Shown one piece after another: positions 1 to 64,000 of a stretch of DNA of 64,000 nucleotides. Origin of the DNA: Plumapathes pennacea (taxonomy: Eukaryota; Cnidaria; Anthozoa; Antipatharia; Myriopathidae); the NCBI GenBank assembly GCA_964036295.1, contig OZ038466.1, forward strand, positions 1,488,001 through 1,552,000, read 5' to 3'. Each line of letters starts with the position of its first letter. Within the stretch, counting starts at the first letter, position 1. The translations under genes were made by a program, and so were the position numbers. A model generated the notes under the pieces. The model was given only the letters and a program-made list of their open reading frames with translations, was not told where the DNA came from and did not search any database.

Positions 1-1484
1 TCATCATGTACATTGTCTGGCTAAAGAGAAATGGTAAGACCCTACTACAATCATATCTGATGTGTTAAAAAATGCATGTTAGTAGCTTCTGTAATATCAA
101 GAGAATATTTCGTTGGTAATATATAGTTGGTTTGTAAATTCACAATAACGCTAAAACCTGGCTTTGTTGTAACCGACATTTTCTTTTTCAATTTATAGCA
201 GAATGGAAACGACTAAAGAAGTAAGTACTTATCTTGGTTCACTTACGAAAAAAAAATGGAAAAAAAAATAGTATGACTAATACATAATCACATGCACAAG
301 CAACCTTGGCATGACCATCTCGTCGCCGCCAAGGTCATATCCCCCACCTACCCCTCCCCCCACCCATGTCACCCAAACTATATGGACCTTAAAGTGCCTA
401 TAAGCCTTCAGACGTTACGTTTTTATATGAAAGTAGGAAGTGATCTAAGCAACTTATATTCAAAGAAACTCCGTTCCGAAGCGTTCTTATACTTTTTTCA
501 CGCGGTTGAACTCAGAATTCCGAAATCTTGACCGAGCGACATGGGAGACTGGGTCTGTGACGTCAGAGAAGGCACTGGCATCGCTTTGGCGTCTCTTTAC
601 CTTAGTTGTTTTTTTCCTTTGGTTACGTTTTTCTCGACAACACATCTATGAGCATAATTCTCACCTCGCCAACTGCAAAATCTGTGTGAAAGTTTTGTTT
701 GACAAGAAACGAATCCCTCCTCTGACGTCATAACCCAGGCTCTCGATCGAAAAACTTTGCGCGGTCAGATTCAAAATGGCGGTCAAAATCGCATGTTTGC
801 CGGGCGGAAAAATATATAAAAACGCTTCGGAGCGGAGTTTCTTTGGCCATAAGTTGTTTAGATTACTTCCTACTTTCATATAAAAACGTAACGTCTGAAG
901 GCTTATAGGCACTTTAATTGCAATCAGCTGCCATATGGTATATCATCAAATTATTGTCTTTTCTTCTTTAGACCCCATGTGAATATAAAAGTGATGTCTG
1001 AGGTGTGTAAACGTGTATTTCTTTCAGTTATTGTTTCTGCACATAAGTGCGACGAGTGATTTATTTGACTTCAACAACACTTAAATATTACTGAACTGAC
1101 TCCATTTGATTCTTAGCATGTTGCATTCCATAATGGTTTCGATAATGAACTTACCTTTATCATCCTATTTTACATTTCTCTTCTTTGCTTATTAGAATCA
1201 AGTGGAATTAGAGGACATCGTTCACGAAGCTGGAAATTATGCCGATCTAACCAACAAAACTCTTTCTCGTGAGCGCTCGAGGCAACCAATTCCAGCGGCC
1301 GCCACTCAACCTCGCGTCTATGCGCAACTCGCCTCAGCAACTCGCAATTGGGAAGTGCAGAGAAGAACTCTGAACATAGAGAAAGTGATTGGAAAGGGCG
1401 CGTTCGGTCAGGTTGCTAAGGCGACGGCTGTCGACCTACCTGGGAGACCTAGACTGACTGTTGTCGCTGTTAAAATGTTAAAAG
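1..1484 (+). other. Gene A membrane exit, two micro-exons and juxtamembrane YxxL pair
   Basis: Exon 1-33 ends the membrane helix in phase 1. The 22-nt exon 199-220 runs phase 1 to 2, the 31-nt exon 972-1002 runs phase 2 to 0, and exon 1196-1484 opens in phase 0. Skipping the 31-nt exon puts a stop in frame, so it is needed. The juxtamembrane region has NYADL and VYAQL, two YxxL tyrosine motifs 23 residues apart (counted between the motifs). The 22-nt exon has the same position and phases as the 25-nt exon of gene C (19783-19807). For 199-220 an alternative acceptor three bases downstream is possible. The exon calls are mine; no transcript was seen. Confidence 0.7.
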
Positions 1485-4400
1485 GTGACGCCAAGACAAT
1501 AATATTCTTGTTAAATTAGTTCAAATTCCCAAAAATAATATCTGTTTTTTCTTAAACCTTTATCCGCAGTTGTAGCTGCACCCGTTGCTTTCTTGCAGTC
1601 GTGCTCATTATTTTACTGCATCTCTATTGAATAACTAGTGTAGGAAGTGTATTTCCTTGAATGTGATGACGTAATTATAGAAGTACAAAGTTTGCCATTA
1701 AATGTTTGCTGTTGTTTCGATCCACAAATGTAAAGGGAATGCTATCGAGTCCGACAAAAAGGATTTGCTGTCTGAACTGGAACTGATGAAGAAACTGAGG
1801 CGACATCCTCACGTGGTTGAACTCCTGGGCTGCGTTACAAAGTCAGGTACAAGAGAGACCATTACTGTTCTTTCAAGTGTGCAAACTGACTTTTTCTTCT
1901 GATAAACTTCTCTTTTAGATTGAACTTATGTATGACATGGGTACGGGGTTAGAGATAATTGCGCCAGAGTTGAACTTTTGAGCGGTTCCACAAAATTTCA
2001 CCTTTACATTCCTGATTTTGCAAGAGCCCATGATGGTAGTCATTGAGTATATTCCGTATGGAGACTTACTGGGTTACTTGAGGAAGAGCCGAGGACTCAA
2101 CGATACTTACTACAAAGACCCGGATGTTAAGCCAAAGACCAATCTGACGTCACAGCAACTGATGAAGTTTGCTTGGCAGGTTGCTGATGGGATGGATTTT
2201 TTAAGCTCGAACAAGGTAAACGCTTAAATTTAAAGAACGTTGTTTCATTATTTCATATATTCTTTTCCTCTATTTTTCTCACTATTTGTCTGTCTGCTGT
2301 CTACCTTTTATTTTCTGTAGATTGTGCATCGTGATCTCGCTGCTAGGAACGTTTTGGTTGGTGAGGGCGAAAGCTGCAAAATAACTGACTTTGGTATGGC
2401 TAGAGATGTTCATCAGGACGACATTTATCAGAAGACCTCGAAGGTGATAAATGTTTGTGTACTATTAGACTGACAGCAAACATATTCAAAGTAACTTGTA
2501 AAACAAGTTTTGTCGCGTGAAAACGCGACAGATGCAGGCATTCAAGTTTGGTGTGGCAAGTATCCGCACGCACCATTAGAATTCTTTAATGAGCAATCTC
2601 TGGAGTAGAGCAAGACTCCCAAGAGTGATCAACTTCAATTTTCTCTTTCAGTTTCTCACCAGAAAAATATCACACAGTATGGGGAACTTGGCTTTTGACA
2701 CCTTGCTCAAATGAAACATGATTAAACTATAAATTATATTTACAACACTCGTACATTTGCATCAAAAGTTTGAGAGGACCTACATTTTGAGCTTGGAAGT
2801 GAAAGGGTCGGCCAGCAAAGAAAACAGTAATGCGTGACTTATCTCATTTAATGCATAATTGATTTTGACAGTTTGACTTCGAACATTTGTTTGTAATCTC
2901 AGGCTACGATTAATCTAGTCTGCGCTTCATTACTATCTGTTTTTCTTCTTTTAAAATGCGTTTCTTCTATCAGGCTTAAAATGCATTCTTCTACCAGGCT
3001 TTCTTAATTTCCAGTGGACTTGTTGTATTTCAGAGCTATTATCATCGCGGTTTTGGTAAATTCATGGTTGTTTAACAAGCGTATGTTAAAGTTGAAAACC
3101 CGTGATAGCCGGGAGCAACTTTAACTTGTCGAAATGTTGGTATCATTTGATTATGTTTGTTTTGCTTCCCTTAGTTTTAACCAGCAATAAGAAACACTGT
3201 ACACAACTGGAAGAAGAAGAATGCGAAAGTGAAACCGCAAGAGCGCATTAGTACATGTCAACAAAAATCTCACGTTACATACTTGAAACTCAGCTAAGAA
3301 AATAGAGGCTTCCACACCGCTTGCGGTGAACCTTACCCAATGAAATCATAGTATTTTTGCTTGCACGTCAATCAAACTTCAAAATCCTAGAGGAGAGATT
3401 TGTTTTACCAATTGCCATGATTGCCATGTGGCAAATACAAAAGAATATCATATAGCTACCACGACAGAAATCTTATCTTGTACATCCAGGGTCGGCTTCC
3501 GGTGAAATGGACAGCATACGAAGCTTTGATGTACGGAAAGTACACTACAAAGAGTGACGTGTAAGTTGAAAGCAAACAGATTGTTTCCTGTTTTCGTTTT
3601 TTCTTTTTAATCTTCTTCATTTTTTTATCCTTTAGTCGTCTGATAGAATAAGTGCACTCATACATCAGACGATACCAAGTCCGCTTATCTAGCCGTAGTC
3701 CCGAATTGAGTTATGTCAGGAAACGACACCCATGGCTAATAATACGATGTCTGGCTTTTCCCAGGTGGAGCTATGGTGTGGTGCTCTTTGAAATATTCAC
3801 AGTTGGTAATTTTCTACCTTTTTTTTTTTTCTTTCCGTTTTTTTTTTTTTGAGAGCAGCTGTCCACTCGAACAATGTTCTTATAATACTTATCACATACA
3901 TGCCGCAACTTGCTTCTTCTGAAGTTTAAGTCTGTCTGCGTCAAGTTAGCAATATTTTTGTCGTTTCGTACCTCAATAGGTGGATGTCCCTATCCAAAGA
4001 TAGACGGGCGGAAAATCGCCGAAATGCTCCAGCGAGGCTACAGAATGCCTAAACCAGCACACGTGGATGATGAACTGTAAGTCGCACCACAGACATTTGG
4101 TTTCAGAAAACAAGAGTTTCGCAATGCAAACTATTCGAAACTGCAAGCATTTTGGTTGTGAAAACTTGAAGATCAATTCTCTATAGAAATAAGAAGTTCA
4201 GTTGTAATTACCCCTTTCGTTTCTTGCGGCCTGCTGTTTTAGGTATCAGATAATGATGAATTGTTGGCAGCAAGACCCCGAATTGAGAGCAAACTTTAAA
4301 ACTCTGGGAGAAAACCTGAAAGAACTGCAGAAAAAAAAAGAGGTATTCTGGCTATTTCATCGATATATGTACTTGTATTGTATCATAAACGTGTTTCGTG

Positions 4401-4603
4401 TTTGCCGAATGAGCGATGCTGCGTGACTTATGAGTAATGGCGAGTTTAGTGATTTTTGCCATCGTGGGTCTGTTATACTATTATTATCTTGTGTTTTTGT
4501 TTTTGTTTTTTTTTTCTTTCTCGTTTATTAGCATCTGATTAACATGAAGAAGTACGACAAGAAGCTGTACGAGAACGTGGAAGATCTGTTTGAAAACAAT
4601 TGA
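1..4603 (+). CDS. Gene A: receptor tyrosine kinase, C-terminal part (5' end outside window)
   Basis: Exons read from splice sites and frame: 1-33 (partial), 199-220, 972-1002, 1196-1484, 1736-1846, 2025-2215, 2321-2443, 3490-3560, 3765-3805, 3980-4076, 4243-4342, 4532-4603. Joined they give 392 codons plus stop with no frame break. The protein opens with the end of a membrane helix ([10 protein letters not shown]). A juxtamembrane stretch follows, then a kinase domain with glycine loop [16 protein letters not shown] lysine, HRDLAARN catalytic loop, DFGMARD, and a class-typical [13 protein letters not shown] and [14 protein letters not shown]. All catalytic residues are present, so an active receptor kinase signalling from the plasma membrane is expected. 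It resembles the FGFR/VEGFR/PDGFR group but has only a short kinase insert (about [15 protein letters not shown]). The tail ends [16 protein letters not shown] fits the Grb2-type YxN site. Exon lengths match gene F exactly from the second kinase exon to the penultimate one. The ligand-binding part must lie left of position 1. Confidence 0.9.
393..913. repeat. TTAA-flanked MITE, full copy
   Basis: A 521-bp element with long terminal inverted repeats beginning AGTGCCTATAAGCC, bounded by TTAA at 389-392 and 914-917. The arms match for about 50 bases or more. TTAA duplication is typical of piggyBac-type transposition, but no transposase is present, so this is a non-autonomous element. It sits in the gene A intron 221-971. 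A truncated, inverted copy lies at 60137-60535. Confidence 0.85.
2575..3435. repeat. Interspersed repeat in gene A intron (related to copies in genes D and E introns)
   Basis: Within the 1 kb intron 2444-3489. Bases around 2610-2920 match 51750-52050 in the same orientation and 35870-36170 in reverse. Bases around 3180-3430 match the reverse complement of 52570-52835, and 2575-2680 matches the reverse complement of 55180-55280. It is therefore a dispersed element of about 0.85 kb. No protein-coding region is recognisable in it. Confidence 0.65.
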
Positions 4604-4780
4604 TTCCACCCTCGAGAAGACACAATATACAGCAAAGTAATATTTAGTGATAATAACTCGTGAAACTCCGAAAAACTACAATACCTACTTGGAAAACAAT
4701 GTAGTAAAGCTACAGTTGTATCGTTTCTTTGCAACAAGAGTAAAGTCAGAGGCAATCTTCTTTAGTGTATTGCTGGTCCC

Positions 4781-5269
4781 GGGGGGGGGGGGGGGGGGGG
4801 AAGGGGTACTCCCTATGATCGGCTATACGGGGATACGGGGAGGTCCCGCCCGAAAGGGGTCCCTTTTCTTTTTTTTTGACTCAGGTATAAGAAAGGGTGT
4901 GGGAAAATGTCATTTTTGGTATTTGAAAGGGTCACTAAAACACTAACCACGGCGAGTGATGTTGAATCATATTGGTATTTGAAAGGGGTGCGAAAACCAG
5001 AAACTCCGCCATGGAACAATTACATTTTTAATTAAGATTTTCATGTTTCATTCGGAGTACAACATCCTGTCAGGCGCTTTGTCGGTGCGATAGAACAATC
5101 AAATCTTTTACCGGAGGTATATGAAATGGGTGTATTTTTACTGGAGGTATATGAAAGGGTCCCGATTTTGACCCAAAAATGGCATTTGAAAGGGTAAGGG
5201 GTTGAACGTCCGGTCGGAGCCTCCCCGCACCAAAGTCCTATGAGTAACCCCCCCCCCCCCCCCCCCCCC
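4781..5269. repeat. Poly-G / poly-C bounded repeat element
   Basis: Starts with a run of 20 G and ends with a run of 22 C, so the ends are inverted. Just inside, GGGGTACTCCCTATGA faces the reverse complement of TCCTATGAGTAACCCC, an imperfect terminal inverted repeat. Inside are several copies of a TATTTGAAAGGG-like motif. It lies just 3' of gene A. The G runs at 59403-59424 and 62744-62765 may be solo ends of the same family; the second is followed by TACTT. No coding function is seen. Confidence 0.7.
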
Positions 5270-5444
5270 GGGTGTTGGTCCAGCTGTCATTAGTTTGGTT
5301 CGACTTTGCACACGGTTAAATTAGTTAGAGGACGATTGAGATACGTCTTCATTAGAATACAACATTTGCCTGGGTTTGCTGAACATTTCTATATCTACTG
5401 CGCTTGCCGAATCCCGTACCTTGACCCTTCCAGTGTCGTAAAGG

Positions 5445-5681
5445 CCTGGCAAAACGAGGACACATTGTGGCGGCAACATTGCTAGCGTGCGCATGTTTCC
5501 CAAACGTTGCCCCGTTTTGCCACGCGCGAAACATTTGTTGCGGACACAAGAATGTTTCTGATAAACTTCAGAATATTTGCTGTGTCCGCACTGAGCGCAA
5601 ACATGTTGCCGCACGTTTTGGACACCTTGGAAACATCGAAGGACACACTGTCGCCGCCCAATGTGTCCTCGTTTTGCCAGG
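5445..5681. repeat. MITE-like inverted repeat, about 237 bp
   Basis: The left end CCTGGCAAAACGAGGACACA is repeated as an exact reverse complement at the right end (to 5681), and the arms continue imperfectly inwards. Short open frames across it on both strands follow from the palindromic structure and are not genes. No clear target duplication was found. Confidence 0.8.
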
Positions 5682-5966
5682 TCATTAGTCCGTCCATTCA
5701 AGTTTTCTGTGCCCGAATGAAACTACTCGAACGAAAGTCCCTTTGAATTAGTTAAATTTACTTGGTCAATATAGCGAATCAGGTGCTGAAATTAGGTTGC
5801 TGTAAAAACAATAGTAGTCATGAACCCTCAAAGGCCGGGTTCGTAGTTGGCATTAACATATGAAACCTTATAAATAACTATGATATACCACGCGCGTTTT
5901 GATTGGCTAAATAACCGTGTAAGATACGTGCTGTATTTTATTGACTAGTTATTTTATGAAACAAAT

Positions 5967-6062
5967 ATATAACGCGTTCCCGTGTAATAGTAAATTGGGA
6001 GAACACGAGAGTAGCGTAGGGAAACCACGAAGCCGCCGAATATTACACGGGAACGCGTTATA
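5967..6062. repeat. Hairpin-forming inverted repeat
   Basis: A 23-base arm (5967-5989) is matched by its reverse complement (6040-6062) across a loop of about 50 bases. It is probably the terminal part of an interspersed element. Confidence 0.75.
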
Positions 6063-6295
6063 TCAGTTTCTTAAATAATAAATTTCATTTGAGGTGGCCC
6101 TTTGTTGTGTTGGTCGTTACCGCTCATTTGTTTGTTTGTTCACTTTGCTTTGCTTTGTTTTTTGTATGTTTTTCTTTTTGTTTACGCGCAGAAAGATTTA
6201 GCCAAGGTGCTCATGATAATACGTCACTTCCGCTGTCTTACTTACATTTTACATTTCAACGTGGAAACAACCTCAGTGCAACTTTAACACAATAG

Positions 6296-6440
6296 ACATA
6301 CCGTGTGGCATGAAATTTTCGCGGGAGTTTAATTTCGCAGATTGCTGATTTTTTTTAATTTTGCGGGAAATTTTGCGTATTTGGATTTCAGATTTTATTG
6401 CTGGGAACAAATTTTCGCGAATCTCAGGCAAGTCTGTCCG
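6296..6440. repeat. Interspersed repeat (CCGTGTGGCAT family)
   Basis: Begins with ACCGTGTGGCATGAAATTTT and is rich in TTTTCGCG and TTTTGCGGG patches. A related copy with the same opening lies at 63278-63375. Non-coding. Confidence 0.6.
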
Positions 6441-7158
6441 GTAATTGACGTTTGGCACTGGTACATAGCAATAAGGGTTTCACTTTTTCTTAACATCTTG
6501 TTTTATATGATTTAAATCTCTAATTTACAAAATGTCACAAGTCGTCCATTACAACTCATAGCTACCTGAGTATACGGTAGGTTGGTTGGCCTGGAAAACA
6601 CGTAGTATCATTACACCGTTTTTTCTTTGGACAAAGGCAAAGCAAACCTTTTTAATTTTTTACAGGTTGTTCCGCTAAGCTTGTCAATCCAGATTCTGTG
6701 ATAAAAAAAGTTATGGTTAGTTACACATGAGACAAGCCCAATCTTATTGACTTTCATGAGTTGTCTGACGTCGTCAAAGGAGCTGAATAAACCGAAGTGG
6801 CATGTGAACTCCGTCAATAGACTGAGATGGAACCACAAGCAACCACAAGGAAAGGAGAAAATGCAAAAAATGTCAGCCCCATACCCACAAAAAGTCCGTG
6901 CATCCAAATCGGCTAAAAAGGTAAGCTTGCGTCAAACAGTTCGCTGGGACTACGTCAGTGGCTATTTTTGGCATGGAAATGAGGCTTGCCGCTATGTCGT
7001 TCGGGAAGTGTGTTGGTGGCCACAATACAGTAGAGTCATTAGGATGTTTCTTACGAGAAAAGAACTTTGAATATTTCAATTTGATAATAATACGGTTTGC
7101 TGATATCTCTGCAGTACTCTAATATTTATCCACACAAGCTGTGCGTTTGTTCGGAGCC

Positions 7159-10100
7159 ATGGTTTCCGCTGCTTCACAAATTCATGTTGGATTCTTGGTT
7201 TGCTTGTCGCTGTTCAGCCCAATACTTCTTCCGGGTTCAGGTAAGACTCGACTCTGACGAAGATATATACAGTATATATATTTTTATGATAGCAATGCTC
7301 AAAGTTATGTGAATATAAACGGTTACATCATTACATGTATGTTGTAGTAAAGGTGCTTACAGTCATCTCTAGTCTGTGTACAGTTGTTGTTCTGGTGTAT
7401 CACAACATTGTTGTATTTCGTGTGCCAAAGTGTTGCAATTACAATATACAGATAGTACGGTACTGCCATAAACACCCACCAAGCTTGATAAACTCAGTAG
7501 ATCTGTGGTCACGTAAATGTAATAGTTTGAATTTATAATATGACACTGTGGCATGCTATTGTAAGTTCATCTGAAAGTCATATTTATAGCAATTAGTTTT
7601 GGAGCTAAACCACGTACGTTACATAATGGGTGTATTATTTATATGTTATACATGTATGTGTTGGCTTTTCTGGCACAAAGACCAAGAGAATGTTCTCATT
7701 AAATACAGTGTTGAAGCTGGGCATGACTCTGGGTGGATCACACTCTCATTATGGGACACTTTTAATATGCACACCAGCCTGATGTGAGCCAGTGGCTGCA
7801 AGTCTGGCATCAAACTTGATTACCTTATCGTCTCTGTTTCTTTGCATTTATCATCACCTAATAAAAGAAAAAATTAAAGCAAGTCTTTATCAACATCTTG
7901 ACAATTTGAAAGAGCCTCTGGCATACCCCTTTTAAATTTCTGTGCGCTTAAGGCATCTGATATGCATGATCATATTTATGTTGTCATATATAGCCAGCCA
8001 GAATATAGTATAAATAAACAATAAACTACTTTTGGCAAAGAAATATGCATGGATAATTGTCCAAGGATATTATCTGTTCTGAGAAGTGAGGTTCAAGGAC
8101 AATTATCCATGCATATTTGTGAAGCCAAAAGTAGTTTATTGTCTCTGTTATCCTTTAAATGTTTTCTCTCACTGTAAAATAATGGCATGGAGACTGTAGA
8201 GCTTTTGGTGCTTTTTGACCAATAAATTGATTATCCTCCTCAGCAACCATCTCACAATGTTTTCTGACTAAAATAATAAAAGTGTGTTTGGATATTGTCA
8301 ATAACTAGCAACAGTTGCCACAGCTTTGCCACAGTTATTGATTCACTACAGGAATCACAAGGTACATCTGTGCATAATTCTGTATCCAAAAGTGGTTTAT
8401 TCCCTGGTGAAAATCCTTGCAGGATCCTTAAGGATCCTGTAAGGATAGGATCCTTGCAGGATCCTGCAGGATCCTTGAAGAATCCTGCCCAAATTTTTCT
8501 TGACTACCAGGATCCTGCAAGGATCTTGTAAGGATCCTGGCAGGGCAAGATATGCTTGTAGAATGAAATACCAGTGATCCTTGCAGGGAAAAAAAGTATA
8601 ATAGGACGGATTTAGAAACATGTTTGTACAGCTTGCACATATAAAATTAAACTTGTGAAGTAATTTTGATGTTTTCTGAACTGTACTATTACCATCGGGT
8701 AACAGTTTTACTGGGTATCATGATATTATAAATAAAACAGTGGCATGATTTGTGAGTATATTCAAAAACGAAATGTTTATTCTTTTTCTTTGCCAAATAC
8801 TGAAATAATATTGCACAATACTGCACATGTTGTTGAAAACCAAAACCTCTATTTCACTATAAGATTTAGTGTTTCTATCAACAGTTTGGATGAAACAAAA
8901 CATCAGAATTGGGACGTTTTGTGGCTGACTGACCTCCAAAAGCAAATTAAACGCGTTCCAACGACCCACAACAATTACATTCAGCACGCTTAAACGGTTG
9001 ATCATCCAAGTTTTTCACAACCTTACAAATTCTGTGTATAATTCAAGTCTCATAACTCTCTTGGACTCTTCACGTACGAAGTGATTTCCGTGAGTCCGTA
9101 AACATTTAACTCGTTCAGTGCCTGGGTACTAGTTTGTCACGTGTAAACGAATCAGAGCTCACGCTGGTTCTGGCGCTTGGATCAACGGTATTTTTTCAGC
9201 TCGTGTTGTTGCTCGGCTGTTTCACTTCGTTTTGCATGGGGTTATTCACATTGCCTTTTATTGGATGAATGTTTCACGTATTCTTCACTTCAAGTACAAT
9301 TCTTTACCGTGTGAATCGCTCGGAGGACAAGCACTCGCTGGCACTAACGTCGATCTCATGGTCTTCGAAGTTCGTTTACGCGTTTGGATATTGTCATGGT
9401 CGGGAGATTTTTAAAATACAGAAGCCCAGATCGATCTGGATCAATCAGTTGGTCACATATAATACATCCCGGAGACTTCAAACAAGGTGAGATGAATCAA
9501 ATTTTGTGAACGTCTAACAAACAAGTAACGACTTGACGAGTTGAAATGATTTTGGCACTTTTAGTGCTTTGTTTGTTTCAATTATATCAGGGGGCTACGA
9601 ACTACATGTATCTTGAATAGTATATACATATATATATTACCATACATATACACGTGTCCCCAATCGGATAATTTGGTTTGATGCGCTTTGTTTCGACTTA
9701 TTTATCCGACCGCGGTGGCAGCTTGGACTTTCTTTACGTTCGATCACGCAGAATACTCCATCTGCATATGGAAAAAGAGACAGATTTTATCTGCATGCAT
9801 AAGTTTTACTTCTAAAGATCCAAATTCTCCATGTATTTAGTATGAAATTTAGTTGCATCAACTTGGTGTAAACATAAATTTCTGAAATTGCTTTTCTGAT
9901 TGTTTTTTTTTTTTCCTTTTTACAGGGAAAAGCAAAGACAGCAGGGTTGTGGTGAAGGCATATTATATAGAACAACTACAGTATGATGAACAGTATTGGA
10001 GTCAGCCCTGAACACTTAAATAGCAGCTGAGTCCAGTTAATTGAAATAATTGTGCTGATATTTGTCCTCTAATACATACTATAACCTGAGTCAGAAATAT

Positions 10101-13100
10101 ACTGAAGTTTATCTAGTCCAAGTTTGATGAACCAGCATGTGGAAAATGATGCATACTTTATCTGCATGGCAAATATTAAAGACAACAGCACTACTTTAGT
10201 GCTAATGTAACTGTCTGTGTCTTTTACTTTACCACTCATGTCTTTTCTCTTAATTTATTGAGGTTGTTGTCTAAGACTTTTAAAATTTACTCACGTTTAC
10301 TATACAAATATCCGGTCACATTTTTTTTACGTATATATATAAATACAGTGCAGAATTACAATATTGTGGATTGAATACATGCAGGTGAGAATTTGAATTC
10401 AAAGGGGGCAGGCCTACAATGTATGACTTGTGTGATACACCAGAAAATTGAAATGATTTATGCAAGGCATGCACAAAAATCCTGCAAGGAAATTTGCCAG
10501 GATCCTACAAGGAAATTTGCCAGGATCCTGCAAGAAAATTTGCCAGGATCTTGCAAGGAAATTTACAAGGATCCTGTAAGGATCCTGCAAGGATCCTGAC
10601 CCAGGATCCTTAAGGATCCTACCAGGAATCCTGCAGGATCCTTGCAAGGATTTTCACCAGGGTTGTCTTCATTATTCTTCAAATATTTCCTTTCGCAGCA
10701 AAATAATGGCATGGGGACTGTGAACCTTTTTGTTTCTTTTATGGAAATGCCTTTTTTCGACCAGTATAATCCTTCTTGGAAGTCCTCAGTAGTCATCACA
10801 ATGTTTTTGTGACTAAATATTAAATAAAACTGTATTTGGATCTAGCGACAGTTCTCCAGCGGGGGGTATCAAAATAATGATAACATTTGCTTGCCAGCGG
10901 ACATTATTCAGTCGCTTGTCACAATTGCACCAATCGCATGCTAGAGGAAATATTTGATGGATAATGAAGCTGTCTATTTTTCTCCTCCTGTTCTATCTAT
11001 GAATCTAATTGCTGCATAGTGAGCAAAGCAGCAGTTTATATTCTTGACATATGATATTAATTGTATATGCAGGAAAATTTGTGATTTACTTGACTGCACT
11101 CGACTTTGCAATATTAGACCAAACTGCCTCGCACGCTTTGTAACCAAAATGCTTTGTGGCATTTGACTTTATAAATCACATGTCCTGCTGGACAATTTTT
11201 TTTTCCACATTGGTGGCTGCACTACGACATTGTTGAGTAATCTTTGCTGTTTATCCTGTCCATATTACTTCGTAGTTTAGATTTTGGGTTTGTTTCGTCG
11301 GCTTCATTTCTGTGTACACAATTTACAGGATTACAAGTTGTTAGCTTATATCAGGGAGTTCATATGATCACTCAGTTTGGATTTATGGCTTAATTCCATG
11401 CAATTTATAGGGTGGATTACAAGCTGTTAATAGCTTTATCAGGGAGTTCATACGATCGCTCAGTTTGGATTTATGGTTTAATCCCATCCTCACACTGAGT
11501 TTTATTCCTTACTGGGTGTGTTTGTCTTTGGTTTGAGTTTGATTAATTTCCATACTTGTAAAAATGTTTACTCTTACTGTTGACTTTTTATGCAAATAGG
11601 ATCAATATTTTTTATTGCCATCACAATTTCCTCAGCTCAACATTTCTCTTTTTTCATCACACTTCAAGTACACACCACATTTATCACAATGACCAGCACT
11701 TAACAACCATAGCATCGGTCACATTGTTGATGTTAATTTTTGTATTTTTTGTGTGCTTGTTGTGTGTGTGTATACTGTACACCAAGACATTTCTTTGATT
11801 TTCTATTATATACTGTAGTTACCATTCTCAAAATCAGTGTCTGGTTAATGAAAAGTTGTAGAGACTAAATTATGGTTTGGCATCTGTAATGAAGGATGGA
11901 GGAGTGCAAAGAAAACCCTTACTGCGAAAAATGCAAATTACTTTTTGGCTTTTGACTGGTTGATGGTAAGACAAGCTGTATTCTGACTGTATTCAAGCTG
12001 TATACTCCCATCACCTTTTGTATGTTGAGTAGAAAGGGGCAATTTTAGTGGATCAAGATTTGGGAGGAATTTTAGCTCCTCGTGACAGGAAAGAACATTA
12101 TTTTTACACTTAAGTACAGTATTTGTGAATGCAAACTGTGAATAAAATCATAAAGAAACTAACCTGACATTATCACCCTTAGCCAAAGGGTACAGTACAG
12201 TTAGTATGAAGTGATTTGTGATTTCCTTTTTACTAGATGCAGCATTTACCTTTACCAAAACACCACCAAATCCTACTGTTGCTGTGCTGGATCACAACAG
12301 CTCCAGAGTGGCTCTGTCATGGGAGTATGCAGTGAGTGGTGGTGAACAGATCGGGCAAATGAGGATACAGAGACTCAAGAGCAATGGTGCTCCTGAATCA
12401 GTTGCCAGCAAGTTTAACCCAAGCTCATCCGGTATAATAGATAACAAGTTCAACAAGGATGGACACTTTGAGTTCAAGGACCCAGCCACCCTGGTGATAA
12501 ACAGTGTTACTGAAGCAGATGAGCTTGAATACAGATGTGTGGTACAGACATCTCTTAAACCTGATGGCTACATAAATGCTACAATTCTGAAAGCTTACAG
12601 TAAGTTTTATGACAACTTTCAACTATGTGCTGTACATTACTGTAGGTCAATAGGATATATTATTAGCTCGCGAATTCCACTTTGTGGGATTTGCGAGGTA
12701 TAGTAATCACTTTCCTTCCCTGCTTCCCTATTCCCTCTGTTGTCAACAATGGATTTCCAAATAAAGCAGTTGCGGTTTTCCAAATTTGGGCATGATGAAG
12801 GCGCGCAACAGGGTGTGTCGAACAACGCAGTTTAAAAGCAAGATGTTGTCGTAGTTGTTGCGACCATATTTTTGTTCGGAACGTGTTCTCATTTTGAAGT
12901 TTTGTCATGCGTTCGAAGTTTGTTTGGCCATTGATTCTGAGCTTGGTTGTGTTTCACTCTACTGTGTTTTGCGTTGTTATTGTGACCGTTTGGCGCGGTG
13001 CCATGAAGGTCAAACAATCAGTGGCACCGATGGCGTTATCGCAAACAAATCTGAAGCCGTTGGTTTAGTATCCGCCAAAATTTCTGTAGTGACAGTAAAT

Positions 13101-16100
13101 ACGGCTTAGAAGATACTAGGCCGGAAAGATATTGAATCTCGGCCAAAAATATCCATTTCCGGTGAATGTTTACAAGTTCATACAGTATGCAAGTTATCAG
13201 GTGTTTCAATTCTTGGTTTGCATGTCACGTCATAAAAAGCCATCTCAAAAGTAACGTATCCTATAAGTCTAATACACTGATATGTTCAGGACTATCATGC
13301 CTTAAGACTTAAAGCAAAATTCTGAGTCGATACAAAATATCTATCGGGAGCTATGGACGTTTGAATACCGTGACAACAAAGCCGTGTACACGCGCGCGGC
13401 CGACTAAAATCGGTCCTTCACGCAACATTTTAAAGTTAGAACTGCGAAAGATGTGAAGTAACTAAACATCAAGCTGAGTCACAGATCAACTTCATTTTGT
13501 GTTCCGAGTTCGACTAACATGGCGGCCGCATACAAACTCTTATCAAATCTCCAAAAAAACAAATTGCTCCTGCTTCGCCAAAATGAAGCCTAGACAATCC
13601 AAAATTGGCATCTGGACTATTTTAGGTCTTTTTAGTTCTATAGAGTCAAAAAGGTACAATCTGTTATTTTGAAGGGTGCTGCGATCGCGTGACCCGTGAA
13701 AACCGCGTCGATAAATCTTTTCTCTCAATTATTATATAACACTTTTTTAAGCCCGCGTTCACCACGAAGTGGTGAATTGAGCCAGTTCTATTAAATAGCT
13801 ACTTCCGCAAAATGAAGTCCTTTTACAAATTCGCGAGCTTACAGCTGCCTTGCTGCTTTGATTATATATATAATCTGGCACCTATGTACTTTACTACATT
13901 TAAAACCTCCAGATAAACATTTTTGTCAGAATGAGATAAGTATCAGGATTAGGCAAGCCTGGTCTGGTAACGGAGTTTGATCAATATATTGTTATGCCCT
14001 GTTCTGTACAAACTGTATTATTCTAAAGGATTTAGTGTGTCTTTTGGTCCCAGTATATGCTTAGATCAAGAATGGACCCCTGCAGTGTGCTCAGGCCTCA
14101 CAGCATTTATAAATACAATTTAGCAGCACTTAAAGTTACAAAATTTTAGCTCCTTGACAGTCATTCTCAGTTGGCTGGTGGCCATGTTTGACCTTTTTAG
14201 CTGTGACATCATACAGTAGAGGGGGCCTGGGAAAAAGCTTCACACACGAACATACATAATTAACTATAATGTAAATTTAATCTTAAACATTTTATGTACA
14301 ACACAGTTCACTGTTATTTGTTTTAGTTCCTGCAAATATCACAGTAATGCCCGAGGACCAGGCTGTGTTTGAAAAGGAAAACTTCACATTTTACTGTGAT
14401 GCATCAGGAAAACCAGATCCAGTTATAACATGGTTTAATAATGGAAACGTTGTGGGGAGTGGTTCATATTATACCAACGTAGCAAATCAAAGTGGAACAT
14501 ATGAGTGCAAAGCAGACAATGGTGTAGGACAACCTGCTACCGCATCTGCGACTCTCACAGTGAAGGTTTATGGTATGTAGAGTACCTGTCAATTCCATGT
14601 AAATTAATGCCCTGTCCCACAATGCTCGAGTAAAATTGGGATACCATACTTACATTGTACCTTCTCTCATTGCTGCCGTTTTCCCTGCCGTGTCTGGAAC
14701 ATAACTTGAACTGTCCGCTTTGAGAATGTGTAAATACAGAGTTTGAATGAGCTAGAGTTTTAACAGGATTTCGTTTTTAAAAAGAGCTGTCTGCTAACGA
14801 GAGTGTCCGCCCAGAGAGCTTCGACTGTATGCTAAATTTTCTGCATCACACGCGGAGTCGGACTTCTTTTTGTCACTCATTCCACCTGTCGTGGTTCCTT
14901 GAACTGTATCAACAATGAATGGACTTCCAAATAGGCAATTCCATTCCAATTCGGGCATTTTCAAATTAACGCGTGATCAAGTGGTTTTCTTATCGTCTTG
15001 ACTATCAATCAGAACTCATTTCAGAACTACGTGAACGACGGACTACCTTTGCAAAATGCAGGTCGATCTAGTGCTGCTGTAGGCCCTCCACTCCAATGCA
15101 CGATGACTCCATTGCACGAAATCCAATGCAAGGCGGGGGGCACAGGACGATCAGACAAAACGCATGGGATGCCCATTGTCCATTTTGTAGAGATTGTGAT
15201 ACATAGTGCAGTGTTTTTCATACCTGCGCATGTTCCCATCTCGCTCTCGTATAGAATAATTGAAAAGAACAGTCACGAGTATTTCTACTTTGTCTGTTTT
15301 GGCACAATTATACTGATACAGTTCATTTAGATTTACATTATGTTTGCTTTTTGCCGGTATCCACCCACTTAAGACCACTTAAGCATATTTTCTAAAAGGT
15401 ATGCCTTTTATGTCATTCTTTCTTAGTTTCACCAGTCACTACAGCAACATACTGCCGAAAAACGAAATCTTCATTGCGCCTTTTATGACCTTTTGCCTTG
15501 TTTCGATTTTAGTTTTGGCAAATCTCACAATGAAGCCATACAACAAAACTCTGAAGGTGAAGGAGAACACTCCCTTGTACTTGAGCTGCAATGCATCTGC
15601 AAACCCTGAACCAACATGGACTTGGTTTAAGGACGATAAAGAAATTAAAAAAGAGACTAAAATAGGTCCAAGTGTGCTGAAGATTGATGCTGTGGAAACC
15701 AGTGATGCTGGTCGGTACACGTGCAGGGCCAAGAATCGCAAAGGAGAGAAAAGTGTCAATAAGGACATCATAGTTATTGGTAAGATGCTATAATACTGGT
15801 GTGTAAATTTAAATCTAAAATGAATGATTTCCTTTTACATCATCACCTCTTGAAGCCATGTATTGTTTTTGTACGTTGTTTTGCACGCAATAACAGTTTT
15901 TGGTGATAAGCTGTGCCAAAACAAGTGCTCAGATAAATACCGGTTTCCTAAACAAGTATGAAAGCTACGATTTTGTGATCCACAATAAAATATGTTAGAA
16001 GCATGCATTGTGAAATGGAAACCGTCTTCTGTCCACTATTTGGACCGGGTGTTGTCGGTAGCAAGTGATAGTGCCCTCTGGCTAACTGATGCCCTCGCCT

Positions 16101-19100
16101 TCGGAACCCCCCAGAAACCGACGAAACGAGCCTGGTGACATTATTCTGGCTCTATGCAATACGTTCCCGATTAGCTGGTTCTAGTCGACACACCAATTTT
16201 GAAACAGTCATTATAACCAAAAGATTAAAGATAGAATTAAGGAGACTAAACGTGTCTGAGTTTTCCCCAGTTTTTGTGCATATCTGTACAACAATATCCC
16301 TTGTCAGCGTTTTGCGCGGAACGTTGCGTGACAAATGAAAACCGTTAAAGAGTTTTCAAAAGCACAGAGTTGCCAAAAGGACAAACATACTATCACAGGC
16401 ATGCTGTAGTAATTTTAGTGAAAGATTACATTGCAAACGATTGCGCACTGCAATCTTAAGGTCTTTATTCTGTTGTTACTTATTTTTAGCCACGGTGATG
16501 ACCCTTTGTAGGAATTCCATTGTAACTGATGATACGAGAAAGTGGAGGAAAGCGGTGGGAGGGAGAAGATCACTATGAAAATCCCCAGTGCTGTCGTGGT
16601 CTGCCCTCGCTCATATAAGTGTTTTAACACTTATATGAAAATACCGTTACACTTAAAACACTTATTAAAATACGGTTTATGCTGTTGTATCTTCAGAAAA
16701 ATCAGGAAAAACGTTTGCAGTTGGAGTATTGTTTAAAATAACAAGTGAACAGTGGAACAAAATGTATGAAGACCATCAAAGTCAAGAGTTTAAGACCCTA
16801 AGCGAAAAGATTGTTACAGAGGTACTGTGCATACTTTTGAATTCTTAAAGTGGTTATTTGTTTCTTAGTTTATTTGAAAGATGTCGAATGGAAACTTTTT
16901 TGACAACTTTTGCTTTTTGATATTTGTTTTGTTTGTCTGTTTTTGTTTGTGTTTTTTTGGTTTGGTTTGGTTTGGTTTTTGTTTTGTTTTGTTTTGTTTT
17001 TTGTTTTTGTTTTGTTTTGTTTTGTTTTGTCTGTCTTTTTCTTTTTCGGAAACGGCGGCAATCTCCCGCGGTTTCCTTTGGTCAAACAAATGGATATTCT
17101 GAAATTGTTTTACTGCAGCATAGGCTTTTGCTGTTAATTGTTCTTTCAACTACGATAAACACGTTTTAAATTTCAACCACAAAGGATATTAGGCATACTG
17201 GTGGAGTACAGGATATGTTGATATTTTAAGTGTGCGTGATGAATCATGTTTTTAGTAGATACTTGTTTTACGTAATTATGTAACAAGTCTTGGACGTATA
17301 CGTAGCAAACAATTGATCGAGGTCTCAATTATTCAGCTGAAAGCAAAGTATTAATACTATTTTTTTTTTACGAAAAGTATACTTCGTACAGATCAAGTGT
17401 TTGTGTCACTGGTAGTACATGACCATGAAACTGAGTTGTGAGTGTTGGCCCCGCGATGCTTTCGAAAGCTGTGCTTTAAGTATATTTATATGTAATGTAA
17501 TGTAGCTAACTGCCTAATTTTCTTTCAGCTGTGGATTGTATACAGAGAAAAATTCGTGTCTGTGGTCAATATTGAAATTTTTAAGTTGAGGTATGTACAG
17601 TGCCCTGCGACTTTTTGCTTCATCAATCAAATTAGGAATTACAATGATCTGGAATGGTCTACATACTCAATCGCCCGCACTGCATGATGAACATACGTAC
17701 GTACTTTCTCAACCTATTTTACCCCATGCGGGACACTATGGTTTTGTAAACAGAAATTGCTTAAACGTACGTGGAACCATTGAAAGCAGATATAATTTAT
17801 TTGTATGCACTTCACTGACAACATACTAGATGTCAGACATTGCGTCTTACGGACATTTTTTTCGTAAAAGTAATATCCTTTTTTAGAGCTGCGTACGCGT
17901 TTCATTCGAACATCTGTGCACGCTTTGTATGTACCCATGTACAGTGTATACTTTTGCTTTACAGTGAAGGAAGTGTGGTGGCCCACGTCAGAATCACTTT
18001 CGATGAAAACGTTCTAGAAGATGATGTTCTCTCTGTATTGAAAAATGTCAAGGACGGAAAGCTGGGCGCGTTCACATTTGACAGAAGTTCAGTGAAATCG
18101 ATTTCACCCGTTGACCCGGGTAAGTACTCTGAAGATCCACATAAAGGGGCAAAAGTTATTCATTCCATATTATCCCATAACTGCTGCACTACAAATCACC
18201 CGAGGCATGCAACGCCACGCACCTTCTAATTACTTGTTCTAGAGTAAAAAAAAATCCCCGAAGGACGCCTATTTATTTCACCAGGTTTGATTGCAATTAC
18301 TGTATCCACATCCAAACCTGTTGGAACTCCTACAGAGCGAGGAGATATCTGCGATTATCGTATTTCTAGTACCACGCACATTTAAGTTTAAAAAGTTTCT
18401 GTATGGCAACGAAGGAAAGGTGTTATACCTGCATTATTATTATTATAAGTATCATTGTGTACTTCTGTATACAGTGATTGGACAAAAATGTCGAATGTGT
18501 CATAATGGAGTTGCTCGTAACATCTTTCTGCATGCAGTATCTTCTGCATGTTCATGATAGGCACTACTAAGTGTAGTCAGTACGACTATGAATCCACACA
18601 TATATATGTACAGGTATAGTTATTTATCCAGCTATATGTGTAGTTATGTAGTTACACATAGTTATATGATTATTTAGTTTTATAGTTATTAACTGGACTT
18701 TTCTGACATGGAATATATCTCCTGTGTAGCTTCATGTATTCCAAATCCTTGTGAACATGATGGTGAATGTACTCAAGGCAAATGTTCGTGCAAATTCCCA
18801 TGGAAAGGGGAGACGTGCGGTAAGTGTTTTATATGGAACTTGCTTTTTAGAACATCTTAATAAATTCAGGTAAATTCAGTTTAATTTGTTTTATATGTTA
18901 TCACGTACTTTACGCTTGTATATATATGCACACGCGTGTATTAATGCCGTGCGAGAGGCACAAAATCTTATGATGTTCCAACATTTTGTTCTACAATTGT
19001 AGCACGCGGGGATTATTTTTAAGCTAATGTATTGCCACCTCCAGATTTCTTCACCCCTCTTTATGATCTTCAGTTATATGATACACAACGTTTGCGCTGC

Positions 19101-19880
19101 AGCAACCAGCTAATGGGTTAGTCAGGATATCGTCCAAATAATTGTATCTGTGTATTGTTGGGGGATCAGTTTTCGAAAGTTCACTTTGTGCTAAAAAGTA
19201 AATAGCTAAGCCATATTTTGCAGCTTGTTACTCAACTGTTTCCTGTATGTTTCAGATAATCCTGTGATCATAATTGTGCTGGCAGTGGTAATTCCACTCG
19301 TAGTCCTTGGTCTCGTTTTTTTGTTGTTATTCTGGCGCAACAAGAAACGAAAATGCCGAAAGGACACGCGGGGTAAGTTGTGGTAGTGACAATGGAGGAT
19401 AGTTTAAATGTGCGTTGTGTTGTTCGTTGGTTATTTCTTCCGAGCTTAAGTTGATTTATTTTACCAAGGTACAAAGCAATCTAGTAAGTTCTACAGACAC
19501 AGTAAACAAGACTAAACGGTTCACGCCTAATTAAGCTGCTTGTTAGCCCTTGTGTGCAAATATAATAAATTATGTGAGTAGGCACGTGGGAATATTTTAA
19601 TAGTTGGATAATGGAAATATCTTTTTATTAGACCATCTATGACTGATCTTGAAGTTCTGGCCCGCTCCCCTTTGTTACTTAATGGCCTTTTGAATATGAC
19701 TTAGGCCGTCAAGGCACCATTACTATTCCTTTTCTGTTTCTCTCTCTTTGATTATTTCACTTGAACGCAATTTATGTTTCAGTTAACACCGATGGGGACT
19801 CAGTAGTGTGAGTAGTTATTTAACATTTCCTGTTGTTGTTGTTGTTGTCGTTGTCGTTGTCATTGTCGTTGTCGTTGTCG

Positions 19881-19927
<47 letters not shown>

Positions 19928-20678
19928 GCTTTGAAACGTCTTATGATGGTTGTGAACATGCTCCACAATTGGCCAACAGATCGTACGCTAAAGGAGGCCC
20001 CCCCCACCCTGAGCAGGAGGGTGAATATGCTGTAGCGCAGAAGTCAAAAGGGGCCAGTGCGAGGCCAGACGACCAGTATGAGAACGTGGGACACCGAGGT
20101 CGCGTCAAGAATGAACAACCTCCTGCTTATACTGCAGTACAGAAATCTGGACGCAACAACGAAGCCTCAGATCAGTACGCTATGGTGGACAAGAGAAACA
20201 AGAAAAAGGTTTGTATTAGGAGTTGAAAGGTCTGAAATATGTCCTAAACGCGTACTAAGTTTGCTAGTACAGTCAGGGATATTCAACGAGTGTTACTCGA
20301 TCAAAAACTGTCTTCCTTATTGTGACTTTGTCTTTTATTCAGTTATGTAACTTGTCCCGTTTTTGTTGAAGTTCCCATATGTTCATCATTTTGCACAAAG
20401 AAAAGCAACTGTCTTCAGTTAAAGTGTGAAATGTTACCCGCGTTCCGACAACAAATGTCGTATAAGTTAAACAACGATTGCTCTTACTATTACTGACGTG
20501 GCCAGTATACATGTAAAAACCTGTATCCGTCTCTCTACAGAAACCCGCAGAAAAGGAGCTTAACTACGCCGAAGTGTCTGGGGCACCACTCCTAGGCGGC
20601 CTACCCCCAATGAAGCCTCGCCGCCAAGAGACCACTTACGCCGACATAGACTTTAGGAAACCCGACGACATGCTGTAA
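7159..20678 (+). CDS. Gene C: Ig-SEA-EGF transmembrane receptor with ITIM/ITSM-like tail
   Basis: Twelve exons: 7159-7240, 12237-12599, 14327-14572, 15513-15779, 16697-16821, 17529-17590, 17965-18119, 18730-18819, 19256-19372, 19783-19807, 19980-20208, 20541-20678. They total 1899 nt (632 codons plus stop) with all phases agreeing. Order: signal peptide (1-27, hydrophobic core VGFLVCLSLFSPILL); V-like domain (about 28-148) lacking the first Ig cysteine (VALSWEY) but keeping YRC; two canonical Ig domains (about 149-319, FYCD/YEC and LSCN/YTC); SEA (about 320-433); EGF-like (about 434-463); membrane helix (about 467-488); basic stop-transfer RNKKRKCRK; tail to 632. Tail tyrosines: Y544 (YENV), Y561 (YTAV), Y577 (YAMV), Y596 (LNYAEV, ITIM consensus), Y620 (TTYADI, ITSM consensus). 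It is probably a cell-surface recognition receptor recruiting SH2 proteins; the ligand is unknown. The start is the only ATG giving a signal peptide that splices in phase. Confidence 0.88.
8019..8142. repeat. Hairpin MITE in gene C intron 1
   Basis: The left arm starts CAATAAACTACTTTTGGC and continues to about 8062. The reverse complement occupies about 8097-8142 with few mismatches. A single arm of the same family (AAACAATAAACTACTTTTGG) occurs at 57575-57597 in gene E. Confidence 0.8.
8150..8340 (+). repeat. Direct-repeat flank, copy 1
   Basis: Contains AAAATAATGGCATGGAGACT and later TCACAATGTTTT..TGACTAAAATA and GTGTTTGGAT. The same series appears in the same orientation at about 10690-10850. 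With the GGATCC arrays this suggests two copies of one composite element in gene C intron 1. Confidence 0.6.
8412..8545. repeat. GGATCC-rich palindromic array, copy 1
   Basis: Dense, irregular repeats of AGGATCCTGC / AGGATCCTTG, a self-complementary unit, so both strands read alike. The edge CCCTGGTGAAAATCCTTGC recurs in inverted form at the end of the second array (near 10660). Confidence 0.8.
10477..10660. repeat. GGATCC-rich palindromic array, copy 2
   Basis: The first half alternates AAGGAAATTTGCCAGGATCC units. The second half is plain AAGGATCCTGC repeats, ending GGATTTTCACCAGGG. No spacer/repeat regularity as in CRISPR. Confidence 0.8.
10690..10850 (+). repeat. Direct-repeat flank, copy 2
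   Basis: Matches 8150-8340 in order and orientation (AAAATAATGGCATGGGGACT, TCACAATGTTTTTGTGACTA, CTGTATTTGGAT), with small insertions. Confidence 0.6.
11331..11486 (+). repeat. Two tandem copies of an ~70-bp unit
   Basis: ATTACAAGTTGTTA...TATCAGGGAGTTCATATGAT...CAGTTTGGATTTATGG at 11331-11399 is repeated with a few changes at 11416-11486. It lies in gene C intron 1; function unknown. The rest of the intron (10861-12236) shows nothing recognisable. Confidence 0.75.
12664..13841. repeat. Possible TIR element in gene C intron 2
   Basis: AGCTCGCGAATT near 12664 is matched by AATTCGCGAGCT near 13830-13841, a 12-base inverted pair about 1.2 kb apart. The inside is more GC-rich than the surrounding intron and contains CACCACGAAGTGGTG-like palindromes. 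No target duplication or transposase was seen, so the boundary call is weak. Confidence 0.3.
14327..15779 (+). other. Gene C second and third Ig domains
   Basis: Exon 14327-14572 (FYCDASGKPDPVITWF ... YECKADNGVG) and exon 15513-15779 (LSCNASANPEPTWTWF ... YTCRAKNRKG) are canonical I-set/C2-like Ig domains with both cysteines and the tryptophan. Both are phase 1-1. The intervening intron (14573-15512) shows no recognisable feature. Confidence 0.88.
16697..18119 (+). other. Gene C SEA domain (three exons)
   Basis: Exons 16697-16821, 17529-17590, 17965-18119 with phases 1-0, 0-2, 2-1. The sequence runs FAVGVLFKITSEQW ... KLSEGSVVAHVRITF ... DVLSVLKN. The GSVVA stretch fits the SEA autoproteolysis motif (cleavage between G and S). 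Gene D has the same exon structure (122, 62, 179 nt, the middle exon identical in length). SEA domains sit just outside the membrane in mucins and some receptors. The short intron-side palindrome at 16612-16637 has no assigned role. Confidence 0.85.
16912..17042 (+). repeat. TTTTG-rich low-complexity tract
   Basis: Irregular TTTTG/TTTGG repeats in the intron between the first two SEA exons. The long open frames across it on both strands are composition artefacts. Confidence 0.85.
18730..19372 (+). other. Gene C EGF-like domain and membrane helix
   Basis: Exon 18730-18819 has six cysteines in EGF spacing (C-x4-C-x5-C-x4-C-x-C-x8-C). Exon 19256-19372 encodes the helix VIIIVLAVVIPLVVLGLVFL followed by RNKKRKCRKDTR, a type I orientation. 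Both exons are phase 1-1. The same two-exon order occurs in gene D. Confidence 0.88.
19783..20678 (+). other. Gene C cytoplasmic tail exons with tyrosine motifs
   Basis: Exons 19783-19807 (25 nt, phase 1-2), 19980-20208 and 20541-20678. Five YxxV/I motifs are spaced 17, 16, 19 and 24 residues apart. The last two fit ITIM (LxYxxV) and ITSM (TxYxxI). YENV also fits a Grb2 SH2 site (YxN). A proline-rich stretch, GGLPPMKPRR, lies between the last two tyrosines. Confidence 0.85.
19831..19928 (+). repeat. (GTT)n/(GTC)n microsatellite
   Basis: About 98 bases of GTT repeats with interspersed GTC, immediately after the donor of the 25-nt exon and about 50 bases before the next exon. Length changes here could affect splicing of the tail. 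Confidence 0.95.
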
Positions 20679-20819
20679 AGTGCGACGCATAAAGTCAAGG
20701 TTCCATTGTTCCATTTCTTTATATTTCACTTCGTGTGTGCATATGTGTGTGCTTGTTAGTTCTGTGTGCTGTGTATGTCTCCTTTGATTTCGTGTTGCGA
20801 TATCCAATTCAAATCAATG

Positions 20820-21250
20820 TTAACCCTTAAACGGCCAATGGGGTCATATACGACCCCAAGAAGCGTGACCAACAAAACATTGTGTTATTTCGTTGCTACG
20901 TAACTGTTCATGCGTGCAATGCCCCCTGGGATTGTTGTCATGCAATCGGACGCGTGTTCATCGAAGCAAGTCGAGTTCTTGTCAATTTTTTCGCAATTTT
21001 CGGACTCTCTGTGTGTATTTGTACTTTAAAAAACATGGCGGATGCGAGATGCACTACAGATGGAAGTTGTGGGGCTAGTCTTAGGCGATTCCGATGGAAA
21101 ATTCACTGATTGCGACGAAGCATTTATTGTTAACACTGCCAGAACACGGCAAAATATCCCGCTACACGAAAGAGAACCTTCTGATGACCGACAACGAAGT
21201 GAATCCGATAGGTTTGGTTCTATATTTGTCGAGAAATCGTATTTGTGATT
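20820..21250 (+). mobile_element. Possible piggyBac-like 5' end with broken N-terminal coding piece
   Basis: TTAA at 20820-20823 is followed by CCCTTAAACGGCC and a palindrome GGGGTCATATACGACCCC, a common type of piggyBac terminus. About 200 bases inside, an open frame with LVLGDSDGKFTDCDEAF resembles the acidic N-terminal part of such transposases, but it ends quickly. No catalytic region or right end was found. It lies about 140 bases after the gene C stop codon. Confidence 0.45.
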
Positions 21251-22278
21251 GCAAACTCAAAACATATTATCGCCTAACTCGTGTTTTGATTTATCATGAG
21301 GTCGCAATTACCCGGCCCTGTAGGCTTCGGTTGAAAGTGAGAATGATCAAGAATACGAAGCAGCCGATAGAAGCATTCAAGATGGCTGCCAACTCAACTT
21401 GTGATTATTTTAGTTTCATCGAGACACAGTTCACATTTTCTTCACAACTGTTTTACATTTTGTTCCCTGTATGTTTGTGGATATTTTCAGAGGTGTTAGT
21501 TTGAATTTGTTTGTTGTCTGGTATTTTGAGAGCTGCCATGAAAGCCAAGATTATAATATTTTTGCCGTTGGTGAAGTAATTTACTCAGACTTGCTGACCA
21601 TAATCATGTTGTCAGTACTGATAATGAGTTGCAAACATTATTAGAAGTACTCTTTAGGTGGTAAGCTTTCCAAAAATGCATACTTTTGCCCAGGTATAAT
21701 TCACTTGGAAAGAAATATTCGATTAAATGTCAGCTCAGTCTGAATTGTTTTCTTTTTCCGGGAAAAAATTTGGAAGAAATATGAAGAATGAAACCCGATG
21801 GAGTTGCTCGAACTAAGCGACCATTATTGTGTGTAGCAAATACCACACGATGCAACAACTACTTTGGTAAACAGTAAATGTATATTGTTCTGGATTTAGC
21901 TAAGCACATCCTAATGTTGATATTTGCTCTATTTGTAGTTTAACCAGTAACATTACATGTATATTGCAGCTATAACCAGTGGAAAATACTCTCAAAATAG
22001 ACATTAATATTTCAACTACTCTGTTGAGTACTTGTCACTAAAGGATATTTTATTCTTTTTTGGTATGTCTTGATTATCCAGACTTTCATTTTCCAGTGGA
22101 TTATTACGTAAAGTACGACCAAAGTAGTACTAAAACATAGCGGTTGTTTATATTTAGAAGGTAGAATATGGTTTAAATTTGTTTTTACTTAACACGTATT
22201 TGCTATTTTACACTCACTCAAAATTAGTTAACTGTCGTTAGTTGCTCGACAAGAATGATTTCTGAGGCACCTTAGCAT

Positions 22279-22635
22279 AGGGCCGTTTCCGCATGACTGT
22301 CGAAAGTAATCGTGTGATTGCTTTGGTTTTGCGTTTGCTACGCTTTCTGATTGGTCCTAACAAGTTTAACAACATCCGTTGGCCAATCAAGAGCAAAAGC
22401 AAAACCTGGTTGCAATATCCTCCTGCAAGAAAGCAAGTTGTGATGGCGCGTTCTCGCCCTGCTCATTGGTTAGTAAAACCAATCCAATTACTTGGTTTTG
22501 GTTTTGGTTTTGGTTTTGGTTTTGGTTTTGGTTTTGCTCGTACTTTGAATTGGTCGGACGTGTTTTTTGCTCGCCTCATTGATTGGCTCTGCGATTGCTT
22601 GTTTTGGTTTTCGACGGTCATCCGAAAAGTGCTCT
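22279..22635 (+). repeat. MITE, copy 1 (degenerate ends)
   Basis: Starts GGCCGTTTCCGCATGACTGT and ends with ACGGTCATCCGAAAAGTGCTC. It shares GTTTTGCGTTTGCTAC and neighbouring bases with 24314-24603. It contains a (TTTTGG)n tract at 22493-22536. Confidence 0.7.
22493..22536 (+). repeat. (TTTTGG)n short tandem repeat
   Basis: About seven copies of GGTTTT inside the MITE at 22279-22635. Confidence 0.95.
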
Positions 22636-24313
22636 ACCATCTAATTTTGTAGGTGTATTAATACAAAATATATAACACAATTGTTTCAGTAAGAGTTTTG
22701 GTTAGGCCAACTTGTTTTATGTTATTGATGAGAGTTCGTGGTAAAGAAGAATAATTTACTGTAGTTTTTTTTCCCCCGGTACCCAGGCATGTGAGCCTGA
22801 CATATGTAGGACGTCAGAATGCTGTATATCACGTATTCCTGTCCCCGCTGTAGTTTAGATTATTACATTAAGTAATATAATCACTATACAGAGAACCCTT
22901 AAGGCCTTGTATGCTCCTGTATAACCAGGCTAGTACAGCTGTAGATTAATCATAAGGAGTTGTTGTGATGAAGTGGCTCAAAGTACGGTGCGCTTTAATT
23001 ATACAGTTTGTGTAATTACAGTATCGATTGTCCGTACTAGAGCTTGATTATTTTCTGTGCTGTCAGAAGAACATCACTGCAGACAGATTAGTGTCATCTG
23101 GGCGAGTAGGATTATAATGAAGTTCCTTGGCTTCGTTTTCCTAAAGTCTGTCCAAATCAAATGTGCGTGAGAACCAATTATACTCATTTGGCTCAGGGCC
23201 GATTGTTCAAAGCTCGATTAAGCTAACCCAGCCTGAGCGTTGACCAAGTTCTTTCTCTTGTGCTTTTGGCCAATAAAGTGCCGAGTTTGGATCGGAGACT
23301 AATTAAAAAGTTTATTCTAGCTCAAAACATAGTTTTTAGGAATTTAGGACTCAATACTTAGAGTGTATCGTGAAATATACCCATGGCCAGGATTAAGGTA
23401 TTTCTTGAAAAATGAAGGGAAACATCAAAATGGAGTGAAATAGTGCCAATGCAGGACAACGGACGTAAGAAGGAAAGAAATACTTTAACAATTTCAAAAT
23501 CGTTAAAGGGGTTTTTCCTCTGGTAGTTTACTTGTGTAACGAAATGTCTTCGTCCTTTACAAGTATGTTATGGGGATACCAGTATCACGTTTCCAACACT
23601 GAGATGGTAAATCTACCTGAGCAGTTGAGACAACACTTTATTTCACTTTATTTCAATGCTACATTAATGCTGCAATCAGGACTGCATGTCTTGGTCAAGT
23701 TTCCTTGCGTATATATTAAGTCTTGAAAGGCTATCCGTTTGAGGATCTGGAGAGTGGTACTCCTCACTCAGCTGTTGGATTGAGCAATCTGTATTTTGCA
23801 GCCAGAGTCACGTGACCTTCCAACACTCATTTATTGCGTCAGGCTCTTTTATGCCCGAAATGGAAAATAAGTTGAAAATTAAATCTGAGGTCAGTCGTCA
23901 CACTCAAAGTGTGAAATTGATTACATAAGGTAACTGAACCTTAACATTGCGACCTGTTTGTTTGTTTGTGTTGTTTTTTATTGTTATTTGGGTGCGGCTA
24001 TACCACGTGACCTCAAGCTGTAAGGTGCTATTCCTGTGCTTCCCATGAATCTTATGAGTCAAATAAGATAACTTATGTCATGTTGGTTTTGATTTACCCT
24101 ATCCAGATCCTCAGACACCATGCCATGCTAACTATACAGTATAACTAGTAATCTGCTATAGATAATGCCGTATCGCTGAAGATTGGTTCCCAGAGTTCCT
24201 GTTGCTCCTGTTAAAGGCCTGAGTGAAGTCTGGGAACCAGGCTAGTAATGTTTCTGTGGGTAATATAAGTAGCCCAGTTCTTGTTTGTGCACGAGGAATT
24301 AATCCTCGCTTAG

Positions 24314-24603
24314 GAGCGGTTTTCGGATGACTGTCGACAGTAATCGTGTGGTTTCTTTGGTTTTGCGTTTGCTACACTTTCGTATCGATCAAAGCATTCT
24401 TGGCCAATCAGAGACAAAAGCAGAACCTGCCTGAGATCTTTTCACGCAAATGACGATGGTGTGTTCTCGCACAGCTGATTGGTTTCTTCTCAAAGTAAAA
24501 CCAAACGCAAATTACTTTGGCTTCTGATTTTTGGTTGAAAGTTCCCGTGATTAGCGGTGTAACTGCTTTGGTTTTGGTTTAACGAAACATCCGAAAACCG
24601 CTC
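24314..24603 (+). repeat. MITE, copy 2, with perfect 16-bp TIRs
   Basis: GAGCGGTTTTCGGATG at 24314-24329 is matched exactly in reverse complement at the right end (to 24603). Internal sequence matches 22279-22635. No transposase. Confidence 0.8.
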
Positions 24604-25069
24604 TATTTTCATTAGTTGAGTTACCTTGTATTTGCTTTAGACGTGATGTTTTATAACTCTGGGCTTACACGATTTAAACTGATCCCACAGATACGAATAT
24701 ATTTTGTAGTGCCTTTAGACCTGCTTTATTTTGTAGACGACACGAGTAATCTGTAATCTTTTGATATTTTCGAATCTATACTGTACTCCACAGTATGTGA
24801 ATTCGCATTTTTATAACCAATAAACTGTAACACCAAAATGTAAAGTCAATGTTTTGTGAGACTATATCTGAATCGATGTCGTAAAATCGTAGTTGCTTAT
24901 CTTTAAGAGAAGAAACTAATAATTTTATTAGAGAAATAGTATATATAGACAGGAGCCCGGCTCCTGATATAGACCAAAGTTTTGAGTCGCGAATTTTTGG
25001 TTTCGCAGTTGCATTTTCTGTTTGCAGTTGCGTTCCTAATCCGCTGTGTCACTGACAGTTTTATAAATC

Positions 25070-25075
25070 TTTATT
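25070..25075 (-). promoter_or_regulatory. Candidate polyadenylation signal of gene D
   Basis: TTTATT on the plus strand reads AATAAA on the minus strand, about 118 bases after the gene D stop codon. The position is suitable; there is no transcript proof. Confidence 0.5.
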
Positions 25076-25192
25076 TATAAACTGTCAACAAACTATCGTT
25101 AATTCTTTTAGACACAGTTTTTTCGTTTAGTCAAAGGTAAAAACAAGCCATGTCTTTGAAGCGTGGCTCAACTAAGCCATGACGTCACAGCT

Positions 25193-25581
25193 TCATGTTT
25201 CGCGCGCTTTTTCCTCTGCTCCTTGCGCTTGCTGTCCTTGATTCCCTCCATTCACATTGTCATGGCAACGGGGGGAGAATTTATCGAAAGCCAAGTTTTC
25301 CAAGGCGACGTCAGGGCAGTCGTTATGTAGATTTGCTGAAATTGTTAGAGTCAGCACTAATTTGTTAGAGGAATTAAAACAACGATGCCAGTTACAAGCC
25401 AACTAAATTATACTGATCAAAATGACCAAGACCAGAACTCTGGACAGGAGTACATTTAATACGTTACTCTCACCTGAGTGTTCGCGGTGCCCGTTTCTTG
25501 AACAATTCCGAGCTAAACATCCGAGACAGACTACCGCCAACAGGAAAACCACTACGATGATGATCATCAACTCCATGCTCA
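25193..25581 (-). other. Gene D membrane helix and tyrosine-free tail
   Basis: Exon 25474-25581 encodes MELMIIIVVVFLLAVVCLGC and then ARNCSRNGHRE. Exon 25193-25335 gives ANLHNDCPDVALENLAFDKF and a Q/E-rich end, stop TGA at 25193-25195. The tail has several cysteines near the membrane (possible palmitoylation, inference) but no tyrosine, so it cannot signal by YxxL/V motifs. Confidence 0.85.
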
Positions 25582-26522
25582 CTGAAAAGAAACAAACACA
25601 TCGCCGAAATGATCGTTGTCATATCATTATTCGATTCTTTTTACAGAAGGTACTTGGCAAACAACAAACAATCTATTTTATGAACCCAGGTTAAGGCGCT
25701 CGAGTATTCGTTCATCTGTATCAGAACACTTGTCAGCAATATAGGAGTTTACTCACACTCATTACATGTCTTGCCTCCTCGGATAAAAGGACAGTCACAC
25801 TTGCCCTGTTTGCATGTACCACCATTCTTACAAGAGCATTTCTCAACCGGCTCTTCTGCGAGATCAAGGGAGGCTCGTTTTAGTCCAGATAACTTACAGC
25901 ACCACCACCTTGACATTCAGATAAGGGCGTTGTTGTCAACAGGACCGGCCATATGGTGATCAGCGCAATTGCGAGCGAAGGTATGAAAGTGCATCATTTA
26001 GTGTATGTAGCTGGGCCCGGCCTGTTATGCTGATTATTCTGTATATGCTGGAAATAACTTCCTGGGATGAGCTGGGTGCACATATTAAGTAACTGAATTA
26101 ATGACTTTGTGACCATGACCTTATCGATATGCGCTTGGCAAAGTTGGTATAATATTGATACACTGCATGCACAACCATACTGAAATTTTTCCTGCCTTTC
26201 CACATTTAACAAACCGAGTCTAATCAGTGCACGAACCTGTAGCAACAGCGGTAGGAGTCGGAGTTGTAGGTAGATCTATGTAAAAGGAGTCGTTGTATAC
26301 TGGAATGTCGCCCAACTGTCCATTCTGCACCGCTTCTTTTAACAAGTTAGTTGCATTCTCTGGATCAACAATTCCACGGAAGAAGATTGTAAAATCAGCT
26401 ATGATACTGCCTTTACTGAAAAGTAAAGATTAAACAAGCGTTTTTTTAACAACTACGCACACTTTTAAGGTTTCCATGGATAATAGTAGATGCGTGGCCC
26501 CCCTACGGAAACTCGGGTACAG

Positions 26523-26556
<34 letters not shown>

Positions 26557-27752
26557 GATAAAAAAGAGCTGGGTCAAGAATGAATCTGCAATTAATGACA
26601 CTTTCTTACATTCACCTCAATTTGTTAATACGGACTCCACGCGCTTCGTAATGTCCTTTGGAAATTTCTTCCGAAATCTGTAAGATAACAAATATATAAT
26701 TAGTACATATCTTTTTTTGAAAACACTAGTGCCCGCCATGCAGAACAGTACCCAGAGGTTGTCACCAATCAAGAAGCAGTGAAGTTTATAAAGCAACCTG
26801 AAGTTTAGCATTTTAGACCGGTTGTACATGTATAGTTTACTGTAATGACGGATATCTATAAAGCCCAGTGTCTAGAAAGTTCAATGTCGGTTTCCAGGCA
26901 TTTTTGATCAGTAATAGTGGCAAACAAACAAAATATGTACAGACCGAGGCACTTAGACGTCTAGCATAAGACTGGAACTCCTCGGAGCTGACGTTGTTAT
27001 ATTCCTCTTTGTAGGAGTCCATGGTCTTCAGACGACCACTAACCTTCGTTTCCTTCTCTCCAGTTGCTACAACATTGAAACATAAGTAAGTCTAGTACCA
27101 TGACCGTCGAGGTAAGAATAGTCTCAGGAAGATGTAACTGTTGGCTGCCGTTTCAGCCACCTGACTCTTAAAGTGACAATAACAAGATCACTAGAAATAA
27201 CTGATACTCCAGGGTTCACTGTCAATTTGCCAACATGCTGCAATCTCGTGTATATCTCGTGTATGATGTGCTCTTGTGTATATGCAGCTTTTTATTTATA
27301 TGACTGTAGACCTTTAAATAAGAAAACTAAGACTAAATTTAAGAAAAACACTTACGGTATACGAAATAAACCCTTTTAGTAGATCCTACGACGTTTGATG
27401 CCTTACACGTATAATTTCCGGGTTTCACGTTTTGCAGGTTGATTCTGACCTCTCCAGTAGCATTGCCCTGGACTTCCCCTGCAGGGTCAATCCACCAGAC
27501 CTGTGGGGGTGGATTGCCCTCCGCTCTGCAGTACAGTGCTGTGGGAACATCTGTACCAGGCTCGAACTCTTCCGTAACATGAACCACAGTACCAGCAACT
27601 AAAATGTATGTAGGATTTTTAAAGAGATTTTTGTGAGATGAATTCAAGTTACGTTGCTACGGTCGTTTACTTGGCCTACGAGTGTCTTCAGCTGTCAATC
27701 TTTCTTTCTCGTCTCTATAAACTTCTAAGTTTCAAATATTTCTCTCTTAATT

Positions 27753-27792
<40 letters not shown>

Positions 27793-30700
27793 TTTGCCTT
27801 CTCTTCCTTCTTTCTTTATTCAATATTACTTCATTATTAACTTTTAACTGTAATAATGTATCTACAAAAAGGAAACTACTTACACCTTACGATAATAAAG
27901 AACTCCTTTTCGTCGATACCCACAAAGTTTGTCGCAATGCACTGATAACCTCCTTGCTTGTCTCTTGTTATCGCAGTTGTGGTATAGTTGAAGCGTTCTG
28001 TTTCGTTCTGCAAAACGGAACCACTGGGAGAAATCCAGGCGACATAAGGTGAAGGTTTTCCTTCTACGACAGCTCCGACAGACACATTCTCGCCCTCGGT
28101 AACTGTTATGTTGCCACCACAGTAACTCAGTGTTGGTTTATCTGTGCGGAGGCACAAATCATGGTGAGGAGACAAGCTTTATTCTGATTTACATCACATC
28201 ATAACATATATGTGATTTATGGAACATAGAATGATAGTGAAAGTGGCCCTCGCAGTTATGAAGCAACTCAAGCACTTGCAAGGACAGCCCGGAAAAAGTG
28301 GAAATAATCCAATTTCACGATTCAAAGTAAACATTATTCAAACTTCCAGATGATACCAGTGAAAAATGTGTTGAATAAACGACAAAAATGCACTTACACA
28401 AGACAACAAGACTCGTTTTGGTCACATCGGATCCGAGTTCATTTGACGCATTGCACTGATAGGTTCCACTGCTTTCTCGTGACACGTTGTTTAAACTCAG
28501 ATTGGTATTACTTGTTCCGTTTTGTAGTACAGCACCATCTGGACCAATCCAAGCCACGCGTGGAATAGGAAAACCCTCTACGATGCAGACAAGTTTTGTA
28601 TTGCTGCCTTCGAGGACGCGGCTTACGTTTGATGAAGATGCCGTAATTGTCGCAGGAACTGAAGTGGAAAAAGCAAAAAAACCGTATACAGCACCACAAA
28701 CAGTACCCAAACGCAGTTATAGTCTTGTCATGTTATGCTAAGAATCTTCACTTATTCTAATTATAAGGATCTGAATGTTAAACCGGCTCATACACGTTGG
28801 TTCGGTCACAATTGCTTGATTAACTTTATTAGGAACCAGGAGTAAAAATCTTGTGTCTGAATTTCAGACTCAACATTTTGGACTTGGATTCCTGCAACAC
28901 TAAGTTTATTTAGTACTGAATGAAAAATCTTGTGTCTGAATTTCAAACCCAACTGTGAAGTTAGATTCCTCCAAGATTTATTATATGAATGGGTTAGAGT
29001 GAGGAATTGATCCACAAAAGATTTGGATTGGATTACTCTGGTTTTCACTATGAAGTGTGTTTTTCGATAAATGTCCGCTGTATTAGCGTCTTGCGTATTA
29101 ATTAAGATGGTTGTTTTCCCTAAATATATGGTCTCCCGAAACACGGTTAATTTTTTGTTTAGAAAATGACCTATTTGTAGTTCCTCTGTATTTAACAGTT
29201 TCTGAATTTAAAACCATTAGGCCCATTCTGTTGAAGACCGGGTAATTCTAACATTTTTGTTTTTTTCAAACACGCAAAAAATAGAAATCTTTAATATTTG
29301 GAGGAATAAAACATTTTAAACCAAAGAGATTTCTTGATATCGGCGGAATAAAGTTCACAAAAGTTCAAATAACACGGATTTTACCGAAAAAACTCTGAAA
29401 TAGAATAACTGATTTTAGTTTTAGAATGCCTTTTGTTTGACCATAAAATACTTACACTTGATGTTGATCTTGAGTTTCACTTTGTCGCTGCCCAATTGAT
29501 TTCCAGCTATGCACTGATAGTTTCCTCGGTTTTCTCTTGTGACGTTGTTTATGGTGTAGTTGAAGTCTTTTGTGTTGTTCTGTAACGTCAACCCACGCGG
29601 AGAGATCCAAGCAACATAAGGAGCAGGATTCCCTTCCACAACAGCTCCCAATGATATGATACTAAATTCGTTAACTGTCGTGTTACCTCTTGGTGACACA
29701 GAGAGGAGTTTTGGTTGAACTGAAATAAAAAGACATCCAACAAGAAATACTAGAACACCTAAAAAGCTGTTCAAAGGGAATTGTTTTGTTTGAAACTAAT
29801 GACAAACGAAACGATGCCTGGTCTATGAAAATGAGACCAACAGGTACGTAGAGAGTCACACAATTCTCTTAGCGTTTAGAGCAAAAATGATTCTTACTGA
29901 CTAGAAAGCAAAACAGATAACAGCTGGCAGACGGAGGGTTATAGAAACGAGCAAAACTCAACGAAAACCCATGCAGCCCTTGGTAGATAGCGGGAACAAC
30001 TTGTCCGAGTACAGACACAAGGCTTATGCACTACTGTACATAAGAGCAGTTTCTCTGATGTCCATCCAAAGGTAAAACGACTGTTTGTTTCTGCATGCTT
30101 AGGTTTTTTGTTGCCTTCATCAGTTTTCCTGACTACTTGTTTGAAATTGTAAAACACCCAGATTCATACTTACACCACACATTAAGATTCACTTTCACTG
30201 TATCTGATCCCAGTTTATTTGTTGCGTTGCATCTGTAAGTTCCTCTTGCGTGGCGCGACAAGTTTATGAGCGTCAGGTTTGTTTCACTACTTGATTGATT
30301 CTGTAACGTCGTTCCGTTCGGAAAAATCCAAGTCACGTGTGGAACTGGAAAACCCTCCACTATGCAAACCAGGACAACTTTACTGCGACCTTCTATAGCT
30401 GTGACGTTTATATCCTGTTCCGGTAGCAGCACTGTTGCGGGGACTGCAAGAAAAAAACAGCAAACAGTTGGCTTTTAAGAACGCTATACCAATTCTACAT
30501 ACCAGCGCACGTACAAAAAGTACGTTATGGTTTAAGTTTCACATACGCCAGATGTGTGTTTCCCATTATATCAGTTATACACTTTCATCTTGCTGAATTG
30601 CTAAACTTAAACCAGCAGGAACAAAATAAATATGGTTTCTTCAACTAGACTTACACTGAACAGTAATGGTAACAACTTTGACGTCTTTACCGACGATGTT

Positions 30701-33700
30701 TGTCGCTATGCAGCGGTATTTTCCACCTTCTTTTCTTGTAATGTTTGCTAATGTGAAGTTCCAACTTTCTGTACTGTTTTGCAGAACTTTTCCAGTTGGA
30801 GATATCCAGGCGACATGCGGGACAGGATTTCCCTCCACGACAGCAGCAAGATGCACGCTGTTCTGTTCAATAACTACTGTGTCATCTGGCACGACACTGA
30901 GAACCTTAGGCTTGACTGAAACTAAGAGAAGAATACATGAACATTTAAAACAGAACAAACAAACTGGCATAAACGACCTCAAACTATCATGAATCTGTTT
31001 CATCCGGCCGTAAGTATTATACAATACACGGATATAGTGAAATATCACCACTACAAAAAGCGACTTAGCAACTGAAACTGTACAAGACAAGGCAATTTAA
31101 TGAACATGTAATGACTTACATAACACAACAAAATCCATAGTTTTTGAGTCAGACCCCAGTTTGTTCGACACATTGCATCGATATGTCCCACTGCGTTGTC
31201 GTGACACATTTATTAAACCCAAATTAGTGTCGCTTGTTCGGTTTTGCAGAAGTGTGCCATTTGGACTAAACCAAGTCACATGTGGAGTAGGAAATCCTTG
31301 TACTGTACAATTAAGTGTCACGTTACTGTTTTCCAAGGCTGTCACGTCCACCAACTTTATTACTGCTGCTGGAACTGAAAAAATTGAAAGTCAGTTTATT
31401 ATGGTGAGTGTTACTGTACGTCTGTCTGTAACGGTTCGTCTAATAAGGCGAGGCACAATAAGCCCAGTTTTGTATTTTATCACTCAAAATGGAAACTTTA
31501 AACATTGCTAAACTAAACGTTATACGTGTACGCAAAAAGTTTTCATTGTTGAGTATGAAAAAAAAAAAACGATCCAACGACTTATAAATTGCATAATAAC
31601 AACACTCAGGAAGTAATTTGCTTTAGAAAACAAGGCCGGGATATTTGTCACTGAGCCTCCATAGATCTTCTTTTTTCAGGTTCCGCAAACATGCGAAACT
31701 GCGGCGAATGCATGCATGCATATGTTAAGCTTAACATTGCCACAGGTTGTCCATTTCTGTGTTTCTGGTTGTCGTTGTAGCATTGCTGACGGAAACTACT
31801 ATTTGCTTTTTATTGAGCAAGAATCACAATTAATAATCCAATTTTGGTTATACACATACTCTACATAATTACCTGTGACGGTGATGTTGACGTATGTTGT
31901 CTCCCCAAATCCAGCGAAATTCTCAGGTAAACAGGAAAACCTGTGGACGCCACCCGCCATGTTGACCGTAGATAAAGTGTCCAGCTGTACTAGTGAACCA
32001 TTACATAATCCTTTTTCTGTTGTTATGGCAACATCACTCCTCTTTCCGGCTACCACGTGTTTTGTTAAAGATACATTGCAGCCCTGTGGCCGCGCTTCAG
32101 CTGAGTAGAAGAACGTTACGTTGTTTTTTCCTTTCAGAAAGACATTGGATTTACGTTGTGTTTGGCATTTGGTGTTTTCTGGTTTATCTGCAAGTTTTAC
32201 AATGTCAGCGGTAAGAGCGAGGACGAAGGAGAAAGAAAGACACTAAGGCACGTTTTAAACGTCGCTTTTCGCATGCGCCGAGCCTAATGCAAATGAGCAA
32301 AAACCATTGATTAGCCAATTTGCATTAGGTTCTGCAAGTGTGGGGAGCGACGTTTAAAACGGGCCCAAGTTCTAAGAAGTTCAATGCGTTAGCAGATTGT
32401 AGTTCGGTTTTGTATTTACTCCTGATTGGCTAAGCATGCGACCAGTATTTGAACCAATCAAATAGCGCAACAAAACTCAGAACCAGATCAATCGCACGAG
32501 TACTTCACTAAATTGGGAAACCGTTTTTAATAGAGAGAACTACTCACAGATTAGTGTCACTGCCGACGTGGCCGTCTGGAACATTGGTTGTCCATAGCCA
32601 TTTGTAGCCGTGCAGTGATACTTGATTGTGTGATTTTGACTCTGATGCCTGCTAACATTGAAGGTGATGTTTGTCGATTCGGAAATCACGGTCGGATCAT
32701 CATTCTTCGTCCACTTTAGAGAAGGTTTGGGATCTCCACTGGCATTACAGAAGAGAGTCACACTTTCCCCTTCTAATACTTGTACTGACAGCGAGGATAC
32801 AGTCACCTCGGGAGGAACTGCAAAATAGAAATATAAAACATCGCTCGACGCTCTCTTGGTATTTTTCCGAGGTAAAATTTGCTAACCATCTGTACCGATA
32901 ACTGATGATGAAACAACTCACCCACAACAGTGATATAAACACTCGCGTTGTGTCCTTCTCCAACTTTGTTGACAGGGACACATAAGTAACGTCCGCTTTT
33001 AGTGACCTGCGTGTAGAAAGTGCTGGATTTGCTGCTGCCCAGGTACGTGCTGGTGGGTCCATGATGAAACTTGTACTCGTCAGGCTCTGGGTTTCCCTCC
33101 GTAGTGCACTCGAATGTAAAATTGCTGTTCTTTATAACTGCGCTTGTGTTTACCGTAGTAGACAAGTTTGTGTTCTCAGGTGGGTCTGGAATATTAAACA
33201 TTAATTCCAAATAGAAGATTTGTCAGTTTAGACGATAGCGCATTGTGAATGTAAACCAAATATATCAATGTGTGATGAAGTAAAGAAACCTAAGAACCTG
33301 TCCAGCAGGCTGTCGAGTGAGCTAGAGTCTAAGCTAGAGGACAGTGCGGTAAGTAGATGGCTGATTGTTCAGGAAAATGTACGATGAATCGACCAGTGTC
33401 CGATGTGTGAGAACTGGACGCCGCCGTTGAAAATACTTTGCGGCTTAAACCAGCTATAGTTTTTGACGGCGCTCAATTTTCACACATCGACTCCTAGTTG
33501 ATTCATCGTACGTTTTCCTTTCTCATGAGACATTCTTCCTTCCAAGTGCTAGCTTTTCAGATTGTCCAGAAAAGCAGTATAAAGGGAAGTTGTCAGCTGG
33601 AGATACATGTGTACACAGCATGCATCGGAGGATTATGAAGAATACTGGAATATGAATAACGGAAATTCTGTTGGTTTATCAGGAATAAGGGAACAACGAC

Positions 33701-36700
33701 GTTTTCGTTGGACTAATCATTGACAATAACATTTTCTTGGAATAATAACATAATGGAATTTTTTTGGTAACAAAATAATGAGATTTTCCGGACTGGAATA
33801 ATAGGTAATGGCAATTTTAGAGGTTGGAATAATGACACTTCAATATTCCGGAATAATGGAATTATGAACACACCATTATTCCTCTTCACAATAGCATGAG
33901 TGCATGCTTGGCTCTGGGGAGCATCCTCGTCCCCAGGTCTAATTGTGTAGGCCCTAGGAACGAGGCTGGTGCATAAGCCAATGGGAAAGTGGTATTTGAA
34001 CAAGTTTGTTATATGATGGACTACACAACATATGTTTTGTGGAATTTTTCATTTTGAAAGAACGAAGGCGGAATTTATCCGACGAGATGTGAGGTAAGTT
34101 GCATTTCTTACAGTTAAATATAACATCCTGCTTTAACATGGGACTACAAGGTTCAGAAATGATGTCAGCTCACATACATATAATTTACGTGTAGTTTCAA
34201 AGGGTCAACAAGTCCGAGACGGCTGGTAGCTAAACTGAAATGATTTACAATAGCTTCCGAATAACCTGTACATCAAAATTATTTACAGTTGGCTACGTGG
34301 TACACAGTGAAGGCAGAACATGTGCTGGACAGTGGGTACGCTATGCGCTATATGGTGAGTTATGCAGAGCTTTTTGAATTTTTATCCATCGCGTACCGCG
34401 TAGCCACTGCGTGGCACATTTTTCCGGGCTATCCTATGCAACTGCTTACAGCAAGTTGTTTTATAACTCAATTTTCTACCACATGCCACATAGCCGCTTT
34501 ATATAGTACAGCTTGCGGACAGACTTTGTACACTTCTCAGACTTCTGCATTAGACATTTTGCATGGCCAGTCATTTGTCAGTAATGCTCTAGTGTGGCAT
34601 GGTATTCTGCAATTGCTGCACGACAACTTTGCTAGAGTTTAATCACCCAATATAATCTACACAATCTACAGCTTCTATGGAAGGGGTTGTCAGTGCAACT
34701 GCGGTATACACTATAGATATGCAACACAACTTTATCATGAAACATGAACAGAGTACTGTCTACATTTTCTTCAACAGGTTGATATTTAACTTGTAGCTGG
34801 AGACATTGGAGCTGTCAAGCTTTGGGCATACACATTTTATTAATGGAGTGCACAGTCTGTACAGGTGAGTTATGGACCAAGGAGACAAATGAGGTTCCAT
34901 AATTACAGTACAGAACAAAGCAAGATTCATAAGATAATTATCATTGTATGCCCCAACGAGCTTAGGATTGCACAGCGTGTCTTCATCATTGTGTTATTAG
35001 TTTTTTTCTGGGTTACGAATCAGCACACGGTGATTGGTTCACATTGCCACGTGATATGTGATGACGTAAGGTGACTTCGCGAGCAACTTGAGATGTAGTC
35101 GATTGAATTGTACGTTAATGCTTGTGTATAAAGTTATCTGTATCTCATCCAAACTCAACACCGTTTGGCTTTGTGGAACATGCACGGATAAAGAAGATTT
35201 GGCTTGCGTTCTTAAGTTCACCATCATAGCCGCAAAAAAATGTTTGATTGATTTGATTATGTTGGCTACCGCTACAGGATTGCAAATAACTTTGTTGCCG
35301 CTAATTATTTAGTCTCAACGAACTTTCTGTGGCGACACGAAATACTTCTGGGAAGATATCAGGCTGAAAACAGAACACCAAAGCCATGACGAACTTTAGC
35401 CGTAAACAACGATGATTTATGCTTTACAATGTAAATGATAAATGTTGCCTCCTACATACTGTAGCTGTTTTGTAAAGTTTTTTTGCCGAAAGTATATTCG
35501 TTTTTGAGATGAAAATATTCATTTTCAGGGCCTAAGACTCGACTAATGCGTCTCTGTGAATATATTACATGTGTTATGCTCCGCACGAGCGTGACAGTTG
35601 TCAAAATGCTTCGGCTTATCGTACAGTGCATGTTGAAATATTTCTTCCATTTGATCAAGTAGCCTTTGTTTCGCAGTGGTATTGTATACTAGAAATGAAA
35701 AATACACTGAAATAGTCTTGAACATTGAGTTTGTTAACTAGTCACAAATGACTGAACACGCTTTCAATTTATATTTGTTTCAGAGCGCAAATACTCAAAA
35801 GCCTCACAGAAGAAAAGCATTCAGTAAAAAAAACATACACAAAGTATTGAAGCGAAGGCTAGGTTATTGTGGCCTCTGATTAAAGTGTTCAAAGTCAAAC
35901 TGTCAAAATGGACTGTGCATGAAAAGATAAGTCACGCATTACTCTTTTCTCGCTGGCTAACCTTTCCACCCCTAAGCTCAAAATGCAGAGTTGCTCAATC
36001 TTTAAGAAGCAAGTGTATGAGTGTTGTAATGACAATTTATAGTAATAGGCTTCATTTGAGTAAGGTGTCAAAAGTAAAGTTCTCTATACTGTGTGATATT
36101 TTTCTAGTGAGAAACTGAAAGTCTCTTTTGCGAGTTTTGCTCTTGTCCCTACTTCTTTCCATTTTAGTTTCATCTGGTCTCAACCCCACCCAACGAGTTC
36201 ACTGGCAATGCCAGTCTTGTATTATGGTATATTCCACTGTGAAAAGAATGTGCCAAACCGTATTGACTAAATGTTATGGACCTATCTGGTAACTTGACTA
36301 ATCACAGCAATGCTTTACTTATATATTAATAATTATTTTGTACACTTCACTAGACTTAGACTTTATGTATGATATGCCTTTTTGTTTATTATTTACATCA
36401 ATTTCCTCCTGTACTGTGGTTTTAGATGCCACAGGCTATAAGTATCACATTGTTGGTACCTTTAAAATTTAAAAATATATAACATTCCACCCCATGCCAC
36501 CTCTCCCCACAAATCATTGCTCAGTCAATTTTAAAAAGTCATGTCAAAAACATAATTAACACCAAAAACATCTCAATTTTGGATCATACTAATATTATTA
36601 TATTATAATATATGTAATAATTATTATGTAAACTTTTGTAATAATTGTAGGTACTTTAATCAACAGGTGTTTGTAACTTGGTTTCGACAACTCCCAACAA

Positions 36701-38700
36701 TATTAAAATTCCATGTTTATCACCTGGCAATAGACTTCATGATTTATGGCCAGAAAACATATGTGGCCTCTGAGGTCAGTGTACTGCAAGAACAGATTGA
36801 AGAAGGGTTTCATACTCAATAAGCCTCATTTTGAAACAGACATCAGGCATCTCAGAAGCAGTGTAATTTACTAGTGTCTTCAGAAGTCTGCAAAGATACT
36901 GACAGAGAAATAGAACCTCTGCATAAACCATGTAAATTACCCCATCAAACCAAACCAGAGTGTATCAATAACCAGTTTTGATTCTAAAATATTTTCTATT
37001 GGACTAAACACATTTTCAAAAGTAAAAAATAAAAATAAAAGAGGTTCAGTATATTGTTTGATTATGTGGCTTAGCTTGGCTTAATTATTATTCAATTATT
37101 TTCAAGCATTGACCATCTCCTTAATGGGAACATTTCCTCTCCTATCGTAAGAAAATAAGTGCTAACAAACTTTTAGTACAATTTGTGCGAGGGTTATAGT
37201 CAGTGGTAGAGGAAACGGGGAAATAATGTATAACGTCAATGTTTTCGGTACTAAACATTCGCATGCGATGTTGGTAAATATTGATATAAGGCTGCCCTCC
37301 CGGGGAATTGACACTGCTCAGGCATAATTTACCTCAACTACAATATATACGCCTAACAGGAAGCTTTGTTTGATGGCATAAACGTTCCATTTAGTTTTCC
37401 CCAGTGGTAAATGTGGTTTACTTTCTGCCAAGTCCGTCTCGCGTTAACTTATGTAAATCCTGTCGTGTCACTCACGTAGAGGTTTAGTTTCTGCTAAGTA
37501 AATTTGTAGAACAAACAAAATGATTATGACTTGGCAGTCTTTCGCAATCACGCGTCACCAAATGTAAACAAACCAATTTTTTTCAGGACTAGTGAAAGCA
37601 GTCGTTGCTTTCTTTTCACTTGTTTGAATGACGTTTGCGTCTTGCTGACTTGGGTGGCAACATGCACTAATGAAATGGTATATTTTATGAAGAAACTACT
37701 CAGACGAGTAGAATTGAATAAAGTAGTGCGGGTTCTCCTAGGCAGTACACTAAAGCTTTTGAAGCCCGGGAATGTTTAATGGCTCGTAAAGACTGTGAAA
37801 GAATAGGAGCTCAGTGTCACACGTAAAAACAATGTTACAAAAAGCCGCACATCGCTCTCTGCAATGCAGAAAGTTTCTTTACTTAATTAAGGTGTAAGAG
37901 ACTAAATCCAACGACAGACCTTGAAGAGCATCGGTCATCTCTAGAGCTCCACTGCATTTTGAAACTTTCGGCAAAGAGTTTCCAGCGGTTCGGCGGCGGG
38001 GACATTATTATTGTTGTTTATTTTTAGTCACGCTATTTCACTTCTATGTCCGTGTAAAAGTTTGAATAAAATATTTGAAATATTTTGTAAGTTAAAACAT
38101 AGCAAGATGCTATGTTGAGCAAAGCCAGCGCGATGTACGAACATGATACAAAGGTAGTGAAGTAATGTTATACTTACATAGGACATCAAGGTTTACCACG
38201 CTCTTAATTCCCCTTATGTCTTCTTTAGTCTTCAGTTTACAGATATAACTCCCACTATCAGTCCTCTTAACATCGGAAATGATCAGAGTTGCGTTTTCAG
38301 TATCGCTGACGTTAAAGCGTGGAAAGTCGGGATACACAAGAGGCTTGCCCGATGGGGAATCCTTTTCTGCTATGGTCTCCACAGTTTTCACGTAAAGCCA
38401 TTCCAACTCGTGGAATGATTCACCTTGCAGGTCGTAGTCCCATTTTAATTCGGCGATTCTTCCCTCTACAGCTTCTGTTGTGTCGTTTGGTTTTTGAATC
38501 CAGCGGAGAGAGTTTACTGACGCAAAAGGGAGGTTGGATTTGAATCAGTTAAGAAAATATACATTGTACAAACATAGGACCTATTCAAAACAGAAGGATA
38601 ACCTCAGAAACAACTTACCCGTGTGTGCTGAATAAGAAAACGCGACCGAAAGAAATAATATCCAGTCTCTATATCGTCGAGATTCCTTTTCCTGCCGCAT
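25193..38700 (-). CDS. Gene D: eleven-Ig SEA-EGF transmembrane receptor without kinase
   Basis: Eighteen exons, in transcript order: 38619-38700, 38178-38516, 32922-33185, 32548-32817, 31873-32187, 31120-31374, 30655-30915, 30174-30443, 29456-29719, 28398-28658, 27884-28141, 27356-27598, 26945-27066, 26616-26677, 26237-26415, 25757-25855, 25474-25581, 25193-25335. The total is 3795 nt, 1264 codons plus stop, and all phases fit. Order: signal peptide (WILFLSVAFS core); Cys-poor V-like domain; two canonical Ig domains; one Ig-like domain with odd cysteines; six Ig domains as three alternating pairs; one canonical Ig; SEA (KLSKGSIIADF); EGF-like (KCSCKNGGTCKQGKCDC); helix MIIIVVVFLLAVVCLGCL; tail of about 55 residues with no tyrosine. 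Many N-glycosylation sequons. It is expected at the cell surface as an adhesion or recognition molecule. The lack of a kinase is real in this assembly: the stop codon is followed by a polyA signal, and no kinase exon lies downstream on this strand. Confidence 0.88.
25757..27066 (-). other. Gene D SEA and EGF-like exons
   Basis: SEA exons 26945-27066, 26616-26677 and 26237-26415 have phases 1-0, 0-2, 2-1, identical to gene C. The motif SKGSIIADF carries the G-S cleavage-type site. A Pro/Thr linker (PTTPTPT) follows. EGF-like exon 25757-25855 has six cysteines (C-x-C-x5-C-x4-C-x-C-x8-C). A 29-nt poly-A run at 26523-26551 lies in the intron between SEA exons two and three. Confidence 0.85.
27755..27788 (+). 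repeat. (CT)n microsatellite
   Basis: About 34 bases of CT repeats in a gene D intron. Confidence 0.95.
28250..28297 (+). repeat. Fragment of the tRNA-like repeat found at 63623-63720
   Basis: CGCAGTTATGAAGCAACTCA and the following AGCACTTGCAAGGACAGCCC resemble 63623-63668. It stops before the T-arm-like part. Confidence 0.55.
28798..29440. other. Gene D intron, no recognised feature
   Basis: Part of the intron 28659-29455. Two patches share AAATCTTGTGTCTGAATTTC (near 28846 and 28927), a small local duplication. Nothing else was seen. Confidence 0.5.
31873..33185 (-). other. Gene D Ig domains 2-4, including an odd-cysteine domain
   Basis: 32922-33185 (FECTTEGNPEP ... YLCVPVN) and 32548-32817 (LFCNASGDPKPSLKW ... 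YHCTATN) are canonical. 31873-32187 encodes 105 residues with TKCQ, GCNVS, LCNGS and FSCLPEN but no cysteine in the usual B-strand place (FFYSAEA), so a different disulfide pattern is likely. No equivalent of this exon was found in gene E. Confidence 0.82.
32251..32361. repeat. Small MITE, 111 bp, perfect 16-bp TIRs
   Basis: CGTTTTAAACGTCGCT at 32251-32266 is matched exactly by its reverse complement at 32346-32361. It lies in the intron between gene D exons at 32187 and 32548. Confidence 0.8.
33372..33518. repeat. MITE-like inverted repeat, 147 bp
   Basis: GGAAAATGTACGATGAATC (33372 on) and the reverse complement of GATTCATCGTACGTTTTCC (to 33518) form arms of about 50 bases with mismatches. 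In gene D intron 2. Confidence 0.8.
33700..33860 (+). repeat. GGAATAATG-rich degenerate repeat
   Basis: Repeated TGGAATAATG / GGAATAATGG motifs over about 150 bases in gene D intron 2. Confidence 0.55.
34970..36210. repeat. Composite interspersed repeat in gene D intron 2
   Basis: 34990-35200 and 35380-35760 match 50520-50880 in the same orientation (ACACGGTGATTGGTT, CCAAACTCAACACC, TTTCGCAGTGGT). 35870-36200 is the reverse complement of about 51690-52030. No coding content was recognised. The rest of the 5 kb intron (36211-38177) is AT-rich with no feature seen. Confidence 0.65.
38178..38700 (-). other. Gene D signal peptide and N-terminal V-like domain
   Basis: The 82-nt exon 38619-38700 encodes M1 to about residue 27. 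Exon 38178-38516 encodes a 113-residue domain with AELKWDYDLQG in place of the first Ig cysteine and YICKLK for the second. The layout is the same as in genes C and E. ATG at 38698-38700 is the first in frame. Confidence 0.85.
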
Positions 38701-40613
38701 CTCAAACTTATGTTTTCCACAGCGGCGTGGCACTTCCTACACCGTTCTATTTCCTGATGCAATACTCGCTTGGGATTGTGGGGTTGATCGTTCGGAAGTC
38801 TTGTCTGCTCTTAAAACAGAAAATCGCCGTGTGGGACCAGCAATTATCGAACTGACATTTGGGCAGGATGGCCTGGCGATTGTTGGCAGCAATCTAACCT
38901 GCTACCGGGTTGTCTTGCTTGCCAGTTTTATTTCTCAATACTGAATAAACAACCCTTGCTTTGCCAAAAACGTATGTTAAACCTCGCTGATCTTTTATTA
39001 TCATGTTAATGGTTACAGCAATTAAAAGCGAACCGCATGTCTTGACGTGGAAACAAATTTCCTTTCTACAATTATTGGTAATATTTCTGCCCTGCCAAAA
39101 AGACGCATAAACTTTTAGAGCTTTTTCAAATTCAATATACCCGTTAAAAAAGTGTTTGTTTTTCAAGTGACATGACTCGGTAAGTTCGATTTGCCGTTGA
39201 CACGACATCATCGAAAAACTCAAAACGTTTGCTGCGTTCTGGTTTGACTATATACCGTTGGGTCTTTTTGTTTAATTTAGTATTTTGTTATGCAGTACAT
39301 CTGTAATTCTGCCTTGTCTATTGTATGCAGCGGCAGAACACATCATTCATGAGTCGTGGCAGCTGCTTGTCGGACAATAATTGTTAGGGCGTGTGTGTAC
39401 CTTAGTTTATTCGACATTGACACTTCCGTCGCTGTTTCAACAGAAAAAAAAAATAGAATTCTGCTTGCCAAAATAGGCCAAGTTGACAAATGGAAATAAT
39501 TTTTTTTTCTGTTTTAAGCTAATGGACTATTTAATGTAATGAGTTTAATGTAAGAACTGTTCGGAGTGGCTTCTTTCATTTGGTAAGCAGAACCTGCTCA
39601 AAATGTAATTCTGAAGGTCTTTACATATCGCTTGTACGATCGCCTTGTTGGGAGATAAAGCAAAACAATTTTTAGTTGGAAATTAAGATATATTATCATT
39701 TGGGGAGGGGAGGGAGGGGGGGTGTTGTAAACCCCAACATGGCCGACATCTCGACGGACGTCTTTTTGAACCGCAACATGGCTGAGATTTCGACGAACGT
39801 CTTTGCGTTAACCCAACATGCTAGACATGCTAGGGCAATGGAGTACGAACAACTATTACACACAATTGAATGCTACTGTTGTTGCTACATTTCTATTATT
39901 GTCGATATAAACGTGAGCGTTTCAGTTGGTTTTACTGGTGTATCACCTGGTTTGACATTTGCTCAACTAAAATACACCATAATTGGAGTTTGTACACTTT
40001 ACAGTAATATGTAAAAAAACGTATTTACGTGTGAGAAGTTAAAAATGACTACAAGTTAAAAATATAAGTAGTAGTAATTCCTTCGATATAAGTCTTGCAT
40101 CGTGACGCTACTACTACACAGCAACAAATTCAGTGCTCTCTTGTTACGAGCGTTTCAACTAAAAACAGCTCTCAACAAGCGCCTACAACATTGTTTCCTG
40201 TGACGTTTACGATAAATTTTTTTTGATTTCACAGAAAAAAGTACATTTTTACATGTAAAAGCTATGTAAACTACAAAAATTACAACACTTGGTGGACTTT
40301 CTGTTTTACTAGATGCGGTATGAGTTCACACGATATTGTTCTTGTCTAACAAGTTTACTAATTTACTAAGAGGAGTACGGCGTTACGTAAACAAAAAAAA
40401 TACCTCACTTGGTGACTTTCTCTTTTACTAGCTGGTGCGTTATGAGTTTGTTCACACGATAATGTTCGTGTCTAACAAGTTTACTAATTACTGAGAAAAC
40501 TAAAAATTCGAAGTATTTTGATACTGCAGTCTAAACTGTAAACGTAGACAAAAGTAATGCACTCTGAAAACGGCATGTGCCGCACTTCCGTCTTGAAGCT
40601 CGACGTCGCTGAT
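38701..40613. other. DNA between gene D start and gene F end
   Basis: No gene recognised. It contains two copies of an ~38-bp unit (AACATGGCCGACATCTCGAC, from about 39736, and again from about 39774). A tandem pair of ~110-bp units at 40262-40375 and 40388-40500 shares TTTTACTAG and TCTAACAAGTTTACTAAT. The promoter of gene D and the 3' UTR of gene F should lie here. Confidence 0.5.
40262..40500. repeat. Tandem duplicate of an ~110-bp unit
   Basis: Both units carry CACTTGGTG..ACTTTCT, TTTTACTAG, GAGTT..TTCACACGATA and TGTCTAACAAGTTTACTAAT. Confidence 0.7.
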
Positions 40614-43600
40614 TTACCCGAGCAGGTCCTCCACGTTCTCATACAACTTCTTGTCGTATTTTTTCATGTCAATGAGAAACTAAAGTAGAAGAAAATCCAC
40701 ACAGGGATAATCTCAACTAAGAATAAAACCTGAATAAAAAGAAATTAAGTTAAAACTACTAGTACTAGTTAATTATATATAATAACTAAACCTATTGTTT
40801 CAGTTTATTCGGTAAAATAATTATTGCAAAAGTGTGAAAACAAACTTATAATTTAACAGCAGCTTTTTCAAATTTATTTTCAAAATGGAATATACCTGGC
40901 GCACTTCAAACAAAGTTGTATGGTAATAGGAAAGAATAAGAGAGAGCTATATGACGTAAAGCTGTGCTGAAAAAACGTAGGATACATTTTAAGCCTTACG
41001 ATTGTTTAAATATGTCTTTCGCATCAAAGGATTTGAACCGATGCTGGCTGATCAGGAGAAACTGCAGTCTAGATTGTTCAGTGAGCCACAGCAAGGATCA
41101 TAATAAGTTAAAGTGCTCAAACTAACTTTATACTGGCGAACAAGGTTGATATTCCCCGCCGCATATCATTTATCACTTTACGTCAGATTACGAACCTTGT
41201 GTCTTTTCTCCAGGCCTCTCATCCTGTTTTTGAGAGATTCAAAACTCGGCCGTCGATCGTCGCTCTCCCTCCAGCACTCCAACATGATCACATACCTGCA
41301 ATTTACAGATATTATTTTTCACAGTGAAGTTTTTAAAATACCTGAGTATAACAAAATATTTGTATGCTATTCGGTCACGTGTCACGATTCCACCAATCAC
41401 GCGCAGGAGGAAATATTTGATGGGTCATAACTGTGTATATCAAAATATATGTATGTATGTTGTAGATGTGTGTGCATGGTACTGAGTTTGCTACTGCACT
41501 AACTTACTTTTGAATAGGAATTGTATCTTTTTGCCGTGTTATAGTATATTAGGTGTATAGTGCTTTCGATAAATATATGTTTGACCTTCATTATATGAAT
41601 AGTCAAAGAACTTTTAAAAGTTCCTAAACACTGCACACCATTGATATGGAGGATTGATATCTTTGTATATCTCTTGACCAACTTTGCGTAACATATATCT
41701 CACTGACATCCACACGGATCCGTTGTCCTGATTTTGTAATACTGCATGATTATATAGTCAGATTTTTTAAAATTAAATCAGTGAAAAGTATGTAACAGCT
41801 GTGATTTGACTCACAATTCGTCGTCCAGATGTGCTGGTTTGGGCATTCTGTAGCCCTGCTGTAACAACTCGGCAAGTTTTCGTCGGTCGATCTTCGGATA
41901 AGGACACCCGCCTGTCCAAGGGAAGAAAAAAAAAAATGCCATCAAGATTTTCACTAGAGACGAGGTTCTTATGCTTATGAAAATCACGCTTTAGAAAAAA
42001 ATATTCACCGAGAGGTTATTTACCCAAGAGTAGCAAGAGGCAATTATTAATAAAGCATGCAATTGGTCATTGGTAATAAGGAAAAATAAAACAGAAAATT
42101 AGAACATAATTATTGATGAAATGAAAATTGATCTTTAATGGTGAAATCAGTAATTTAACCGTCCTTTCAAATTTCGAGTCTCGGAAACCGTAATACAAAA
42201 TCGAATTTCATATGTGAAGCGAAAGAGTCTCCACTTACCAACTGTGAATATCTCAAAGAGAACAACGCCATAGCTCCAGCTGAAACGATTATAGAAAGTT
42301 TCAATATTTTTTCACCCAACCACGTTCAAGGTCTATTTTTCAACATTGTGATGCTATTCATCCTGTGTATAACATGCCATCTGGGTCGCGACTCTTATCT
42401 AAAATTGAATAACACTGCAGTTACGGCAGGGGCACATGCCGTTGTGCGTCCTACTGGTTATCACCCCTAAACTCTCAAGACTTGTATAATTTGTATACTT
42501 ACACGTCACTTTTTGTCGAATACGTTCCATATAGCAAAGCTTCGTAGGCCGTCCATTTAACAGGCAGTCGCCCCTGAGTTTTAACATCATAAAACAGTCA
42601 AACACTGAGACCGTAATCTAGAAAATTGGTTGAATAGTTTATAGCTTTCCGTCGATAACTCGTTACACCTTTTCATATCAAATTGACTAGTTTTCTCATC
42701 ACTTTGTTCCTTTTTATCTGCGGGATAAGTCAAATTGTTATAAACTTGCCTTAGTTTTCTTCTGATAAATGTCTTCCTGGTGTACATCTCTTGCCATACC
42801 GAAGTCCGTCACTTTGCAGGTCTCTTGCTCACCAACCAACACATTTCTAGCAGCGAGGTCTCGGTGTACGATCTCGTAAAAAGAAACTACGTCGTTCGTT
42901 TTACCTTGCTTGAAGACAGGAAACTCATCCCATCAGCCACCTGCCAAGCAAACTTCATCAGCTGCTGTGACGTCAGGTTCGTCTTGGGTTTAACATCCGG
43001 GTCCTTGTAGTAAGTGTCGTTTAGTCCTCGGCTCTTCCTCAGGTATCCCAACAGGTCTCCATACGGGACATACTCGATGATCATCATAAGAGTTTCAGTG
43101 AAAACCACGGGATGCATTGTGACCACACAAAATGATTCCTGCAATTTTCGCTTTTTCTGCAGAACCAGTTTTAAAAATATTTCAATAATTTCTTACCCGA
43201 TGTAGTGACGCATCCCAACAACTTGATGACGTGCGGATGAGTTGGAAGCGTCTTCATTATCTCCAGTTCTGACAACAAGTCTTTTCTGTCGGAAGCAGGG
43301 GCGTTTTCTACGAAAGAAAGGCATGTTAAAGAATTCCTAAAATTATGCTCTGGGGAAAATGGAATTATTTTCTCAAGAAGGTACGATGTAGCCCTATAAG
43401 TGACAATTATGCATAAAATGAATATCGTACTCATTAATAACGTACGACTACTGTTTCTGAGTTTGGTCAATTCGCATTTGTTCCAGCTGTCATCTATCTA
43501 AAAAATCAGAAATAGCGGAGAAATTTTACTATTTTTTGTCAATTTTCTAAAATAATCATGCATAGAACGATGAATAGGTACTAACTTCAATTGTTTGTTT

Positions 43601-43960
43601 GTTTTTTAATCATAGACTGAAACAAAAGACTCAAAAGAGTTGTAAGCACAAGAAACGGAAATTTTAAAACCAGCTTCTATTAGCCTATAGTAGCAAAGAT
43701 GATATAAGTCACTTACCTTTTAACATTTTAACAGCCACAGTTTTTTTACCTCGGCTTCCTCTCAGGTTAACAACTGTTGCCTTGGCAACCTGACCAAATG
43801 TTCCCTTTCCAGTGACTTTTTCGACCGTCAGACTTTCCTTCGGCACTTCCCAAGATCGAGTTTGAGGGGAGAGACTCCTGTACACATTGACCTGAGGCTG
43901 AATTTCTGTTGCGGGCGAGCGTCTTGTCTCATCAAGAGACGCGTAGTCGCGCCTTGAGTT
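40614..43960 (-). pseudogene. Gene F: orphan receptor tyrosine kinase copy, probably broken
   Basis: Exons by homology to gene A: 43717-43960, 43197-43307, 42905-43095, 42750-42872, 42503-42573, 42239-42279, 41815-41911, 41196-41295, 40614-40679. The middle seven exons have exactly the gene A lengths (111, 191, 123, 71, 41, 97, 100). The kinase motifs are intact ([54 protein letters not shown] stop). Faults: the acceptor of the 191-nt exon is TG instead of AG (43096-43097). The next intron (42873-42904) is only 32 nt and has an in-frame TAG if read through. No membrane helix or ectodomain was found upstream, where transposable elements sit. The exon 42750-42872 ends in a GC donor (GCAAGT), which can be functional. 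It could still make a truncated protein, but a decaying duplicate is more likely. Confidence 0.75.
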
Positions 43961-44378
43961 CTCTTACGAAAATGGAAGTCTTTCGTCATCCGGGGGGTAG
44001 GCTTTTGTACATTATGCCTATATTTTTCACTAAAATGCTAATGCTTAATGCTCAAGTTTTCCACTAAAATGCTTGGCAGAGGACTCAAAAAATGCTGGTC
44101 CTTTTTGTTCGCTTTCTCACTCTATTAAGTTATTTTACAATGATCATTTTGAAAGTAGCAACAAAATAACGATAAATGTAAACTTTAAAACGGAGAAGTA
44201 ATATGCAAAGCAACTAACATGCTTAGAAAATCATGCGGTCGAATTCACTATAATCCCCGAGCGAAGCGAGGGTAATGATCACGACGCTAATGCAGCAAAA
44301 TCGCATTATGTGGAGACTCCAAGCGGGTCGCCAACTTGAAATTTAATGTTCGTCTGTCAGTCTGTCAGTCAGTCTGGC

Positions 44379-45237
44379 AATCTCGTACCCAGACTCTTCC
44401 GCTGTCTTACGGCGCATGCTCGACGAAAACGAAAGACTCTGGAACAGACTGATGTTTAGGCGATCCTGATTGGTTATTTCAAACAATGCAAATACGACCG
44501 GAATATCAGCCGGAATTACCAGCGGGCAAACATGGCAGAGTTTTTCACCGGGAACGATGAAGTTTGCAGGCACCCAGCTGATTGCATCTGCATCAGGAAG
44601 CAAATATAACCAGATACAGCAGTTAACTAGAGTGCAACTTGACCCAATGATGGCTTTGCTACCAAATTCTGGCCTTGTTGTATTTAATTGTCACATTCGC
44701 GATCGAGCGCTGTTTGACAGCAATCGCTTCTCTGATTTTTAAACGAAGGAAGGATCCGTCCTGTCGGTACATTATGTCTTCATGTAACTTTGAAGCACAT
44801 TTCTGTCAGTTACAGAACCAGTTGAGAGCGACGAAGCCTTTAGATATTTCTACATGTGCCATGCTGTCGGGTCGGTTTATAATTGTGTTATGGTCCCGGT
44901 TGTTGTGGTACTGAATTGTTTTCTGTGCTTTGTATTTATGCCATGTGTGCAAATTGTGTGTAACATTCTTCGCGGGTACAAATTGAACATGTAAACATGA
45001 ATACGATCTGTCTTCTAAAACTTGATGCCGTTTTTCTTTAATAATGTAGGGGTCTTTTTATTCACTTTTAAGCCCTTTTCACACAGTTGCGTAAAACCAA
45101 AATGAGTTTTGCCCGTGGGCATGCGCAGTTTAACCGGAAGTCCGCTATTTATGGACTGAAAATCTGGTCTGTTCCATAGTCTTTCGTTTTCGTCGAGCAT
45201 GCGCCGTAAGACAGCGAAAGAGTCTGGGTACGAGATT
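44379..45237. mobile_element. TIR element, 859 bp, upstream of gene F
   Basis: AATCTCGTACCCAGACTC at 44379 and its reverse complement ending at 45237 form inverted arms of about 70 bases (also TACGGCGCATGCTCGACG). They are flanked by near-identical GTCAGTCTGGC (44368-44378) and GTCAGTCTGTC (45238-45248), a possible target duplication, although the flank itself is a GTCT repeat. No transposase. Confidence 0.6.
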
Positions 45238-45416
45238 GTCAGTCTGTCGGGGCCGGGAGGTGAAAGAGCCTGGGAACGAGATTGGACTGCCCACTGTTGT
45301 ACTAGTTCCAGGTCCCCTCGGTCATTTTTTCCAAACAAAAAGTAAATGAATCGTCGCCAAGAAACTTCTGCTGGCTGGCACGCCGAAAAGCCGCCACGGC
45401 GCTTCTGGCGTTACAT

Positions 45417-46675
45417 TTGGCAAGGTTCGTAATCTCGTTTCGAATTCACTCAACACTATCAAAGCCTCTACCTGTAGTTAGCGGCGTGCCTCAAGGAAGC
45501 ATACTGGGCCCGTTCCTCTTTAGCATGTACACAAATGATCTTCCTTCAGTGCCGCAGAAGTGTAGCTCTCAAAGTTACGTAGATGATACGAAACTCATTA
45601 TTTCTTTTCAACTCATAGACAAACTGGACGCTATTACTGATATCAAAGACGACTTACTCAAGATAAGTGAATGGTGCTCCAACAACCTCCTACTCCTGAA
45701 CCCTGGCAAAACTAAACTGATGGTGTTTGGCAGTAGACAACTACGAGCAAAACTAGACGATTTCTGTTTTCCCTTTATGGGAAAGGACCTTGTTCCCGTA
45801 CATACTGCCAAGGACCTGGGAGTGACTTTGGACTCTAACCTGTCTTATGACGAACAAGTAATTAAAACCGTTTCCTCCTGTATGTCTCGCCTCGGACAGA
45901 TTAGTCGTACTAAGCATGCATTTGATAAACGCACCTTATTAGTAATTATTAGTGCTCTAGTTTTTAGCAAATTATTTTGTTATTCAAATGTGTGGGCAAA
46001 TACATCCAAGTGTAACATCAAGAAATTGCAAGCCGTTCAGAACTTCGCATGTCGCATTGTGAGCGGCGCGCGTAAATACGATCATGTCACGCCGCTCCTT
46101 AAGGAACTCAATTGGCTCCCTGTGGCTAGCCAGCTTTACCATCGCAGCGCCACAATGGCTTTCAAGTGTATGACAGGTTGTGCACACGAATACCTGTCCG
46201 CGAAATTCATCACGCGAGCGGAGATCAGCGGTCGTAATACCAGGAGCTCCCAAATGTTGGACATACCTCTTTTTAAAACTGCTGGCGGCCAGAGAACGTT
46301 TTATTATAGAACTGTAAGCACTTGGAATTCTCTAGACTCTTCTCTTAAACTTTGTAATTCTGTAGCTGTTTTTAAACGTCGCCTTCGGGACAAATTCCTG
46401 AAAGAACTCTGGGATTCTTAATGTTATTTTTATTTATCTATTTTATTTATCTATCTATTTTATCTATTTTATTTATTTATTTTGTTATATTAATATTAAT
46501 GTTAATATTGCTTTTAAAATACGTATTATTTATTATTATTATTATTATTAGTAGTAGTAGTAGTAGTATATTGCCTTCGAGTATATTGCATTGTATTTAA
46601 ATTTAGATTGTCTTTGAAAAGCCTCTTTGGGGAAAGTCAATGAAGTATGTATGTATGCATGTATGTATGTATGTT
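45417..46675 (+). mobile_element. 5'-truncated non-LTR retrotransposon, reverse transcriptase C-terminal part
   Basis: An open frame of about 334 codons ending at 46421 contains SGVPQGSILGPFLF, the catalytic YVDD box, NPGKTKLMVFG and a C-terminal region with LNWLPV and RTFYYRTVSTWNSL. This is typical of CR1/L2/jockey-like elements. The frame has no start codon and lacks the endonuclease and N-terminal RT, so it is 5'-truncated. The 3' tail runs through TTTATCTATTTTA repeats and (TTA)n/(GTA)n and ends near 46675 in a TATG repeat, a common tail for this class. The visible frame has no stop, so the insertion is fairly young. Confidence 0.85.
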
Positions 46676-47003
46676 TCTTTTAATATGCAGGCGATTTCAG
46701 CGGCCTAAAAATGTTCTAAAGCCGAATAAGCCATTGTGATTTTTCAAAACAAAAACAAATGGCCGCAAAGGCTTCCGGATGATTATGGCCCTTCAACAAA
46801 ACTTGAACAAGAATGTCATTCGCCACCTGTTCAGGCCCTTACGCGGATGAGCCTGGGACGAGATTGAAAGCTGTTGCTTCCCCACCCCTACCCCCAGCGG
46901 TTATTTTTTTCTGTGCAGTATCCCAGAGTTCCAATAACCAGGAAGAAACTCGTTCTGGGAATGGAGTGGTGCTGAAGTTGTTTACTCTTGTTTCTATCTC
47001 GAA
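46676..47003. other. Upstream region of gene E
   Basis: Short stretch between the retrotransposon tail and the gene E start codon. It must hold the 5' UTR and promoter of gene E, but no motif can be named. The left neighbour is gene F on the other strand, so a shared divergent promoter was possible before the insertions. Confidence 0.4.
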
Positions 47004-47497
47004 ATGCTGTACGGAAAAGTTTTGCTCTCGCTTGTATTAACGGGTTTATATTATCTTCAGATAGGTAAGTTTCATTTACCTTATAGATGAGTTCCTATTT
47101 TGTAAAGGCCATGGAAACATCTGGCACATAACTGGCAAATGCATTTCCTGCTATTATTGTCTTGCAGAAAGCGTGCCCAAATTTTCTCAAAAGCCTAGTG
47201 ACCCAACCAAGGCTGTAGAAGGGGAAAATGCTACTATGAAATGGGTTTATGATCTTGATGGTGCTGCGTTCCTCATATCGAAATGGTATTATGTTGTAAA
47301 CAATGTTCGGAATGAACTCGCCAAACAGGTTTTGAGCAATGACCCCGAAGTGTCTGATGCACGTTTCAAGATTGCCGAGAAAGCTACTTTTATCATTATT
47401 AATGTGTCAAGATCGGACCAAGGGAGATACGAGTGTGAGGTGACTGCTCAATCAGGACCTTCGCTTGTACCCAGTTCAGTGATGCTTAATGTCTTAT
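47004..47497 (+). other. Gene E signal peptide and V-like domain
   Basis: ATG at 47004, with no in-frame ATG just upstream; 61-nt exon ending in phase 1. After an intron of only 103 nt, exon 47168-47497 encodes a 110-residue domain with W but no B-strand cysteine. Confidence 0.82.
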
Positions 47498-50400
47498 GTA
47501 AGTACAACGTATACAGTTTTACTTTACTGGCCTGGCTAAACGAGGAAACATTGATGTGGCAACATTATTTTTTTAATTTTAATTTCTGCAATAGTTCAAT
47601 CAATCTTTTATCAATCAATCAACCTCTATTTGCCCCAAGTATAGCAGTATTAATTTACATTAACAGTTGTTGGAAGGCTGTACCAAACTTGACATCCTTT
47701 TGATTAGTTAGAGTACATTTTGTAGTTTGTTCGTGCAAGATCTATGCGAATTTTCCTTGCTGATCTTGTATTATGACATGTACAGTGCCTTGTTAAGTTT
47801 GAAGAAGTTGTCGAAGGATTTCAATAGCATGTTAATAATGAAGGAATGTGAATAGAGCATAATGCAATTTTTTTTTTGAATAATGGAGCTATATGATCCC
47901 TATAATTTGAAAATGTAATAATTCTAATTATCTTTTTTGAAACTTTTTAATGGGTTTGCAAAGGATACAAGTAAAAAAGTTGCTAGTTGCGAGTTGCTAG
48001 TTGCAAGAGTTAACAAAAACAAACTGGGATTTTTAATTAATGACTATTCTGACAAATGAGCGATAAAAATAACAGAACTTGCCAACTGTTGAAACTAGAA
48101 CGTAAAGTGAAACTCCACCTGACGTGGTAAATATGAAAAATGTACTTAAATTTACTTAAAATGTGTTCACATACAAGTGATGTACATAGCTTATGTTCAT
48201 GTAATTTAGAAAACATACAAATCAGTTGACCTGGAGCATGACAATTAGACAATATTGATCTCCTCCTGCGAGAGGCATTCATTCACATCAACCGATAACT
48301 TTTGGTGAGGTTTTAAGTTTGACCTTACCGGCAAATACCTCAAACAAGTTACGTCCACACAGTAATGGAACTTTACACTTAACAGGAGAGAAATTCCGCT
48401 GCTCGGCTAAAAGACTTTTGACTAAAATATGCAGGTCTCCCGGTCATATGTCTCAAAATAGGGCTCTAAAATCTTCGATATAATAGGTCAGTGTTTTCTG
48501 ACTTGCTCTGCACAGTGCTTGGTATGTCTTGGGTGGGCCAGACCATTGCATTGCAAGGGACTGGGGTGAGGTTTGTACCGAGCATAATTCTGAGTGCACA
48601 TACTTTGTTTAATTATTTTATAACTTGTCTATGTTAAAGTCTCCTAAATAACACATTCTATTTTCTTTAATTATTTTACTGGGCAATTCTTCAAACTGTC
48701 CTTTGAATTCTATTAATTTGCTGTTAGGTGGACGATACAGAATTCCAACAACAATAGGTTACCTTTTGCAGTCTTTAGTTTGAGGAATAAAGATTATAAT
48801 ATGCTTTCTTCAAAGTTTGAAGATTGAAATATCTTCGCTTTGGTTTAAACATGAAGGCACACTATAAAAGGCTGTTGGCCCTGCCTCTTTCAGCATTAAA
48901 TTTGCATAATGTTTGTGGAATTGCGCATGTGTCCACAGTGTTGAGAAGCTGGGCTGTCCATAAAATGTCTCTGCAGCTTGGCGACTAAAAGTGTACCTAA
49001 AATTGAACACATGCATGCAACTTCAATGTGGAGTTCTGGATGAAAGGACTAATTGAAACGAAATTTTGCTTGTGGCTGCCAAAATACATTGAATTTCGCA
49101 GTGTGATGCAACGCTTTAAAAATTATCAAATGAATATTTATGTGATGGAAAATTGGTGGGGCAACAGTATCTTGCTTTGCATGGTATTCAGGTACAAGGA
49201 AAAACAATTTGGAAATTTTTGACTTTTTACTAGGAGCTATTGTCTCAGCCACTGCTAATTGACAAGCGGCTCTGCGCTTCTCTGGGAAGCGCCCTTTTAT
49301 AGTGCACCCTTGTTTTTAAAGGTATTTTATCAGTAATGAACATTCCTACCCCTCCACCAGTTTTATGTTTTACAATTAGCCAACATGAGGTTGTTAGCCA
49401 GGGATATGAAATGTGTTGCTGTTGTTTTCGTTTAGCCATGTTTGTGTTAATCTGATTACTGAGAAGTCTATGTTGAGCAAGTGCTGATAATCACATAAAA
49501 GGGTCATATGATCAAAGGATGGACTACCTGTGTGCTCATTTCATACACCTCTTTCAAAGAAAAGAAGGGTGTGACTGCTGTTTTTAGTTTGCTGCGTGAG
49601 TGAAAAAAAAAAAAATGAGTATCACTTGGAAGTACATACCAAAATTAGTGATCTTGAGAAATTTCAGCATCTTGCTGTGAGAATCTGCCGAGTTACAGCT
49701 GTTTCAATTCTCACCTTCAAGTCGTGTCCCAACTTCGGTTGAAAGGCAATGGTTGAGAAAATTGCTGGCTTGCTAATGGTGCTGGCAATTCAGTTTGAAT
49801 TGATGTTATCATATGATAATTATGACTAACAAGTATGCGAGCATTTTGTTGGGTCAGAAATTCAAACCAATGCACATTATCTAATTGCCAGTTTAATTTG
49901 TCCATATAAGGAATGAGGAGGCCTGGGAAGGAGCGTTAACACACACACATGAGCTGGGCCAGCGGTTGCTAAGTGTACAGTATTATTACATAGAAATAAT
50001 AATAAAATTAATATTAATAATAACAATTATAGCAATTTAGTACCTTGCAAAGTGAGAATATGGTATGAAATAAGCAGGGACACTGCTGCTTGAAAAATGC
50101 TGTCAGACACTAGGTAGAAATTTTAATGAGGCTGTTGTAAGAACTGAGGCAGCTTGCTTCCTTGAAAATGACAAATAGTCATTAATACTTTTTTTTTTTT
50201 GTTTTTGTTTTTTTCATGTAAAGAATCTGCTAAGCATTGATTGGTTGATGCTGTCATGGCAATGATTTAAACTAGACTCTCAGTTGATGATTCCATGAAA
50301 CAAAGATGATTGACTTGGCAATTCATTTGATTTTTGCTTACCTATAGAAATACAATACTTGAAGCTAGTCAACAAATCAATGCAAGAAACAACTAACAAT

Positions 50401-53400
50401 TTTATGGAATCCGAACAGTAAAACAGTTTGAAATATGAGTGTGAGTTCTGGACTGGTTTGAACAGAAGTTAGCTGTGTTCCAAGAAGATAACTTTGGCTG
50501 CGGCAAGCTTAAGTTTTTCTGGGTGAAGAATCAGCACACGGTGATTGGTTTACATGTGATGACGTAATTGACTTCGCAAACAACTTCAGATGTGGGCTAT
50601 TGAATTGTTCGTTACTTGTGTGTGAAGACTGCATCCCATCCAAACTCAACACCATTTGCCGAAAAAGGGAAACCAAAGCTACGATGAGCTTTAGCTGTAA
50701 AACAATGGTGATTTATCCTTTACACTGTACATGACATATGTTGCCTATTGCTTTTGCTTATCGTACATTGCCTGTTGAAATGTTCCTTCCATTCAATCGT
50801 TTAGCCTTTGTTTCGCAGTGGTCATTGTATACTGCATTGAGTTTGCAGGCACGAATGACTGAACACGCTGTGAACAAAAGCGCAGTGATATTGCACAGGC
50901 AGCCCACAAGGTGTTATGAAGTCACGGCCAAATTTGGTCATGGCCAATTGATTAATAAGGATTTGTATGGGAGATTTTCAAATCACATTTTACGTGTAAA
51001 AATAAAAAAATCTTACTCCTGAAATTGGTCAGATAACAGAATGAGTCCTTTAATACTTACCGCTTATGGATGATGTTATGAGGTGATTTGGTGCCGATTT
51101 AGTGATTTTTTTTGTGTGGTGACTGTGTATGTAATAAAAATTGAGAAAGGCAGGAAGCCCTCAGTCTAGAATTTCCGACTTGCTTTTACATAATTGCCGA
51201 TTTCTCCCTGAATCATCGCTTAAACACCATTCGACTCCGGCACAGAACAGAACAATGACTAGACTTCTCAGACACATTGACATGCAGCTGATAAACGCTG
51301 TTTCTTGATGCGAAAATGCCAGCGAAAGCTCAGCAACTTTGATTCCTAGATCATCGGACAGTTATGCATGGACCAGAAAAAAACCGTTGATGTCAGTTTG
51401 AATCCCCACCACCCCTCCCCAAGTGACAATTTTTCAAATGTTCATTCGAACTGTGTGCGCCGACCTCACCTGGCTCGAAAGTCACCATATACGGTAAGTA
51501 AGGACTCATTCTGTTATCTGACCCATTTCAGGGGTAAGATTTTTTTATTTTTGCGCATAAAATGTGATTTGAAAATCTCCCATACAAATCCTTATTAACC
51601 GATCGGCCGTGACGTCATTAGACCTTGACCAATCAGCCGTGACTTCATAACACCTTGTGGGCTGCCTGTGGGTACTGTAAACTAGACTGATGCTGTCAGT
51701 GAGCTCACGGAGTGAGTTGCGTCGAGACCAGAATATACTAAAATGGAAAGTAGGGACAGGAGCAGAACTCCCAAGAGAGACTTCCAGTTTCTCACCAGAA
51801 AAATATCACACAGTATAGAGAACTTGGCTTTTGACACCTTGCTCAAATGAAACCTAATTAAACTATACTCATACACTTGCTTCTTAAAGGTTGAGCGACT
51901 CTGCATTTTTAACTTTGGAGTGAAAGGACCAGCCGGCAAGAAAAGCTGAGTAATGCGTGACATATCTTTTTATGCGCAATCGATTTTTGACAGTTTGACT
52001 TTGAGCACGTATTTCTAATAAGAGGCCACAATTAATCCAGCCTTCACTTCAATACTTATGTTTCTTTTATTAACTGAATGCGTTTCTTCTGTATCAGGCT
52101 TTCAAGTATTCGTGCTTTGTAACGAATATAAAATTGAAAGCGAGGAATGTAACACAAGTCTTGTTCACAGCATGCTCAGTCATTTGTGACTGCAAACTCA
52201 ATGCTCAGGACTATTTTGGTGTATTTTTCATTTGTAGTTTACCGTGACCATTGTGAAACAAAGGCTACATGATCAAATGGAAGAAGCATTTCAACAGGCA
52301 ATATACGATAACTTTACCTATATAGGTTAAAATCCATCCTATATATATGTATTTTATATACATGTAGGTAAAACTGTCCACCTATGACTGAGTGTCCACT
52401 TAGAGAGCTTTGACTGTAAAGTACTTGTAAAATTACATATAAATGGATGAAAAAAGAATTCCAAAGCCTGAAAGCCAATGCTTTATATAAATCAAACAAT
52501 GTTTGGTTTTGGTTTTTCTACTTTTTTTTTATTATTTTTATTTTTTATGCTGGGCCTAAGGTTTTCACCCGAGAGCCAAAAGCGTAGGTATCATGGCAAT
52601 TGGTAAAATACATCCCCCCTCTAGGATTTTGAAGTTTGATTGACGTGCAAGCAAAAATACTATAATTTCATTGGGTAATGTTCACCACAAGCAGTGTTGA
52701 AGGCCTTATTTCTTGGCTGAGTTTCAAGTATGTAACATGAGATTTTTGTTGACATCTACTTGTGCTCTTGTGGTTTTTGTTCCATTATATTCACTTTTGC
52801 ATTCTTCCAGTTGTGTACAGTTTTTTTATTGCTAATACCCGTACGAAAATGTCTAACCTGACAGAGCCTGAATCCGGCCTGAATCAGGCCGTACAACGGC
52901 CCGTTGAGCCGAAACAGAGCCTAACATGAACCTGACAAAATTTTGTCAGGCTGAAGTGAGACGAGCCGGACAAATGTATGGTTGTTGTTAGTGTCTTGTC
53001 TGGCCGGAAAAGAGCATAACACAGAGCCTGACAAGAGCCTGACATCTGCAAGAGTCTGTAGCGAGCGCAAACCTAAATTTTGCAGCCTAACAAGGGCCTA
53101 ACACGAGCCTAACATTACAGGACATTCCGCGAGCGTGGTTGTTCATTTTAGCGATGAAAATGGAGTAAGTATGATTATATGAACAACACACCGACTGCAC
53201 TTATGCATGCTTTTTGCAAAACTAGTTTGCGTGCAAGAGTATTCGGCATAGTTATAAAGAATTACAAACACATGATATAATTTACCTGACTCATATCAGG
53301 AGGAAAAATACAAGATTTGTTTATGTTGTGTACGGGATAATTAGCCGTGGCCGTCCGGGATCGGTGTTTGGCTGCGTAAAATACCCCGGGAGTTGCTTTC

Positions 53401-56400
53401 CTGCGTGCACTCCATGTGACTTTCTCTGTTTTAGCACGTAAGTATTTGATATTTCTATAATTTCAAAACAAATCCGCTTATCTTACTAAAGAAGAACTGC
53501 CCGTGATCGTAAACTTCAATGCCGCGTCGGACGCTCTTTTGAACAGCCACTTTTAAAATCTCCCAGAGGGATTCTACTCAATTGTTTTCCCCTTTTAACT
53601 AAGCAGGAAAATGCAGGAGTTACTTGGAAAACATGCAAATAAATGGCCACTAACTGCAGCACATGTTTATCGGCAAAGATCAGCATGGAACAGACTACGT
53701 CAATTGTCTCAGACAAAACCGCAGGCGAGCTGTAATATTACACCCCATACAAAGTGGTCTTTCATTTTAGCCTTTACAATACCTGATCCTTATTGGCTGA
53801 CTGAAGGACCTGCATACTTGGCGCCCATTTTTAACCTGAAGTTAATTCAAACCGGCGAGCAACGGCAGTCCGTTAAATTATGAGATCTTCAGAGTTATCA
53901 GTTTGTTTGAGTACGTCCTACATATATAGCCATGTATGCGTGCTTGTATTTTGCGAGCGACAATGTAGTGTCAGTGTTCTACCAAAGGACAAGTACGTGT
54001 AAGCTGCAAGGACCTTTTGAACCCATTAGGGAGAGGTATTTTTCTAGAGGTCGATTGGCACCAGGGTGGCCAAAAGGAGAGACGCATAGCTGCTGTGCTT
54101 ATACCATCGCAGGAAAGGGTAAGTTGCAGTTTCCGAGATTATGTCGTATCCAGTGTGTTAGCAGTGTGTGAATGATTACAGTCGAAGCCCTTGATTACGG
54201 ACGGCTTCACAAAACGCCTGTTTGAAACTAGCTCAGTCAAACTCTTTATTTAGTACACATTCTCGTAAGCGGACAGTTCCAGTTCCAGACACTTTCTTTC
54301 CCGAGGGTCAGCGCCAGAACTTAGCTAGGATGAGAATGCTGTAAATTTGTGACAATGAGCACCTCAGAGTGAAATGTATATACTCATTAAATTGACGTTT
54401 TGAAATTTTTTGGGACAAAAAAGCTAAGTTGGAACTATTTGCAGATCAAGTTGGCAAAACGTTGCGAAAGTTATAATTACCCGACTGCCCACTTTGATAC
54501 CATGTGCAATTTGTCCATTGTCATCGATGACGGAATCAGTGAAGGAACTGGCTAAATACTACTGGATAAATGCAGATATATTCACGGCCAAGAAAAATAG
54601 GCATGCATACGCGGTAATTAGCGCCCTGACGTACGGAACGCGCGATAAAAAGCAAGAAATAGTTAACATACCAATATTGATGTCGTCTGTCGCCACAAAG
54701 CAGGATACTCATCAAGTGGTGATTGAAACAAAAATACCCAATGGTTTAATGTTTCTTGTCGGGCCTGAATCAGGCCTGAATTCAGCCGGACATGTTAGGC
54801 TCGTGTCAGGCCCATGTTCGGTTCATGTTCGGTTTCATTTGTCAGGCTAATGTCATGCTAGTTAACGCTCGTTTCAGGCTCAATTGTCAGGCTAATGTCA
54901 TGCTAGTTAACGCTCGTGTCAGGCTCTCCTTGTTAGGCTCTTGTTTGGCTCGTGTCACGCTCCTGTTATGCTCAAATGTCTGGCCGGATTTTGGCTCTTG
55001 TCAGGCCAGACATTTTCGTACGGGTAGTTTTCACTCCCAAGCTTGAAATGTAGATCTTCTCAACCTTGTGAGGCAGCCCTGAAGCAAATGGATGAGTGTT
55101 GTAAATATAATTTATAGTTTAATCAGGTTTCATTTGAGCAAGCTGGTGTCAAAAGCCAAGAACCCAATACTTTATGACATTTTTCTGGTGAGAAACTGAA
55201 AGAGAAAATTGAAGTTGATCACTCTTGGGGAGTCTCACTCTGGTCCAGAGGTAATGCTCATTAAAGAATTCTAAACTTCTCCTTCTTTTGACCTGACCTT
55301 ATGTACAATGGAGATGTTACAGTAAGTTAAAAAGCTGCTTGGGTGCTTTTTAAACTTACGTATACCCCTTTGAACTTTTGAAGCATGCTATATATAAGAT
55401 GTCATTTTCCTGCAAATTTTTAGGTAAAATTTAAGTTACTCGATTAAAATTGAAGTGGTACTGACTATGTAGAGATTGACTGGTTTGAACACAAATAATA
55501 AGCAATTTATTATTGGATGAGGTTGACCACCTTTGGAGCATAAATTATTGTTATATTATGAGATGCCTTAAACTTGCTCTTTCAAAAGGTTTCAGGCATA
55601 TAGTAACTGCAAATGGCCCATGATTAGGGTATTTTAACTGCAGTGTCATATATGATCTGTTAAAAGAGATTAGTGAAAAGAGGGAAGGTATTAATTTTGT
55701 TTTTAGGAGGTGGCACTCTGCTTTGTTGAAAACATTATTTACCTCCTTGAATTAAAGCCCTTGAATGTAGTTTACTTTTGTTTTTAATTTCAGATCCACC
55801 AGAAAACATATCCCTGCATACAAGCACCAACATCAGTGCAACCTTAAGGAACAGTACTGTTGACTTCTGGTGCACTGCAGTTGGAAACCCAGCTCCACAA
55901 TACAAGTTAAGTTATAATGGGACTGATCTAGCAGAGAACAGCTCTGGCATGTTTCAGATTCGAGTTACTGAAAGTGAACTTTACATTTGTGAAGCTAACA
56001 ACAGTGTAGGAATTGGAAATGCAAGTGTTTACATCAACGTTGTGGGTAAGCTTTGTGATTGATGTGATATATATTTTTTATATAAAAAGAATTGTTAATA
56101 CAGACCGAATAGTATGTTGCATTTTAGTTCTAAGGATGTGGTTTTAACATGCGAATAAGTAACCAACCTGGGTTTCCAATTAGTTTCTCAGGATTTATGA
56201 GTCATTTATTTGTTGTTGTTTTTTTTGTTATTGAATCGCTCATTGTATTTACTGTACCACTGTATGCTTATGTCCCATTCTCCACAACTAAATTCTAGTT
56301 TGAAGCAGCCAATAGGAACCAAATGTGTGTTATTGCAGTATTTGTTTTGTTTGCTGTTGGTTTGTGATACACTACAGTGCACAGTATATATTTTGTACAT

Positions 56401-58169
56401 TATTGGAACATTTGTGTTTTAGGTACTGCATGTAGTTATTCTATTGATGCATTAATTTCTAGATCCAGCAACAGCTGATGTGTTGTCAAGTCCTGACCAT
56501 GTTGTGGAGGGTCATGATGTGACTCTGCAGTGTAAAGTTACTGGATCACCACCCCTATCCATCAAGTGGACCAAAGTTAATGATTCCAACGTGCTGTCCA
56601 ACTCATCAAAACTTACTCTGTACAATGTCATGCGACCTGGTACTCCTGGTGAAGTCCTCCAGTATCAGTGCACAGCAAAGAATGCTTACGGAGACCCTGC
56701 ATCTGATGTGGCTACTATCCAGGTTTACTGTGAGTATCATGGGATAGTGAGGTTTCTATTTACATTATCATTCGTTTTCCTGAACGTGAATGGGCTGTAT
56801 CCTAGGGAAACTGCAATTTGATTGGATCCCTTGGCAGTCAGTTGTTTGTGCGGAAATACTGACGTCATCTTATGTTAAAAACACGGTAATTTTGCTTGGT
56901 GGAATGCCTAGTGCAGTAATTTGTGGGCATTTTATTTTTTAAGTGTACATGAGCCCTAAAAGGCTGCTGTTTGAATTGGATATCTGAAGTGCGTAGACAT
57001 GAACTGATTTATTCAACCTCATCGTCGTCTCGTTATTGAGTTCCAAAGTGCTCCAAACTGACACGTCTTTCTAACTTGGCCATTCGAGATGATGTACTGT
57101 TGTAAGGGACTGACGCTAGTTGGATATTATCGCTAGGAACCTTATAACGGTCTGTGATTCAAGAGTAAAAATTCCGTACTGATAGCGGCAAATGCCCAGA
57201 ATCCGGGCATCGCTTCCGAATGGTTGTCGCTCCAGCCTAATAATATTAGCATACAGTACCGCCCGCTGGTAAGGAGTGCACGACCCGCGGGTCGCCCACA
57301 GAGCAATATATTTGCGTGCGGGTTTTTATCGGTGACCATGCGTATCGAAACCCGCGAGTTTGTCGCCGTAGACTTTGGTGCCGGAGCCAACAGAGCCAAT
57401 GAAAAGAGATGTTGATTTATGGTGTGACCTTTCTTAGCCAATCAGGAAGGAGTGTTCTGCACGAGGTTAACACATGCACTCACTAGCATCTGTCATCGAG
57501 TTCTTTTTCTCTCGTTGGCACTTAGTGAAAGCTACAACTAGTTTAAGAAATATACTAATATTTAAATACTATATAAACAATAAACTACTTTTGGCAACGG
57601 TTATCCTGCACTTGACCGTTTTGCCTGCACATGGCCGTGTTGTACTATGCCCAGCATTCATTCGGAAAGTGGCATGATTCTATAGCACAATGGACATAGA
57701 TGCACAGCTCAACGAACATCTTTGCGTACCAGTTTACAAGGAAGCCATTCCGTAACATCGCCGATATCTGACGGTGTTAAACTTACAAGTAAAATTGCAG
57801 TAATGGCATTTTTTTCGTTGTTTCTGCAAAAAATATTATATAAAATAAGAAACAAAAACAAAAAAAGCAAAACAAAAGAGAAACAAAAACAGTCACAGTG
57901 TCACAGTACTGGCGTAACGATAGTTCGTGAAGATTTTTTTAAATTTGCTGAATGATGTACGTCAACAAAGAAGACTGAATCTGGACCAGAAATAAGGTTC
58001 ACACAAAGTACATGCGTGGTTAAAAAATCCGCTTAGATCACCAGAATTCGTGCCTGACTATACCTTGATTCAAACCGGAAACTTGCTTTTAAGGGAAAGA
58101 GAATCGATAACCTAGACAAAACTTACAACATCACGATCACGCCAGGTGAGAACTTCCTGCCTGAGAGGC

Positions 58170-58220
<51 letters not shown>

Positions 58221-61200
58221 CGGGTGGTCAGTGCTAATACAGTCATGTTATGCTGCCTCTCTTTTTGTTTTTTTGTTTGTTTGTTTGTTTGTTTTTCTTT
58301 TTGCCTCTCTTTAAATTGACGGCCTTAGAACTTTCTCAAGGAAATATTACAGCTGCTGTCCGTATTGCCTTATCAACAAAATATGTTCAGATAATCCAAT
58401 GGGCTAGCTGATGCGCATGAAAATGTTGTAAGAGTTGCAATCTGGCCGGCTAAAAAATACTTTAAGTGTGGTGAAACACATTTATTGACGTTCAACTGGC
58501 TACAATAGCAAACATTTTACTGTTCATATGAGAAAAATAATAATAATTTAAAGTGGTACTTCGATCAAGTTTGACAACCAAACCAGCCCCTGGACTACCG
58601 AAAATTGATAGAACTTTTATCAAATGGTAAAAAATGGGCTCAGAATCCGCCTTCAAACTTAAAAAAAAAAAAAAAAAAAAAAAAAACTGTCCGCTATTGT
58701 TCTAACCTTTCCCTCGATTTTCGGTCAGCGGCTTTCAATCAGCCCGCGAGTACATGCTGTGAAGGAATGATGTCGACTACGAGTTTGAGGCCGTCAGTTT
58801 GTTTGACCCACTCATCTGAAATCGATCTCGAACAAGACTCAGAGTCGTCAGAAAATAATCCTTAGTCCACTGGAAATGATCTAAGCGATGTATTTTTTGT
58901 TTAGTCAAGGATTTGAACGGGTTGCGACGGAGTATAGAGGCCCGCAGAAAATACAAAATATGTAAACGTTGGACTTCCGAACACTGTTAGCTGGTACTCT
59001 AGCGAAGCTGAAATGGTGGAATGCATAATACAGTTTTTAAACCTCTACTCTGCTGTTGGGATTGGATATCTGAAATGCGTAGACACGAAAGTTTCATTCG
59101 ACCTCATTGTCATCCCACAGTTGAGCTCTGACGTGCTCTAAACTGCCACGCCTTTCTAACTTGGCCGTGTGAGACGGTGTTGTGATAACTGGCGACCTGG
59201 AAACCTGTGTTGACTTGCCTGCCAGTACAACCCATTATTTAACGCTGGGCGCTAACTCCAACACCCGGGAGACATCTGCGATTCACATGCAAAAAGTCCA
59301 TACTGAGGCGCTTCTAACTGGTATCGCTCCAGCCCAGTAAAAGCGTAAGAATTTATGAGTGAGACGACGAAGAGCCATGAATTTGCGGCGGTGGAATTGG
59401 AAGGGGGGGGGGGGGGGGGGGGGGATGCCACGTTCGCACTAAAAATTAGCGAAAATAGTGTTGAGTTTACGGCTTTTCAAGGGTGAATGGCACAAATGTT
59501 GTTTTTAAAGTTGCTGCCTAACTTCAAAGAAGCTGCATGTCGTCTTGCTCTATCCGAAGTTTTAGCTTTCAATCAAACTGCATTCAGTTCTATTAAATTA
59601 TACTCCCTTTTTTCACTGTGGGACATGTGACATTGTGTGGCAGATTTTGGGGCCCAAACAATGTTACAATAGGGGGAAAAGTAGATGTGTCCCAAATTTA
59701 CAAAATTGCCTCAATTGCTGTTTCGCTGGATTGCGCGATTTCTTTACTATAATAGTAATGAAGTTGTCCTTTTGGGTACATTAATTTTGTTTTATAGTTT
59801 GATAACTTGCAGTACGATCCTTACATTGTGCTCCCACTGATTGTGCTAACAGAATTGTCACACAAACAAAAGCAGGTGATCCGAACCAATTATTATTCTA
59901 GAGTCATCGTTACCAAACAATGTGAAAATAGTTCTACAGTGGAACCTCCCATAAGCAGACACCCTCGGGACTCCGTCGAGGTGTCCGCTTACGGGAGAAT
60001 GAATTTTCAACATCCACACAACAGGGGCACGAACACTGGCAGTTATCGATTTTTAATCGCGATGTAGGTCATTACAGTCGCCAATATGTGTTTTCTTTAA
60101 AGAAATGGCCGGGACCTCGGATTGGTGTCCCCTTAAAGTGCCTATAAGCCTTCAGACGTTACGTTTTTATGAAAGTAGGAAGTAATCTAAACAACTTATG
60201 GCCAAAGAAACTCCGCTCCGAAGCGTTTTTATATATTTTTCCGCCCGGCAAACATGCGATTTTGACCGCCATTTTGAATCTGACCGCGCAAAGTTTTTCG
60301 ATCGAGAGCCTGGGTTATGACGTCAGAGGAGGGATTCGTTTCTTGTCAAACAAAACTTTCACACAGATTTTGCAGCTGGCGAGGTGAGAATTATGCTCAT
60401 AGATGTGTTGTCGAGAAAAACGTAACCAAGGGAAAAAAACAACTAAGGTAAAGAGACGCCAAAGCGATGCCAGTGCCTTCTCTGACGTCACAGACCCAGT
60501 CTCCCATGTCGCTCGGTCAAGATTTCGGAATTCTGTCCCGATGTGATGACAATCAAGCTTGATGTTTTGTGTAAGTCTTTTTTCTTTTTTTTGTATTAAA
60601 GGGTTAGTTTTTAATTGCCTAGAGCAATCCAATGCGACACACACAAATTTGAAAAAAAGTCACTGACATATTCAAGTTTAGACGAGTTTGAGAGGCTGGA
60701 GTTGTTGCGTTGTCACCTAACGCAACGGCAAGTATTGCTTGTGGGCTGCCTTCTTTTCACTTACCTTTGCCGGCATTTTTGTTTTGTTTTTGTTTGTTTG
60801 TTTGTTTTTTGAAAATTGTTTGGACACTGTGCTTAATGTCACTGCTACCCGTTAAACAAGCAAATTCTTTGTCGGGGGAAATCTTTAGATGATGACTTTT
60901 TTCATTTGAACAGTAAAATTTTCGCTTCGAGAGCTTCTGCTGTATGTTATTGTTATTGTTGGGGGGTAGTAGTTCGGGTGGCGCCAAAAAAATTCAGGGG
61001 ATTGTGAAAACAACCCTTATGGATCATTTTAGGCGCAATCACGATTTTAAAAGCAATAGATTCAGAGGTTGTTAACCTTGTCTGAAGCAGCCATTCATTG
61101 TTTCATAGTTTTCATTTTACTGAAATATAGCATTTGTACGTTTTCGATTTTCTTCCTTTTAGTTCCTGCAAAGGTTGTGAAAGCTGCAGCACTTTCGCTT

Positions 61201-63224
61201 ATTGTGGAAGGGAAAGACGTGGTCCTAGTTTGTACAGCAGAGGGTAACCCTACTCCATACGTGACTTGGTTTTTTCCAAACGGCACACGTCTGAAGAACG
61301 GAACTACTAGTGTTAACTTTACCCTGCCCAGTGTATCACGTGACGACAACATAACCTACCAGTGCAAAGCAACAAATATGCTTGGAAACGATTCAGTGCC
61401 ATTCAACCTTAATGTTTTGTGTAAGTCGCTCATTTGCATTGATGAGGTAATTGTCACTTGCCCAATACAGTACAGTGCAACTAACCAATTCAATTTCTCA
61501 AAGCTTACGATATTATTGAAGTATTGTTTGGGAATTTTGGAAGGATAAGGTGCAATGGCCGTTTAATCATCCTGTACAAAACGTGGCTTCCCAAGCTGAT
61601 AATGCGACGAAACAAGTCGATGTATTTGCTACGCTTGTAAACATTTTTTAAGAACACAGTTTGTCCTTCTTCCGTAAGTTATAACTTCAATAATAACATG
61701 CATACAATAATTTCTGCATTCTGATTGGCTAAGCGCGCGTCAATTTATCCCAAACAGTGCAAAAATGTGTAATTAACAGTGCAGAAATGTGAAATTAAGA
61801 GTGCAGAAATTTGAAATTAAAAATTGCCGATAGCTGGCGCGCGTATTTGCGACAAAGCCAAACAAAGCAGGAAACGATTTCATTCCTCACGACGATTCCG
61901 ATTCTGTTTTGAGAAAACGAAGTTCTTGAAACACTTGTGAATTGTAACGAAATTGAAAAAAGATAGCTCGACGAAAATTATTGTATGCATGTTATTAACA
62001 AGTAATCACATGATTTCTCGTGCAATTTTGGAATAAATAAGCACTCGTAAATTTTTCAAAGACCACAAATTGCACTCGCGCGGCGCAAGTGCAATTTTGT
62101 GGTCTTTGAAAAATTTACTCGTGCTAATTTATTCCAAATTGCACTCGAAATTATGCGATTACCTATACTAATGAAGCGACCTTGGAGCTCCCTTCCTCGC
62201 TAAGACATTCTCTGCTCCGTTATTAGCTTTGATTGTCGTTCTTTTCTGGAGTAAACCTAATTACCACAATTTTTTGTTGTTAATATCAGTTCAACCATTT
62301 TGAAGTTATACGTCGCGGCAGTTGTTTCGCGTTACAGTTTAGCGATCAGTAAAACCGTCCAGAAATACACACATTTTGTTTCACTTTAGCCGATATATTT
62401 CCGGGTCCAGACAAAGTGTATCACACACGTTTAGTTCCATAATTTTGACCAAATGACGATACTCGCAGTCTTTTGGTCTAACTGAAAACTGGTTTTGAGT
62501 CCCCCTTCTTCCCCTATCAATATTAAATCTTGAGCTTAGGTGAGTTCCGGCAGGGTTTTGAGAGGAAAGAGGTATTGTGCAACAATTTTGATCGAGATTG
62601 TCAATCTCAGACTAAAATAAAGATTGATCAAGAATCACCCCACCTTCTTCCCTCTCCTCCCGAAAATAGAAGACGACTCGAAATTGCAGTATTGTACATT
62701 TTAATCGTAACATCAATGAATCAAAAGCGCGTGCTTGGGGGGTGGGGGGGGGGGGGGGGGGGGGGTACTTAAGTGATAATATCTGGAGCACCTTGTTTAC
62801 TGAGATTTCATACGCTGTTTCGTTAGCTTTCAGGGATATTCTTAGATATTGGATGCAGTGAAAATTGCGTCATTGTTGAGAAACGGGTTTTTCCTATATG
62901 AAATTTACCATTTATGTATAAAGTTGTGAAAATAATAGCTAACTTACCTACACCTTTTTACAGATAAACCCAAAATTTTGTCTGTGATGCCTAACGACAC
63001 GGAGGTCCATGAGCATGAGTCTGTACATTTTGTAGCAGACGTGGAAGGGAACCCTGAACCCTACGTTGCATGGATTTCTCCAAATGGGTCTGTCTTAAGC
63101 AACAAAACAGTAGAATTCAACTATAACAAAACCGACATAACAAGGGGTGAACAAGGACGTTATCAGTGCCGTGTGACAAACATAGTGGGTATTGATCAAA
63201 GGAATTTTACGGTCACCATTCTAT
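47004..63224 (+). CDS. Gene E: multi-Ig receptor, N-terminal part (continues past right edge)
   Basis: Exons: 47004-47064, 47168-47497, 55794-56045, 56463-56729, 61163-61420, 62964-63224, all phase 1 at junctions and in frame. Signal peptide (YGKVLLSLVLTGLYYLQ); V-like domain without the first cysteine (ATMKWVYDLDG ... YECEVT); canonical Ig (FWCTAVGNPAPQYKL ... YICEANN); canonical Ig (LQCKVTGSPPLSIKW ... YQCTAKN); type A Ig (LVCTAEGNPTPYVTW ... YQCKATN); type B Ig (FVADVEGNPEPYVAW ... YQCRVTN). About 476 residues are visible. The order follows gene D except that D's odd-cysteine domain is missing. More Ig domains, SEA, EGF and a membrane helix are expected beyond 64000; whether it ends in a kinase cannot be told. 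The introns are very large (8.3 kb and 4.4 kb) and repeat-filled. Confidence 0.85.
47498..50450. other. Gene E intron 2, left part
   Basis: AT-rich, with no recognised element or exon. Open frames here are short and unlike proteins. Confidence 0.5.
50527..52320. repeat. Fold-back composite repeat in gene E intron 2
   Basis: 50895-51060 is the inverse of about 51495-51680 (shared CCCACAAGGTGTTATGAAGT, TGGGAGATTTTCAAATCACA). 50520-50880 matches 34990-35760 in gene D. 51750-52050 matches 2610-2920 in gene A, and 52190-52310 is the inverse of 50750-50870. Overall it is a large imperfect palindrome. Confidence 0.65.
52560..55280. repeat. Interspersed element split by a later insertion
   Basis: 52570-52835 and 55027-55280 match the reverse complement of the two ends of 2575-3435. 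Between them sits the TIR element 52838-55024. About 370 bases of the gene A copy have no counterpart here. Confidence 0.6.
52838..55024. mobile_element. 2.19-kb TIR DNA element with subterminal repeats
   Basis: Ends CCCGTACGAAAATGTCT and its exact reverse complement, extending imperfectly to about 30 bases, with TA on both sides (52836-52837, 55025-55026). Inside each end are many copies of GAGCCTGACA / GAGCCTAACA (or the inverse TGTCAGGCTC). The interior has two open stretches, around 53611-53883 and 54494-54770, that I do not recognise as a transposase. It is a probably non-autonomous element. Confidence 0.8.
55794..56729 (+). other. Gene E second and third Ig domains
   Basis: Exons 55794-56045 and 56463-56729, phase 1-1, each with both Ig cysteines. 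They correspond to gene D exons 32922-33185 and 32548-32817. Confidence 0.87.
56962..57340 (+). repeat. Interspersed repeat, copy 1
   Basis: Contains TTGGATATCTGAAGTGCGTA and CTTTCTAACTTGGCC. The same series recurs in the same orientation at about 59050-59400. Confidence 0.6.
58171..58213 (+). repeat. Poly-T run of 43
   Basis: Homopolymer in gene E intron 4. A matching poly-A run lies at 58661-58686. Confidence 0.95.
59050..59400 (+). repeat. Interspersed repeat, copy 2
   Basis: Matches 56962-57340 (TTGGATATCTGAAATGCGTA, CTTTCTAACTTGGCC). It is followed at once by a run of 22 G (59403-59424). Confidence 0.6.
60137..60535. repeat. TTAA MITE, truncated inverted copy
   Basis: Starts after TTAA (60133-60136) with the same AGTGCCTATAAGCC terminus and is closely similar to the reverse complement of 393-913. 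It stops near GGAATTCTG, so the second inverted arm is missing. Confidence 0.85.
62002..62162. repeat. Long hairpin in gene E intron
   Basis: Arms of about 75-80 bases (62002-62081 and 62086-62162) pair with few mismatches around a GC-rich centre. GTAATC at the left faces GATTAC at the right, and TTTTTCAAAGACCACAAAT is repeated in inverse. Confidence 0.8.
62737..62765 (+). repeat. Poly-G run, possible solo end of the poly-G/poly-C element
   Basis: Six G, one T, then 22 G, followed by TACTTAAG. It resembles the GGGGTACTC end at 4781-4815. Confidence 0.6.
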
Positions 63225-63277
63225 GTAAGTTTTGTACCATAATTTGCTGCTTTGTTGCCGTTAGTTACAAGATGAAT

Positions 63278-63375
63278 ACCGTGTGGCATAAAATTTTGCG
63301 AATTTTTCAACAATCCGCGAAAAATAGATCACGTAAAAATAGAACTTGTGCAAAAAAATTATCCGCGGAAATTTA
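63278..63375 (+). repeat. Interspersed repeat (CCGTGTGGCAT family), copy 2
   Basis: Opens TACCGTGTGGCATAAAATTT like 6296-6440, just after the last visible gene E exon. Confidence 0.6.
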
Positions 63376-63445
63376 CTTTATCTATTTAGCTTACTGAATT
63401 TCAATTAGATTGACTACAATGATAGCATTACACACTATTGAAGAA

Positions 63446-63493
63446 GTAATAATAATAGTAATAATGATAATATTAATGATAAAAGTAATAATG

Positions 63494-63541
<48 letters not shown>

Positions 63542-63602
63542 GTAATAATAATAACAATAATAATAATAACAATAATAACAACAACAACAACAACAACAAC
63601 AA
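63446..63602 (+). repeat. (AAT)n then (AAC)n microsatellite
   Basis: About 155 bases of AAT repeats passing into AAC repeats in the gene E intron. Open frames here are artefacts. Confidence 0.95.
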
Positions 63603-63622
63603 TGATTTGTGAATTTGATCAT

Positions 63623-63720
63623 CGCAGTGAGTAAAGCAACTTAAGCAGTTGCAATGAGCCCGGAAAAAATCCGGGCATCAACGGGAATCGAACCCATGAC
63701 CTTCATTGCAACTGCTTAAG
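63623..63720 (-). repeat. tRNA-like repeat (SINE-like) with T-arm / B-box motif
   Basis: On the minus strand GGTTCGATTCCCGTTGATGC fits the tRNA T-arm and Pol III B box. CTTAAGCAGTTGCAATG occurs on both sides in inverse orientation (63640-63656 and 63704-63720), so the unit is also a hairpin. No A box or full cloverleaf was found, so it is not called a tRNA gene. The relative at 28250-28297 supports a dispersed repeat. Confidence 0.55.
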
Positions 63721-64000
63721 AGGGTTCCGCTGTAAACTCGAGTAATGATCATGGTAAAACAAAACAATCCATGTACCAGCACAATATTATGTTTGTGATT
63801 GAGAAATTTTCGCCACTTCCTTGAAGAGCTTGATGCCAGGCATCTTTCACTGTAACACCGAAAGATAATTCACAAAATTCTCCAGTAAACAGGAGGACGA
63901 ATATTCCTATCAAACTCTTTTTACAACGCACGTATTATTGCGCAGTTTGAGCTAGGAAGGCAAAAACACTTACATCTTCCCTTACGCTTCTTGAACATTT

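Follow-up and report, generated by a model that had tools for sequence, protein, structure and literature searches.

Matched V-like exons on kinase genes and ITIM/ITSM-tailed genes in a coral receptor cluster that resembles vertebrate paired receptors

Activating members of vertebrate paired receptors commonly combine a charged residue in the transmembrane (TM) segment with a separate ITAM adaptor; to our knowledge, the activating members among the CEACAM1-related and CD300 receptors have no kinase domain. Of the receptor tyrosine kinases, FGFR has an ectodomain of three Ig loops and RET a cadherin-like one. Among the CEACAM1-related and CD300 receptors, ectodomains that resemble each other are described on ends that either inhibit (through ITIM/ITSM in CEACAM1) or activate (PMC2832619, PMC5112662, PMC12447643, each in part). 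The primate genes SIGLEC11 and SIGLEC16 stand head-to-head about 9 kb apart, code for an inhibitory receptor and its activating partner, and have V-set exons that gene conversion keeps similar; Siglec-16 activates via an ITAM adaptor (PMC5701461, in part), whereas the putative activating partner described below has its own tyrosine kinase and occurs in several units. Among the cnidarians, the Alr genes of Hydractinia form a complex of Ig receptors, with ITIM and hemITAM motifs reported on candidate genes; members with SEA, EGF or kinase domains are not mentioned in the cited parts of PMC12065747 and PMC11999971. The fester and fester co-receptor genes of Botryllus are adjacent pairs in an allorecognition locus; their Ig domains are of the V and C2 types, and their tails carry ITIM or hemITAM motifs (PMC12065747, in part), but they belong to a tunicate and carry a sushi domain, and the term "tyrosine kinase" is absent from that paper. 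As allorecognition loci, a review of anthozoan immunity names just the Alr genes of Hydractinia in the part cited (PMC7563517). Pairs of kinase and ITIM receptors in cnidarians did not appear in a search by title and start of abstract, which is weak evidence of absence as most subscription papers fell outside it.

The window analysed, 64,000 nucleotides of the antipatharian coral Plumapathes pennacea, lies inside a receptor cluster on contig C5 (0.8-1.8 Mb) that holds 17 of the 32 related kinase marker exons of the whole genome. A search of single exons for the GFP family, as a marker of Anthozoa, gave no match, and the control genomes gave none either. Coordinates marked w are relative to the window; negative values and those above 64,000 lie outside. 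Gene models were based on splice scores and comparison of paralogues (Table 1); K2 was characterised from individual exons only, and of K7 and K8 some kinase exons only were seen. The kinase receptor genes K1, K3, K2 and A follow each other in tandem, then comes C; east of E stand head-to-head units of a kinase gene (minus strand) and a tail gene (plus strand). Mosaic genes, two kinds of tail, head-to-head units and matched V exons are apparent in the predicted exons themselves, and in these models near-identical ectodomains, the mark of paired receptors, are present on different cytoplasmic ends. The locus resembles, in a kinase-based form, the activating/inhibitory pairs of vertebrate immune receptors. 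We consider it moderately probable that this is a paired-receptor cluster, whose N-terminal V/Ig domains, the same or maintained alike, would serve two signalling ends with a shared ligand and opposed signalling. An initial annotation of the window had proposed one stock of ectodomains on kinase and ITIM-like ends, and this core idea gained support, beyond what the window alone could show, from C and A, from C and K1-K2, from E and K5-K6-K8, and from the head-to-head units.

Table 1. Predicted features in the window (positions relative to the window)
Gene	Feature	Position	Strand	Remarks
A	TM exon, 3' end	1..33	+	exon w-115..33; splice-chained model
A	Juxtamembrane (NYADL, VYAQL) and start of kinase domain	1196..1484	+	acceptor 1196, equivalent place in K1, K2, K3
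A	Remaining kinase exons	1736..4342	+	1736-1876 (3' border uncertain), 2025-2215, 2321-2443, 3490-3560, 3765-3805, 3980-4076, 4243-4342
C	V-like exon	12237..12599	+	identity to second V exon of A 98.3% in DNA (354 aligned bases, gaps excluded), 94% aa
C	Ig1 exon	14327..14572	+	93.1% to A
C	Ig2 exon	15513..15779	+	91% to K1/K2, 64% to A
C	SEA, three exons	16697..18119	+	16697-16821, 17529-17590, 17965-18119; GSVV; PF01390 44.3 bits, cut-off 26.4
C	EGF exon	18730..18819	+	94-96% to K1/K2
C	TM exon	19256..19372	+	66-68% aa to K2/K1
C	Tail exon T1 (YENV, YTAV, YAMV)	19994..20208	+	acceptor weak (score -2.8), start uncertain
C	Tail exon T2 (ITIM LNYAEV, ITSM TTYADI, stop)	20541..20678	+	starts in phase 0
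D	Whole gene	25474..38516	-	V 38516-38178; ten more exons 33185 to 27356 (nine match Ig profile); SEA3 26410-26237; EGF 25855-25757; TM 25581-25474
F	Kinase-only fragment of K5/K6-type gene	41202..43852	-	seven kinase exons, all open
E	Candidate signal-peptide exon	47004..47064	+	prediction only
E	V-like exon	47168..47497	+	gene model
E	Ig1 and Ig2	55794..56729	+	55794-56045 and 56463-56729; aa identity to kinase gene K5 75% (Ig1) and 81% (Ig2), to K6 and K8 91% (Ig2)
E	Ig3 and Ig4	61163..63224	+	61163-61420 and 62964-63224; gene continues past the window

The annotation of A as a kinase was correct: its exons encode the kinase domain in full (PF07714, 299.5 bits) with both HRDLAARN and DFG, while the ectodomain, V-Ig1-V-Ig1-Ig2-SEA, is located left of the window; SEA and I-set also exceeded the Pfam cut-offs. 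Among the 60 matches listed in a search of the PDB, 59 were RET or FGFR, the top one being labelled EGFR. Kinase exons and a TM were found in A, K1, K2 and K3, and signal-peptide exons are predicted for some of these genes. With RET and FGFR they share the kinase domain and the catalytic motifs, but the ectodomain of the cluster genes, V-Ig-SEA-(EGF), differs from that of either family and is common to kinase-less sister genes. The TM cores of K1, K2, A, K3 and K5, as read, contain no charged residue and the kinase of A is built in, unlike the charged TM and ITAM adaptor of vertebrate activating receptors. For the juxtamembrane exon of A, the splice chain gave a later start, 1296; 1196 was preferred. 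This exon begins in phase 0 in A, K1, K2 and K3, as does T2 of C, so that part of the post-membrane pattern ascribed to both A and C was recovered; a short exon expected in the kinase genes between the TM and the juxtamembrane exon was not located.

The ectodomain of C is a mosaic. Its Ig2, SEA1 and SEA3 exons are 64-69 % identical to A versus 88-91 % to K1/K2, and the Ig2-SEA-EGF exons overall reach 88-96 % to these two kinase genes. In the V tree, C grouped with the second V exon of A (100/99), and a single clade of the A and K3 V exons was rejected (p-AU 0.0003); in the tree of Ig2 and SEA, A grouped with K3 (100/100) and a grouping of C with A was rejected (p-AU 2.8e-12). The conflict between the two trees is strong and beyond chance. 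The V-Ig1 cassette is young, with a dS of 0.136 between the first V exons of A and K2 and of 0.079 between Ig1 of A (copy a) and K2; the kinase exons of A and K2 are old (dS 0.98 and 0.51). The V domain has an Ig fold according to searches of solved structures and Pfam. It is Cys-poor, as had been noticed: all ten aligned V exons have Trp at the placed position of the B-strand Cys, and the F-strand Cys alone remains. The V exon of C alone scored 17.3 bits against V-set, under the Pfam cut-off of 26; at E<=0.01, all ten of ten members hit both V-set and I-set. I-set was above the cut-off in C, D and E.

After the TM, C has no kinase and five YxxV/I motifs, and the predicted ITIM/ITSM-like tail was borne out. 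By the formulas [ILVS]xYxx[ILV] for ITIM and TxYxx[VI] for ITSM, the kinase-less tails of both C and E contain the two motifs. Five YxxL/I/V as in the C tail occurred in none of 10000 shuffles and four as in the E tail in 40; ITIM and ITSM together were obtained in 10 of 10000 for each tail. Four E-type tails were found in the genome, all within the C5 cluster, with ELFYADL kept in all four and TEYADI in three (TEYAYI in the fourth). That the tails of C and E descend from one ancestor is suggested at most, their kinship being weak. At E<=0.001 the C tail matched nothing else in the genome, and against the open reading frames of the region neither of its exons was significant (E 6 and 2.6). In a direct comparison of both tails, the score of T2 was equalled by 2 of 5000 shuffles and that of T1 by 171; the T1 comparison is non-discriminating because the juxtamembrane stretch of K2 scores as well on the T1 profile (53/5000), and the A juxtamembrane stretch scores moderately on T2 (77/5000).

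A co-receptor model is an alternative that we regard as unlikely. The tail genes would be kinase-less docking partners that join the kinase via the common V, become phosphorylated by it and bring SH2 adaptors, so that both signal in the same direction. Matched V domains and a head-to-head layout are as compatible with a heterodimer as with an antagonist pair, the juxtamembrane motifs of the kinase genes are of the same style (HYAEL, SYETV, AYASL; NYADL, VYAQL), two of the three YxxL/V motifs in K2 fit the ITIM formula, and only one strict ITIM and one ITSM are among the five motifs of C. Against this model, the last tail exon of C and that of the E type each have one ITIM followed by one ITSM, which is the layout of vertebrate inhibitory receptors.

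The initial annotation treated E as a short relative sharing its N-terminus with D. This was rejected, as E continues past the window to a TM (w73501-73614) and a tail (w75675-76746) with the ITIM LFYADL and the ITSM TEYADI. Its Ig1 and Ig2 are 75-85 % and 81-91 % identical on the amino acid level to those of the K5, K6 and K8 units, lowest to the kinase gene K5 (kinase genes alone: Ig1 75-81 %), versus 48 % and 43 % to D. The recurrence of the E-type tail also bears on the highly improbable case of an annotation artefact, in which the tails would be separate genes or the kinase-less genes would splice to distant kinase exons. The weak acceptor of T1 in C would fit such a case. Against an artefact, a search of the plus strand from the EGF exon of C to w154000 found no kinase exon, the tails of C and E have the same phase pattern (T1 entered from phase 1, T1-T2 in phase 0), and the tails recurring at 1680k and 1783k on C5 lie 0.9-1.1 kb downstream of a TM exon and some 3 kb downstream of a SEA exon, all on the same strand.

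In the head-to-head units the V exons are 2.3-3.1 kb apart, and in all four units that have both, they form inverted repeats of 88.6-94.4 % over 359-475 bp. In the K5/G7 unit the inverted similarity is almost limited to this exon: the V domains are 95 % identical, but Ig1 41 %, Ig2 30 % and SEA3 41 %. The K7/T1728 unit has a V of its own, with 79 % amino acid identity and a dS of 0.11 between its two genes; compared with the other three units this V reaches 39-44 %, and compared with E, D and two D fragments 30-34 %. The kinase exon of K7 and the tail of T1728 remain near those of the other units. The inverted repeats, and the distinct V carried by both genes of one unit, indicate that the different signalling ends have ectodomains in common or ectodomains that are kept matched. 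The V of K6 resembles that of its partner T1680 (90 %) less than those of G7 (94 %), K8 (93 %) and K5 (92 %), thus the matching among the three similar units may reflect no more than recent duplication of units.

Neutral concerted evolution would likewise yield shared ectodomains without joint function, if tandem and inverted duplicates swap exons by gene conversion. Conversion is favoured by inverted repeats, birth and death are visible in the tail-less D and G7 and in the ectodomain-less F, and no positive selection on V was found, dN>dS in these exons not being significant (w 0.48 for six of them, from three units); single pairwise estimates above 1 occurred for Ig1, Ig2 and the V of K7/T1728 (w 1.05 for the last, 577 of 1000 bootstraps above). 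Constraint on the tails (w 0.41-0.47) and above all on one kinase exon (w 0.03), the conserved motifs of the E-type tails, and the restriction of the K5/G7 similarity nearly to the V exon make this explanation quite improbable. G7 has lost its tail motifs, and neither a tail of D nor an ectodomain of F was found; of the five kinase/tail positions, K6, K7 and K8 alone keep kinase exons, matching V and an open tail.

D had been taken for a close pair of C with the same exon phases. Both have the order V-like, Ig, SEA, EGF and TM, and in either gene the borders of the V, Ig, EGF and TM exons are in phase 1. D was chained without the first SEA exons, so phases inside SEA are not comparable, and its SEA was missed by Pfam (SEA3 nothing at E<=0.1, SEA1 piece 14.4 bits versus the cut-off of 26.4), the assignment relying on resemblance to SEA3 of other cluster genes. 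The close pairing was rejected: the V exons are 29 % and the EGF exons 48-50 % identical in amino acids, and the SEA3 exons have no mutual match at E<=0.01; such distance between C and D is what the initial annotation had named as refuting its proposal. The "silent tail" of D amounts to no tail exon found in our search. F, as annotated, is a broken kinase for which neither a TM nor an ectodomain was found; its DNA is 83-91 % identical to K5, ending at w43965, and 79-95 % to K6, continuing to the edge of the compared stretch on the K6 side.

Under the paired-receptor reading, one kind of receptor would signal through a tyrosine kinase of RET/FGFR likeness and the other, lacking a kinase, through its ITIM and ITSM tail. 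We infer that the members of a pair are co-expressed, recognise the same ligand and signal oppositely, the kinase being activating. The two ectodomains would probably be held alike by conversion between the V exons of the inverted repeats; the ligand might, with less confidence, be a polymorphic marker of self or of a neighbour. Only tentatively, and leaning against it ourselves, we add that this may be the self/non-self complex of an early-branching animal, built of bipolar units that each pair a receptor tyrosine kinase with an ITIM/ITSM receptor, with V exons matched by conversion across a shared control region of 2.3-3.1 kb and each new V specificity born with an activating and an inhibitory reading. 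If the same V indeed serves both an ITIM/ITSM tail and a receptor tyrosine kinase, paired-receptor logic is possible without ITAMs and the coral gains concrete candidate genes for recognition; the head-to-head units make the pairing idea directly testable. Once phosphorylated, perhaps by the kinase partner, the tail would recruit an SH2 phosphatase. A SHP-like candidate is present on contig C9, where two SH2-like exons (14486261 and 14488345) and a PTP-like exon (14491474) follow in order on one strand.

The kinase family was delimited by a genome search (290 Mb, 24 contigs) with the kinase of A, a receptor kinase gene of the west part, and the region from w-90000 to w154000 was analysed around the window, C5:1488001-1552000 (w positions convert to contig C5, OZ038466.1, as 1488000 + w). 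The kinase marker exon (query about 83-150) was present with at least 57 % identity in at least 32 places: at least 17 in the 0.81-1.75 Mb stretch of C5, that of the kinase-only fragment F included, at least 8 elsewhere on C5, at least 5 on C2 and at least 2 on C1; these counts are lower bounds and leave out places with 53 % identity or less. In a second cluster, at C5 9.8-10.4 Mb, related kinase exons have V-like and Ig exons next to them. Twenty plus-strand kinase-domain matches at C3:14.43-15.81 Mb, which score alike and have open frames of 262-308 aa, are an unrelated tandem expansion.

The west part consists of five plus-strand genes in tandem, the kinase genes K1, K3, K2 and A and the kinase-less receptor gene C (Table). 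Among 15 V matches at E<=0.01, the seven with at least 64 % identity all lie in K3, K2, A or C; the others, one at 49 % and seven at 29-35 %, are all on C5. K1 and K2 have SEA3, EGF and transmembrane (TM) exons close to those of C, while K3 and A have related SEA exons, but EGF was not found in them. Other matches of the SEA3/EGF/TM search were weak, mostly EGF-like and located on C3, C10 and C11. The nearest gene differs from exon to exon of C (DNA identities, gaps not counted, short SEA2 exon left out): V is 98.3 % identical over 354 bases to the second V of A, with 94 % on the amino acid level because of two small frame shifts, and Ig1 is 93.1 % identical to A, but Ig2 has 91 % to K1/K2 versus 64 % to A, SEA1 88-90 % versus 69 %, SEA3 89-90 % versus 66 %, and EGF has 94-96 % to K1/K2; the TM exon shares 66-68 % aa with K2/K1. 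The trees conflict accordingly. The V tree joined C with the second V of A (100/99) and rejected a single clade of the V exons of A and K3 (p-AU 0.0003); the Ig2+SEA tree joined A and K3 (100/100) and rejected C+A (p-AU 2.8e-12). Kinases grouped as A + K3 (82/89), K1 + K2 (94/97) and K5 + F (100/100), K5 being an eastern minus-strand gene. Synonymous distances between A and K2 were 0.136 for the first V exons and 0.079 for Ig1 (copy A_a), but two of their kinase exons gave 0.98 and 0.51. Taken together, identities, trees and distances identify A, as judged from sequence, as a K3-like stem and kinase to which two C/K2-type cassettes of V-Ig1 are joined; which of these genes was copied into which is what we infer.

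Left of K1, four plus-strand repeated blocks, each combining a V-like exon with four to five Ig exons, occupy w-88000 to w-66000 (C5 1400k-1422k). The V-Ig1 intron of C holds a 1.2 kb insert (window 12660-13863) with 88.6 % identity to w69105-70304 in an intron of the tail gene E. A recent mobile element is present at window 389-917 and 60133-60535 in opposite orientations (99 % identical), with a third copy at w-66098 to -65570.

Positions of genes, units and exons (T1, T2: tail exons)
Feature	V exon or extent	Kinase	Strand
K1		exons w-55.9k to -52.1k	+
K3	V w-45.8k	to w-31.3k	+
K2	V w-25.6k	to w-14.7k	+
A	V w-11.3k	to w4.3k	+
C	w12237-20678		+
C, T1	w19994-20208		+
C, T2	w20541-20678		+
E, EGF	w72879-72971		+
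E, TM	w73501-73614		+
E, T1	w75675-76081		+
E, T2	w76489-76746		+
K5/G7	V C5 1601.6k/1605.0k	exon 1583k (-)	-/+
K6/T1680	V C5 1652.0k/1655.2k	exon 1641k (-)	-/+
K7/T1728	V C5 1706.0k/1708.5k	exon 1698k (-)	-/+
K8/T1783	V C5 1754.8k/1757.8k	exon 1741k (-)	-/+
D-type V, D's own	w38176-38508		-
D-type V, second	w90349-90681		-
D-type V, third	C5:1736647-1737015		-

Behind the TM exon (phase 1), the tail of C comprises T1, with a weak acceptor and a phase 0 end, and T2, which contains the stop. Classified by the ITIM and ITSM formulas, its motifs are YENV, YTAV, YAMV, LNYAEV (ITIM) and TTYADI (ITSM); five YxxL/I/V in 117 residues were equalled in none of 10000 shuffles. As controls, the juxtamembrane part of K2 had three (88/10000 shuffles), with two fits to the ITIM formula (97/10000), and that of A two (255/10000). 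The tail of C had no other genome match at E<=0.001. E, followed past the window, has T1 and T2 in the same phases, with TYAQV, AYAAV, LFYADL (ITIM) and TEYADI (ITSM); a SEA exon was not found in it. Three further E-type tails, all on C5 (1680k, 1728k, 1783k), were detected; ELFYADLSEF is kept in all four, and TEYADI reads TEYAYI in one.

In the east part, four head-to-head units have V exons back to back at 2.3-3.1 kb, each with a kinase exon leftward, and K6/T1680, K7/T1728 and K8/T1783 with an E-type tail rightward. From order and strand we infer that these tails belong to the adjoining plus-strand V exons. Of the tail, G7 retains just a weak, short likeness to the beginning of T1 (w138562-138587 vs 75742-75767), abutting directly the flank behind T2 (138586-138799 vs 76763-76959), a junction by which the tail motifs appear deleted. 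F/E is a fifth kinase/tail position, where F lacks an ectodomain and the V of E, 31-41 % aa identical to the other V exons, has no matching partner. All four units have their two V exons in inverted repeat (K5/G7 94.4 % over 359 bp, K6/T1680 90.1 %/464, K7/T1728 88.6 %/475, K8/T1783 92.7 %/370), with amino acid identities of 95, 90, 79 and 93 %, but K5 and G7, so alike in V, share only 41, 30 and 41 % in Ig1, Ig2 and SEA3. Intergenic DNA is 80-95 % alike among K5/G7, K6/T1680 and K8/T1783, thus the V matching there may be mere recent duplication. K7/T1728 lacks this intergenic likeness, its V exons are 39-44 % identical to those in K5/G7, K6/T1680 and K8/T1783 and 30-34 % identical to E, D and two fragments of D, and it is the stronger case for matched V exons. 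The V of K6 is less close to its partner T1680 than to G7, K8 and K5, which counts against a strict rule of pair matching.

The ectodomain is under loose and the kinase under tight constraint, as follows from the dN/dS values. Means were 0.48 for V (six exons, three units; K5-G7 0.16, K7-T1728 1.05 with dN>dS in 577/1000 bootstraps), 0.56 for D and two fragments, 0.54 for Ig1, 0.43 for Ig2, 0.47 for T1, 0.41 for T2 and 0.03 for one kinase exon. In the west, based on few sites, values were 0.24-0.72 for V, 0.38-1.37 for Ig1, 0.74-1.10 for Ig2 (C, K1, K2) and 0.04-0.26 for two kinase exons. Positive selection was not shown in the V, Ig, tail and kinase exons compared.

Taken whole, a kinase-based paired-receptor system is, with moderate confidence, the likeliest reading of the cluster; its structural part, on gene models from splice scoring and paralogue comparison, deserves greater confidence. 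The SEA domain has G-S-V/I at the usual cleavage place, and a cut SEA stays non-covalently joined; this suggests that the stalk would be cut with its halves held together. On C9, exons in the order SH2-SH2-PTP provide a candidate phosphatase. In the main rival reading, the product of the tail gene would serve as a co-receptor for docking that the kinase of the pair phosphorylates. For the paired-receptor reading, the nearest analogue in the accessible parts of the literature is SIGLEC11/16, head-to-head at about 9 kb, where conversion has homogenised the V-set exons (PMC5701461); the nearest invertebrate cases there are the Botryllus fester pairs and Hydractinia Alr (PMC12065747, PMC11999971). 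A kinase as partner is not described for any of the three in those parts of the papers (PMC5701461, PMC12065747, PMC11999971).

E shares 75 and 81 % aa with K5 in Ig1 and Ig2 (dS 0.19 and 0.30), and its Ig2 91 % aa with K6 and K8. The match of F to K5 reaches w43965. D has V, ten more exons (9/10 matched by the Ig profile), SEA3, EGF and TM; a tail exon was not found in it, and the exon chained as 31077-30655 probably extends too far on its 5' side. Three units, those of F, K5 and K8, carry a D-type V exon directly 3' of their kinase; D's own leads into further Ig exons, the second does not, and the third was examined as one exon alone. Between F and E, an uninterrupted ORF of 371 aa at window 45306-46418 resembles reverse transcriptases, presumably of the non-LTR type. 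Eight near-equal Ig exons are spread over 0.8 Mb on both strands at C4:16.99-17.77 Mb.
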